DNA from: Craspedostauros australis
Lineage: Eukaryota; Bacillariophyta; Bacillariophyceae; Mastogloiales; Achnanthaceae
Direction of reading: 5' to 3'
Assembly: GCA_026770025.1 (NCBI GenBank)
Contig: JAMXDE010000025.1
Location: forward strand, 558,001-622,000
Length of the DNA stretch: 64,000 nt
Shown piece after piece: positions 1-64,000 of this stretch (position 1 is its first letter; each line of letters begins with the position of its first letter). The notes under the pieces are model-generated. The model saw only the letters and a list, made by a program, of their open reading frames with translations, ran no database searches and was not told the origin of the DNA. A program made the position numbers and the translations under genes.

Positions 1-554
1 CAGAACGCTGTACAGCGCGATGAGTACCATTCCGTACTACTTGGTATCAGCATCCGTAGAATTGGATCCCTTCTAACCGGATCTAGGACTTCAAACTTGA
101 TGACCGTACTCTTTGGAGTGCGCTTGGAGTTGTCCAGTTGATTGGATCTCTGAAAACGGCCTGTGCAATGCATCGATATGCACAATACTGCACAAGGTAA
201 TGCATACCGTGCAGTCGCGTCCAACGCAGCACTGCGTGATATCAGCATCCGTAGATTTCGATAACTTCCAGACGGGTCCAACACTGCAGGCTCCATGGCC
301 GTACTCTTGGGAGTGTGCTTGGAGTGGTGCAGTTGGTATCATCAAATATGCTTGACCTTTTTGTATGCACAGTACACACAGTGACTGAACGGTATCGCAG
401 GATTGGACTACATGGAATCTGAAACTCCTCGCAGTTGGGTCTGGACCATCCCAAAGTAGGTACATGCCAATGGCTGATGTCAGTATGCAATATAGTTGGT
501 TGAACCCTCTACTCGTATTCCACAGAACAGGATTCATCACCAACATTATAAACT
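1..554. repeat. Left flank with a degenerate ~190-bp tandem duplication
   Basis: No recognisable gene. Two diverged copies of one segment lie about 190 bp apart. Both contain tatcagcatccgtaga (near 47 and 240), followed by a gtactctt(t/g)ggagtg and tgcttggagt block (near 109 and 301). The open frames here lack codon bias or any known motif and look like chance. This stretch is what lay left of element X before the LINE inserted, because the LINE TSD begins at 555. Confidence 0.4.
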
Positions 555-570
555 TGTCTCGTCTACTCTA
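555..570. repeat. LINE target-site duplication, left copy
   Basis: tgtctcgtctactcta, identical to 30,180-30,195. The LINE 3' tail starts directly after it. The two copies are 29.6 kb apart only because other elements later expanded the LINE. Confidence 0.85.
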
Positions 571-586
571 ATAATAATAATAATAA
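571..586 (-). repeat. LINE 3' tail of TTA triplets
   Basis: On the minus strand the element ends in five or more TTA/ATT triplets rather than poly(A). Triplet tails are known from I-type LINEs. The 3' UTR between this tail and the ORF2 stop (587-793) holds no other recognisable feature. Confidence 0.75.
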
Positions 587-793
587 CGCACAGATTATCC
601 CCTCGCACGAGGGTTGCCTCGAAAGCTTTACCGTCGCCGGCGTACAGCGAACCCAAACGGGCCGACTGCGCTCGAACGACCTACCTAGATCTCTCACTCC
701 TTGGTCTACCGCGGGGTGCCATTTCCACGGGCCACATAACATACCGCACTGGGCACACAACTGGGTTGCGTTGCTCTTCACATTCTTTTTCTG

Positions 794-3700
794 TCATGGT
801 GGAAGACGCCGCTGCCGGACTCGACGACCAGTCACATCCTGCCGCAGCCCTCGCGTCGTCCTCTTCGTTTGTCGTCGTACATGGTGCCCCTTCCCACGTC
901 TCCGCCCTGCCTGCTGGGCTGCTCGGACATGTCGGACCCATTGCATTTGCCTTTCCGCCGGCTGTGCCCGCACTGCCGCCTCCGTCGTGTGTGTCAGCAG
1001 CCTGACATCATCTCCGCAAATCCCTTGCACTCCTTTGCGCCACTCCACTTGTACTGCCACCGTCGCTTCCTGCAGAGCTCGTGCCCGCTGAGCTGCCATC
1101 TCGTCATCATGCAGGACTTTGTTGCGGGCCGTCCATACCTTCCACCGTGCTTCCCATAGCCCTACCATTGCCCTCGCTATCCAATTGTCCGGGTTGCCGG
1201 GCTGATCATTGGCCACCATGGTAGACTCTTGTATCCTCCGCCACTTGGTGGACCACCGTCCTCGTATCATCATGCCCCACCCTATATCCTTTTGATCTGC
1301 CACCGCCTTCTGCAGCCGCGGGCCTCCCTCTGCGCCCACCTCATTGCCCTCGGTCCACGCCCAGACTTGCCTTACCAGCTCCTTAACCATCGGACCGTCG
1401 CCACGGGCTGCCATCATCTCACTTTCCCATTCCTTAAGCGCCTCTCGCCTCACTGCCACTGCCAGCGGGTGTGCGCACTGCATGACGTGTTCTGTCGTCT
1501 CCTCATGCTCGCCGCACACTGGACATTTATCATTGTCCCAAAACTTCCATTTGTACATGTTTCGCCCGACAGGCCCAAAGCTACACGCGTGCTTCGCCAC
1601 CCATTTTCGTCTGGACGGCTGCAATCTTCCCATCGCCAGCTGAGCCGCTCCTACGTCGATTCTTCGCTCTTCGCCATGGCGGAGCCGGCCCACTTTGCGT
1701 TGCCATTGTGCCGTTTTCTGCCCTTGGATGAATTGGCGTATCAGTGATGAAGCATTGGTACAGACCTTCCTGTTTCCAAGCCAGACCGCCCACTCTCCTT
1801 TAGCTCCTTCCTCATCAGCATACTCGGCTTCTGGGAAATGCGCTGCTCCTGCGGCCTTGTCTACGTCGTCATTCCATTCCGCAAATTCGTCCCGTTGTAC
1901 CCCTCGATCCCTTTCGAGCTGATGGCCGTACACGTGCCGATATTCCAATGTGACAGGTAGCCTCCGTTGGATACTCCGTATCTCCCGGAGCACATCGAAG
2001 TGTTGTACAGCGATGCCTACATCCCGAGTATACTGTATCGCGTGGATTCCTGCCATCTTGTTGTCACACGCCACTATCACCATCTTGCCTGTTACCGCCT
2101 GCGCTGCCCCAAAGCTTTCGATAATCGATTCCACTTTGCGGAGCGCCTGCAATATGCCACCCAATTCCGCGCGGTAAGCACTCTGCACCCCTTCTCTCCC
2201 TGGTACCTTTCCTGCAGCGGCCACCAGTCCTCGTCGCCGTCCTTTGACATCGAGTGAATACGCCGCCGTGCTTCTCCCTTGCTTGTAGGACCCGTCGGTA
2301 CTAACTACGGCCTTGCCTTGCATGACCGCCTGTAACCATTTGCCTTCGAGCTGTTGCAGTCGCGTGGCCCTTTTCGCCTGGCTCCGCCGCGCTCTTCCTC
2401 CTGTCCCTACTACTCGCAGTCGCCCTCCCCGCTCTCGCACATAAACCACTCTCCATTCTTCCGGTGGTAAGACCGCGGTACACTCCGTTCGCGTATACTC
2501 CTCCATACCTGGTATCGCTTCATCGTTGGCGCGCCACAGTCTCCATTCATGTCCTCCTTCTCGCACCCACAGCACCTGTTTGTCTTCGCTCCTTATCGTG
2601 CTAACTTGTTCAACGTCCCACATCGTCCCTGTTCTCGCTGTCGCCGCCACTCTCCTCAGAGCTTGGTCCCACAGCGCCCAGTCTTTCGCTGGCACATCTC
2701 CCTGCCGTGGCCATCCAACATGCCGCCTTCCCCGCCATCGGCCTTTGTCGTTGTCCTGCCGTCCCGCCATCGCTCGTTTACTCTTGGCTTCGATCACATC
2801 AGCAACGCTGACCGCCTTCATGATTATCCTGCATCGGTTCAACCGCACCTGCTGCGCTCTGTTGTACCCTGCATCTCGGAACGCCACCATTAGCCATTCG
2901 TCCTCATCGTGTGCGGGTGCCGCTGTTTCAGTTTTCTCCCGAATCCGGATCCCGTACTCACTCGCTTCCTGCCACACAGTTTTGACCCAGCTTTGCGTCG
3001 CCAAAATCTCCCACGCTTTGTAATCGACCTCGAACATAGACGTACCCACTCCCACTTCCGTCTTCATTGCCTGGATACACCCTCGTAGGAGCTTTCCAGT
3101 CATCGTCATTCTCTCCCCATGTTCGAGCACCATCTTTACATGCTCTGTCACCTGTGTTGTGTGCAGCTCGTGCAAGTCTGCTCCGAGCCACCCTGCTGAT
3201 GCGTATGCCATTTCCCTCGGGAACCCTTTGTTAAACCCCACCTTGGACATCATAGCCTTCCACACTGGCTTCATTATTCCGCCGCACTGGTCTCGTGATA
3301 GTTGAGCCACTGGCAATACATACTCCAGTTTCTTCATCAGTACTGTTCGTAGTGCCGTTTCCGCGTCGGCTTGGCGCATTCTCCACGTTCTCACTTGCTC
3401 CACCCATTTCTCAGCTTTGCCTTGCAACGCTTCTTCAATCGCCGCCCCATTGCCATCCGGCGCTAGCTTCACTCCCAATGTTTCGAATGCCTCCTCGCAC
3501 CCACTTCGTGGCATGGCTTGTGGTATGCCCGTCGTCCCCTTCATCATTAACGCCGCTGGTGTTTCCTCCTCTGTTGCATACCTCCATGTACCATCCTCAT
3601 TCCATTTGAAGTCGATGGCCCACCACATGCATTTCTCCACCACTAATGCTCCGCCTGTCGCTCTTGCCAAGCTCTCCCACGACTGTATGCTTCGTTGCAT

Positions 3701-6335
3701 TCGCCGGATTGCCTGCTGGACGTCTTCGCCATCCCTCGCGTTCACCACCAGATCTGTATCGTCCACGAATGCATACCCCACCATCTGCACCTCTTCGCCA
3801 CTTACAGCCGTTCGGAAGTTCGCCGTGTGCCCTTCTCGTTTCATGGTCTCCAGCACTGGCAATGATATTACCGCCCAGATCACTGGCCCCGCTCCGTTCC
3901 CTTGGTAAATGCCTTGCATTGGCACCACCCATCTCTGTCCTCCATACGTGAGCCGTGACTCCCCGTATGCAGTGCGGATGTAGTGCTCAAGCTGTTGGAG
4001 CGTGCTGAACATGCACACCACTTCAGACTGCGCTATCCCCTGCCTTTGTAGCCCCATAGATGCCACTGTGTGTACTATGCGATCATAGCAACTCTTGAGG
4101 TCGTTCGTGCATAGCACTGTTGGGACCCTTACTTGCCTCGCCCAGTCCATTGTCAACTGTTTGTTCAATGCATGGTCGATTGCTCGGTGTCGCTTTCTGC
4201 TACCGTACTGCTCTTCGGCGAACCCTTCCTGTTGCTCTGCTTGATGTGCTGCCTTCCTTCCTATTGCCTTGTTTGCGAAGTTGAAGTCGGCTTCGAAAAG
4301 CACGATTGTTCGTAGCTTGTCGACCCGAAAGCTGTTCGCCTTCTTCATCAATTCCACATCCGTGCCTTTTCGCCATCTTCGGTACGAATATCCGCTCACC
4401 ATCGCCACAGAAGTCATACTTGCTTCGAATTCTGAGTTCTTCCGATGATACGCGATAGCTTTGAAATGGCCGAAGTGTAGGCCTGAAGGTCCTGCCGACG
4501 TATCTTCTTTCGCCCGCCGCCATCCTTGCTGGAATTCTTCTGTCGTCATTCCTGCTGGTATGCGCGTCTTTGCCACAGATTGTAGTCCTCGTAGCAATTG
4601 CTTCGCCCCTTCATCGACCCATGGACGCGGTACATATTCTCCGCGGAGCGTTTGCTCTGCTGCCTCCGTCACTCCCAGGTACCCGAACTCTTTCGCCAGT
4701 TGCCCGTGCATAAACGGTGTATCCTCGGTCTGCCGGAATCTCCTTTTGTTCTCATCCATGCACCCTCGTTCGATTTCCTCTTTGCTCGTCCTTTCCACCC
4801 ACTTCCCGTCTGCATCCGGCGCTATGACCATTGATATACCTGCGGTTGCATTGCCGCCGGTAGCCATTCGAATGCGCCTATACGTCGCTCGTACTCTTTC
4901 TTTCTTTCGTAGTTGCCGCAGTTGCTGTGCTGTCACTTCGCCTCTGTCCACCGTCCTTCTTCCTCTGCTATCCTGTCCTTGCTGCTCTTCCCTGCGTCGC
5001 ACTTCCTCCTGACCTCGCGCTACCACTAGTCCTTCCAGCCAATTCTCTCTTGCTTTCACTGCCCTTGTTCTGAACTGTTTTAGTTCCGTGTACGCCATCT
5101 CTTGCTCCTTCTCTACTTCCTCATTGCCACATCTCATCAACTCCTTCATCTTCCTGGGTTCGCCAGCTCTTTTGGCCAACCTCACCGTGACTTTCGACGA
5201 AATATTCGCCCCTTTTCTCTTTCGAACAACGTTATTCCACAGCCCTATCCTCGCCTCTATCCTTTTGTACTCTCTTGAATATGGTATTCCCCCCATTCGT
5301 AACCTCCGGCACTTCTCATCTGCCTTCCATATTCCTTCCACCCGTATCTTGTCAAGCTCTTCTGCCTCCTGCTCCATTTCCCGCGTCCATTTTTCTTTGG
5401 CTTCTCTCTCTAGTCTGAATGCCCTTGGCCTTGCTTTGTGTTGCTTCAGATGGGCCTCATACGCATCGTTAAATTTCTGCACTATCCGTGGGTCTTCGGT
5501 TTTCACTCGTCTTGTCACCGCTTTGCGCAGTGCCGGCATCGATTGCCCAAGCACCTCCACCATGTTAATGTCGATCCACAGACAACGGTGGTCGGCCTGC
5601 CGCAGTTGTATGCCTTCGTCCCACTCGCTTGCTCCTGCTCCTTCGATCTTGACTCCTGCTGTTGCGAATATGCCGTCAATAGGGACTTTGCCTAACCTGT
5701 GCGTCGGTAGTCGGCTCACCTCATCTCCGGCCCATTCCATCGTATTGTGTAGTCCTGTTGCCTCTCTGAATGCTTGCATCGTTGTGGAGTCGGTGTCCTC
5801 GTTACAATCCATTGCCACTATGACGTGGTCCCCTTCCGACCTCCAAGTCTGGATTGCCCTTTGCAAATCTTCTATCATTGCTGCCCTGGGTTCCCTGTCT
5901 TTCTTTTTCTCATTGAAGTAACGTCGTTGTTGTGCATGTGTATTGAGGAACCCTTTGCTCCGCGGTCGGCACGGTCTGTATGCTATTGCGATGCGAAGTG
6001 TCTGTTGGTTGGCTCCGCGATACCTTTGCCATACCCATCGCCCTAGTTTGGTTGGGTCTTCTCCTTGGCCCATGATTCGAATTGCTGCCTGGAATCTGCT
6101 GATCACTGCCACTCCTCCCCATTGCTTACTTTCTGTGGTTTCGCTCGTCTGGTTGTTCGCCGTTCTCGCCACTGCCGTTCCTGTTGGCCACCATTCTTGT
6201 ATTCGCCCTTTCAGTGTGTGTTCCGCCGCTGTTGTCCTCCAGTCCACGTTCACCTCTGTAATCCCGAACACATCGAATTCTCCTTCGTTCATCCATCTCT
6301 TCAGTCCTTCATCTACTGCTCCTGGTCGTCGTCCT
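794..6335 (-). CDS. LINE ORF2, main part: endonuclease, reverse transcriptase, RNase H, CCHC finger
   Basis: This is the polyprotein that nicks the target and copies LINE RNA. The open frame is 1,832 residues from a Met at 6,292 and also stays open back to the Copia-1 junction at 6,335, so the Met is internal and the true start is upstream at 14,417. Residues 1-250 are the apurinic-like endonuclease (FGITEVNVDW near the start, AMDCNED near 161, DHRCLWID near 234). The RT spans roughly 590-900, with QGNGAGP near 797 and the catalytic FVDD near 842. The RNase H spans roughly 1,325-1,480, with STDGSY, AELGG and ACDNK giving the D-E-D set. A CPVC...H...C finger follows near 1,590. All catalytic motifs are present. 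The Copia-1 insertion separates the first ~73 codons from the rest. The reading frame on the two sides is the same once one TSD copy is discounted, so the insertion is the only visible lesion. Confidence 0.92.
6330..6335. repeat. Copia-1 target-site duplication, left copy
   Basis: cgtcct, repeated at 14,191-14,196. Copia elements normally duplicate 5 bp. The sixth base may be chance or part of the duplication. Confidence 0.8.
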
Positions 6336-7126
6336 TGTCGAGATGTACATGTGAGTATATGTCAAGATGTACGTGTATATGTGCATCGTTCACCCGTTAT
6401 TCTCTCATACGCACTTGGACGGTATAACTATACTCGTGTCGATAGTATGCTGTGATTCGTCAGAATTACAGGGGAAATGGAACACACCAAAAGGGGCAAG
6501 ATTTCTGGAGGAAATTTGCAAATAACGATTTCTGGAAGAATCAGAAGATCGTCCGTCCATGCATCAATGGTACCAAGAGAATCTCGAGGTACTTCCCAAC
6601 TAAACCTCAGATGACGATATCATCTGACAGACCACTGCATTACCAATGGAACGTGACATCTGGAGAGCAGAAGGACGCCTACTGACGTCGACAGGATGTC
6701 AACATGTCACCACGTCGACAGATGTCTCCAAGTCAGAGCAGGAGGCGAAGATACGATGACCCATGAAGATCATGGATACTGAAGGTGAACTTCAAATGGT
6801 AAGTACTCATGGAGTAGAAGCCAGTACTGAATGAACAGAGTGTCGAATGCGGAGTACGCATCGAACACGAAGCATCGTGTAGCACGAGCACATGATGGTG
6901 AGAGAGAGAGAGAGAATACAGAGAGGAGCGAGAGAGGATCTCGCATACCGACTCATAGTCGGAGACCGAATCTACGAAACAGATTGAAGCGCCGAGAGCA
7001 TCGGGCAAGAGAACGGGCGTACACCGAGAGCATCGGAGTAGCCAAGTAATGAAATAGCAAACAGACGACTATCAACCAACACCATCTTCCACGATCGTAG
7101 GTTACCGTGCGCGGAACTTGCCAACA
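6336..7126 (+). repeat. Copia-1 5' LTR
   Basis: 791 bp, starting tgtcgagatgtacatg and ending cttgccaaca, matching 13,400-14,190 almost perfectly. It contains a GA-rich stretch (gagagagagagaga). Between it and the gag start lies ~80 bp of leader. I could not recognise a classical initiator-tRNA-Met primer site there. Confidence 0.95.
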
Positions 7127-7208
7127 CGTTTATAAACGATAGATCAGGGCGAGCCCGCGAATCGTATCGTGCGAGGAAGACGAACATCATTCAAGAGCAG
7201 CAGGCTGA

Positions 7209-10200
7209 ATGAGCGAGGAAGAGGAATTGAAAGACATCCCTCTGTCCAATCCGACTATCAAGAGAGAAGAAGGTGCGAGTGAGACTCCACCACGAGAAGA
7301 GAAGGAAGCAGCCGCGGCTACTGTCCTATCAGGCGCAGACGCAAGCGCGATCGACGAGACCGAAGAAGAACGGTCTGCAAGACTACATCGTAAGGAGAAG
7401 AGGATTCTCAAGGCGATCAAGCAAGAGGAGACTGGTGTGACGAAGAGCATTCGCACAGCCAAACAGGGTGGGAAAAGTGAGACACCACCAGGAGGAGAAT
7501 TTGTGAGCAAATCAGTCCTCGCGAAACAACAAGCGAAAATCGAAAAAGTGACAACACAGAAACAGACGGAAATCAAGGGCGCGAGCGCACCAACGACGAA
7601 ACAACGAACCAACATGGCGACATCAGCCAACGTGAACAAGCGACGCATCAAGGCGCCAATGTTCAGCAGTGAACAGGAAGACTACAGCGCATGGGAGTCC
7701 CAAGCAAAGGCATACGCTCGTGCACAGAAGACGAGAGACGTGATGTTGGGCAAGACCAAGGTGCCAACAGTGAGTGAGATCGCGGCAGCCACCGATGAAG
7801 ACAAGGAAGCGATGGAGGAAATCTACGAGCTGGGATGCGACTGCTTCAGCGATCTGATCCTCATGATGGATGCAGAGAAAGGAAAAGGTAAGCAGGCCAT
7901 CCAGTACATCAACCAATGTATCTCCGACGACTACCCCGAAGGAGACGCACACGCAGCGTGGAACGTTCTCGCGGAGAAGTTCCGACCATCCGACGCGGTG
8001 ACGAAGATCAAACTCAAGCGCCAATTCAACAACGAAAAGATGAAGAGAGACACGGACCCCGACATCTACATCACGCAACTCGAGAGTCTACGATCGCGTC
8101 TCCACGATGTCAAGTATGAGATCTCGGACGAGGAAATGATCATGCAAATCCTCAGCACGGTGAGCAACGAATACAAAACTCACATCGTGAACTTTCAGCA
8201 CCAACTCACGTTCAATCCGGAACTGGTCACCATCAACTCGATCAGAGGAGTACTCCGTACTGCATACGCCACTCACAGAGGAGGCAAAGCATACGTCGAC
8301 GACTTCCAAGACAGTAACACGAAGAGCAACGACACCGGCTTCACAAGCACCGGTAACTTCAAGGGTACTTGTCACAACTGTGGCGTGTATGGCCATAGAT
8401 CCGCCGATTGCCCAGAACGCAAGAAACCGAACAACAAGAAAAACAACAACAACAACAACAAGATGAACGGAAAGCGCAACAAGGGAAGCGGCTTCAAGGG
8501 CAAGTGCAACTACTGCGGCATCTTCGGACATCGCGAGGCGGAGTGCCGAAAGAAGAAGTTCAACGAGAAGAAGAAGGCTGACGAACAGGCCAACACAGCA
8601 ACACAAGGACACGACAAGAGCGGACACGAGATGGTACTCTCTGCGAAGGACATGCCGCTCTGCATGTTGGTGTCCGACGACTACATCGAAGACTCCTTCT
8701 TCGATAACTTCGAGTGCGTCGGGAGTGACGACGAAGTACAGGATGATGAGATCATCCCGGAGTGGCTCAGAGAGGAGCCAATCATCCACGAGGTGGATCC
8801 AAGACGCGAAGTGAGCTACGAATGCTGCTTCAACGCGCACGACCTGATCGGTTCATACGGCGACGAAGCTGAGATGGACGACGAGGCCAACGATAGCGAC
8901 ATCGAAGAGGCCATGAGCGATGACGACAACGACGCCGACGAGGACGGCGCAGACGAAGACAATGAGGCGGACCGCGGCGCGGCGCCTCCTCCTCCAGCGG
9001 CGGGGAACAACAGATCGGGCATCTTCGACGAGGATGACAGCGACGAATCCGAGGACGGCAATCATCCAGACGACAGCTTCAATCCAAACGAGCGTGTCGT
9101 CTACCCAGGGAATATCGATTTCCCACCAATCGAGGATCCCAACAGGTCCAACTACCTCCATCGTCATGACACCATCCCATATGCAACAGAAACAGCATTG
9201 GTGATCCAGAAGCAACTCATCTTCGATGCAGTGATGGAAGCAGGAGTGAGCCTATTCCCAGGAATCGAACGAGGAGTACTCAGACCGATATGGGTCAACA
9301 TGATGGGATCCATCCTATCCGAGAACTTCAGATCGATTGAAGAGATTCTCGCCAATTCGGTTGTGATCAATCGCATACTGGAAGCAGCCGATACAGAGAC
9401 GATCCCAGAGACGGATCTTCATTACATCCTTGGAGGATGTATGCGCGTACTCTTACGCGAACGACCACGGGTCCATCCATACGATCCAGCCACAGGATCT
9501 CATCGGAACAGTACGATTCCATCGGACTACGCGCAACTACCCGATGACATGGATGACGGAGATCATCATCCTCCATACAACGAAGATGGAGTTCACGAAG
9601 ACGATGATGATGGCAGCTTCAACGACGAGATAGCTGCGGCAGCTGTGGAGCAACTCCACGAGCTGAGCACCAAGTACAAGGACAAGGTCAACAAGGACAC
9701 CTGGCTCGCCGACAGCGGAGCTTCGTGTCACATCGTCAATTCAGACGCCGCTCTTTTCAACGTGCGGCACATCAAGTCCTTCGTCCAAGTGGGAGACAGC
9801 ACGAAGCTGGATTCTCCCAAGATGGGATCCATTCGCTTGAAAGTCAAGCAGCGAGACAACACTGGCCACATCATCCGGCTCGATGACGTGAAGTACACAC
9901 CAAAAATGGCGGTGAACCTTTTCTCCACGAACAAGGCTCTGTACAACGGTTACCAGCTTGGTAGCAACGGTATTCTGATGGACATCATCAACGGATCCGG
10001 AATGAAGATCGTATTCGACCGAGTCTTCCCCACATCCAACGGGTTCATCACGGGAGTGCAGATGCACCCCATCATGCCAACTGACGACGACAAGGCTTGC
10101 ACAGCCATCGTCAAGAATCCATCCAAGGAGATCAGCGCGGTGAACCTGCACCGAATGCTCGGCCACGCGCCACTCGAGACCATGAAGCGGACGGCCGCTC

Positions 10201-13200
10201 AGTACGGATGGAAAATCATCGGCGAGATGCCGGTATGTCGTGACTGCGCGGTCGCGAACGCAAGAGTGAAGAATATTCCGAAGGCAACCATTCCAAGAGC
10301 TACTCGCCGCGGCGAACGGTTCTTTATTGACATTAGTTACACTAAACACATAAGCTTCGGAGATAAACGCTACTGGACCCTGATCGTGGACGACTGCACG
10401 GATCACTGCTGGAGTTTCTTTCTCAAGAACAAGAGTGATCAACCAGGGTACATCAAACGATTCGTTCAAACGATCAAGTCACAGACTGGTGACCAACAGA
10501 TCATCTTCCGAGGTGACAACAGCGGAGAGAACAAATCCACGGAGGATATTCTCATTGATGCAGGACTCAACGTGAAATTCGAATACACGGCATCGAACAC
10601 GCCGCAACAGAACGGAAGAGTGGAACGCAAGTTCGCGTACCTCTACACCAAGATTCGCTCCATGCTCAACGGAGCACAGCTCGATGAAGAGTATAGGCAT
10701 GGCCTGTGGGCAGCAGCTGCTAGCACTGCCACCGCCATCGCCAACATCACCGTAGCGAAGAACCAGAGAGAGTCACCACATCGACAATTCTTCGGCAACG
10801 ATCCACCATATGCGGACGCGCTCCGCACGTTTGGAGAGGTGGGTGTTGTGAAGACTACCTACGGCGGGATCACCGCGAAACTCAAGAACAGAGGAGAAGA
10901 GATGGTGTTCATCGGATATGCACACCAACATGCATCAGGGGTCTACAACATGTATAGACCATCGACCAAGTCACTCATCTGTTCACGGGACATCAAGTGG
11001 CTCAACCAATCATACGGACAGTTCCGTGGCTGGGCACCAGCACCGAACATATCCAACGAAACAGGAACAACGGACGCAGACGGCTTCACAACCATCGGAC
11101 GGAAGGGAGCAACGCCAAGGACGGCAACGCGTCAAATATCGGAAGCGAAGAGAGTATCTTTCGCTGACAGCAACAGGTACTACATCCTATCAGACAGCGA
11201 TGATGAGGATAATGAGGACGACGGAGTAGTGACTCAACTAATCCAGAATGACGAGGAAGATCGGAGCGAATCCAATCATGAGGATGACGAAATCCTACCC
11301 TCCGGCGACGAAGCCGATGACGAGACAGGTGTCACTCCTCCGAACACACCAGCGAGGTCTACACATGATACACCATCCAGATCTCCACCGAGCAAGCCAA
11401 ACAAGCGTGACATAGCTAGAAAGGAGAGGATCCGACGTCACGAAGCACGAGGCAGGAAGGGAGAAGCTAATCCCAAGCCAACCGCAGGGAAGAGTATTCC
11501 CAGAGCTCTGCGCGAGCTCGCAGACTTCAACGAACGAGGTCGAAAGGAAGAAGGCTATGAGAGTGATCCATCATCCAATGAGGAAAGTGATGAACTCAGC
11601 GACGAGATGATCGACAACTCCAACAACGAAACTACAGATGATGAAGAAATCGAAGATGAAGATGAAGAGATCGAGATCACTCATCATAGCACAACAGGAC
11701 TATACGGAATGAATGCAATCATTACCGAATCACCAGCGATCGACATCGGATTGTCGATGCAGGACGAGAACAAGGAACCAGAGAAGCACATCGAACCTAC
11801 AACGTTCGACAGAGCCTTCAATCACCCAGATCCTATCCATCGGAAGGGATATCGAGCAGCCATCAAGAAGGAGTTCGACTCCATGGATACACGCAAGGTG
11901 TATAGCAAGATCAAACGAGACGCCATCCCACGCGGCCGCAGATGCTGCAAGTGCAAATGGGTCTTCAAGCTGAAGCGTGACGGCACACATCGAGCACGTC
12001 TCGTTGCATGTGGCTATTCACAAGTCGCAGGAGTAGACTTCCAAGAACATTACTCACCCGTCATTCATGACGTGACCTATCGGGTCATGATGGTGATCAT
12101 GCTAATCAAGAAGATGGACTGCGCACTCGTCGATGTCGTAACGGCATTCCTACACGGAGACCTCGACGAGGAGATCTACATGAACTGTCCCAACGGGATG
12201 GATCATCAACCAGACGAAGCCCTGACCCTACACAAGCCAATCTACGGACTTGTACAGAGCGCCAGGCAATGGTTCAAGATGTTGGTATCGACCCTCAAGA
12301 ATATCAACTTCGAACAGAGCGCAGCAGACCCGTGCCTGTTCTACAGGAAGACAAACGAAGGAAGCATGATCGTGGCCATCTACGTGGACGATTGCTTCTG
12401 TTGCGGAGACTCCAAGGCACTGGAGACATTCCTGAAGGATATCCAAGGCAGCAAGTTCAAGGTGACAATCGAGCGCGGACTCGGAGACTACCTCAGCTGC
12501 AACATCGAACTGAACCATGACAAGACTAGAGCGACATTGCGTCAACCACATCTCATCCGACACCTAATCGAAGAGTTCGGAACCAAGGTTGAGAAGATGC
12601 AACGCTACGGGACACCGGGAACCCCGGGCCAAATCATCGTACGACCATCCGAAGACAACGGACTGCAGAAGGTCGGACCGGAAGAACATGCCGAATATCG
12701 CCGAGGCGTCGGTATGCTACTCTTCCTCATCAAGCACTCGCGACCGGATATCGCGAACCCTGTGAGGGAACTCTCCAAGGTATTGATCGGGCCCACCAAG
12801 GCTGCAATGAAGGAGATGTATCGGATCATCAAGTATGTGATCGATACAAAGGACTATGGATTGAAGATCCATCCAGCGCGTCCAGATGACGACGGCTGGG
12901 ACATGGAGCTCTTCTGCGATAGCGAATATGCAGGAGACAAGAACACAAGAATTAGCGTAGGGGGATTCATCCTATACCTGTGCAAGGTACCAATCCTTTG
13001 GCGATCCAAGGCACAGAAGGCCGTCACACTCAGCTCATCCGAAGCAGAATACGTTGCCCTTTCCGAAGCGGCAAAGGAAATCTTCTTCGTGATGCAGCTA
13101 CTCGAAAGTGTGGGCGTCCCAGTGAAAACACCGATCAAGGTCCGCGTGGACAACATCGGAGCAATCTTCATCGCCAAGAACCCATCAACATCCCAACGAT

Positions 13201-13379
13201 CGCGGCACATAGACGTGCGCCATCACTACGTGAGGAACATGGTAATCAACAAAACCATCGAAATCATTTTCGTCAAATCCGAGCAGAACACAAGCGACGG
13301 ATTCACCAAGAACATCAAGGCCGACTTGCAACGTGAACATGAGAAGTCGTACCTTGACACATCGAGAACATTCGAATGA
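7209..13379 (+). CDS. Copia-1 Gag-Pol polyprotein
   Basis: A single frame of 2,056 residues. Gag is N-terminal with two CCHC zinc knuckles (CHNCGVYGHRSADC near 388 and CNYCGIFGHREAEC near 433). A very acidic linker of nearly 400 residues follows. The aspartic protease has DSGAS near 835. The integrase has the HHCC zinc region near 980 (HRMLGH, CRDCAVA) and a catalytic core starting FFIDISY near 1,041, with NTPQQNGRVERKF later. A second acidic linker separates it from the RT, whose YVDDCF catalytic box is near 1,725. The RNase H ends the protein (CDSEYAGD, SSSEAEYVALSEA, NPSTSQRSRHIDVR). Gag and Pol are in one frame, which many Copia elements use. Confidence 0.95.
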   Translation: MSEEEELKDIPLSNPTIKREEGASETPPREEKEAAAATVLSGADASAIDETEEERSARLHRKEKRILKAIKQEETGVTKSIRTAKQGGKSETPPGGEFVSKSVLAKQQAKIEKVTTQKQTEIKGASAPTTKQRTNMATSANVNKRRIKAPMFSSEQEDYSAWESQAKAYARAQKTRDVMLGKTKVPTVSEIAAATDEDKEAMEEIYELGCDCFSDLILMMDAEKGKGKQAIQYINQCISDDYPEGDAHAAWNVLAEKFRPSDAVTKIKLKRQFNNEKMKRDTDPDIYITQLESLRSRLHDVKYEISDEEMIMQILSTVSNEYKTHIVNFQHQLTFNPELVTINSIRGVLRTAYATHRGGKAYVDDFQDSNTKSNDTGFTSTGNFKGTCHNCGVYGHRSADCPERKKPNNKKNNNNNNKMNGKRNKGSGFKGKCNYCGIFGHREAECRKKKFNEKKKADEQANTATQGHDKSGHEMVLSAKDMPLCMLVSDDYIEDSFFDNFECVGSDDEVQDDEIIPEWLREEPIIHEVDPRREVSYECCFNAHDLIGSYGDEAEMDDEANDSDIEEAMSDDDNDADEDGADEDNEADRGAAPPPPAAGNNRSGIFDEDDSDESEDGNHPDDSFNPNERVVYPGNIDFPPIEDPNRSNYLHRHDTIPYATETALVIQKQLIFDAVMEAGVSLFPGIERGVLRPIWVNMMGSILSENFRSIEEILANSVVINRILEAADTETIPETDLHYILGGCMRVLLRERPRVHPYDPATGSHRNSTIPSDYAQLPDDMDDGDHHPPYNEDGVHEDDDDGSFNDEIAAAAVEQLHELSTKYKDKVNKDTWLADSGASCHIVNSDAALFNVRHIKSFVQVGDSTKLDSPKMGSIRLKVKQRDNTGHIIRLDDVKYTPKMAVNLFSTNKALYNGYQLGSNGILMDIINGSGMKIVFDRVFPTSNGFITGVQMHPIMPTDDDKACTAIVKNPSKEISAVNLHRMLGHAPLETMKRTAAQYGWKIIGEMPVCRDCAVANARVKNIPKATIPRATRRGERFFIDISYTKHISFGDKRYWTLIVDDCTDHCWSFFLKNKSDQPGYIKRFVQTIKSQTGDQQIIFRGDNSGENKSTEDILIDAGLNVKFEYTASNTPQQNGRVERKFAYLYTKIRSMLNGAQLDEEYRHGLWAAAASTATAIANITVAKNQRESPHRQFFGNDPPYADALRTFGEVGVVKTTYGGITAKLKNRGEEMVFIGYAHQHASGVYNMYRPSTKSLICSRDIKWLNQSYGQFRGWAPAPNISNETGTTDADGFTTIGRKGATPRTATRQISEAKRVSFADSNRYYILSDSDDEDNEDDGVVTQLIQNDEEDRSESNHEDDEILPSGDEADDETGVTPPNTPARSTHDTPSRSPPSKPNKRDIARKERIRRHEARGRKGEANPKPTAGKSIPRALRELADFNERGRKEEGYESDPSSNEESDELSDEMIDNSNNETTDDEEIEDEDEEIEITHHSTTGLYGMNAIITESPAIDIGLSMQDENKEPEKHIEPTTFDRAFNHPDPIHRKGYRAAIKKEFDSMDTRKVYSKIKRDAIPRGRRCCKCKWVFKLKRDGTHRARLVACGYSQVAGVDFQEHYSPVIHDVTYRVMMVIMLIKKMDCALVDVVTAFLHGDLDEEIYMNCPNGMDHQPDEALTLHKPIYGLVQSARQWFKMLVSTLKNINFEQSAADPCLFYRKTNEGSMIVAIYVDDCFCCGDSKALETFLKDIQGSKFKVTIERGLGDYLSCNIELNHDKTRATLRQPHLIRHLIEEFGTKVEKMQRYGTPGTPGQIIVRPSEDNGLQKVGPEEHAEYRRGVGMLLFLIKHSRPDIANPVRELSKVLIGPTKAAMKEMYRIIKYVIDTKDYGLKIHPARPDDDGWDMELFCDSEYAGDKNTRISVGGFILYLCKVPILWRSKAQKAVTLSSSEAEYVALSEAAKEIFFVMQLLESVGVPVKTPIKVRVDNIGAIFIAKNPSTSQRSRHIDVRHHYVRNMVINKTIEIIFVKSEQNTSDGFTKNIKADLQREHEKSYLDTSRTFE

Positions 13380-13399
13380 CCGAATGCACATAGGAAGGG

Positions 13400-14190
13400 T
13401 GTCGAGATGTACATGTGAGTATATGTCAAGATGTACGTGTATATGTGCATCGTTCACCCGTTATTCTCTCATACGCACTTGGACGGTATAACTATACTCG
13501 TGTCGATAGTATGCTGTGATTCGTCAGAATTACAGGGGAAATGGAACACACCAAAAGGGGCAAGATTTCTGGAGGAAATTTGCAAATAACGATTTCTGGA
13601 AGAATCAGAAGATCGTCCGTCCATGCATCAATGGTACCAAGAGAATCTCGAGGTACTTCCCAACTAAACCTCAGATGACGATATCATCTGACAGACCACT
13701 GCATCACCAATGGAACGTGACATCTGGAGAGCAGAAGGACGCCTACTGACGTCGACAGGATGTCAACATGTCACCACGTCGACAGATGTCTCCAAGTCAG
13801 AGCAGGAGGCGAAGATACGATGACCCATGAAGATCATGGATACTGAAGGTGAACTTCAAATGGTAAGTACTCATGGAGTAGAAGCCAGTACTGAATGAAC
13901 AGAGTGTCGAATGCGGAGTACGCATCGAACACGAAGCATCGTGTAGCACGAGCACATGATGGTGAGAGAGAGAGAGAGAATACAGAGAGGAGCGAGAGAG
14001 GATCTCGCATACCGACTCATAGTCGGAGACCGAATCTACGAAACAGATTGAAGCGCCGAGAGCATCGGGCAAGAGAACGGGCGTACACCGAGAGCATCGG
14101 AGTAGCCAAGTAATGAAATAGCAAACAGACGACTATCAACCAACACCATCTTCCACGATCGTAGGTTACCGTGCGCGGAACTTGCCAACA
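13400..14190 (+). repeat. Copia-1 3' LTR
   Basis: 791 bp, essentially the same as the 5' LTR, preceded by a purine tract and followed by the second TSD copy (cgtcct, 14,191-14,196). Confidence 0.95.
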
Positions 14191-14196
14191 CGTCCT

Positions 14197-14417
14197 AGCC
14201 CTCCGAAATTCTGTACTCCTATTCGTAGCTGTCCTGCTTGCTTCCGTAGCATTCTCCTCCGCACCCTGTTCATCCTTTCTCCCCCGTTCACTTCCTGTCG
14301 TCTTCCGCGGTCGGTCTGTTGCGGTATAACCTCCCGATCCGCAGGCGCTTGTGGTGGGCTCTGAGTCTGTCGCCGTGCTGCCACTGGCTGTTGCTCTTGC
14401 CCTTCCTGTCTAACCAT
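14197..14417 (-). CDS. LINE ORF2, N-terminal part
   Basis: On the minus strand an ATG at 14,417 begins a frame reading MVRQEGQEQQPVAAR... and reaching LRIGVQNFGGLG just before the Copia-1 junction. N-F-G-G-L-G is the usual first strand of LINE endonucleases. The frame is in phase with the main ORF2 part left of Copia-1. Together they would make a protein of about 1,920 residues in the uninterrupted LINE. The ATG overlaps the ORF1 stop (ATGGTTAG). Confidence 0.85.
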
Positions 14418-17094
14418 TCGCCGGGTCCCCTCTCGGTTCCCCAGCTCTGTGCTTGTCGTGCTCCTCTTCCCGGTCGTCGCCCGTTCCGATGGATTGTGTT
14501 GTGCACTGGACCGTCTGTGGTCTTACTTCATTGTTTGTTGCCCTCGGCTTGCCTGCCGCTTTGAGGGCCTCGTTCTCCGCCTTAGTCGTTACCACCAATT
14601 TCTTAAGCTCTTCCATTTGTTGCTGCATTGCAGCCATCATAGCTCTTGTCGTTCCTGTCGTCCTCCCGGTGCTCCCCGACAGCGTCGATGTCACCGATCC
14701 TTGCGCCTGCGCTTCCAATATCTTCCCCATCTGTTCCTGTAACTCTGCCATTTTTTCCTTCTGCGTTCTTGATGTGCTTCGGCTTGCTCCCGTGATCGTT
14801 GACGTTGTCGACCCTTCTTCTTCTCTTGCTTTCTGGGCTGCTCGCCTTTTCGTGTTTCGTTGTTCCCGGATCTGCCGCCATGCTCGTGTGTCCCGCATCG
14901 AAGGTATGGTGTCCTCGTCGCCATAGTCTTTCTCCTTCCTCATGTTACTTCCCCTTTCTTCTTCTTCCTCCTCTTCTTCATCTTCGTCAGCTTTCTGGAA
15001 ATGCATATCCTCATCCACTGTCATCGCTGCTTCCACTTCTTTGTCTTTTTCGGAAATCACCCTTTTCGTCTCTTCGTCCCATTTCATCGTTTTGGCTTCG
15101 ACTCTTGCCATGGACGTGAACAGTCTCTCCACTTCTTCTCCGTAGTCTGCCGTCAGCTTGACTAATAGCCCTTTGACTACCATTCTTGCCTCTGCTGTCT
15201 TCTCCGGATGAAATTGCAGCACGTATCCGTTACCTCTCCATTGCTTGTCAATTGATGTGAAGAGTGGCGTACTTGTGTTGCCGGTGGTTGACTTGATCTT
15301 CATCACCATCTCTCTGAGCGTTAGGTTGGTTCCGTCCGGTATCTCCTGCAAGCATTCTGGTATGATGTCGTAGGTCGTCATAGCTACTGCATTGAGACAC
15401 CATTCCATTTGCCTTTCCCGCAACTCGAACCATCCCTTCCGCATGTCCGTGTTAACGATGCCCGATAGCGGCGTGATGATTCGCATTCTCACTCCCAGGG
15501 GAAACTTCCTCGCTTTCGTGCTGTAGTATACTTCCAATACTTTTGCCACTAGGGCCCGATCTTCAGTACTTGACTCGACATGGAGGGCCCTTGGATCCTT
15601 CTTCGTGTCTCTGTTGGGATCGTACTTCTCTCCGTCCGCGATCCGTTTCCACGTGATTGCCACCTGTGTCTTGGCCAGCTTTGTTAGCTCCGCTTCCAAT
15701 GCGTCTGCGTCGATTTGTCGTGTGGAGTACAAGAGCCATCCCAGCGTTGTGGTGGATGGTGCTTGGATTTTTGCCACTTCGAATCTCCCGCCGATATGCT
15801 GGAAATAATCTGTCAGCTCTCCTGTGATCTTGCTGATTGGCCCTTTTGCCTCGATCTTCACCTTCAGGTACCCTTTCTCTTTGGCTGCTTTGTAGATCGG
15901 ACGGACACCTTTGAAGAATCTTTTCAAGTTGATCATGTCTGTCGGAAACGACTCCATTGCATGCACGATCGTTTGGTCTTCGTAGGGATTCCATGGCAGC
16001 AGCTTCGCCGTCGCATTCACCCTCTGAATCGATCGTAGGAATTCTTTGCACGATGCTATGGCTGCGTCGATTGCCGTTCCTGCGTCATTGGCTCCATCTC
16101 CTCCTTCGATCATCATCTGCACATCGCAGTAGCGTGTTTCGATGGCTTTGCCTCCCTGTTGTCGGCTCCTTCCGATTCCACTCTCGTTGCTTCCTGCTTG
16201 TGTTTCCTCGTCGCAATCCATCGCTCGTTCTCGCCCTCCAGTTGAGCTTGGTCTTGGGTGTTGTGTGTTGTCCACCGTGGTTGTTCCTGCCTCGTTGATC
16301 GTAATGGTCTGTCTTCCGGTTGCGTTGTCCGCTTCTTGGTTTGTAGTTCTTAGATCCTTCCTTTTGGTAGGTTGTTCCACTGCCTTCGCGTGCCGTGGGC
16401 TCCGTTCTGTTCTTTTCTTGCTTCCTCCGTGATCTCCTCCCTCTTGTCCCGTTGCCACGGTGATGCCTTCTCCTGTCTCGCCACTCTCCCATGCGTCTGT
16501 CCATTCGTTTTCGTCGTCGCTATCCATCTTCTCAATGCCTTCCTCTCTGTCCACTGCTTCCTCTTCATCATCCTGTTTCTCCTCATTTGGCGCGTCCTTA
16601 CTTTCCTCTTTCTTCCTGAGTTGCTTCATCTTTCCCCACTTCTTACCAAGTGCTTGTCTGATGGGCTCCGTCGCTGCACCCACGTACTTTTGTCCTGCGT
16701 TTGCCTCTTTTACCGTGATGCTATCGTTCTCAATGCATTGCTGGCATACTACCGGAAAGCCCCTTGGTGTTACCAAGCCTTCCTCCGGCTTTATCCATGC
16801 CCTGCATTCTCGATGCGCTGGTACACCGCACACGATGCATCGCACTGCTGCTGCTGCCTGTCCTCTTCCTTTGCAGTACTTGCCTGCTGCACACTCGACC
16901 TTGCGGACTCCTCTGCCTGTCTTTCCATCGTTCTCTCCCAATTCTTCGCCGTTCTTTCTCCTGTTCAATCCATCTTGCTCCTTATCGTCCCTTTGGTCTC
17001 TACCCTTCGTCTTGTTGCTGTTGATGCCTCCTTGGACGTACGCTTCCATTGGCATTTGACCCGTTGGTCGCGTCATCTTGCTACTTTTCGTCAT
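14410..17094 (-). CDS. LINE ORF1 protein
   Basis: 894 residues, starting MTKSSKMTRPTG. LINE ORF1 proteins bind the element RNA and help form the ribonucleoprotein. Near the N-terminus (about residues 65-125) is a Cys/His cluster (CAAGKYCKGRG, CIVCGVPAHREC, VVCQQC) resembling a PHD/RING-type finger. A long acidic and Gln/Glu/Lys-rich region follows. The C-terminal 200 residues contain two heptad-like segments (MAELQEQMGKILEAQ and MAAMQQQMEELKKLVV) that should form coiled coils, as expected of ORF1 trimers. The TAG stop overlaps the ORF2 start by eight nucleotides. The 5' leader is only ~120 nt and is now split by Harb-1. Confidence 0.85.
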   Translation of the reverse strand: MTKSSKMTRPTGQMPMEAYVQGGINSNKTKGRDQRDDKEQDGLNRRKNGEELGENDGKTGRGVRKVECAAGKYCKGRGQAAAAVRCIVCGVPAHRECRAWIKPEEGLVTPRGFPVVCQQCIENDSITVKEANAGQKYVGAATEPIRQALGKKWGKMKQLRKKEESKDAPNEEKQDDEEEAVDREEGIEKMDSDDENEWTDAWESGETGEGITVATGQEGGDHGGSKKRTERSPRHAKAVEQPTKRKDLRTTNQEADNATGRQTITINEAGTTTVDNTQHPRPSSTGGRERAMDCDEETQAGSNESGIGRSRQQGGKAIETRYCDVQMMIEGGDGANDAGTAIDAAIASCKEFLRSIQRVNATAKLLPWNPYEDQTIVHAMESFPTDMINLKRFFKGVRPIYKAAKEKGYLKVKIEAKGPISKITGELTDYFQHIGGRFEVAKIQAPSTTTLGWLLYSTRQIDADALEAELTKLAKTQVAITWKRIADGEKYDPNRDTKKDPRALHVESSTEDRALVAKVLEVYYSTKARKFPLGVRMRIITPLSGIVNTDMRKGWFELRERQMEWCLNAVAMTTYDIIPECLQEIPDGTNLTLREMVMKIKSTTGNTSTPLFTSIDKQWRGNGYVLQFHPEKTAEARMVVKGLLVKLTADYGEEVERLFTSMARVEAKTMKWDEETKRVISEKDKEVEAAMTVDEDMHFQKADEDEEEEEEEERGSNMRKEKDYGDEDTIPSMRDTRAWRQIREQRNTKRRAAQKAREEEGSTTSTITGASRSTSRTQKEKMAELQEQMGKILEAQAQGSVTSTLSGSTGRTTGTTRAMMAAMQQQMEELKKLVVTTKAENEALKAAGKPRATNNEVRPQTVQCTTQSIGTGDDREEEHDKHRAGEPRGDPANG

Positions 17095-17131
17095 CGTCTC
17101 TCCTTCGTTGTTTTACTAGTTGTTTTTGCTG

Positions 17132-17175
17132 GGAGTTGTCGGAAAAAGAGAAAATCACGTTTTTCGTGTCGGAGT
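17132..17175 (+). repeat. Harb-1 left terminal inverted repeat
   Basis: It begins GGAGTTGTCGGAAAAAGAG and contains the heptamer TGTCGGA twice, at 17,137 and 17,167, 30 bp apart. It matches the reverse complement of the right end over about 45 bp with a few differences. Confidence 0.85.
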
Positions 17176-18340
17176 CTGTTCACAAATGACAAGAAACTGC
17201 CAGTTGCCAGTTCGCCACACGTGATGGACCGCAATCGATTCGAGATGTTCGACTCATACGACTAGGACAAGAATGCCGAGTTGGTTCACGAGAGCAATCG
17301 ATCATCTCTGAGTCCCGCATTGTGGCGTGTGTGGGGATGGGATTTCCTCGCTGCGTGTTTTGGTGTTGCTCATTCTCGTCACACTTTGCTGCGGTGGTCC
17401 GGAAAGCGCACTGTCGTCTTGGTTGGCAGAACAAGTCCTTGTCTTCTGGTTTGTTGGCTTGTACTACTATTATATTGAACTCATCAAAAGCCCACCAGGG
17501 ACGATCGAGTATCGTTCCTGACCCCACGCCATTTACCTTCTTGATGATGTGATGCGTTTGATTCCCATCAGTGAGAGTTGCCTGCAGGGTAGAGTGCAAG
17601 GAATCCACCAGCAGTATCGCACGGCAAAAAATCACCACAATGCGAGGTGGCCTGATGACCAACCACCAATCGTCACTCTCCACATCACTATGCACTGGGT
17701 GTCACTCTCATCCATCTTTGTGCAACATTGATAGCAGCAGACTCAAGGAGTAGCAGCCCAATCGATGTTGATAGAGTATGAATCCTTGTCCCATGCAATG
17801 ATATCAGAGCTGATCACGCGCCGACATGCTCCATTTTGTTGCAACATGCGCAGACCGTGCACGCACACCGCAGCATACTCCCTCTGGAGAGAGAGAGAGG
17901 GAGAGGGAGAGATCGTACCTCCATGGTCGCGTTGTTGAGTCTCGCATCGTTGAATACGAAGCAATGTTGTACACACTCAAGCGAAGGGAGTTCCTCGATT
18001 GGGTCTCCTTCGCTGCGCTTTGTTCTCGAGTTGACTGTCCGAAGAGCGCGCACAATTTGGCGCACGCAGAGTAGTGCAGTACTTTCTCATCGTGCCGCGC
18101 TTACATGCTCGTTGACGTCCTATCCATCCCAGAATTGCTGCATCGTCTCACAGTTCAGGACAAGGTGTGGTGTATCTGGTCAATAGAATAGTTGAGAATA
18201 GATCTAATACGATTATAGTATATGAGTGTCCGTGCAGTGCTCTTCTATTTGCCGGATTCGACGCGATTCAATCTTCTGGTTGCTGTTGCAAGATGCGTTC
18301 CAGACCACGAATCCCTCAGTATTGTTGAAACTTGTATGAT

Positions 18341-19461
18341 CTAGTATTGTACTTGGAATAGAGAGTTGCCATGTTCGATTTGAAGCTGGGTTATGGTGAC
18401 AATTGCTTTCATCACATGCTTGTGCAACATAAGGTCATGGCGGAAACGATTCTCCAGGATCTTCCAATTCTTGAAGCGGCCATTCACAGTCTCATGGCGA
18501 GCACGAGCTTGGCTTTTGGCTTGCTTCTCCGCCTCTGTAACAAAATCATCGGATGTTCGGACAGCTTCGTCACCGCGGTATCCACGATCAGCCTCCACCA
18601 TCTCACCATCATCCAAGTACTGTTTCAGCAAAGAGCGAAAGATCTTGAGGTCTGGGTGCCGCCCACAAGCAAACGGACCATTCATCCATACAATATCTCC
18701 CTTTTGGATCGACACAGCGATCTCATATCTGATTCCAGCCGATCGGAACTTGTGCGAATACCACTTGCGATCGAATGGGGTTGGCTCGTTGATCTTGAAA
18801 TCAGTGCCATCAACCGTGACCAGGCATGATCTGTTCAAATCCCCAGAGTATCGGTTTTCCCACAGGATCTTTTCATGGCGACGTCAAAGAGAGACAAGCA
18901 GTGCAAAAGATGTGAGCTTGTTTGTTGCTGAATCAATTGTGAGTGAAATGCATTCCCCTTGGGACTTACCACATCATTTTTCAAATCTGCTACAGCCTTG
19001 ATGGCTGACCAGATATGGAGCTTGAGAGTCTTATCCGTGGTCCGAAGGAAGACGCATGCCATGCGAACGGATGGGTAGTGCCGCATGTAGTACAGGGCCC
19101 AAAGGAGATGCTTTGGCTTCAGGTCCCCACGACGTGCTGCAAGTGCCCACAGCACAGAGCAGAGATGAGGCGAAATCCCAAATGCAACGGTAAAGTCCTC
19201 CCCAAATGCACCTGATCGGCATCGTAGATTGGTGATGCACTGGCCAGGGGTGAGAAGGATGTAGCGCGCAAGATCGAGGAAGTCTTGCACGCTGCCGATG
19301 GAGTACCGATGGTCGTAGGCACCATTCAACATTGGTTGGGTGTTTGCTCGAAGGAAGAAGTTGGAGCTGAAGTGATTGCTGTCCCTGCCTCTCCAAATCA
19401 TGAAGGATCGGCCAACTGACTTGGGAGAATCCGTGTCCAATGATGGGGTTGTCTGCTTCAT
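18341..19461 (-). CDS. Harb-1 transposase (PIF/Harbinger DDE, DDE_Tnp_4), two exons
   Basis: This enzyme cuts and rejoins the element ends. Exon 1 runs 19,461-18,970 and exon 2 runs 18,868-18,341, with a 101-bp intron between GTAAGT and AG. The spliced frame reads ...ADLKNDV then ILWENRYSGDLNRSC, about 339 residues. The catalytic triad is visible in exon 2: D in TVDGTDF, D in ADRGYRGD and E in RHETVNGRFKNW. The intron position and both flanking sequences match the Harb-2 transposase. The N-terminus is uncertain. A good acceptor (tttacag) lies just upstream of the ATG at 19,461, and an open frame continues at 19,480-19,964, so a further 5' exon is likely. The gene diverges from the partner gene at 27,581. 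Confidence 0.82.
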
Positions 19462-19989
19462 CTGTTCTCTTCTGTAAATGGTTGCTGGCTTGCACCAGTA
19501 GATGCAGCCACTGGCATGGAGCCATTCGCATCCCTCTGCATTTGAATCGTTGGAAGCAGAGCATCACATTGTGTTCGTGGTTTTTGATTGATGTTGGCTG
19601 TGCGATGATGGCGATGCGAAAACCGAAGAGCATGGTTCTGTGGTGACCGGGGTGCCCCAGTTGATGGTGTCCTCCGCCGAGGGGCCGCCTCCGGGAGGGT
19701 TGGATGGTGTTCTTCTTCGTCTGAATTCGACACAGAAGAGAGGAGCAAGAGATGTTGGTGCTTGGCTTGAATCATTGTTGTGAAGCACCACCCCTGGTTC
19801 GTGTGTCTGCTTCCGTTGCATGTGGCAACGCAAATCGAAGAACAGGCCGATCGGCCAAAGCGCACCTCTGCGATGAGCTGTCCTGCGACGGGGTCAACAT
19901 GCTGTTCGGTGGGACCAACTTCGACACAAGCCAATGACAAGTAGCGTTGAGTACTCCACTCCACACCATTTCAAATCGAGGAGCCAAAA

Positions 19990-20275
19990 AGGCGTCCGAC
20001 AAGTACGCAATTCGCATCCGACAAGTACACGATTTCCATCCGACAGATACTAAATAGGCAAGAAAATTAACGGTTTAGTAACCGTCGGACTAGAACTTTA
20101 GAATTGTCGGAGTAGAAATGGCGAACCACAAATTCTGTCTTTTGTTTTCTACGTGAGCTACTACTGACTGTTGCGTAGGAAAGCACACATGAGACTTGTC
20201 GGCGAAAACCAGGTACTTGTCCCCCCAAAAACGAATACCGTCGGTTCCTAAGAATTTCTTGTCGGAGGGTCAATA
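19990..20275. promoter_or_regulatory. Cluster of TGTCGGA motifs between the divergent Harb-1 genes
   Basis: TCCGACA/TGTCGGA occurs at 19,995, 20,017, 20,039, 20,105 and 20,260. One-base variants occur near 20,083, 20,197 and 20,239. The first three are evenly spaced by 22 bp. The same heptamer occurs twice in each terminal repeat. I infer binding sites for the transposase or the partner protein in the shared promoter region. Confidence 0.6.
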
Positions 20276-20326
20276 TACAGATTTGAAGACATCATTCCAA
20301 GTGAGCCGTCCAAAGCACATGAAGCT

Positions 20327-21287
20327 TGTCAGGAATCGGGTGTTGTGAAACACCGAATTGCCGCACCTCCCAAGAGTGTGGAGTTGAGCATTGTGGAATG
20401 CTACATTACCGCACCTCCCAAGAAGTCAAGAGTCAGGAGTCGAATGTCATGAAATTATACATTACCGCAACTCCCACGTTTGATCATTGTGACACAGAAA
20501 AATGTGAGCTGCACGTAACTTGTGGTGGAGAACGCCACGTGCCGAATGCGAACCGGACTATGGTGTCCGTGACCTCAATGCAGGAATGCCAATCACACGT
20601 GTATGTCGCAGGGGGCGGGGATGTTGGAATCGTGACCAACATCACGATACGAGCGACTACGGCCCCCATGTCGCAACCAATGAAAAAGAGTACTGGAGGA
20701 AGGCCAATGTCACGAAGTGTGAGACGGCCTGTGAACGAACCAGTGATGACGAACTTCCAGGAAGCCGGTGAAGTGATCGGCGAAGTAATGGGAGAAACGA
20801 CAGGAGAAGCATCGGAGAAGATCGGAGATGATCGGAGATGTTTGATGGTCGAGGAGCTGAATGAGCTCCCAACCAAGGTGCTCCTGTGACGAGTGGGAAA
20901 TCGTGATCTGATCGAATGAACCGATCTGTGTGATGCCTACGACTCGGCGATGTCTACGCTAATGAAACTATTGGTAGAGGGCAGGAGATGGAATATCTGA
21001 GATGCATGATGAGATGCATGATGAGATGAACCAATACTGCAAGATGAGATGTACATGGAGTACATGCTGCATGACATGATGAAGCAGGAGGACAGCACTG
21101 CATGAGCAAGGGCAAGACTGTGTGCTACTGTGGATTATGTATGCTTTGGCAAATGGAATTGAAAGTGATGATGTTGTACTCACAGTTCCAACAATGCAAT
21201 AACATGAATAGGTAACCAGAGACTACTACTAGAGACTGGGGTACCCCGGATTTCCAACAGAAGCTGAGTATGCTCACCAAATCCAAC
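20327..21287 (+). repeat. Copia-2 5' LTR
   Basis: 961 bp beginning tgtcaggaatcgggtg and ending ctcaccaaatccaac. It is the same length as, and by eye identical to, 26,285-27,245. It contains short internal duplications such as repeated gatgagatgcatgat near 21,000. Confidence 0.92.
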
Positions 21288-24200
21288 GTTTCCACCACCA
21301 CCAACACTAGCCAACATCACCATCACCGACATGACCACCATCTACACTCAAGACCATCGCGAGTAATGGTCCCCTGTGTGAAGAGAGAGGAGAGCAAGCC
21401 GCTCTGGAGCATGATGCTCCTTGCCAATGGATGCCAAGATCGGCATGGCAACCCTCACACGAACGACGATGTCAAGACGATGATGATGATCGAGTCGAGC
21501 ACCACCGCGAGTCCACCAGCAGAGTGGAGACCGCAGCTGAGGCAAGTACAGACACTACATGTATTGCCGGAAGCAAGGAGGGCGCTCGACACACGCATTG
21601 GAAGAACTGTCCATGGTCATGGGACCATGAAGTCAAGGAAGGCATGGAGACCTTCACGGCTGTGTTGGAGTACGAGAGCGAGCTGTACGCAAGAAGAGAT
21701 TCGGACGCAGCAGGCCACGCTCTCGGATGCATCGGATTCAGCAGACTGCGCCATGAGGGCGAGACAGCTGACGGAGCTCAACAAGATGCAATTGAGGAAG
21801 CAAAGAGAGCTTCCAACCTACCCTGCAAGAATGTAGCTACCTCATCAGCACTCGGTCGATATGGAAGCCGAGATGGACGAGGAGCAACACCAGATCGCTG
21901 ATGCTGAACGTCTGTGCGCATGGCGCGCGCGACGCAATCGAGCACGAGCATGCAGGCAGGGATGATAAGATGAAGGACGATCTAGACCTACGCAGGAATG
22001 GGCATGGCCCATAATCGAGACGACATCAAGAGTGACGCGAGGAGCAGCAATGGAAAGCATCGAGATGATCATGTGGCACCAACTGCCGTCGTGAGATACA
22101 TGCTCGAGGGCTGGCTGCGATTCCTACTGTGAGATGATCGAGATGGTAAGGATGCAACCTACCAAGCCACGAATTGGCAACAACAACGAAAATAGCAACA
22201 CAGGAAGTGTGTGCTTCGACGAGAAGGGAAAGCGCTGGAACAAGCTGGACGGGAGGTCCTTCCGCGCTTCGATCCCAGGCTCAATACGAAAGACGAGGAA
22301 CAGGAGGTGTCCTCGCCATCGGAAAAGACGATGATTCCAGACATCCGCAGAGCCATGAGCCTCATCTACGACCGCCACCGTATCAAACACGGTTATAAGT
22401 GTGCACGAGGCAACGGCAGTAAGAGAGTGAGATAAAGATGACACTGACAACGGATCGGTCGGTTCAGGAGCAGACGCCCTAACCGCGATGCCCACGATAG
22501 TGAGATGAAGGAAGCCAGGTCGACCAAGGTCGCGATAGACGGGATGGATGACATCGCTCTCATCACAACCGACGAGCCGATGTCCATGCCCATCAACGAA
22601 AATGTGGTCGGCATCAAAAATGTGACCAACGCGAAATTTGTGGCCATCACCGAAATCGCGAACAACGACCAAAAATGTGACCATGAGAAGCCACACGGTG
22701 ATGCGCGACGACAACGCGATCACGAACAACATGGCACTCGTAACAATCAACAATGATGGGGTTTCCGGCTTCGACAGCGGAACACCAGTCAACGACTACG
22801 AGTGGACCAGGGAGGAGATAGCCGAGTACACTCCAGGAGTGTATAGCTACTACGGGTCTACGAACGATCACGATGGAGTTGATCAACAGACAACCCTTTC
22901 CATCCGAGAATGAAGAGGAAGACGGCAACGCCAACTACAACGAAGGCGAACGAGAATGAGGAGCGCAGAGGACTGCACATTAATGCAGGTCCGATCTGCC
23001 TCTTGGCTCGATACTCGTTGAGCAGCATGACGTCTGCCAACGATGTGCGCGTCGAGCTTTCGATGATCTGCGACGATGCGATCGACGAATTCGAGAGACG
23101 ACTGTGCAGATGAGTGCACCCATGCGGGTTGCACTACATGATGCATAAGCACTACATGATGCATGAGATTGGCGTGCGGAGCGCACTCGACGTGGCTCGC
23201 AATGTGTACGCAATCAACGACATGCTGGAGAACAGCAACCTCGCTCCAACCCAACAGATGCTGATTGGATACAGAAGTCGCATGCAAGCGGTATGGACCG
23301 CACGAGTGAACCTGGTGATGACCAGGATCCTAATCACGATGAACGTGACATGGATGGATACGTCATGTGAGCAATTCGAGAGTATTGAGAATGCCAGCAG
23401 GTCAGTACTGACAGACCTGGGAGATGGCGACTCTACTTCAGGGATGATTACCCCAGATAGAAGAGTGACTTGGGAGCGGCGTGCGGATACCATCCGAAGC
23501 ATGGAGACCGACGACGCTGATCAGAGCAGAAGAGCCGGAGAGGATACAGATACAGAAGACGCTGCTCGAGGGCAAGATGACTTGCTCCCTATCCAAGGGG
23601 ACAATGAATCGTACGATGACGACGACGATGAATCTGGAAGGGACGATGAGACGGGACAAGACGATTTGGTCGAGAACGCACCAAACACAGTCCCAATCGC
23701 AGAACCTGTCTTGCACATGCCGAGGATGCTGAGTGCTCTCGTGGGATGCAACAATACACCCATCCGAAGGAGGAGCGAGAACTCGGATCAGGTGGAGAAT
23801 CAGAATCAGAGAATGATGAGGGGTATGAGACCACTCGAGAGATGACTACCACACCATCGGCGACAGGAGGACCCAACATTCACACAGAAGGGTCAACATT
23901 CAACAGAGATATCGCAGGCATGACGATTGACACCACTCATGAGAAGATGAGCCTGGGTGACTTCATCACTGCGAACCAAGCATTGAACTACAGACAGAAC
24001 GAAGAGAGGGATCCGAGCAAGCAAATGTCGCAATGATGCTGGATCCAACCACAATTGACGAATGACGGGGTCATGTGGATCCCAAGAAGAGCAATGAATG
24101 GCGGGAGGCCATGATGGAATGGTTCAGTGATATGGCCATGGAATGAACATGGCAGATGATCAAGAAGAACCGGATGCCGAATGATCGGCGAGATACTACA

Positions 24201-26284
24201 AGCACAGATATGAGATCGATGTGCGATGAGAGTGAGATTGATGAGAGAGAGACTCGAATCTGGAAAGGATACAGCTATGAGAGCGCGAGCCATGAACGGC
24301 GGATTCCAGATACAGTGAGTCAAGACGCATCAATATGCGATCAATGAGAGAGACGCGGGCATGTCGGATGAAGAATCCAATGACAGAGCCGGAAGGGAGG
24401 AACCTCAGATGAATGGAGGATGAATGGCAGGAGGCCACCAACAACTCCCACGACGAAGAAGCTGCAGCATGATGAATCGATGCTATCCAGAAGAGGATGA
24501 AGGCGATCGACAACGCGGTTGCAAGGCAACACGACAACAGAGCTGGCAGCTGACCACAATGTACCAATACCCAACAAGGGTGACGAACGAAGCATCAGAA
24601 TCAGGAGATGACGATGGCTGCGCAACTGCACAGGAGACGAAGACTGCTCCAGTGGCAACAGACGGACCCAACTTCGAACAAGACGGGTCAATCATCAACA
24701 AGGACGTCGCAGGCATGAGGATCGATGCTATCCAATGGAGGATGAGAGTGATCGACTTCATCGCTGCAAGTCAGGATGTTGAGAGCGAACGCGACGGCGA
24801 GAGAGATTCGTGCACATCAACACTGGAATGATGCCGAGTCTATGAGCGCCTGAGGAGTGCCAGGATCATGTGGATCCTGATGATCGGAAGGGACGAAATA
24901 CGAGTGACCCGGAGGCAATCGCTGAAAGCGAGGACCTTGAGTACTCTCCCATGAGACCAGTGGCGAGGATGCCACGGATGATACGCGGCTTGGCACCGCA
25001 CAACAACGCGCCAGAACACCACTCCGACTCATATTCAAGAAGTGGAGATGGTGAATCGGTTGAGGAAGCTGAGAAGGCCCCAGCAACCGCGAGAGAGGGA
25101 ATGAGACGTCCGAGCATGCATACACGGCTATGATGCTGGACCCCACCACATCCGAAGAATGCTGGGACCATGCGGATCCAGCGAAGCGAAGTGAAAGTGA
25201 TGGCAGGAGGCCATCAACAAGGAGTTCTACGACATGGTCAGACGAGGAGTCTGGCAGAAGATCAAGAAGAGCGAGATGCCGAGGGATCGGCAGTGAATGA
25301 AGATGAAGTGGGTCTTCAAGGAGAAGAGATCTACATGCAGTGTCCCAAGAGAAAGGAACACGAACCGGATGGATGCCTGCCGCTGAAGAAGACCATCTAT
25401 GGGTCGGTGCAGAGCGCGAGGCAATGAAATGAGGAGCTTGTGAACACATTGACCAAGCTTGGCTTCTGGCAGAGCAAGGCGGATCCATGTCTGCTAATCC
25501 GGAATCGGGAAGGGAGCCTCGTCCTCATCAGGACGTACGCCGACGATCGCCTGTGCATCGGAAGCACACTCGAGCTGAAGCAATCGGTGAAGAACATCAA
25601 GGGAGAGTGATTCGGAATCAAGATCGAGAATGGTCTCGAGGACTACTTGAATTGCCGCATCGGATCCAATGAGAGCAAGACCAACCGCTGGGTGAACCAG
25701 CCACTCATCATTCAAGAGGAACAACAAAGCTTCAAAGATATGGAACACCTGGTATACATGGCCAAGGGATCCAGAGGAACAACGAAGCACCCAAGGTCGA
25801 TATGGATCGACACAGCAGATACCACAGTGGTGTGGGTGTACTGCTATACCTGATGGTTGACAACAAGACCAGACGTCGCGAATGCCATCCGAGAACTGAC
25901 GAAGGTGTTGGATGGGCCAACGACCACAGCATACGAGATGCTGAGAGTGACGAAGCTCGTGTCGGACACGAGTATATGGATTGAGGATGGAGAGACCTGT
26001 GGATGTGATGGTTGACAACATGAGAGCGATCTTCATCGCTACCAACCCATCGACATCAGCCAGGACGAGAAACATCGACGTGTGCAATCACTTCATCAGA
26101 GAGCTGATTGCGAACAAGGAGGCGAGAGCTCGATTCGTGAAGTCAGAGGACAACATCTCTGACGGGTTCACGAAGAATACAAGAAAGGAGATCTACGATC
26201 GGCACAAGGGGGAGCATCATTCAGCCCAGGTCAGCATTGGACTGAGCAAGGTGGATGATATGGTCGGAACGGCAATTGGAAGGG
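21288..26284 (+). pseudogene. Copia-2 interior: broken gag-pol remnant
   Basis: Similarity to Copia pol is visible near the 3' end (RT and RNase H motifs between about 25,300 and 26,220). The 5' two-thirds is acidic-biased and repetitive, with only short open stretches and no intact domain I can name. It is broken in many places and cannot encode a functional polyprotein. Confidence 0.75.
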
Positions 26285-27245
26285 TGTCAGGAATCGGGTG
26301 TTGTGAAACACCGAATTGCCGCACCTCCCAAGAGTGTGGAGTTGAGCATTGTGGAATGCTACATTACCGCACCTCCCAAGAAGTCAAGAGTCAGGAGTCG
26401 AATGTCATGAAATTATACATTACCGCAACTCCCACGTTTGATCATTGTGACACAGAAAAATGTGAGCTGCACGTAACTTGTGGTGGAGAACGCCACGTGC
26501 CGAATGCGAACCGGACTATGGTGTCCGTGACCTCAATGCAGGAATGCCAATCACACGTGTATGTCGCAGGGGGCGGGGATGTTGGAATCGTGACCAACAT
26601 CACGATACGAGCGACTACGGCCCCCATGTCGCAACCAATGAAAAAGAGTACTGGAGGAAGGCCAATGTCACGAAGTGTGAGACGGCCTGTGAACGAACCA
26701 GTGATGACGAACTTCCAGGAAGCCGGTGAAGTGATCGGCGAAGTAATGGGAGAAACGACAGGAGAAGCATCGGAGAAGATCGGAGATGATCGGAGATGTT
26801 TGATGGTCGAGGAGCTGAATGAGCTCCCAACCAAGGTGCTCCTGTGACGAGTGGGAAATCGTGATCTGATCGAATGAACCGATCTGTGTGATGCCTACGA
26901 CTCGGCGATGTCTACGCTAATGAAACTATTGGTAGAGGGCAGGAGATGGAATATCTGAGATGCATGATGAGATGCATGATGAGATGAACCAATACTGCAA
27001 GATGAGATGTACATGGAGTACATGCTGCATGACATGATGAAGCAGGAGGACAGCACTGCATGAGCAAGGGCAAGACTGTGTGCTACTGTGGATTATGTAT
27101 GCTTTGGCAAATGGAATTGAAAGTGATGATGTTGTACTCACAGTTCCAACAATGCAATAACATGAATAGGTAACCAGAGACTACTACTAGAGACTGGGGT
27201 ACCCCGGATTTCCAACAGAAGCTGAGTATGCTCACCAAATCCAAC
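26285..27245 (+). repeat. Copia-2 3' LTR
   Basis: 961 bp, matching the 5' LTR. Downstream, 27,246-27,580 is the resumed Harb-1 intergenic sequence with no gene recognised before the partner-gene ATG. Confidence 0.92.
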
Positions 27246-27580
27246 TGAGCTCCCACAAAAAGCAAATTCGACCCACGAGGAAGTTGCATTCCGAACAAAA
27301 CAGGATGATGGCACCTCATGCCCTCATGTACGCACCACAATCCTCCTCATCTGTGCAATACTGTTGATTGAAACAGGCAATGACGAATGTGACAGCCTGA
27401 ATGCTTGCCGTAGTCTGGCTGCGTTACTCCTACCTGCGTGCTTGATTTGAATAGACAGCTGGTTGATCGATCGATGATACCATCCCCCAGCATTGGTCGA
27501 GTTGTTTGCAGCGTTGCACTCGCAGTATCTGCTGTAGCAGGGGTGTCCATCACAAGCCCACAATTCAGCTTACCTCCAAG

Positions 27581-29707
27581 ATGGCACAAATCCAAGTTGC
27601 TCGAGCTCAAAGGTGGTCACCCGCAGGAGATCACGCTGCTTACATCATCAAAGGTTTCATCTCCAATCCTCCTCGCTTCCAACCAACCAAGGAAGGCTTC
27701 TCGAACTTCTGGGAGTCGCACGTCGAGTGGCACAGTCTCTACAGCCAAAAGAACACGAAGAAGAATTTCCTCAATTGTTGGGCCCGTCTGCTGAAGTTCC
27801 TCGAGAGTGGAAAAGGTGCGTCCGTTTTGTGATGTTGCCTGTTGTGACTATTATTGTGATCGCCGACTGTCCTGACATGTTCGTGAACCAAATCTCTTCT
27901 CACACAGCTCTGATTTGCTTTGCTGTGCACAGGATTTGGATCTGATTTTCGCAAGAGGTGCGGTCTGGATTCCACAGAACGCCTTGCAGAATTGCGTGAA
28001 CAACGCGGAATCGACCTGAACTACCGACCAGCACAAGGCGCTGTTAACAACACCGATGCCAATCACCCTCCTGCTGCTGATCTTGCTCGCGGTTCTTCTT
28101 CGGACGACGACGAAAGTTACCTTCCTTCTGTTCATTCTGATCGTCTCGGCTCTGCTGTATCTTCAGACAGCTTGGAGCTCGACCCAGGATTCGTTGACGA
28201 CGATCTCTCTCAAGCTACCCCACCATTCATTATGCCTCGTCGTGGAGTTCAAGGCCCTCGTGGACCCCCTGTCCGAGACGTGAACAAGCCAACACCTCCT
28301 CCTGCCCCCAAGCGCGACGCCACACCCAACGACAAGACCATCATGGATGCCATGGGCAAGATGGGAATCCGGAGTGCAGATCGCGCCATGAGCCCTGTAC
28401 TGGACATGGTCAAGCTCGGATCATTCACTGAACGTGCTTTCGATCCTTTGACAGCTGCGAATGGAACTGGGCGCTACCGTGAGGGGATTCACATGTTTGT
28501 GGTCCTGGACGCAAAGGTAGATCCAGATTCTGTGGCGCTGTCTACGGAGGATGAAGGGTGGACACTGAAGCTGACATACAAGGTACCAAAGATGTACTTC
28601 ACAGCAGAGTGCATCTACGGAGTCTACGGATACGACAAAGGGTTTTCTACAAGCCTTGCGGCGGCTAAAAATTATTTCCAGGATCTCGCTCGGAAGGTCA
28701 CCGACGATGCAGGCGAGCTTGTTGTCAGCTGCCAGTTCAGCCTCCCAAGGAAGATTGACAGCCTCTTCCGCAACGTCAAGACCAAGGACCTCGAGGAACC
28801 CAACTTCGAGATCGTGGAGAACTACCTTGGCACCACCACACTGGTGACGTTCTGCTTTTTTCAGGAGAACTTCAATCAGCAGCAGTTCGGGACGGCTGGT
28901 CGTCGTGGCGTCCGAGGCTTGGATGGGATGGTGTACTCCTTCAATCCCATCATGCCTGCGCCCGCCGTCCCGACCGCACAAGGATTCGGCTCCCACCCCT
29001 TTGGCCATCCTGCTCCAACCCAACCAGGCGGTGGCAGCAGCAACCATCATCCTGCTCCGTTCGGATCTCCGATTCCCAATTCTGGTGGCGGGTTTGCCAG
29101 CCCTGCAGCAGCCACCCAGAATGCTGCCCAGACTGCTGCGCAGACTGCTGCGATCCGCCAGCAGATGGAGCGCGAGGCCGCGGCCCAAGTTGCTCGAGCG
29201 CAAGAGCTAGCTCGCAAGGAACGGGCCGAATGCGAGGCTCTCTTGCGTGCGGCAAAAGAGCGCTCCCAGCTTGATGCTCAGGCCAAGGCCCGAATTGAGC
29301 ATGAAGCTCGGGCCCAGTTCGAGGCCATGCGCAACGAAGCTTATGCTCGTGAGCAGCATGCGCAGGCTCGGCTGGCTGAGCTTGAGGTGCAGCTCCTTCA
29401 AGCTCACACCAACGCATCCCTGGCTGCCCACAGCTCCAGCGGGTTGCCTGGTGGTGGTGTTCCCGACCCAGTCTGGAGCTCCTCTCAATCCAGCAGTACT
29501 GGGAGCTCCATCCCCACTGTCGAGATGGAGATGACAGCTCTGACGGGCTCTGTGCGCCCCCGCAACGGTGAGGATGCCCCACGTCGTGATGATGTGCTCC
29601 GCCTGAAAGTGGATGAGGTATCAGGCGGAGCTGCAGCAGGAATGCCTGATGGAGTGAATGGCAGTGTTGTGTCTGCCGATGCAACAGGGCACACTGTGAA
29701 CGCCTAA
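27581..29707 (+). CDS. Harb-1 partner protein, unknown family, two exons
   Basis: I do not recognise this family. Exon 1 (27,581-27,815) starts with ATG in a good context (caagATGG). Exon 2 runs 27,933-29,707. The intron is 117 bp (GTGCGT...TGCACAG) and the join reads ESGKGFGSDFRKRCGL. The product is about 669 residues. Exon 1 is a small aromatic-rich domain (NPPRF..., FWESHVEWHSLY, KKNFLNCWARLLKFLES) that could be Myb/SANT-like, which is speculative. An acidic Ser/Asp linker, a ~190-residue globular region (residues ~180-370), a Gly/Pro-rich region and a long Ala/Glu/Arg coiled coil (~480-575) follow. Its domain order, intron position and divergence from the transposase match the Harb-2 partner gene. 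PIF/Harbinger elements typically carry a second, DNA-binding protein needed for transposition, and this is the natural candidate. Confidence 0.7.
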
Positions 29708-30049
29708 GCGCAGCGCAACGCAGCACACCGCATCAGCCTGAATGCGTCAACAACAACAACAACAAAATCACCGCATCACCGTGAATGCGTCAACACCAGA
29801 AACATCACACGAGAAGCAGCAAAGCACAGAAATCACAGACAGAGAGCACTACTCCCCAGAGTAGATCACACAGAATAACAACAACAGCACGAACAAAACC
29901 AAAACAAACACCAAAAAACAACGAAAACAACAGAAACAGAAACACAAAGGAGAGAACTAACTAAGTACTCAATAGTAGTAGGAACAAACAAAGTACCATG
30001 ATGGGTGCAAACCACATATTTATGTCTAATCAAGTACTTAGTCTTGCCA

Positions 30050-30093
30050 ATTCCGACATAAAAAGTAAGCTTTTCTCCTTTTCCGACAACTCC
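30050..30093 (-). repeat. Harb-1 right terminal inverted repeat
   Basis: Read on the minus strand it begins GGAGTTGTCGGAAAAGGAG. TGTCGGA occurs at 30,082-30,088 and 30,053-30,059, mirroring the left end. The CTG duplication follows at 30,094. Confidence 0.85.
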
Positions 30094-30179
30094 CTGTCTG
30101 TTGTTTGTCTTCGATTTGTTTATTCGTGGTTTATTTGCTGCGACAATTTCTTCCGGAAGTTGGTTCCATTCGGAAATTG

Positions 30180-30195
30180 TGTCTCGTCTACTCTA
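30180..30195. repeat. LINE target-site duplication, right copy
   Basis: tgtctcgtctactcta, identical to 555-570. The segment 30,097-30,179 just left of it is the outer 83 nt of the LINE 5' leader, stranded beyond Harb-1. Confidence 0.85.
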
Positions 30196-30200
30196 CTCTA

Positions 30201-30251
30201 CGACCTGCGCCAAACCGTAAACTGGGTCACGATAACGCTAGTTGTAGAGTT
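30201..30251 (+). repeat. Element X left terminal inverted repeat
   Basis: It starts CGACCTGCGCCAAACCGTAA and ends near gagtttt. It pairs with 47,671-47,721 at roughly 46 of 51 positions by eye. Confidence 0.8.
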
Positions 30252-30280
30252 TTGGCCCCTTGTTGCCACTGGTTTGCTTG

Positions 30281-30330
30281 GGGGGGGGGGGGGGGGGGGG
30301 GGGAGAACGGAAAATCGAGGGTTATCCGAA
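30281..30330 (+). repeat. Harb-2 left terminal inverted repeat with a long G run
   Basis: A homopolymer of 24 G (30,280-30,303) followed by agaacGGAAAATCGAGGGTTATCC. The right end has only six C, so the run has expanded here or is a sequencing artefact. A second TTATCCGAC occurs at about 30,380. Confidence 0.7.
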
Positions 30331-30814
30331 GTATGGAAACTTCACTAAATTTGCGTAAACCAAACAAAGTTTGCCAAAGTTATCCGACAATATGCCTTGT
30401 TTTGGACATTTAGCTTATGCTACACCCAAAGTAGAACAATGTACACAGTAGACAACACAGTGGGAAGCTACAAGGGATGCCAAAATGTCGTTGTTGCACA
30501 GAATATGCCTCTTCTTGTTTCAGACTTTTGAAGAAAATACAGGATTTTCGATTTGTTCTGAATTGATTGCTAAAGTTGGTAGTGCGACACAAACTCGCAC
30601 ATTGTTCGGTATTATTCCTATTCATTTCCACGGTGCCCATGCAACTGTGCCAGGCTGGGGTCCTCTCTGTCTTCCACATGGTGTTTTCATGGCATCGCCC
30701 TTTCCTTCCTGAGGTGTATGAGATGCCGTCTGCATGCTGTGCTTTCCTTACCTCCTGCGATTGGGGTGCCACTACTGCTGCTCCCGTTTTCGTGTTCACC
30801 TGATGATTCGGCTT

Positions 30815-33480
30815 TCAACTGCTGCTGTTGCTACTGTGATTAGTCTGTGCACCTGATCCTGATGTTGGCACTGTTGAAGTTTCTCCATGGCTTTCTGTGC
30901 TGTCATCAGTATCTCCTGGTACATTTGGAGCGATCCCATCGGTGCCCTCATGCATGGTGGTGACTTCTCCATCGACTTTCTCTGCTCGTCCCAATTCTGT
31001 CTCTTCCGTGATTGCTGCTGCTGGTGTATTTCCAGAAACTTGTCCTCCTCCTCGTCCTGCTGCTTCAGCTGTGATCAGTGGTGGTGGCGGAGGTGGCATA
31101 TTGGATACTCCTGCTCCTGCTGTGGTTGCTGGTGGTGGTGGTGATGGTGTGCTTCCAGAAACTCGGTCTCCTCCTGTTGCTGTTGTGGTTGCTGCTGGTG
31201 GTGGTGGTGGTAGTGGTGGAGGAGGTAGCATATTGGATGCTTCTGCTCCTGCTGTGGTTGCCGGTGCGATTCCGGAAACTCGTCCTCCTGCTGCTCCTGC
31301 TATGGTTGCTGGTGGTGGTGTGATTCCGGAAACTTGTCCTCCTCCTGCTGCTGCTGTGGTTCCTGGTGGTGGTGGTGTGATTCCAGAAACTCGGCCTCCT
31401 CCTGCTGCCGCTCCAGTTGTCATCAGTGGTGGCGGAGGAGGTGGCATATTGGATGCTCCTGCTCCTCGTGCTGGTGGAGGTGGCATGTTGGATGCTCTTG
31501 CTCCTCCTGCAGTAGGTGTGCCAGCAGTTGGGATGATCTGAGATGGGAGGAGCTCGTTTCCCAGCTCCCCATCAAGTGTCAGATCCTCATAGTCGATTGC
31601 TCGGCCGTCACGGTGATTGCCATCAGCAGAATTGTCCAAAATTTTTATCAACGAACCATAGTGGAGGCAAGGTCTCTTCGATGGGGAGCTTGGTTGGCCT
31701 CCTGTTTCGCGGAGCCTCTTCTCTCGTCGCTCCTGTCGATGGAGCGCCAGCTTCGCCTCTGCAGCAGCAAGTCGGATTTCTTGCACTTCCAGCTCTGACT
31801 GCAGAATAGAAGTTGCCTCTGACATGACAGAGTGGACGTCTGTCATGTCAATCGTAGGTGCTGGTACTGGTACTGGTGCCAGAGCTGTTGCCGGTGCTGG
31901 TGTGGGTGCTGGTGTGGGTGCTGGTGTGGGTGCTGGTGTGGGCGCTGATGCTGGAGTTGCCAATGTAGCTGGTGGAAGGGTCCATTGCGGATGAGTATTG
32001 CTGGAGTGGGATGCTGCTGTTGGGATCGTGTCCGTGTGTTGAGTGTTGGTGTTGGAAATGGTGATGGTGCTGAGATTTGTGTGAGGAAATGTGATGCTGC
32101 TGTGGGGGTTTTGGTTGGCACCAACAGATTCAGGTTTCCGCGCATGAGCATGGATGTCGTCGTCCTCCAAAAAACGGCATGTTACGCCCACACGCGTTGT
32201 TTGCTCCTTCAAACGAACAGTGAGAATGAGATGTTCGTGCTCGCGGTCACTGTTATCTTTCACAGTGTGGCGCAGGATTGCAGCCCCTTTGACAGTGCGA
32301 CAAGGAGTGCCACAGAACCAAGTATCGATTGGGAACGGCATTGGCACAAACATTTTGCACCGTCGGTCTGCTGTGAAGGGCTCGATTTTACACTGGCCCT
32401 CGTGCGCGAGCTTCTTCTGCTCCATGTCACCGTACCAGCCACCAAGATGTGATGCAAGGACTTGCGCGACTCCACCGGGTCCACCAAGCGCTTTGGGTGG
32501 GGTGTACAACAACACCACAAATGGCTGTTGTGCTCCATCAACATCATGGTACTGGATTGTCACCTCAGCATCGGTTGGTGTTGCTGCTGCAGGTAGGTAG
32601 AAGTCAATGCCCAGCATGCGATACGCTTGTCCCACTGGCGTCCAAATTTGCGATGTATGGAACACCTCGATGGTCTTGGGGAAAGCGCAAAACTCTTTCA
32701 CCTTGTCCTTCTCGGACATCGCGAAGAACTGCGAGAAGCGTTCTTTTAGCGGGTCTCGAATCATCAGTGATGTGGGTGAACTGCAGCGATTCTCTGTGTA
32801 ATTGGCAGTGACATCCTCAATTTCACCGTGGTAGACATCATCATCACTCTCAGACTGCGAACTCTCCAAACTCTCCGGACTCAACGATTCCGAACTATCA
32901 TCCATTTGTAGTTCAGTAGTACACGAAGTGCGATTGGGGCTGTTCTTTCGTGATGTGGGTCTGGCTGCTACCTTGGAGGTGGCAGTGGCCGTGTTTGGGT
33001 GTGTGGGAGGAGATTGTTCGTTGTTGGGAGTCTTCGACGGCTTGGTATTATCGAACCCATCTGGTGCATCTAATGGGCGCAGGTTGAAGCCAAGATTGCC
33101 ACTGGCATCAGGATTGAGTTTGCCGTTGTCTGCGCACAACAAGGAGTGATTGGTGTTCATGAGAGGGAAGTGAGGAAAGAAAAACAGAGTTTGAGAAGTG
33201 ATGCACCACACACACATGAACATCACCGGAGAGACCAGCACCATCGTTGCACTCCAACTTACCAAAAAAGATCTTATTTTGTAGCAGCTGTGACTTAATC
33301 TCCTTCCATCCTGCAGCAAAGTTCTTGCATGGGTATTTTTGTCAGAAATGCGAAATGCTGCTGCAGTCTGCGTGCTTCCCAAAACCAGAGAGTGCTGTCC
33401 TTTGAAAGCTCGTAGATGAGCTGCCTGGCATCCCCACCCTTCTTCATGAAGCGTGGATTATTTTCCTTCTTTCGTGGCAT
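30815..33480 (-). CDS. Harb-2 partner protein, unknown family, two exons, exon 1 frame slipped
   Basis: Paralogous to the Harb-1 partner. Exon 1 (33,480-33,263) starts MPRKKENNPRF and ends before GTAAGT. Exon 2 (33,129-30,815) follows TGCGCAG and begins NGKLNPDASGNLGF. Exon 1 contains NPRF...STLWFWEARR and, in another frame, KNFAAGWKEIKSQLLQ, which parallels KKNFLNCWARLLKFLES of Harb-1. The frame slips once near an A-run at about 33,338, so this copy may be inactive or the base call wrong. Exon 2 encodes ~770 residues: an acidic Ser-rich linker, a globular region (~33,000-32,200), a PTPA-repeat stretch, a coiled coil with a basic KRP-type tail, then many near-repeats of a Pro-rich unit (SNMPPPPPP, VSGITPPPP) at 31,030-31,530. 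The gene diverges from the transposase. Confidence 0.65.
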
Positions 33481-33950
33481 GATGAATGCTGCAAGATTGT
33501 TTTTGTGATGGAAGACTGCCCAATTTGCAATGCCCAAACAACCCCAAACCTCTACATCTCCGTGCTTGAGGGGTGGCATTGGCGTGAACCAAGACAGAAT
33601 CGACCATACAAAAGCCAAATAGCAGTGTTCCAACACCATCACATCCCATCCCTACTGCCATGGAGGGCAGGCCTACACCGCCCTCTCGACCTTCTCAACA
33701 ACGATGAATCCACTGTTATCTGTAGATAGAAGAATCGCAACATACCAGTCGTACTGGTGTAACGTGATGCTCGTTGGTTCCAGGACGGGAGAAATAGTCC
33801 CGTCCAGGGAGGAGCAACATCACAATTGTCCGCGACCTGGACTACATGACAGCGCATGTATCGTCCAACAGCGATGAAGGGAGTATGCCAAACAAACAAG
33901 CAAACAAACAAGCAAACAAACAACCAAAAACGGCATTGCGGAGTATGTAT

Positions 33951-34200
33951 GGGATTGTGCAATTGTGCCAAGCGGTAGCTAGTGCCTCAATTGGGGCTTT
34001 GATGTACACAAATGCACTTATCGCCCTCTATCGGCATTGTAAATGCGAAAAGATGCATCTATGCTTCCAAAGTGCTCAAACAAAGCAGGATTTGGACTCT
34101 TGGGTCATACTCGCGCATAATTCTGTTTCTCCCAAAAGGCGCAGATGGCATTTTGCAAACACAAGGTAGAGGGAGAGGCAGTACTATCTGTCAGAGTGGA
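33951..34200 (+). repeat. Direct repeat D1 (about 245 bp), left copy
   Basis: About 97% identical by eye to 37,311-37,560 (both read tagctagtgcctc..., ...gtagagggagaggc). The two copies bracket the minisatellite region. They hold no coding signal and no TG...CA ends, so I do not call them LTRs. Confidence 0.85.
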
Positions 34201-34399
34201 ACCGGTCATCTGCTGTCTATGTCGAAAGCATGTTCATGATGTATTGATCATTGACAAAGAGTAAACAATACTCTACACTGAGCTCCACCATGTGATAAAG
34301 TATACTCTGTTCTGCAATGATTATAATAACTGTGTTAACGCAGGTTTACTCAGCGAAAACGATTAACTTTACGTAACTTTATTCTGCAACAACGATTAA

Positions 34400-35378
34400 T
34401 TTTACACCAACTTTATTTTCCGCCAATTACGATGTTTGCATAACTTTATTATCCGCCAATTACGATGTTTGCGTAACTTTATTATCTGCCAATTACCATC
34501 TTTGCATAACTTTATTATTCGCCAATTACGATGTTTGTGTAACTTTATTATCTGCCAATTACCATCTTTGCATAACTTTATTATTCGCCAAATACCATCT
34601 TTGCGTAACTTTTCTATCCGCTAATTACCATCTTTGCATAACTTTATTATCTGCCAATTACGATGTTTGCATAACTTTATTATTCGCCAATTACGATGTT
34701 TGTGTAACTTTACTATCCGCCAATTACCATCTTTGTGTAACTTTATTATCCGCCAATTACAATGTTTGGGTAACTTTATTATCTGCCAATTACCATCTTT
34801 GCATAACTTTATTATTCGCCAATTACGATGTTTGTGTAACTTTACTATCCGCCAATTACCATCTTTGCGTAACTTTATTATCTGCCAATTACGATGTTTG
34901 CATAACTTTATTATTCGCCAATTACGATGTTTGGGTAACTTTACTATCCGCCAATTACCATCTTTGTGTAACTTTATTATCCGCCAATTACGATGTTTGG
35001 GTAACTTTATTATCTGTCAATTACGATGTTTGTGTAACTTTACTATCTGCCAATTACCATGTTTGCGTAACTTTATTATCTGCCAATTACGATGTTTGCG
35101 TAACTTTATTATCCGCCAATTCCGATGTTTGGGTAACTTTGTTATCTGTCAATTACAATGTTTGTGTAACTTTATTATCCGCCAATTACCATCTTTGCGT
35201 AACTTTATTATCTGTCAATTACGATGTTTGCATAACTTTATTATCCGCCAATTACGATGTTTGCATAACTTTATTATCTGCCAATTACGATGTTTGGGTA
35301 ACTTTATTATCTGTCAATTACGATGTTTGCATAACTTTATTATCCGTCAAATACGATGTTTGCGTAACTTTATTCCTC
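34400..35378 (+). repeat. 33-bp minisatellite, about 29 units
   Basis: The unit is tttgcgtaactttattatcy followed by gccaattacgatg, with common variants (gcataac, ctgcc, taccatc). Units abut with no unique spacers, so it is not a CRISPR array. Since 33 is a multiple of three, frames stay open and mimic an 11-residue-repeat protein. The unit shares TTATCCG and TTTGCGTAA with the Harb-2 left end. The flanking stretch 35,379-35,900 shows no gene. Confidence 0.92.
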
Positions 35379-35904
35379 CATTCCAAAATTAGCAGCTACA
35401 CTGACAGCCAAAGACAAGCAAATCAATGGATACACAAACAGACCATGCACAACAGATTGTGACAAGCCTCTTTTTGGCTTTTGTTGCACTCTATGGCTGT
35501 ATAAGAACACAAACAGACACAAATATAGTAAAATGTGGATTGTTTGGTAGTCACAAGCAAACATACACAAACACAGACAGCCATATGCATAAACAGCCAC
35601 AGAACAAGAAACCATCTCTGCAGCCATGGTTGTAGCTCGAAATCGGTCTTTCTTGGATGATGATCCTGTGCTAAACGAGCAAACCCCGAGGTCCTGCAAC
35701 ATCTCAGCTCTGTTCATCCCTACCCTTTTGTCTTGGTTGGTGTCAACTTCGGAGGTTGGGTGGGCCAACTGTGTCCTCAACTGACAGACGCTGGCAGTTC
35801 AGCACAGACACACAGACAGACAAACAATCTGGAGTAAACAGCCATAAACACACAATCACGAGGTTACAAAGTTTATGCCTTTTTGTACGCAATCGTCATT
35901 ATTC

Positions 35905-36776
35905 GCGGAACAATCCGAACTTTGTTTTCGCATACATACGCAAACTCACAATGCCTGGTTTGGGAACAGTAAAGTTTGCGAACAATCCCATCTGTGGTGG
36001 AAAAATTCTTGTTGTGGATTGTTGTTCTTTGTGGAACAGTCCAAACTTTGTTTTCGCATACATACGCAAACTCACAATGCCTGGTTTGTGAACAGTAAAG
36101 TTTGCAAACAATCCCATCTGTGGTGGAAAAATTCTTGTCGTGGATTGTTGTTCTTTGCGGAACAGTCCGAACTTTGTTTTCGCATACATACGCAAACTCA
36201 CAATGCCTGGTTTGTGAACAGTAAAGTTTGCAAACAATCCCATCTGTGGTGGAAAAATTCTTGTCGTGGATTGTTGTTCTTTGTGGAACAGTCCAAACTT
36301 TGTTTTTGCATACATACGCAAACTCACAATGCCTGGTTTGTGAACAGTAAAGTTTGCGAACAATCCCATCTGTGGTGGAAAAATTCTTGTCGTGGATTGT
36401 TGTTCTTTGCGGAACAGTCCGAACTTTGTTTTCGCATACATACGCAAACTCACAATGCCTGGTTTGTGAACAGTAAAGTTTGCAAACAATCCCATCTGTG
36501 GTGGAAAAATTCTTGTCGTGGATTGTTGTTCTTTGTGGAACAGTCCAAACTTTGTTTTTGCATACATACGCAAACTCACAATGCCTGGTTTGTGAACAGT
36601 AAAGTTTGCGAACAATCCCATCTGTGGTGGAAAAATTCTTGTCGTGGATTGTTGTTCTTTGCGGAACAGTCCAAACTTTGTTTTCGCATACATACACAAA
36701 CTCACAATGCCTGGTTTGGGAACAGTAAAGTTTGCGAACAATCCCATCTGTGGTGGAAAAATTCTTGTTGTGGATG
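35905..36776 (+). repeat. 126-bp minisatellite, about 7 units
   Basis: Units contain aacagtccgaactttgtttt, catacgcaaactcacaatgc and atcccatctgtggtgg, with pairs of units alternating slightly (gtccaa/gtccga). The period of 126 (3 x 42) keeps three frames open on both strands, giving deceptive ORFs of ~310-320 residues. Confidence 0.92.
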
Positions 36777-36819
36777 GTTGACCATGACACATTCTTTTGT
36801 TTGCAACGTGCTCTTTTGA

Positions 36820-37050
36820 TTGTGTGGACAATCATTCACTGACACAGACTGTATGTATATCAATCGATGCGAAAGAGAGCAACAAAACGATACCGAGTTT
36901 TGTGGACAATCATTCACTGACATGGACGGTATAACAATCAATGCGAAAGAGAACAACAAAACAATACTGAGTTTTGTGGACAATCATTCACCGACATGGA
37001 CTGTACAACAATCAATGAGAAAGAGAGCAACAAAACGATACTGAGTTTGG
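36820..37050 (+). repeat. 75-79-bp tandem repeat, three units
   Basis: Three copies of gtggacaatcattcac...gagcaacaaaacgatac...gagtttt directly follow the 126-bp array. No coding signal. Confidence 0.85.
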
Positions 37051-37310
37051 TAGAGAGTACATTGTTGCGAAATACGCTTTTCTTCATTCGTACTAATACT
37101 ACCTTTCACCAATCCATACATACATCATTCCAGGACATGCCATAACATGTACTCAGAGTACTCTAGCATGATTGCAAAGTGATGTATTGCACTCTGTGTA
37201 GTATGTTCATAATACCTTTGTATCACTCAATGCGGTTTGCGATAATTTTCCGCCGCCAATAGAGTGTTTGTAGATACGCTCACACGTACGCTACTTTCAT
37301 TGTCACATTG

Positions 37311-37560
37311 ATTTGTGCCAAGCGATAGCTAGTGCCTCTATTGGGGCTTTGATCTACACAAATGCATTTATCGCCCTCTATCGGCATTGTAAATGCGAAA
37401 AGATGCATCTATGCTTCCAAAGTGCTCAAACAAAGCAGGATTTGGACTCTTGGGTCATACTCGCGCATAATTATGTTTCTCCCAAAAGGCGCAGATGGCA
37501 TTTTGCGAATGCAAGGTAGAGGGAGAGGCGGTACTATCTGTCAGAGGAGAACCGATTTGC
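37311..37560 (+). repeat. Direct repeat D1, right copy
   Basis: Matches 33,951-34,200. The following stretch 37,561-38,520 has no gene I can support. An upstream exon of the transposase could lie at its right end, because a strong acceptor (ctttttgcag) sits at 38,521-38,530. Confidence 0.85.
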
Positions 37561-38599
37561 GACTATCTTGTACCCATGCAAAGCATGGATGTGATGTACT
37601 GATTGTCAAACGATAAATCTTGGTGCTGCCATCATGTGCCCCCTGCTCTCTTGGATGAATCCTTTCTGTACAGGAAGGACTAGGAATCCCATAGGTGACA
37701 CAAGTGGGAGGATCTATCATTGAAGGAGCCAGACATGCTTTTCTGCAGTGTGAAAGACCGCTTTTTATCACAGATCTTGGATGACAAAGAACAGCACCCA
37801 AACGTGAGTACATAATCGTAGAATCCCCGCGTTTGTTGCAAATGCCACCATCCATTCAGCCGTATGTGCAAGTATGTTTCATGCCTGGAATGACCCCATT
37901 CCCATCTTGTGCATACAGGTACTGTAGCTTGGGCATGTGTCGCTCCTTCACAAACACTTTGAAATGGCTTGGGAACAAGCGAATATAATCGTGAACACTG
38001 CTTCCCAAACCGCATAGCCGTGACAATGACCAACAAATACAGGGGGAGAATGCGCCTTCATGTGGTTGTGAACGCGCAGAAACGTTCCATTGTTCGCGAA
38101 GTGCCACCGACGTGGCAGCACTTGTGACCGTCAATAGGGCCAATCCGAACCAGCAAAACCGGATCTTGCATACACTGGTCCTGACAATACAGGTCATCAA
38201 TACATAACTGGTCATCCTGGCACACCCCAAATCGCAAGCCACGATTCCTGTGGATCTTTTACAAACCAGACTTCACGGAATTGAATCCTGTGACACCATT
38301 GACAAAACGAATTGTGTATCGAACTTGTCATGATATTGTGAACTGCGTCCAAGACACGTTCACAACCAAGCGCAAGATTCTGTAAATCATGGAATGCCGT
38401 TATGCAGATGTTGACCTGCAATTCATTGAGGAGCTCCGACGTATCTTGAGCCCTAAACGAATCGATCTGATTGGCCGAGAAGCCCATTATATGAAATCAT
38501 GATCCTTGCCATCGCCTCCACTTTTTGCAGCAAACAACGCGCGGAGAGGGTGTGTGTGATGTCATCCCCACGAGTTTGCCTCACCCTGTGACAGTGTCA

Positions 38600-39872
38600 A
38601 TGTTTTGCTGTGCCAAGACAAGATCATGGAACACATCGCGATGTGCACTTCAGGATCCACCGAGAAAGGGCGTCGATGGAAGATGCGAGTTGGAGAACAC
38701 AACAAAATCAAACACAGCACCCCACGCATCGAACGCCATACACATTTGTTGCCATCTCCAACAACAACTCCACTCACCAGGCAACACCAGCACCATTCAC
38801 CAAATGCAACCGCAAGCATCAATGCAAGAAGCCGCCACTACATCCAATGTCGCCCATGAGGGCATGCACCTCCTTGGACGGCCTGTGACAATTGATCAGT
38901 GCAATCCTCCCCCTCCCTGGATGCACAGAACCTTCCAAACATCATTTGGAACGAATGCAACGGTGGCAGCAAAGGTGTGGGAGGGCCTGGTCCACCATGA
39001 CCTTATCCCAAGCAACGCATGCATGGAACACATGCTCTCGGCCATGGCCTTCCTCAAACAATACTCCTCATGGGATGCACTAGCTGTGAGACTCAACCGT
39101 GATCGGAAAACGTTGATGAAATGGACATGGATCATGCTGGAAGGGATGGGCAGGTTGAGCACAAAAATTGTAAGTCAACCGTGGCATGCATGTGCCTTGA
39201 TGACTGCTGCAATTTGCTCCACACCTCATCCTTACTCACCATCGTTGTCAACTCTCCGATGCTTTCTTCCAACCCTGTTCCCTGCACTTGCAGATACTCC
39301 TAAATGATCGAAAAATAAATGCCAAGCCTCATGCAAAGCAGCTCATGTCTGTTGATGGAACGGATTTCCGCATCGTTGAACCAAAACCATTCAACAAGCT
39401 CTGGTACTCTCACAAATTCAGACATGCTGGGCTTCGATACGAAACTGGTGTGTGTATTGAGACCGGACATCTTGTGTGGGTGCGGGGACCCTATGTTTGT
39501 GGTGAATACCCAGACATCACCATCTTCCGTGAATGCCTCAGACAGCAACTGGATCCTGGTGAGCAGGTCGTCACAGACAAAGGGTACAGAGGCGAGGCAG
39601 CATGTTGTTTGGAGCGCACTCGTTTCAATGGAGTTGTCCGTGCCCGCCATGAGACCGTCCACAAGAGGTTCAAAAATTGGGGGTGTCTTGACAACAAGTG
39701 GCGCCATGCTCACGAGCGGCATCAGCTTGCAATGTATTCGGTAGCTGCAATAACACAACTGGAGTTGCAGCACACAAACCCCTTGTTCGACATTCACCAG
39801 ACAATGGCAAACATAATGGAGGTGAGAACCTGGGTTGCCTCGCTCGTGGAAGATCCAGAGCAGAACAGCTAA
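38600..39872 (+). CDS. Harb-2 transposase (PIF/Harbinger DDE, DDE_Tnp_4), two exons
   Basis: Exon 1 ends at 39,169 (AAAATT, then GTAAGT). A 124-bp intron ends TTGCAG and exon 2 begins at 39,294, so the join reads RLSTKI-ILLNDRKINAK. From the ATG at 38,600 the product is ~382 residues. The frame is open further upstream and a 5' exon is possible, so the start is uncertain. The triad lies in exon 2: D in SVDGTDF, D in TDKGYRGE, E in RHETVHKRFKNW. Exon 1 aligns with the Harb-1 enzyme (FGTNATVAA.../FGEDFTVAF..., RDRKTLMKWTW/RTTDKTLKLHIW). No lesion is visible after splicing. Together with its intact triad this suggests a recently active enzyme. It is divergent from the partner gene and separated from it by the minisatellites. 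Confidence 0.85.
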
Positions 39873-41184
39873 TGCATAGATAACACATTGGTTCATAGAG
39901 TACAGGTTTAATTCACAGCCCTTGGTGCTGTAGTGGTGTGTCTTGCCTTTTGGATAGCACGTGGAGATGCATGGAGGCACTGGAATGGTGACTCCAAAAC
40001 TGATACGACGCAACAATGTGATGGCATGCTTGGGCGATGAGCATACATGTTGCTGTGGACCAACACAGCGTTGCAGAGGAGTGTATGTGCATGGCGCATT
40101 GTGTCCACACAGTCGTAGTTGCCAACGATGTCTCTAGAAATGATGCCGAGATTCTGTGAGACTGCATGTGCTGAATGAGCCACTGCTACTATACTGGAGG
40201 CGTGATTTCGCATCGTGCGGACCCAGGAATACAGAGGCACCAAGGAGGAAGCCAATCTGGCTGCTTGACAAGTGTTGCTTTGGACCAGACCAGTGCAACG
40301 GATCCAAGAAAGGGAGCGTGCAAGCGAAGTGCATGGGACTGGTGAAGCTATCTTCGTGTAGGAATCGTTGTACACACTATAGTAGAGTTGCTGTGAGAAA
40401 TGGCTGCAACCGAGGATACAAGTAGTCGTATACCGCGAGGAGAAAAGAATGATGCATGCAGATGGCACGCTGTGCTCGACAGCCGCACACAGAGCAAAAG
40501 GGGAGAGGCAGGAACAGTGGCGAGATGACTAGCACAAGGGTGACTACATTGTCATGGGGGTGCATGTGTGGGAACAAGATCGCACCTATGATGCCTGTGA
40601 AGGATACAGAGACGAACGAAGATGGCTCACAGAACTGCTGATCGACAGGCTGAGGGGGTGATGGTGTGAATCGATGGAAGGCAACCGAAGAGGAGCAGGA
40701 TGATGAATGAATGAAACCAAAATGGGCGAGCATCACAGCAATGCAAGAACGAAGAAGGGTGCTACATACACAGAAGAAGAGAGAGATGACGATGGGACGC
40801 GATCAAAGCGAAGATCGATTTGGCTTGCCATCATCAAACCCGAAATGCGGCGACCGATTGCAAGTCGACGGCATTGATTTTGTCTGCCTGAAGGCGTAGA
40901 CCCAGCCAACCGACAGGAAAGATGGGTAAAAAATGAACGCCACCACAAACCAGCGCAGCCTGACGGACGGCACAAAAGTCTTCTGGAAGAATGGCGAAGA
41001 CAACGACAGAGTCTGCCAACCTGCGAGGACCAGAACCACACGGAAGGCGCTGACAGCGACTGTCAGACACAAAGCAAAACAAAAGCTGTAGAAAGCAATC
41101 CCGAAACAGAAAAATGGCAAAATCACGATGAATTAGAGTGTAAAGATGAACAAAGATGAATAATTCTGCTAGTAATTACGAATC

Positions 41185-41226
41185 GGTTTTGGATAGAGCT
41201 CCTTTTACGATTTTCCACTGCCCCCC
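41185..41226 (-). repeat. Harb-2 right terminal inverted repeat
   Basis: Read on the minus strand it begins GGGGGGCAGTGGAAAATCG and later contains CTATCC. TTG (the TSD) follows at 41,227. Confidence 0.7.
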
Positions 41227-41322
41227 TTGCTTTTGGGAGAAACGGCGATTGTACATTTAGAGCTATTTCGTGTTTACTCTCGCTGATCCGTCTTCTACGT
41301 CACAGGGGACGGATTCCACGTC

Positions 41323-42408
41323 ATGCAAAACGAGTCACAACAGAGGAAGAGACATCGTGTGACTCTTCCTCCACAAGACAACGTGATGACCGTGTGCAGC
41401 AACAACAGAATGCCAGCAGATCCGAAGGTTCGTCATCTCGCAGTCAGCAACTCCACTGGCAAGGCTCCGTCATTCCGGTCAACCACCATTTGCAATCTTT
41501 GCATGTCATCTGCGCCCGGCCTCGCGTCTGAATCTCTTTGTTCTCGTACACAACTGCAGAGCAGAGCAGAGTGGAGCAGCTCCATTGCTTCCACTTCTTG
41601 CACTGCTTCCTTTGGTGTCATAAAAAGGATCAGCCAACAACCAACAACCAACGATCAACGATCGATCAACGAACAACGAACAACGAACAACAAGCAACAA
41701 GCAACCAAGAGCAGCCCACACTGTGCAGCCATCACTCCTTTCTGCCAGGCCCTTGCTGCATCCAAGCATCTCATCCTCGCGTCGGAGCTCAATGAGACGC
41801 CTGAAGGATCCAAGCACAAAGAGAATGATCAGGATGTTCAATCGGCGCCGCCCCCCATCGCATCTCCGCAACCTCATCTGCAGCCCCATCTGCTGCCAGA
41901 ATCTGATGCTGCTGCGCCCCATGATGCGGATGATTACTCATGGCACCGACCCAACGAGGGCAGCATCTTGAAAGACTCCACCCTTCTGCAACAGCAGACG
42001 CCAGTACCAACACGGCACCGCGGACAGCAGCAGCAGCAGCAGCAGGTGCTCCATCACAGCACCAAGAAACGGTGCATGGCTGCTGCGCCTACTCAGAACC
42101 TCAAACACACATGGTGGACCCACGCCAGGCAGTGCTGTATCTTCCAGACCGCGTTCCTGATCCCAGAGGACGGATACGCCGAGGATTTCTCGCATCTGCA
42201 GTACGCCATCACATGCATGTTCAATCTCGGTTTGTGCCACCACCTCTTGGCCGTCCAGGAATGTTCGCAACAACACAGCAGCCTACGCACCTCCAAGCGC
42301 CTCTACGAACTGGTGTACAACCTCCTGACAGAGCCTCAGGTGGCGACAAGCGATGTGCGCAACATCTTCCCCCTGGCGATCCTCGACAACTTGGGTCAGG
42401 TGCATTGA
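41323..42408 (+). CDS. Element X ORF, 361 aa, unknown function
   Basis: It starts MQNESQQRKRHRVTL. I recognise no domain. There is a CNLC pair near residue 58, low-complexity Asn/Gln/Thr segments encoded by short tandem repeats (caacgaacaacgaac), a poly-Gln run (GQQQQQQQV), and a more ordered C-terminal ~100 residues (WWTHARQCCIF..., YAITCMFNLGLCHHLL, LYELVYNLLTEPQ). The promoter-proximal sequence and first codons (MQNxSQ) recur in the decayed copy X-B at about 48,726, which argues this start is real. Introns are possible. Probable role: an accessory protein of element X, or a captured gene. Confidence 0.45.
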   Translation: MQNESQQRKRHRVTLPPQDNVMTVCSNNRMPADPKVRHLAVSNSTGKAPSFRSTTICNLCMSSAPGLASESLCSRTQLQSRAEWSSSIASTSCTASFGVIKRISQQPTTNDQRSINEQRTTNNKQQATKSSPHCAAITPFCQALAASKHLILASELNETPEGSKHKENDQDVQSAPPPIASPQPHLQPHLLPESDAAAPHDADDYSWHRPNEGSILKDSTLLQQQTPVPTRHRGQQQQQQQVLHHSTKKRCMAAAPTQNLKHTWWTHARQCCIFQTAFLIPEDGYAEDFSHLQYAITCMFNLGLCHHLLAVQECSQQHSSLRTSKRLYELVYNLLTEPQVATSDVRNIFPLAILDNLGQVH

Positions 42409-43445
42409 CTGGATGGAAATCAAACCCAATCGAATCATTACTTTGAGCAACTACTGTTGACGTTGATGTTCATCGTGGAGTACACAGACTGCACTGAAGG
42501 CCTGGGCGGGTTCTTCTCGAATGTGATGGATCTCATGCTGCGAGATCCATTGACGGCACGGGCGGCTTAGCCACTGCAGCACATGCGATCTGCTTTGCAC
42601 ACAAATCAGGGAACTGCATCAGCATCACAGTGCACGGTGCAGATATAGATATATATGTAAACAATAGAGCAGTCCGAGTCAATGGTTTTCACAAGCAGCG
42701 AGAGCATGCATGGAGTACGCGAATGAGTGAAGTCTACGAGCAGTACATGGAGTAGTGGACTGTGCTCTTAGTGTACGAGTATGTAACATATTATAGGAGC
42801 TGCACTAGCACATCACAACATAGCATAGTATAGCATACGAGCATTGCGTGGTGTGTATCGTTGCGCTCTGCTCTATTCTACTCTGCTCCACCAATACATG
42901 ACGATCGTGCTAGTGGCAGTGCCGTCGGCAGGGCACGAGCAGAGATGAATGATCGGAGGATGCATCGTTGGTGCTCCAGTGACGAGTACAGACGCGTGGA
43001 CTTGACGGCAGCAAAGATCGCGAGGGTTGCACATGTGTGATGAAAAGGAAGTGGAGTTCTGGCATGGTATGATGTGGTACAGATGTACGAGTGCGGTACC
43101 AACAAAGAGGAGCCTTTGCCATTCGATTGGTTTGTGCAACACACACCGATTGTGCTGGCGCTCCGATCGACGCAGTTGAGGCCTTGGAGCGTTTTTTGTG
43201 TGTGGTTCGGCTGGAATTTTTCCGACCAGAGCGGCACAACACAACGCGGTGGCTCCACAACGCACACCATTCACGACACAAAAATAACGGTCCTCGTCAC
43301 AAAAATCACACCACTCATCACAAAACACAAAAAAACTCAAACACAACACATCACATCACATCACATCACAATCCTCCATGCCATCAAGCAGACGATGCGC
43401 ACACAACCATTCGAACCACAGGTGTGTCTAAAACATATAATACTA

Positions 43446-46148
43446 CTACTTCGACTTGCATTTACATCTCTGCTGTGTTGGTATCCTGCTCTGCCTTGCT
43501 GTGATGCTCGGTCTTGCCAACGAACATGGCCACATGAATGTATTCATGGTGGGTGCTGCTTCGGTCTTGCTGTTGTTGTTGTTGTTGTGAGGCTCAATGA
43601 TCTCGGCTTTGCTCTTGCTGGGCGTCTTCTTCTTCTTGCCTTTCTTCTGTTGCTCAGCCTCCTTGTTGGCTTTGGTGGTCACAACGATTTGCTTCTCCAG
43701 CAACGGAATGAGGCTGCTGGTTGTTCGCAGGTTCGTTTTCAGGCACTGCAGTCCACTGACAGCCATCACCTTGAGCGCATAATTGTACATACCTTTGATG
43801 TCAGGCTTGGCGTATTTGAAGCCAGCTGATTTGCCTTTGTTGCCTGTTGCAGCTGGTTTCTTGGTGGTTGCGTTGGTTGCCTCCTCCTCCTCCAACACGA
43901 AGTCCGTGTGAGACACGGTAACGCCGATCTTGTTGCCATCCTCATCAGTTTCAGTGAATGTTTGTTTCCGCACATTCATGCTCAGTCCCTTGCGCTCCAT
44001 CACAAATTTGTCACCTCCTTTCGCAGCACAAATTGCGTAGGCGATCTGATGGTGGCGAACATACGCACTCGCCAGCTTGTCCAGCCCAAATTGCTCCCAA
44101 CAGGTTCCACAAGCGCCCCACAACGCATCAGTGGTGAACATGCGACTCCCGTTGTGCTTACCTTGATATGCTGACACGTGTTTCGACATTGCTGGGAATA
44201 TCGCATCGTCTTTCACATTCGTGATGGGAGAATTTGGTGGTTGCAGTCGTAAGTGCCATCCGCAACTGTCAAACTCCTCATTGATGAACCTGAGTAGTTC
44301 CGCGTCTCTGTGTGGCCCCGCGCCATCCATCTGGTACCGAATCACCACGTTTTTTCCCGTCTCGGCCTTGATTTTGCTGGCGAGCGAATCCAGTGCGGGG
44401 ATTTCTGTTTCGCGGAAGAATTTCTTGAGGCTGTACTTCGGCTTGGGCTTATCAGGCGCACCAACTGATTCCTTGCTGCCCGTGATCTCCAGTGCTTGGA
44501 AGTACAGTTCACCCTTCACACGAGAGATTTTGTTGGGATCAGGAAGGTGTTTGTACTTGGTTGGCGAGACCCAAGTTCGCTTGTACGTATTCTTCTGCGC
44601 TGGGACCATGCGCCCAACACGTTCAAAGCTGACCCGATACGCCTTTCCTCCTTGCGCAAAGGAGTTACCTGTTGGTGCGAACGCTGTTGATGCAATCACC
44701 ATGGTCTTTTCAATGTGGCACTTGTGGTGCACAGGGTGGTCGATAGGCTTAACTCCCATCTGGGGCACATGTTTGAGGTTGCGCCAAGCGACAATAGAGT
44801 AGAACCACTTTTCGTCCATGTGGACAACAACAACTTGCGTATTCGGGAACAGCTGCGCTGATTCCCAGAACACACAGAAGTCCTTGGCCCAGATCTCGCG
44901 CTTCATCTTCGTGGTGCCATTGATCAGAGGGAGCATTGTTGTAGAGCGGTATTCGCTGCCCTCCAAACCCATCACGTACGTTCGAATGGTCTCTGCGCTA
45001 ACACATTCAACATTGCCCCTTCCTGCTAGTTCGTGTGCAATATCGTCCCACGAGAGTGCGCCACCGCATTGTCGCATCACATCCTGGAGGTTGTATTGGA
45101 GGAATGGACCGCGCTCCAACCACAAATCGGACAGGGCTTTCGCAGATGCCAGCTCCTCAGGCAAAGCAGAAGCAAATGCAGATGAGATGTTGTCAGACTT
45201 CAACCGTTGTTGTGGATGTTTCAGCCTCAACTGCTTAGCGAAGGCAGCGCGTGGCGTGAAGCATTGTTGTTGTTTCTGGGAGCTGGTGAAGATGCTCCTG
45301 CCTGTGTCGCTGCGCTTCTTCCGTTCGAAGTTGTTCTGTTGGAACTTTTGGATGTTGCTGGCGACAGTAGAAGTGCCAATATCCCAAGCATGGGCGATCA
45401 ATTTTGCATTGGCTGGGATCCCACCCAAATTGAAGTAGAGAACGATGTAGTTGTGCTTTTCTTGCCTATCAAGTTGTTTCTTGCTATTGGTGGTCTTAGT
45501 GTTGCTACGCCCTCCATCCTTTCGCAACCATCCTTTCGTTGTTGGACCTTTCTTCATCTGCTTCTTGAGATGGGCGATTGCCATTTCTTTCTGTTGACGT
45601 GAGACCTCCAGAAAAGCAGCAATTTTGGCTTCTTGCGATTCCATGGTAGTTGGGGATGGTGTGGGGGGCTCAGCCTTGTTGTTGGCACGCGTGGCAGCGA
45701 CGGAGTGATGCTGGGGAGAAAGGAGGGAAGGCTTAGCAAGGCCACCAGCGTTTGGAGTCCGTGCGAAGGTAGCAAGGCTGTGTGGCGCGCACAGATCCTC
45801 ACGAACGATGTACATGTGCCCTCTGGACATCACTGGGGTCACCATGACCATCTCCACCTCTCCTGGTGCAAGAGGCCCATCACGTTTGACGGTAGCGCCC
45901 TCAACAGTCAGCTTCATCAGCGACTGGACATGGCACACACCGAGGTCATGAACCCTGCCACGTGAGTCCGTGTGGGATGACACCTTCACACAGTCACCAG
46001 CGAGCATCATGCTTGCAAGGTGAAGAGTACAGTGATTGCAGGATGATGTGAACTTTGTTGATGGAGGCTGCAGTTGAGTTGAAAGACGCGTCGCAACACA
46101 CACCAGAAACACAATGACAGCAACGCAGCGCACCGCATCATCAGCCAT
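43446..46148 (-). CDS. Element X transposase (Tc1/mariner superfamily, plant-MLE-like)
   Basis: A 900-residue frame. A helix-turn-helix-like segment lies near residues 232-270 (HNYIVLYFNLGGIPANAKLIA...). The DDE/D core has HMDEKWFYS near 445, RYQMDGAGPH near 608 and PPNSPITNVKDD near 647. The spacing between the last two acidic residues (38-39 residues) is like the DD39D mariner-like elements of plants and algae. The product is much longer than the ~350-450 residues typical of mariner enzymes, with a long N-terminal extension and a Lys-rich C-terminal tail (KGKKKKTPSKSK). The first Met is followed by a hydrophobic stretch, and the Met near residue 169 (MESQEAK) may be the true start. The frame has no lesion. 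Its enclosure by TIRs flanked by TA supports this being the enzyme of element X. Confidence 0.82.
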   Translation of the reverse strand: MADDAVRCVAVIVFLVCVATRLSTQLQPPSTKFTSSCNHCTLHLASMMLAGDCVKVSSHTDSRGRVHDLGVCHVQSLMKLTVEGATVKRDGPLAPGEVEMVMVTPVMSRGHMYIVREDLCAPHSLATFARTPNAGGLAKPSLLSPQHHSVAATRANNKAEPPTPSPTTMESQEAKIAAFLEVSRQQKEMAIAHLKKQMKKGPTTKGWLRKDGGRSNTKTTNSKKQLDRQEKHNYIVLYFNLGGIPANAKLIAHAWDIGTSTVASNIQKFQQNNFERKKRSDTGRSIFTSSQKQQQCFTPRAAFAKQLRLKHPQQRLKSDNISSAFASALPEELASAKALSDLWLERGPFLQYNLQDVMRQCGGALSWDDIAHELAGRGNVECVSAETIRTYVMGLEGSEYRSTTMLPLINGTTKMKREIWAKDFCVFWESAQLFPNTQVVVVHMDEKWFYSIVAWRNLKHVPQMGVKPIDHPVHHKCHIEKTMVIASTAFAPTGNSFAQGGKAYRVSFERVGRMVPAQKNTYKRTWVSPTKYKHLPDPNKISRVKGELYFQALEITGSKESVGAPDKPKPKYSLKKFFRETEIPALDSLASKIKAETGKNVVIRYQMDGAGPHRDAELLRFINEEFDSCGWHLRLQPPNSPITNVKDDAIFPAMSKHVSAYQGKHNGSRMFTTDALWGACGTCWEQFGLDKLASAYVRHHQIAYAICAAKGGDKFVMERKGLSMNVRKQTFTETDEDGNKIGVTVSHTDFVLEEEEATNATTKKPAATGNKGKSAGFKYAKPDIKGMYNYALKVMAVSGLQCLKTNLRTTSSLIPLLEKQIVVTTKANKEAEQQKKGKKKKTPSKSKAEIIEPHNNNNNSKTEAAPTMNTFMWPCSLARPSITARQSRIPTQQRCKCKSK

Positions 46149-46199
46149 CGCAGCACAGCACGGCGCAGCGCATCACAGAGGACATGGGCAACATTGGAT

Positions 46200-47640
46200 G
46201 GTCAGAAGGTGCATCGTATCGTCCACTCTCTCCGATGTGGAGGGTCACAGTCATTCTACATTGTTGTAAAAGCAAGGGCTACAAGCAGCAGAGAATCAAC
46301 AGCCGGTCGTCCCAGATGCGCAATGTTTCCGTTGTCCATTTTGTGAGGTCAGTTTTGTTGTTGTGGAATGGAGGTGCAATTCGGGACTCGAAAAGTGCTC
46401 TCATTGGTTGGCACATTCGGCAGAATTGTGGTTAATCTCCATGGCCCCCAACAGCAAAAACTGTTTGAGAACACCAAACACAACACAACAACACGACAAT
46501 GGAGAAACACAACAAAACTCCTCAAGCGCCGTCGAACGGCATCATCGTCACTGCCACAACCAGCGGTCCAGTGCAAGATCTGAGCGCATAGGCGGAACCG
46601 CCATGTAAAGCTTGGTGGATGAGCGAGAGGGGGATGCCATCGTGGTTGATTTGGGGCCGTCGCAGGCCCACGCGCAAACGATACGATTCGGAGGAACATC
46701 AGCTCGTTGGATATGGTCTCTGCCTGGAATGCACAGGCCATTCCAACGACCATGGATGGGCAAGACGTATCCAAGAGGATACGGTGAAGATGCACACGAA
46801 GTTTGAGGGTCGGGGGTGGCCTGGAAGGTGCCCTCCGCAAGAAGCAAGTGGCGGGCAAGAGTTTTTTGGTGGGTGGCGGCGGACACATCACGTGACTTGG
46901 GTGGTGATGGGCGCCATTGACAAGTCACCCAGATCGCCAAGCTACCCATCGCAGATGTGTTCAGAATCAAATCAGGAACAAGAATATGGAGGATATTCCG
47001 AGTAGGATTGTCTGGAAGAGGCTGCAGCCTGGGATGCACACAAAATGGTGTTTTTGGGGTGTCGCAAAAACTCCATGTTGGCGTCAGCCCATGGAGATGT
47101 ACCTTTGGAGGTATGAACGCCCCAACCATTTTGAACACATCAGTGTGTCGCCAGAGAACGTGGGAACGCATGAGGGGCATGTGAAGAAGCTGCAAGGGTC
47201 CTATCGACGAGATACGGATCCAAATCCAAACGGCATGCGCGTCGGAATCGGGTGTTCGAAATTTCTGCGTTTCAGTGCAGGGACAGTTTGGAGTGTGAAA
47301 TGCACATTGGACTCGGAGCGCTTCATGGAGTGGATAGATGGGGGGTATCCGGAGCCAGTGTGGTGCGCAGATTGTGAAAATGCCAGGGATGATAATGATG
47401 ATCATGGGTGGTGAAGGTAGGGCAGCATGATGCCATCGAGAATTTTTCGCACCCACCACCTGACACACAGCAAGCCAAAACGACATTAAAAATAAAGTTC
47501 ATACAAATTTAACTTCGATATTCAGAATAAGCGATAGCCAAGCGTTCGAATGCACTGTCTATTTTAAATTTTAAACCATATGGTGTCGAGATATAACATC
47601 ATAAGCAGTTGTTTGGATGGTTTTGGGTGTGCTCTATTTT
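46200..47640 (+). other. Right-hand segment of element X, shared with X-B
   Basis: Similar along its length to 48,830-50,152 plus 52,562-52,640. Plus-strand stretches conserved between copies include CPFCEVSF/CPLCEENF, GLCLECTGHS..HGWA.RI and PVWCADC.NAR, suggesting a Cys-rich protein once encoded here, perhaps spliced. A 312-residue minus-strand frame also exists (47,486-46,548), and I cannot decide between the strands. I name no product. Confidence 0.5.
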
Positions 47641-47670
47641 AGTCTACTTTATCACGACTCATCACGAGTA

Positions 47671-47721
47671 AAACTCCACAACTAGTGTTATCGTGAACAG
47701 TTTACGGTTTGGCGCAGGTCG
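47671..47721 (-). repeat. Element X right terminal inverted repeat
   Basis: Complementary to 30,201-30,251 and followed by tactctactctactctactg. TA is the minimal duplication. The stretch 47,722-48,100 beyond it has no recognisable gene. Confidence 0.8.
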
Positions 47722-48099
47722 TACTCTACTCTACTCTACTGGGAAACGGTTGACATGTGTATTTCGCAGCTAAATAAATGTTTTTTGTCATTGTCGCAAG
47801 GACGCGCCTGTCAACAGTCCGGCCATTGTGATTGGTCAGGCACCAAAACGACCTGGTTAGTGAACTTTGGCCCCAAAAACGACCTGGTCAGGGACACCCG
47901 GCAAATCCAATGACACCGCCATTCGACTAATACGACTATTCCTTCATGACGTCATTGTTTTTGGTGACATTCGGTCACTTTGAGAACCTTCAACATCAGG
48001 ACATAACGACGTCAACAAGCCAGTGGTTCGTGCATCCCAAGCAAATGCATTGGGCATACTTCGGACAAATAAAATATCAAAATGGCGTCAACAGCAAGC

Positions 48100-48320
48100 C
48101 TTGTCGAGTCCCGCCAAGACACAAGAGTTAACGTTAATGTAACGTTTGAGGCCAATATATTTCGCATGATGCAATTGTGATGCAGCTGAGGCCAAAATAA
48201 GTCGCATAATGCAATTGTGATGCAGTTGAGGTCAAAATAAGTCGCATGATGCAATTGTGATGCAGCTGAGGTCAAAATAAGTCGCATGATGCAAAAGAAA
48301 GTCGCATGCGAACACCACTC
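48100..48320 (+). repeat. 40-bp tandem array, four units (copy C1)
   Basis: Four units of 40 bp start at 48,148, 48,188, 48,228 and 48,268 (gaggtcaaaataagtcgcat, then gatgcaattgtgatgcagct). About 45 bp of flanking sequence on the left (gagtcccg, aagaca, taacgtt) is also shared with copy C2 at 53.6 kb. No gene. Confidence 0.85.
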
Positions 48321-50132
48321 GTGACCAAACATTGTGACGAGAAGCCGGTTTCGTCAATCAGACCGCACGAACAGAACAGGGGAGGAGTTCGTTTTTGTCG
48401 ATGTTCTCTGTTTCTAATCCGTTATCGTGATGAAGCGATCGCCTGCGAATTTGTTTCATCAGCGAATTCCGGACGGCAGAACAGGACTGCCGACAAATAG
48501 TCAGGTGGTGCGCTGATTGAATTGATCCCAAGACGCTCAGCTGCCCAACGCACAACCCGCAGATCGCATTCGGTGCACCAACGATAACACCAGTCGCAGA
48601 GTTTTGGCCGCTTGTTGCCGCTGGTTTGCTTGGTTTTGGGAGAAGCGGCGATTGCATCTTTAGAGCTATTCCGTGTTGCCTCTCTCCGATCCGTCTTCTA
48701 CGTCACATAGCACAGATTCCACGTCATGCAAAACCACTCACAACACAGCGAGTGAAATCGTCCAACAGCGCGCGACTCTTCTTCCGCAACTCAGTGAGGT
48801 GGCCGCGCAGCACACACCAGTAGTGCCGCAACACGAGGAGGACGGGCGCAAGGTGCCTTGTACCATCCACTCTTTCCTCTGTGGGACCGTCACAGTCTGA
48901 GCAGAGAAACAAGAGAAGCTCGTTCGAGATGCAGAGTGTTTCCTGTGTCCACTTTGTGAGGAGAATTTTGTTGCCTCTGTTGTGTTGTTGTGGAATGGAT
49001 TCGAAATTCGGGACTCGCAAAGTGTTCTCATTTTTGACAACATTTGATGGAATTGTGGTTAATCTCCATGGCCCCCAATAGCAAAAACTAGTTGAGAACA
49101 CCAAACTCAACACAACAACACGACAATGGAGAGTCACAACAAACTCCTCAAGTGCTGTTGATTAGCATTGATGGCAATGCCACAACCAGCGATCCATTGC
49201 AACATCTGAGCATATAGATGGGACCGCTATGCAAAGCTTGGTGGATGAGCAAGATTGGGCTGCCAGAATGGTTGTTTTTTGACAGTGACAGGCCCACGTG
49301 CAAACAACATGATTTAGAGGAAAATATGCTTGTTGGATATGGTCTCTGCCTGGAATGCACAGGCCATTCCACCATCCATGGATGGGCAAGCCGCATCAAA
49401 GAGGAAGAGATGAAGGTGACCACACAGTTTGAGGCTTGGAGGTGGCCTGGATGCTCCGGAGGGCAAGAGTTTTTTGGTAGGTGGCAGTGAACACATCATG
49501 TGACTTTGGTGGTGATGGGGGCCATGTACAAGTCTCCCAAATCGCCAAGCCACCCATCAAAGATGTGTTCGAAAATCAACTGAAGATGGCCATGGCATAG
49601 TATTCTCCACACATGTTGTCTGGAAGAGGCTGCAGCCTGGGATGCACATGAAAGGGTTGTTTTTAGTGGTCGAAACACATGATGGCCTTGTCATACTGAG
49701 GTGTACCATCAAGGGCATGGGTGCCCCACCCATTATGAATGCATCATTGAGTCACCAGGGAATGTGTAAATGTATGAGGGGCACGTGGAAGGGCTGCAGG
49801 GATCCTATCGACAAGATACAGATCTGAGTACGAATGACATCCACATCAAAATCAGGTTTTCAATATTGCTGCGTTTCAGTGCAGGGCGACATTGGAGTAT
49901 GAGATGCGGTTATGCATGGAGGAGCTTCATGGAGTAGATGTATTGGGTATATGGAGCCAGTGTGGTGTGCAGATTGCAAAAATGCCAGGATGATGATGAT
50001 CATGGGTGCTGAAAGGAGGGCAGCAGGGTGCCATCGAGAATTTTTTGGCATCCACCACATGACAGACACCAAGCCAAAACGATGTTAAACATAAAACTAA
50101 TAGTAGTTCAACTTCAATATTCAGAATCGCTG

Positions 50133-50152
50133 ATAGACAGGTTTCCGAATGC
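50133..50152. repeat. 20-bp target-site duplication, left copy
   Basis: atagacaggtttccgaatgc, identical to 52,542-52,561. It flanks the LINE fragment. Confidence 0.92.
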
Positions 50153-52541
50153 TGTTGCACACCTGTCCATGGTGATGCAACACTATGAACAGGACACGGA
50201 GACCGGCCGATTGCTACGCGCCTCGCTCTGGCATCTCGAACTATGGACCGGACTGCCAGGATGGCTGCAGCAACACGAGCGCAAGTGGAAGACTTGGACA
50301 GCCATGTCATGGTGGCACAACACGTTCCGCACCGCCACTCAACTTGGAATCACCATGACCAACCAAACACATGCTACAGGAATGCCGTGTCGCTGCGACG
50401 AGACGATTATGCACCTCGCCATCCAAGCTGGAGTCCCCACAAAAGACCCTGGGACTTGCCAATGTTGCCTGCCTCCAGCTCAGGGCCCTCTGGCTGTCTG
50501 ACATCACCACAGCCTGCGGCACACAAATCATGCCCGACATCCTCCGGAGAATAGGATTGCCCACGGGCACAACCAAGTGGCCTAAGACCGGACCAGTGAC
50601 TTGGACAGCATGGGAAGCATGGGAACAAGTGCTGGCGACACTGGTGGCAGCGAACTGGCCAGGCTGGTATGTGAAAGTCCAGCTTGGGCTATGATACCAA
50701 GCCTCTCCCCGGCGCGCCGCCCAGCTACTTAATGGCACTGTCAATTTGCCAGGACAGCACAATGCCTCCAGCCTGCGCTGTGCGCCTCCAACTCACGTGG
50801 TTGATCGAGCTACCTGACGGTTGGGAGACACCACTATGGCATCTGGCAGCATTCTTGCTGAACACAGGCCAACCACCATCCAGGACTGGCTACGCCTCAA
50901 AGGCCCGGCGGCCACAGCCATGTTGCCAACACTCCACATCCATGGTGACATCCGCCAGATCGTTCAGGCGATCACAACCGCGACATGTGCAGCCTGCAGC
51001 AACGCATCCGCAAAGCACAACAAAGGCGCTGCCGCCACCGTCATCCAGAGTGCGGTTGGCAATAGTTCCCACCAAATCGTTGCAACCTCTGCCGTCCCCA
51101 CAGGGTCCCACTCAACAGACTCCAACAGGGCAGAGCTCGCAGGGGTACTCATGTCCAAATGGGTTGTAACCTCAGTTACGGAATGAGCAGGGGTGACAGG
51201 GCCAGCCACCATCGCGTGCGCCAATGACAGAGCCCTCAAGTCAATTTACTCCTCAGAATGGCCCGACCTAAGACAACCTGACCATGATCTGCGGGCTGAG
51301 ATTGTCTGCCAGCTCCATCAATTGGGAGTTCAATCCCGTCAGCAAGAAGTTCGAGGCCATGCAGACGCCTCCAGCCGACATCATACAGAGTGGGAGGTCA
51401 TGAATGTTGCGGCCGACGCCTACGCAGGCCAGCAGTGGGAACGTTCACAACAAGCCAGATGGGACCATACCGTCCACCAGTTCAGACCAGAGGGTGGACC
51501 CTGCACGCTGGGTCCATCAACATCACCAATCTCGGCTACTGGACTGTCCAAGGTGCGCTTGAAAGCATCGGTATTCGCCACAAGTGGTGCAGTTGGTGGG
51601 GGTCAGCGCATCCCAGGGAGGTGGACTGGACGCCTATGGAGGCCAACTCGCGACGCTGGAAGGGCGGCAAACGACGCACCCTCATCAAGTTGATGACTGG
51701 CACCGGTGCAAGTGGCAAAAACATGCAGCAACGGCAGCAGGAGGCCTCTAACATGTGCCCCTTCTGCGGCCAGCCAAGTCATCTGGTCCAAGGCGATCCT
51801 CAAAGCGCGGTCAATCGTGCGACCGCCCACTACTCCTCCCCCTGTCGCCCAACTGCTGTGCACTGCTCTCGTCCGAACATCCACTGGCAGCATTCCCCAT
51901 TGGGCATCCAAGACTCTCCCACCAAGTGCATCCAGCTCCAACAAGCAATGGTTGGGTGGGCTTCGGCCTGGCAGGAGCACGCACCTCCCGTGGCCCAGCA
52001 TCGCCGCAGGCACGCACCCAAACAGCTCTGCGACTGGCAAGCAAGTGTGACCAACCTTCTTTGGCGCACTGTACTGGAACAATGGAGAGATCGCAATGAA
52101 GCGAAAGCTGCGCAGCTGGCCGGCAACATGGTCACACTGCTACAACGCCAGGCACACCAGATTCGGTCCATGCAACAGGCAGACATCCTGTCCGTGCTAA
52201 GACCCCTCTGGGAGCACCCGCCCCCTACAACAAACCGCTGCGCTTTCTGACTTGGTTCAAGCCATCCGAACCGGTCTTGGTGATGCTGGCCCTCCTACCC
52301 CGACAGTGCTCACCAACTGGATGCTCAAACTCCACTGGCGTTCGCCCACGGAGCCTAGCCCCACGTCTCACCACCATACGGCAACTCCCAACCGCGACCC
52401 GACGATGCCACCTCACACACAGCATAACCACTCTCATGAATTCACTCCGTTCCCGCAGCATGTCATCACGTTGAATGAACGAGGCGGAATAAAAGCGCCC
52501 TCAGTGCATTACGTAACAGTTATATTCCATGTGGTATAAAA
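50153..52541 (+). mobile_element. 5'-truncated LINE fragment (RNase H and C-terminal region)
   Basis: 2,389 bp flanked by a perfect 20-bp duplication and ending in tataaaa. Frames show an RNase H-like piece (TDSNRAELAGVL near 51,120-51,155) and the downstream C-terminal region with RTLIKLMTGTGASGKNMQQR and CPFCGQPSHLV. This is a module seen at the end of RNase-H-bearing LINEs in stramenopiles. The RT proper is absent. It is a different family from the LINE at 571-30,179, whose finger reads CPVCGEHEETTEH. Retrotransposition explains both the truncation and the long TSD. Confidence 0.82.
50684..52250 (+). pseudogene. LINE ORF2 C-terminal remnant
   Basis: The coding sequence is spread over at least three frames. 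The piece at 50,821-51,186 ends with an RNase H-like AELAGVLMSKW. The piece at 51,390-52,250 begins out of frame with it and contains the CPFCGQP finger and a Trp-rich tail (WRTVLEQWRDRNEAKAAQL). Frameshifts near 51.2-51.4 kb and at 51.8 kb, together with the truncated 5' end, mark it as dead on arrival and since decayed. Confidence 0.7.
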
Positions 52542-52561
52542 ATAGACAGGTTTCCGAATGC
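52542..52561. repeat. 20-bp target-site duplication, right copy
   Basis: atagacaggtttccgaatgc. The X-B sequence resumes directly afterwards with gagatataacatcaaaagca, matching X near 47,590. The stretch 52,641-53,540 after X-B ends has no gene I can support. Confidence 0.92.
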
Positions 52562-53549
52562 ACGATATATTCTCAATTGTGAACGATGTGTTGTTGAGAT
52601 ATAACATCAAAAGCAGTTGTTTGGATGGTTTTGGGTGACCAGAGTATGCCTTTTTCGGTGCACAACAGTTCAAGCAGCACGTATATCAGGAGGAGAAGCT
52701 GCAGAGGTTCAAAAATCATCTCGTAATGCAGCGAAACAAGGCAGAACACATGACCAAAAATGAGAAACATCCAGTAGTAGATAATAGTAGTTGTATATTC
52801 GTTAGACTTGGCCTAGTTTAATTGTAGGCTAACATGTCGCACGTTTTCCTCACGAACCGAAATTGTGTCGTGTTCACGCAATCGGACCTGTGTTGTTGCT
52901 TGTTGTTGTTCGTTTCGTTTGGCGCGTTCTCACCCAAACGAAAGACGCTGCGAACATCGCAATACAACCGCCTACCCAGATGCTTGTGGCGAATACCAAA
53001 CAACGCGCGGCAAATCAAGACGCAGCAACTCGGCTTCATTGGAACAAAAGACAAATTCTCAACAGACACAACAAAGGAGGCATCATCATAACTCAAGTAA
53101 CAACACAACTATGGATTAACACATATAATAGAAAGAACTGATTCGAGTGAAGCATAAGAAGAGTAGAGTCGAGCATTGTGGTTTGTGGAGCGAGCTTGAT
53201 TTTGTGTGGTGGCGTGCTGTGTGTTGTTTGTGATTCTGTGGATGATTCGGCGACACACCGAAAGTGCGGACAGTCCTGGCGCAAAGAGCGAACACACAGA
53301 GTTGTGAACGCCACCACGACGAGTGTTGTCACCAAGCAAAACGGGTCTCAGCAGCAAACACGCAACGGGACTCAAAACACGACGAGCTCGGACCTGCCCC
53401 AACACGGACCTCGCCGACCGTCCTGCGGTCACCCGCGACGACAAAGTGTGCGCAGTTTCACCGTGCGCGTCTGGAACAACTCCGAACACAACGCGAGCAT
53501 GCCGGTCATGTGACGGTTGCATCAAGGTTAATGTTCTGTCGTAGCATGT

Positions 53550-53775
53550 AATCATGAGTCCCGTAAAGACATTATATGTAACGTTGTAGTAACGTTTGAG
53601 GTCAAAATATTTCGCATGATGCAATTGATATTCAGCTGAGGTCAAAATAAGTCGCATGATGCAATTGTGATGCAGTTGAGGTCAATATATTTCGCATGAT
53701 GCAATTGTGAGGCAGCTGAGGTCAAAATAAGTCGCATGATGCAGAAAAAAGTCGCACAACAAGTTTCACACGACT
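53550..53775 (+). repeat. 40-bp tandem array, four units (copy C2)
   Basis: Four units start at 53,598, 53,638, 53,678 and 53,718, in the same orientation, number and flanking context as C1. This is the last repeat before the gene island. The interval 53,776-54,389 is the putative promoter and leader of the next gene, with caacaacaac microsatellites near 54,220-54,290. Confidence 0.85.
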
Positions 53776-54389
53776 CATCGTGACTGACGCTGCATTCAAA
53801 CAGAGTAGGTCATTTCGGAGAATTTCAACGGGGTGGCGTTAAGTAGAAGAACGAAATACGACTAGAGGACATTGTTGGAACGTGAAAGAAGAGTTTGGAA
53901 CGAAAGGCACTCGAAGTTCCGTGAATTGGGACGGAATTTCGATTTAGTGCTTTATTTAGTCCGATTGGTCGAATGGACTGCTCTGACCATGTTTTGCCGG
54001 GTGTCCCAGTGAATTTGCTCAATTTGTGTCACATTTCGCGTGATTGGAGAGACTATTCCAGTACCATGTGGGCTAAAATGTGTCGGCATCAACTTTTCAC
54101 GATGGTCCCAAGTCGAACAAGACAAACAGAAAGGAAGGGAAAGAGAGAAACGGCACGACTGGATGTGGGTGTCTGGGTGAAGTCGGGAGGAACAACATCA
54201 TCAAACACGACAACATCACCAACAGCAGCAACAGCAGCACCACCACCACCACCAACAACAACAGGAACAACAACAAGAGGCGTGTGTGCGTTGGTTGGCT
54301 GCTTTTTGTGCTCACAATCACAACCGCGATCATCACCATCAAAAGCGCACCAACACTTGCACTGATCGAGACAGCACCACAACAACAAC

Positions 54390-55724
54390 ATGGATGATTC
54401 GAGAAACAACGAGAGTCCCAGACTTGGGAAGCGGATGAAGAGCTGCCACGCACCTGTGGCAATTGGTGAAGATCGAGGCAGGGCTGTGGCGGATACTGTC
54501 CATCCGGTTCCCGCCAACGGCGACACTAACCTCATGGCCGCAGCTGCAGAAGCTTCAGAAGCTGCGGTGCGTCTCGCCGTCGATGCTGCCAGGGCCGGCA
54601 GACGCAGCACCAGCATGGACGCGCCGGTGCGCGTGTCGATGGATGAGTGGAAGTTGTTCATGCGGAATGCCAAGCGGTTGCCGTGTCTGCTCGAGTCCAT
54701 GAAACAGCACGAGATGGCGCAGATTGGTGACAGCATCATGATCAGCCGCAAGGAGACGCCGTGCATCGGCGAATACTGGGAGAGGTTCCTGCAGACGGAC
54801 GTTGTTTCCGTCTTCGTGCGAAAGACCATCGCGGTCGGTGACATGCCCATCGCGGATGACGTGAAGCGATACCTCGAGGACATCAACGCCCTCCTCGTCG
54901 CGTACAACAACAACGACACCAAGCGCGCCTTCTTCAAGCTGTCGCTGAATCTGCTTCCTTTCGTCAACAACGCCAACCTCAACAGCATCGCCCTCACCAA
55001 CATCCAGCAAATCGATGTACAATGCAGCATCGTCGTCGCCCACAGCGCGAAGCAGATCCGTCTCGCCAACTGCACGTTCGTGGATCATGGCAAGGCCCTG
55101 TGCCAGCACCTCATCAAGGCCGGCCGCGATGTGGAGACCCTGGACATTTCCAGATGCCCCAAGATCTACTACCGCAACAAGGTGCTGGAGCTTTCCAAGA
55201 TCCGCAGCTTCCGTCTCGGCCACATCCCCATCGCGATGGGCTGGATGGAAAGCGCCGCCAAGAACCGGCACATTCGCAAACTCGTCATCGCCGGTGTCAC
55301 CATTCGCAATGCTCGAGACTACGAGAGGACGCAGGCTCTCATCGCCACCACGAGTGCTCGCGAGCTGCGATTCTTCCACTGGTGTTTTCATGCAAGCCAC
55401 GACGAGGAGAACTGGATCCTGCAAGCGCTGCAACGCAACCACAATATCGAGTCTCTCAACCTTGTCGCAGCCATGACGCAATATGACTGGCAGCGCGATA
55501 TCGACCCTGTCCTGCGGCGCAACAAGCAACGCAACAAATGGCTGGATACCGTCCCGCACACGTCGCGCGATGACAATTGTCTTGCTGTGTTCGTCAAGGC
55601 GTTGCAACGCCATTCCGCACTGCGAGATGATTCGGAATACATCTTCGAGTCCTTGCGCAATGGCCATTTGCAGTTTCATGTGCTGGCATCCAGCAGACAG
55701 CGAATTGTGGGCAAGCAGCAGTAG
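54390..55724 (+). CDS. Leucine-rich-repeat-like host protein, 444 aa
   Basis: Single exon, ATG in the context caacATGG. The first ~75 residues are polar and Ala-rich with no domain. From about residue 200 to 380 the protein has irregular LRR-like strands (LNSIALTNIQQIDVQ, IRLANCTFVDHG, VETLDISRCPKIYY, IRSFRLGHIPI, IRKLVIAGVTI, ARELRFFHWCF, IESLNLVAAM), spaced about 22-30 residues as in RNI-like LRRs. Diatoms have many such divergent LRR proteins, often of unknown role in binding other proteins. No signal peptide or membrane segment is visible. Codon use is GC-rich and like the neighbouring host genes rather than the elements to the left. The specific function is unknown. Confidence 0.75.
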   Translation: MDDSRNNESPRLGKRMKSCHAPVAIGEDRGRAVADTVHPVPANGDTNLMAAAAEASEAAVRLAVDAARAGRRSTSMDAPVRVSMDEWKLFMRNAKRLPCLLESMKQHEMAQIGDSIMISRKETPCIGEYWERFLQTDVVSVFVRKTIAVGDMPIADDVKRYLEDINALLVAYNNNDTKRAFFKLSLNLLPFVNNANLNSIALTNIQQIDVQCSIVVAHSAKQIRLANCTFVDHGKALCQHLIKAGRDVETLDISRCPKIYYRNKVLELSKIRSFRLGHIPIAMGWMESAAKNRHIRKLVIAGVTIRNARDYERTQALIATTSARELRFFHWCFHASHDEENWILQALQRNHNIESLNLVAAMTQYDWQRDIDPVLRRNKQRNKWLDTVPHTSRDDNCLAVFVKALQRHSALRDDSEYIFESLRNGHLQFHVLASSRQRIVGKQQ

Positions 55725-57030
55725 CAAGAGCAACAGAAACATCCGTGACGGAGCAGCAATAGCAACGAAGGCGATCATAACAATAGATGGTATCATATCA
55801 TATCATAGTTCAGACCGGCGTCCGCGACCAAGCCACCATACAAGTACTACTTTATGGTAAGATACCATTGATGAGAGTGTCGAGAACGCATTGTCGGCAA
55901 GGCAAGATTGACGCAAGTTGAAGGCGGAGCGGTTCGAACTGCTCGATACGTGTGCATCGTCCTGTTCCATGAATTCCACCCTTGGTGGACACAATCACGA
56001 ACGTCACAAGAATCAAGTCGAAGGGGCAGTGATTGTGAGGCAACAGAGCACCAATGGATCGTGCGATGCATTAAAGTAGACCTCCCACAGAACAAAGAGG
56101 CACGAACGGACGCCCGAACTCGTTCTCTCCTCCCCAGCTTCCGCTCCGCAATCATCATCATTTCCTCTGTGATCCTCAGTCATTCACCTGCTGGCACCCA
56201 CGGCCGGACTATTTTGAGCGCTTCCATGCACAACACGAGGATCGTCGTCATCGTCAACGTGGTGCTGCCAACGTCGGCTGCCACAAGATACCCTCGATGC
56301 CACCGTTCAACCACCAAAACGAGTTGCACGGATTTCGTTCCAAACAAGACTTGCATCAGCGTTCTCATCAAAGAACTGGTTCCAGTAAGAATTCCGAACT
56401 TGGCAATTCCCATCACTGGAAGAATTCTGATTGGATGGATCGTGTCGCATCTGCAACAACCAGAATTCGAATTCGCCCTTGAGAAGAAACGATGACGTGT
56501 AACAACCAATCAACGCATCCCCAGAAAATGATCAGTTGGTCGTTGTCACAACGGAAGACACAAACCATCCGCGCCTCATCACAAAATGAAGGAGGCCACG
56601 CAAACATGAAGAACCAGAAGAAGAAGAATGAAGCACCATCCATCACGTGTGTGGAGATGAGACAGAAGAAGAAAAGAGGAGAGACTGACCTCCGATGATG
56701 AGCACAAAACCGCAAGAGACGAGCAAACAATCGTCATTCTCTTTTCAAAACAACAGTAGTAGCAGCAGCAGCAGGTCCAGCAGCAACATCCATCGAAATC
56801 GGCATCCCAGTGGTTCGATTTATCGCACAATACGCAAGCAGAGCGCTCGCAAAACGGTTTTTAACTCCGTCCCATCACACGCTGCGATCACGAAGCACCA
56901 CATTGTGCATCTGTTGTTCTGTGCAACGACTCTTCTGTGCTCATAACTTTCAGATCGCATCACTCAACACAAGCCACAACAACAAGCAACACCAACCAAC
57001 ACCATCATCCATCTATAACCCTTGATCACA
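55725..57030. other. Intergenic region and 5' leader without a supported gene
   Basis: 1.3 kb between two plus-strand genes. A 195-codon frame at 55,908-56,495 has no recognisable motif. Short microsatellites occur (atcat near 55,795, agcagcagc near 56,763). The final ~90 bp (caacaccaaccaacaccatc...) is A/C-rich, like other leaders here. Confidence 0.6.
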
Positions 57031-59394
57031 ATGGTCCGATTCCAAAGCATCGGCTGCGCCATCGCGCTGGCAGCATCGTCCTCGTTGGTCACCTTCACGG
57101 CCGCATTTGTGCCACACGCGCAGCCGTTTGGTTTGCATGCCTCCACCAACCAAAAGAGATCAATAAGGCTCAACCTCGCCGGACGCCAACCCAAGGAGGA
57201 CAACAACCTCTCGACGGTCGATTCGTGGGAGCCCACGTCGTGCGAACCCGATGAAGCACGCCTCATCGTCATCCAGATCACCGATGTCTACACGCTCGAG
57301 AACTTTGCGTCGCTCAAGACCATGATCGAAGACATCAAGGCCAAATCGCAAGGTGCCAAGGTCGTCTCCATGTTGACGGGAGACTTCCTCGCACCGTACC
57401 TGCTGTCGTCGGTCGATCGCGGTGCTGGCATGATGAAGGCGCTGGCATCGACGCCCATCGACTACGTGTGCTGGGGCAACCATGAGGTGAGTCATCGATG
57501 CGGTGGTGTTTGTGATAGTTGTGTTGCGTACAACTATGGTTGCCTGTCCGTTTCAACGGCGTTGCGTCATACCATTCCATTCTTCAACAACCCTGCAATC
57601 GCGCGCTTCGCACATATTCACCACCATCACTCATACATCCATTCATCCTTCCGTCACTCCATGCACGTCCACTCACGCCCACTCTATCACCTCCGACCAT
57701 TAACCGTCAATCCCATCCACCATATCCAGGCTGACATCGCTCACAACATCGTGTGCCGTCACGTGCAGGAATATCCAGGCATCTGGCTCAACTCGAACAT
57801 GCTCGACCATGACGCCATGGAGCACCAGCAGGAGTTCGACATCCTCGACATCGAATCGCCCAACGGATCCAACAAGCGTCAGCTCGGACTCATCTCAGTC
57901 CTGTCCGACGATCCAAAGCTGTACCAGCACTTCCCATCGCCAGGCGCATTCGGTGGTGCCACGATAACTGACCCTTGGGGCGCCCTGCGCAAGTACCAGG
58001 CCCTCCTCGAAGGTCCCGAGCACAACGTCGACATGATCCTGCCGCTGCAGCATCTCTACGTCCCGGATGATCACAAGACATGCCGCGAATTCGACTTCCC
58101 CGTCATCCTATCGGGACATGACCACCATCTCGTCGATGAGATCGTCGAGGGCACGCGGCTGCTCAAGCCAGGCATGGACGCCATCCACGCCACCGTGCTG
58201 GAGATGACGTGGCCCACCGCAGAGACGGACGGCAAGGATCCCAGCATCCATGCCACCTTCCTCAAAACGGCAGACTACGAACCCTGCGAAACCCTCATCC
58301 AAGAAACCGAAGAGGCCTACGACGTGCTGGCGCCGTTGCGCAACACGCAGCTCGCCGAGGTCCCACCTAACTTTGAACCACTCACATCCACCAACGCCAG
58401 AGGCGAAGTCTGCAGCATGGGACAGTACATCTGCACGCTGCTGCGATCGTCGCTCAATTCGCAGTGCTCGCCCGCCAACGGCAACCAGCACAAGTCCATC
58501 GACGCCGTCGTACTCATGGGCGGCAACATCCGCGGTGGAACCGATTATCCTGCCGGTTCCTTCTTCTCGCTCGAAGCGCTCGAGGCCGAGGTGAAGCCCG
58601 ATGAAGTGATTGGAGTTGTGGAGATGCCGGGTTGGGTCCTGGCCAAGGGCATTGAGGAGACGCACGCTGGCGATCCCATCCCCGGATGGATGCAGTACGA
58701 TGTCGGCGTCATGGAGGAGCAGATGCAATTCGAAACGCTTTCGGAAGATGCCTCCAGACTCGTCACGGAAACCAGAAATGTCGTCACGCAGATCCGCGGA
58801 CTTCCCGTCGATGCCAACCGCAAATACCGCGTCGCCACCAAGATCGGCGATCTGACCAACGGACAATCGCCGACGTGGACCGAATACTTCCGCTCCAATC
58901 CGCAGGAGCTGCCACCCAAGGGTTCCTACATCAACATCCACGCTCAGCTCATGCAGTACTTTGCCCGCATCCTGTGGCGCGGGCTGTGGGAAGGCGTCTC
59001 GCGCGAACTCGAAAAGGTCTGCGCGGAAGATGAGGACTACGATGAGGACGAGGATGCTTGCGAGATCGTCTACGATCCCCGCGCTCGTTTGGACCTGCTC
59101 GACGACGACAACGACGGCGTGATTTCCGTCAGCGATATACAGAAAGCTTTGGAGAGTGTGCTGGGATTGTCGGTGCACGACTCCGAGCGCATGCTGGCGC
59201 GCTTCGTCCATTCCTACGCCGACACCAACGGAGATGGTAAGGTGACCATCTACGATCTGCGCATCTTTGCCGAAGAAATGGGGGAGGTCTACGAGAATGA
59301 TGACACGTGGCGACAGGAGCTGCCGCAGCGGGAGATTCCGACCGAACCAACATCCGTCGGCAGCGACGAGCTGGAGGCAACGTTGATGATATAG
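57031..59394 (+). CDS. 5'-nucleotidase-like metallophosphatase with EF-hands, probably plastid-targeted
   Basis: Two exons: 57,031-57,486 and 57,730-59,394 (intron GTGAGT...CCAG, 243 bp), giving ~706 residues. The ATG at 57,031 sits in cacaATGG. Residues 1-25 are a signal peptide followed by AAFVP, the phenylalanine-type motif of diatom plastid preproteins. The metallophosphoesterase fold shows QITDVYTLENF (~85), TGDFLAP (~119), GNHE at the exon junction (~150) and ILSGHDHH. The 5'-nucleotidase C-terminal domain shows MGGNIRGGTDYPAGSFF. Two canonical EF-hand loops end the protein (DDDNDGVISVSD and DTNGDGKVTIYD). The family hydrolyses nucleoside monophosphates or other phosphoesters using a dinuclear metal centre. 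Calcium regulation is inferred from the EF-hands. The substrate cannot be told. The stop lies only 133 bp from the end of the convergent gene. Confidence 0.87.
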   Translation: MVRFQSIGCAIALAASSSLVTFTAAFVPHAQPFGLHASTNQKRSIRLNLAGRQPKEDNNLSTVDSWEPTSCEPDEARLIVIQITDVYTLENFASLKTMIEDIKAKSQGAKVVSMLTGDFLAPYLLSSVDRGAGMMKALASTPIDYVCWGNHEVSHRCGGVCDSCVAYNYGCLSVSTALRHTIPFFNNPAIARFAHIHHHHSYIHSSFRHSMHVHSRPLYHLRPLTVNPIHHIQADIAHNIVCRHVQEYPGIWLNSNMLDHDAMEHQQEFDILDIESPNGSNKRQLGLISVLSDDPKLYQHFPSPGAFGGATITDPWGALRKYQALLEGPEHNVDMILPLQHLYVPDDHKTCREFDFPVILSGHDHHLVDEIVEGTRLLKPGMDAIHATVLEMTWPTAETDGKDPSIHATFLKTADYEPCETLIQETEEAYDVLAPLRNTQLAEVPPNFEPLTSTNARGEVCSMGQYICTLLRSSLNSQCSPANGNQHKSIDAVVLMGGNIRGGTDYPAGSFFSLEALEAEVKPDEVIGVVEMPGWVLAKGIEETHAGDPIPGWMQYDVGVMEEQMQFETLSEDASRLVTETRNVVTQIRGLPVDANRKYRVATKIGDLTNGQSPTWTEYFRSNPQELPPKGSYINIHAQLMQYFARILWRGLWEGVSRELEKVCAEDEDYDEDEDACEIVYDPRARLDLLDDDNDGVISVSDIQKALESVLGLSVHDSERMLARFVHSYADTNGDGKVTIYDLRIFAEEMGEVYENDDTWRQELPQREIPTEPTSVGSDELEATLMI

Positions 59395-59527
59395 TCATGG
59401 CGCACACAGCCAACAGGGCTATTTTGAGTAATAACAATACTGTAGGACTTTGTAGACATAGACTCAGGATTGATACACTAGTGTGGCAGAGTATATAGTA
59501 CATGTGTATGTGAAGCTAACGCCGCCG

Positions 59528-61690
59528 CTAACGACGCCCGCTGCACATGGCCGTGCCTCCGAAGGAATCGGACTGTTCATCGTAAATACTGCATGGGATC
59601 TTGCGTTGACGTATGGTGGACTTGATCGTGTTGCACAACACGGCAGGACCGCAGAAGTAGGCGCCAGGAGACTGCGCATCTGCAAGGCACTGCAAAACGT
59701 CATCGATCGGCGGCCGGCCGTTGCGTAACTGCACAATCTGCGGAACTTGGTCGATCTGCGGCACGTTGCCCACGCATTCAAACGGATGCTCTCGCTTCGC
59801 CGCCACCAGCATGCCCGCCATGGGCAATGCCACGAGCAACAGAAGCATGCCGACAATGTAGGTGCGGGCCAAGACGACCTCATGGTTGTCGGCAATGAAA
59901 GCGCGATAGATCCACCAGTGCAATCCAAACGCAGCGATGGCGATGGCGGCGTAGATGAAGGCATTGCGGGTGCTGCCGATCTTCAACAGCGGTTGCTTCC
60001 AACCATGGCCAGACTCTTCGAAGGTGCGCGTGATGTTGTCGTTTGGGGGTGCGGCCCAGCTGTTGTGCTCATGCGGTCGGCGCGATGTGATGTGAGCGAT
60101 GATCTCGAACTTGGATTCGCACGTGAACCAACCCAGGTACTCTTGACAGACGTACCGAACCAAGTCTTCCTCGCGACAGTACCAATGCAACGTGACTTGC
60201 TTGTTGGCAGTGTCGTCGTTGGATGTGGTGAGCTCGTCATGCAGCGATCGCAGGAAGTCCAAGAATGGGACGATCCCAACACCACCGGCGATCAACAGGA
60301 TGGAATCATGATGATGCAACGCGGTGGAATGCCATCGATACTCGGCAGGATAGATGCCATCGACCAGCACGACAGGCGCCGCGCTCGTTGTCGTTGCCTC
60401 TTCATCTTGAAAGTCCTCCTCATCCTGCGGCGACGCCAAAAGCCGATCGCGCAGTGCCGTCGTGAACTGGCCTGTCGCACGGATCAGCAGAACGATTTCA
60501 TCGTTGGCATCGTGCAGGATGGAGAAGGGATGCCATATCGTGGATATATGCGGCACGCGCAGTTTGCAAACGCCACCGTAGCGCATCGCAGCACGTGACG
60601 ACGATGATCGCCGCAACCGCAGTGCGTAACATCCGCTGTGCCCAATCGATGTGATGGCGACAATGTTACCGCCATGCAGGCATTGTTGCGTCCACACGGG
60701 CACGGCGCTGATCAAGTAACAGGCAATGCCGGGCAACAGGTACAGCACAATGAAGCTGTAGTGCGCAATGCCGAACAAGAGCATGATCCATGCCATGGGG
60801 ATGTGCACGACGTAGAAGAGGCGGTACATGCGGTTGCGCACGAAGGGGATGCTCGTGATGGCCAGGATGATGAAGGCCACGCCCGAGATGAGGCCTGTGA
60901 AGTTCCTCCAATAACGGTGGCAGTCGATGTAGTGGTCGACATCGTCGTGCAAACCTTCATACCCCAGCACGCCAACCGTCCAGCACGATGATGGGGGAAT
61001 CATGAGTTCCCAAAAGTCATCCCAGAGACCAGCATATTCCCCGCGGCCCACCGCCCCGAAATCGACCGAGGACAGCACGCCGTGGATCATCGTGAAGACA
61101 AACGACATCCACCCGGCCACACGATGCATCGCCAACGCCTGCGAGAAGGAGATGTGCGCAAAGTGCAGCACGGGCGAATGTTTCGTGACAGGAATGAGGA
61201 AGAAGGCCAGGGTGATGCAGGCCCCGGCTCCAGCTTGCGTGCCCAGGTACTCCAATCGCAGTTCCCACATCGGCAAACCCGGATTCAGTTGTGCCAACGG
61301 CAAGGCCTGTGGCAGGACGGTGGCCAGCAGCGCCGGAATGCCGACGACACCCAACGTCCATGCGGTGACGTTGGGATCGCCGGTGCGCGTGGTGTGGGTT
61401 GGGTGCGTGAAGTACGCGAGGACAGAGATAAGACACAGTGGCAGGGCGAATCCCATCAGCAGGAGATTGTCGTGGCTGCCCAGCAGATCTTGCACGATGT
61501 CGCACGTATCATTGCAGCCCGTGATGAAGAACGGCACCTCCAGCTGTGTATGATCGTCATCACGACGACGTCCCGTGCCGAATCGCAAATGCGAAAAGCA
61601 GAAGAGATTGAGGGACATGAAGAGGATGGTGCTGACGAACAAGACAGTGGACCACATCCTCGTGATTCGTTGGATGCCTGAGGAAGTCAT
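59528..61690 (-). CDS. Ferric reductase/NADPH oxidase-like flavocytochrome, 720 aa
   Basis: Single exon from ATG at 61,690. An N-terminal helix is followed by about six more hydrophobic segments in the first ~345 residues. His residues in the ferric-reductase transmembrane region (ALAMHRVAGW, TMIHGVL, FYVVHIPMAW, GIAHYSF) are placed to hold two hemes. The C-terminal half is cytosolic: HPFSI for FAD binding, LLIAGGVGIVPFLDF for the NAD(P)H domain, and YFCGPAVL near the end. An extra hydrophobic pair (FIYAAIAIAAFGLHWWIYR and YIVGMLLLLVALPMAGMLV) interrupts the NAD domain, as in some algal and fungal FRE proteins. It moves electrons from NAD(P)H across the membrane to ferric chelates or oxygen. 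No EF-hand is present, so ferric reductase is favoured over a Ca-regulated NOX. Confidence 0.85.
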   Translation of the reverse strand: MTSSGIQRITRMWSTVLFVSTILFMSLNLFCFSHLRFGTGRRRDDDHTQLEVPFFITGCNDTCDIVQDLLGSHDNLLLMGFALPLCLISVLAYFTHPTHTTRTGDPNVTAWTLGVVGIPALLATVLPQALPLAQLNPGLPMWELRLEYLGTQAGAGACITLAFFLIPVTKHSPVLHFAHISFSQALAMHRVAGWMSFVFTMIHGVLSSVDFGAVGRGEYAGLWDDFWELMIPPSSCWTVGVLGYEGLHDDVDHYIDCHRYWRNFTGLISGVAFIILAITSIPFVRNRMYRLFYVVHIPMAWIMLLFGIAHYSFIVLYLLPGIACYLISAVPVWTQQCLHGGNIVAITSIGHSGCYALRLRRSSSSRAAMRYGGVCKLRVPHISTIWHPFSILHDANDEIVLLIRATGQFTTALRDRLLASPQDEEDFQDEEATTTSAAPVVLVDGIYPAEYRWHSTALHHHDSILLIAGGVGIVPFLDFLRSLHDELTTSNDDTANKQVTLHWYCREEDLVRYVCQEYLGWFTCESKFEIIAHITSRRPHEHNSWAAPPNDNITRTFEESGHGWKQPLLKIGSTRNAFIYAAIAIAAFGLHWWIYRAFIADNHEVVLARTYIVGMLLLLVALPMAGMLVAAKREHPFECVGNVPQIDQVPQIVQLRNGRPPIDDVLQCLADAQSPGAYFCGPAVLCNTIKSTIRQRKIPCSIYDEQSDSFGGTAMCSGRR

Positions 61691-62493
61691 GATGTCTGTG
61701 ATGGTAGAGCGGAGTCGTTTGTGGATCAGCTGTGCTTGGTGATTCCAAGGTGATCATTCCCTTGTGTCCAGAGAGTCTATAGTGGACAGATGCAGACTTC
61801 CGTTGATGGCGATGACGTTATGGGACGAGGTTTGGAAGGAAGTGGACAGGTGTGTAGGCCAAAGATGCTGAGCGAATTGTGTGGCACGAACACACACTTC
61901 CATTCGATCCAGCAAACGCTCTGAAAGCGTGGATACAGTGCCTATGAGTCAACGCAAAGATCCAACGATGCATCCATCTCGTTGGTGTTGCCGTTGCATG
62001 AACGGCCGAAGCGTGCGAGTGTGATTTGGTGGAGGCTCTTCTCCCATGAACTGTTCTCCGTAGGCTGATGTGCACGACATCGCAACAAAACATGAAAACG
62101 CATCTCTCACAACATTTTGTGAAGGGCTCTGCTCAGTGACACAAAAAGAAGTGGGCGAAGCACGTGATTGGCGTGTGTTGGCACGCGAATGACAAGGCGC
62201 ATCATCCATTCGTGGACTGTTCGTGACTAACTTCGAAGTTCGACCAGAATGACTAAACTCAACTTCGCGCCAAAACGACAGCATCGCCAAACTTGACACC
62301 ACAACCGAAACAACGAAAACAACACAGCACAAGAAGCAACAACAACAAAGACCATAAATCGCAATCCAAACCCAAACCATTCTTCATTGCGCTTCCATTT
62401 CACAAACAGCAACGTTGATCAACCAAGCAGACAACCAGCAACTGTCCACCCATCAAATCAAATCAAACCAAATCAATTCAAAGAACGACGACA
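61691..62493. promoter_or_regulatory. Divergent intergenic region between the ferric reductase and RPA3 genes
   Basis: An 803-bp region serving as the promoter of both genes. No clear TATA box. An A/C-rich leader (aatcaaatcaaaccaaatca) precedes the RPA3 ATG. No coding signal. Confidence 0.55.
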
Positions 62494-63011
62494 ATGGCTG
62501 ACGGAGTATACCCGCGCGTCGACAAGGCAATGCTGGAAACGGGACAGTACACCGAGAGTCTGGTGTCGCTCGTGGGCACCGTCGCTGCAGGCGGCACCAA
62601 GGAGCAGGTTCAGCTCAACGCGTCGGATGGTGCAGCAGTCTTTCTCGATACCACGCAGGTGGAGACGCCGTTGTGCGAAGTCGCACCAGAGATGGTGCTC
62701 GAGATCATTGGGCACGTGCAGGCAGATGGTTCCGTTATGGTGAGTGCGCTTGTTCGTTGCCTGACCAGTGCGTTGTGTTGTGTTGTGTTGTGTTGTGTTC
62801 ACACATATCCTCCTCCACTCACACGCTAATGCAATATTCTATTATGCACAATATCGTCCGCTTTCTCCAAAACTATAACATTTCCTTCCGCTCAATTCAG
62901 GCTTTCGTCTCGCGGGAACTCGGCACGGACATGGATCTCGTGGTGTACAACAAGATGATCAAGTTGCAGATGGATCCTGCCTATGCCGCATGCTTTGTCG
63001 CCTCCACGTGA
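62494..63011 (+). CDS. RPA3: Replication protein A 14-kDa subunit (RPA3-like), two exons
   Basis: Exon 1 (62,494-62,739) and exon 2 (62,901-63,011) flank a 161-bp intron (GTGAGT...TTCAG) containing tgttg repeats. The spliced protein is 118 residues: MADGVYPRVDKAMLETGQYT..., joined DGSVM-AFVSRELGTDMDLVVYNKMIKL. The length, the start with RVxxxML, the central LVGTV...LNASDG and the end DLxxYNxMIKL fit the Rfa3/RPA14 OB-fold family. This is the smallest subunit of the heterotrimeric ssDNA-binding protein used in nuclear DNA replication and repair. It converges on the next gene, with 179 bp between stops. Confident in the family, slightly less so in orthology. Confidence 0.82.
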
Positions 63012-63190
63012 GGCAATTCAGTGAATCGAATCAAACGGAATGGAACGGAATCAAGCGACATCCAGGGAAGAACGAAGACTGCTTGTAACACTACTTTAGA
63101 CACACAAAGACACTGAAATGAATACATCAACGACTCTATCGTGTATGATTATAAAAGGATGATTGCGCTCGAAGACAGTTGGTCGTTACA

Positions 63191-64000
63191 TTACATGTCG
63201 TCGCGATCATGCTCCATCTCCAGCAACTCCAGAAAGTCCGCACCTCTTGGAATGATGGCATAATGATTCAACAATGGATGCGAGGTGTAGTAATGCGTCT
63301 TGATGTGGTCCATTTTCACCGTCTCCTTCACACCCGGCATCTGGTAAATCTCGCGACAGTAGTTCAGCATGGACGGCGTCTGCGCCACGCTGCGCGTGTT
63401 CGTCTTGAAGTACACGGCGTACACTTCATCGAACCGCACCAACGTCGTGAACAACCGGATGTCCGCCTCCGTGAAGACGTCGCCCGCGATGTAGCGCTGC
63501 TTTTGCAGGATACCATCGACACGATCGAACGCCTGCGTCAGTTCTTCAATGGCCGTGTCGTACGCTTCCTGCGACTTGGCGAATCCGCAACGGTAAACGC
63601 CGTTGTTGAGACTTGGATAGATCCACGCGTTGACGGCATCGATCGCGTCCTGCAGATGCGGCGGATAGAGGTCGGGGCAATCAGTCTTGGCGTCGAATTC
63701 CGAATTCAGCATGCGCACGATATCGGCCGACTCGTTGCTGACGATGGTCTCGCGGTGCGTGTCCCACAAGATGGGGACCGTGTACTTGCCTTCCGTGTCG
63801 CCGGCGCGTTCGTAGATCTCGCGCACCGATTTGGCGTCAGCGGAATCATCGAACATCCAGCCGCGATGGTCATCGGATCCAGTCTGTTGCCAGGTGGGGA
63901 GCACGGCCGTGACGCTGATGTCGTCTTGCAATCCCTTCAGAGCGCGCACGATCATCGTGCGATGCGCCCAAGGGCAGGCGTGCGAGATGTACAAGTGGTA
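63191..64000 (-). CDS. Glutathionyl-hydroquinone reductase-type glutathione transferase (partial)
   Basis: The frame runs 267+ residues and continues past the window edge, so the N-terminus is missing. The visible start YHLYISHACPWAHRTMIV is the thioredoxin-fold active site, with the catalytic Cys in the CPWAHR motif that marks the Xi-class/ECM4-YqjG family. VPILWD (cis-Pro) and SNESADIVRML (glutathione gamma-glutamyl binding) follow, then the all-helical C-terminal domain (NNGVYRCGFAKSQEAYD, IAGDVFTEADIRLFTTLVRFDEVY). These enzymes reduce glutathionyl-quinones using glutathione in the cytosol or an organelle. Any targeting signal lies outside the window. All visible conserved motifs are intact. 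Confidence 0.88.
   Translation of the reverse strand, partial: YHLYISHACPWAHRTMIVRALKGLQDDISVTAVLPTWQQTGSDDHRGWMFDDSADAKSVREIYERAGDTEGKYTVPILWDTHRETIVSNESADIVRMLNSEFDAKTDCPDLYPPHLQDAIDAVNAWIYPSLNNGVYRCGFAKSQEAYDTAIEELTQAFDRVDGILQKQRYIAGDVFTEADIRLFTTLVRFDEVYAVYFKTNTRSVAQTPSMLNYCREIYQMPGVKETVKMDHIKTHYYTSHPLLNHYAIIPRGADFLELLEMEHDRDDM

Follow-up and report, generated by a model that had tools for sequence, protein, structure and literature searches.

Two adjoining PIF/Harbinger elements of the diatom Craspedostauros australis and the partner gene family of their transposase clade

Organization of Harb-1 and Harb-2

The window (the whole 64,000-nucleotide stretch of contig JAMXDE010000025.1 analysed here) holds two transposons, Harb-1 and Harb-2, that adjoin each other. 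Each combines inverted ends, 3-bp flanking duplications, a DDE_Tnp_4-type transposase and two independent genes, as expected of PIF/Harbinger elements; in the window, the partner gene of Harb-2 is broken. The first-pass annotation had described two Harbinger elements, each carrying a spliced DDE transposase gene and, divergent from it, a gene for a partner protein of 670-840 residues. The ends, the duplications and the DDE_Tnp_4 matches bear this description out, as do the predicted partner lengths of 670 aa (Harb-1) and about 840 residues (Harb-2); all splice sites given below for the genes of both elements are predictions from the sequence.

Harb-1 spans positions 17132-30093 and was assigned to PIF/Harbinger by its ends (GGAGTTGTCGGAAAA...), with CTG/CTG flanks. 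Its inverted arms (17131-17173 and 30052-30094, 43 nt) are 81% complementary. A 3-base duplication of the form CNG flanks GGAGTTGTCGG...CCGACAACTCC in all seven Harb-1-type copies, the window copy included, for which both ends were read (CTG, n = 3; CAG, n = 2; CCG, n = 2). The transposase is encoded on the minus strand by exon A (18970-19461), whose start codon is uncertain, and exon B (18341-18868), which contains the DDE domain and matches DDE_Tnp_4 with an E-value of 2.6e-12, above the curated Pfam cut-off. With the predicted intron of 101 nt between the two exons, the gene model amounts to 339 aa. A GTAAGT phase-0 donor was present at a like place in all five transposases compared.

Harb-1 is long because an LTR retrotransposon of about 6.9 kb (approximately 20327-27217) entered it. 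The direct repeats of the latter lie 5958 bases apart and showed 99% identity across the 300 nt examined, and the insert was missing from all four Harb-1 copies used for comparison (L011, L012, L013 and L021). The retrotransposon split Harb-1 later, after Harb-1 was in place.

The Harb-1 partner gene lies on the plus strand. Its exon 1 (27581-27815) encodes the (K/R)NF module and is followed by a predicted phase-1 intron (27816-27932) and by exon 2 (27933-29707), comprising an acidic linker, a core (about 28352-28930), Pro/Gly stretches and an Ala/Glu-rich probable coiled coil, the last judged by eye. Cores and coiled coils of the partners are described here from sequence alone.

Harb-2 occupies approximately positions 30281-41226, with ends GGGGG...GGAAAATCG and CGATTTTCC...CCCCC and TTG/TTG flanks, its left edge being uncertain within a run of G. 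The terminal inverted repeats are short and imperfect. Duplications were found in three of four Harb-2-type copies (TTG, TTG and AAG), the fourth being ambiguous. The plus strand encodes the transposase, with an open frame for exon A (38525-39169) whose true start is not fixed, and exon B (39294-39872) containing the DDE domain; the match to DDE_Tnp_4 again exceeded the curated Pfam cut-off (E 2.6e-7). The partner gene is on the minus strand, with exon 1 at 33263-33480, a predicted phase-1 intron at 33130-33262, and exon 2, encoding the acidic linker, the core and Pro/Gly repeats, at 30815-33129. It is the exon 1 reading frame that is broken in the window copy. Among the eight other copies of the Harb-2 subfamily with an exon-1 match, this frame is open in seven and the eighth has a stop. 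The window Harb-2 partner is a decayed copy, and intact copies exist elsewhere in the genome.

Tandem arrays of 33-bp and 126-bp units (34277-36821) lie between the two Harb-2 genes. The Harb-2 repeats contain further open frames, which we counted against the role proposed for the partner below.

CWG duplications are used by other PIF/Harbinger members. The CNG of Harb-1 and the TTG or AAG of Harb-2 differ from the TTA or TAA described for plant PIF/Harbinger elements (PMC2213677).

A partner family linked to one transposase clade

Exon 1 of all partner types encodes a module of about 60 residues with recurring aromatic positions and, in most cases, a (K/R)NF-like motif at its end. When exon-1 profiles were aligned, with E-values that, like those for the core, refer to single comparisons, P1 and P2 matched with E 0.0021 (HH probability 13%), P2 and P3 with E 0.00057 (30%), and P1 and P3 with E 0.0028 (11%); each match beat all 60 shuffles. 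The proposal of one intron at an equivalent place was confirmed at the level of prediction, a phase-1 donor being predicted shortly behind the module in all 11 partner genes tested (the exon-1 pieces L086, L091 to L093 and L096 were left out of this test). For two further exon-1 pieces, L088 and L089, no frame using the motif was found.

Between the second partner type and the third, the cores aligned with E 7.5e-7 (hhalign). With thinner core profiles, the same program found no match of partner 1 to partner 2 (E 0.13) or to the third type (E 0.38). When a merged profile of the remaining types was used instead, the partner 1 core reached a score of 24.9 (E 0.0041, HH probability 8%); the scores of 150 column shuffles averaged 12.6 and did not exceed 20.2, and the reversed profile scored 12.1, one of these control values being a repeat or stale. 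The partners align above background, contrary to what would have refuted the first-pass annotation, the exon-1 and core scores exceeding every shuffle. The kinship between partners 1 and 2 is nevertheless weaker than claimed at first (E 0.002 for exon 1, E 0.0041 for the core against the merged profile). A distant relationship of the two window partners within one family is probable, its least certain part being the core of partner 1.

Five comparisons between subfamilies that are 64% identical or more gave dN/dS values of 0.06 to 0.26. A 36%-identical partner pair gave 0.38, two further pairs were saturated, and the value within the recent Harb-2 subfamily was 0.65. These figures show that the partner is under purifying selection between subfamilies, and their pattern agrees with a protein that is selected while the elements move and decays afterwards.

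We searched the assembly of the organism itself (74.8 Mb in 90 contigs), in which 88 matches to silicon transporters were present, as befits a diatom. The 16-base Harb-1 end occurred 57 times, compared with no occurrence of the reversed control. Pairing of ends in opposite orientation within 15 kb yielded 25 Harb-1-type TIR pairs, every one of which contained a transposase as well as a partner core. Their lengths were 6033 to 6073 bp in 23 cases and 11,316 bp in one, the window copy measuring 12,964 bp. Seven of the 57 ends remained unpaired: four near both genes, two near a partner hit only and one near a transposase only.

Partner-core hits numbered 181 and fell into several subfamilies: 44 were of the Harb-1 type and 67 of the Harb-2 type (retained from 88 and 131, respectively, upon removal of exon-1 hits and small fragments), and 70 belonged to further types (retained from 75, five short fragments being removed). 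A few of the retained hits may be pieces of one locus. The further types were reached via the transposase relatives L062 and L063, which at first seemed to have no partner. The divergent arrangement of partner and transposase recurs in every partner type. For at least 140 of the 181 hits, the nearest among the transposase matches listed was a divergent one within 12 kb; 200 trials of random placement under the same rule averaged 4.3 such hits and never gave more than 13. The hits descend from one another and are not independent events. When any divergent transposase was counted, the number was at least 143 of 181 within 12 kb and at least 149 within 20 kb; for 32, the transposase matches listed included no divergent one within 20 kb. 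Close to two such hits of the Harb-1 type (L065 and L066) there is, in each case, a transposase on the same strand that looks decayed.

Starting from the Harb-2 transposase, a diverging partner was present within 12 kb of 138 of the best 150 matches, as opposed to 4 of the 83 other DDE_Tnp_4 matches listed, all four of which are of the Harb-1 type. No such partner was found near the remaining 79 of these 83, a search that a more distant partner would escape. The counts support the view, already put forward in the first-pass annotation, that the partner family is tied to a single transposase clade; the majority of homologues have a transposase as their neighbour, and they are not mainly stand-alone host genes.

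Domain, structure and literature searches

No Pfam family, Myb/SANT included, was found above cut-off in any partner scanned, and neither an enzyme domain nor a DNA-binding family was recognised. Sequence searches of the PDB with the partners returned nothing convincing. An exon-1 profile from which the Harb-1 type had been left out found no Myb-like chain in the PDB, the best match (E 0.031) being a helicase.

AlphaFold models had a mean pLDDT of 35 for partner 1 (7 alignment rows) and of 40 for L036, a relative of partner 2 (9 rows); the small number of rows and the introns translated in both queries probably lowered the quality of the models. In the L036 model, ten-residue pLDDT means were clearly above 60 only in exon 1, where they ranged from 59 to 81 over residues 11 to 60. 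This part was modelled as short helices with a long one last, within a model of low overall confidence. Foldseek returned no PDB match to the L036 model with an E-value of 0.001 or below, the lowest being 0.21.

The strand pattern of the core gave the impression, and only that, of an HSP20/p23-like beta sandwich. The searches did not bear this out: no Pfam or PDB profile match was obtained, nor any Foldseek match, the latter starting from a poor model.

The Harb-2 transposase had no match in viral contigs. Our literature search, covering PMC titles and abstract openings, returned no description of such a partner; Repbase and the 2004 Harbinger paper lie outside it, so that an earlier notice is possible. 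Harbinger-like elements are mentioned in Thalassiosira pseudonana (PMC2806351).

Proposed role of the partner

The division of labour generally assumed for Harbinger elements places DNA binding in one protein and catalysis in another. Harbinger3_DR, Ping/Pong and PIF are described as likewise having a DDE_Tnp_4 transposase, inverted ends, 3-bp duplications and two separate genes (PMC2836001, PMC2213677). The Harbinger elements studied are reported to depend on two proteins, the transposase and ORF1; in one system, ORF1 attaches to the element ends, and the transposase needs it in order to enter the nucleus (PMC2836001). Like the Myb-like ORF1, the partners described here are the second protein of a two-gene element, have a small helical N-terminal module (here in a model) and diverge much faster than the transposase, the two window transposases being 48 to 50% identical and the partners barely alignable. 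They differ from it in their size (670 to about 840 residues), in having no Myb/SANT match and in possessing an additional conserved core, which is unrecognised, and a long low-complexity tail.

We consider it likely that the partner, made by the element and encoded divergently from the transposase, is the second protein needed for PIF/Harbinger transposition. The basis for this reading is the position of the gene inside the element ends, the selection on the protein, the like-placed predicted phase-1 intron and the association with one transposase clade. The partner is also the most likely occupant of the ORF1 role because no other candidate gene was recognised by eye in the elements. Weighing against this reading are the lack of a recognised DNA-binding family, the low confidence of both structural models, the 32 hits with no divergent transposase listed within 20 kb, and the higher dN/dS values of 0.38 and 0.65. 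In such a role, the helical module of exon 1 would contact terminal or subterminal DNA, the core might hold the transposase or mediate oligomerisation of the partner, and import and assembly could be aided by its basic, coiled tail.

It is quite possible, if a little short of probable, that we are dealing with a regular Harbinger ORF1, new as a variant only, which works as the known one does and whose exon 1 encodes a Myb/SANT tri-helix that has diverged strongly and is followed by additional sequence. The helices modelled for L036, several short ones and then a long one, and the recurring aromatic positions point in this direction; moreover, Myb-like Harbinger proteins are described as diverging strongly, with only scattered similarity between families (PMC9179366). 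Against this stand the lack of a Myb/SANT Pfam match in any partner scanned or of a Myb-like PDB chain, as well as the fact that no counterpart of the core was found in the excerpts of the Harbinger literature compared. More tentatively, and with some doubt, we suggest that the whole clade found here swapped its Myb/SANT ORF1 for an unrelated family, made of a (K/R)NF helical module and a beta-rich core, while keeping its transposase. The contrast with Myb/SANT partners drawn in the first-pass annotation holds insofar as no Pfam match was obtained, and is not proven, given the helical model of exon 1 and the strong divergence of Myb-like Harbinger proteins.

The large size of the partner, its acidic linker and its low-complexity tail might also suit an accessory that is dispensable for cut-and-paste and shields the element, for example from silencing. 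There is a precedent for additional genes in the dioxygenase gene described for some fungal DNA transposons (PMC12730594). However, no enzyme domain was recognised in the partners and no other ORF1 candidate was seen by eye, and we regard such a protective function as unlikely. That the partners are ordinary host genes lying beside transposons by chance is very improbable: the 32 of 181 hits without a divergent transposase within 20 kb, among the matches listed, would fit, but both genes are contained in 25 of 25 complete Harb-1-type TIR pairs, 23 of them within the narrow length range given above. We rejected this explanation on the TIR-pair and linkage counts.

Irrespective of the exact function, the partners form a genuine accessory family, which belongs to one Harbinger clade and is abundant, and represent a variant of the known two-protein system. 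The novelty initially suggested for it stands in that the family is abundant, clade-linked and has no Pfam family, and is to be qualified in that the two-protein arrangement itself is known. If the clade did swap its DNA-binding protein, the essential transposase contacts and changes in end recognition would become testable. As the partner genes are abundant in this genome and have no Pfam family, we infer that in diatoms they are probably annotated as hypothetical proteins.

Other DDE_Tnp_4 elements of the same genome (L002-L008) encode a transposase of the same Pfam family in one exon, as an open frame of about 444 aa. In all seven, a second long open frame lies beside the transposase, in a convergent arrangement as opposed to the divergent one of the Harb-1/Harb-2 clade. 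This neighbouring frame looks Myb-like, a likeness that Pfam did not confirm for the three frames scanned. Two transposases of the L002-L008 type were compared with the Harb-1/Harb-2 clade and proved to be 24 to 32% identical to it.

Sequences nested in and adjoining Harb-1

Harb-1 contains a nested LTR retrotransposon (20327-27217), the repeats of which are 99% identical over the 300 nt compared; an open frame at 25981 looks Copia-like. Beside Harb-1, an 894-aa open frame on the minus strand (14410-17094) has, by eye, a Cys-rich, zinc-finger-like stretch. Judged from sequence, this frame is possibly a retrotransposon gag.

Repeats between the Harb-2 genes

The two Harb-2 genes are separated by minisatellites at 34277-35500 and 35766-36821, which have a 33-bp unit (29 registers) and a 126-bp unit (7 registers). 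Flanking them is a direct repeat of 242 nt, with its copies at 33963 and 37313.

Other loci in the genome

Seven loci elsewhere in the genome (L002-L008) form a separate DDE_Tnp_4 clade, in which the neighbouring frame is convergent with the transposase. The N-terminus of this frame looks Myb-like, a resemblance that found no Pfam support in the three frames scanned. At two further loci (L065 and L066), a Harb-1-type partner and a decayed-looking transposase lie on the same strand, rather than divergently.

The silicon-transporter family PF03842 gave 88 matches across the 75 Mb genome, about thirty of them near-full-length; only a few silicon transporters are known in model diatoms.
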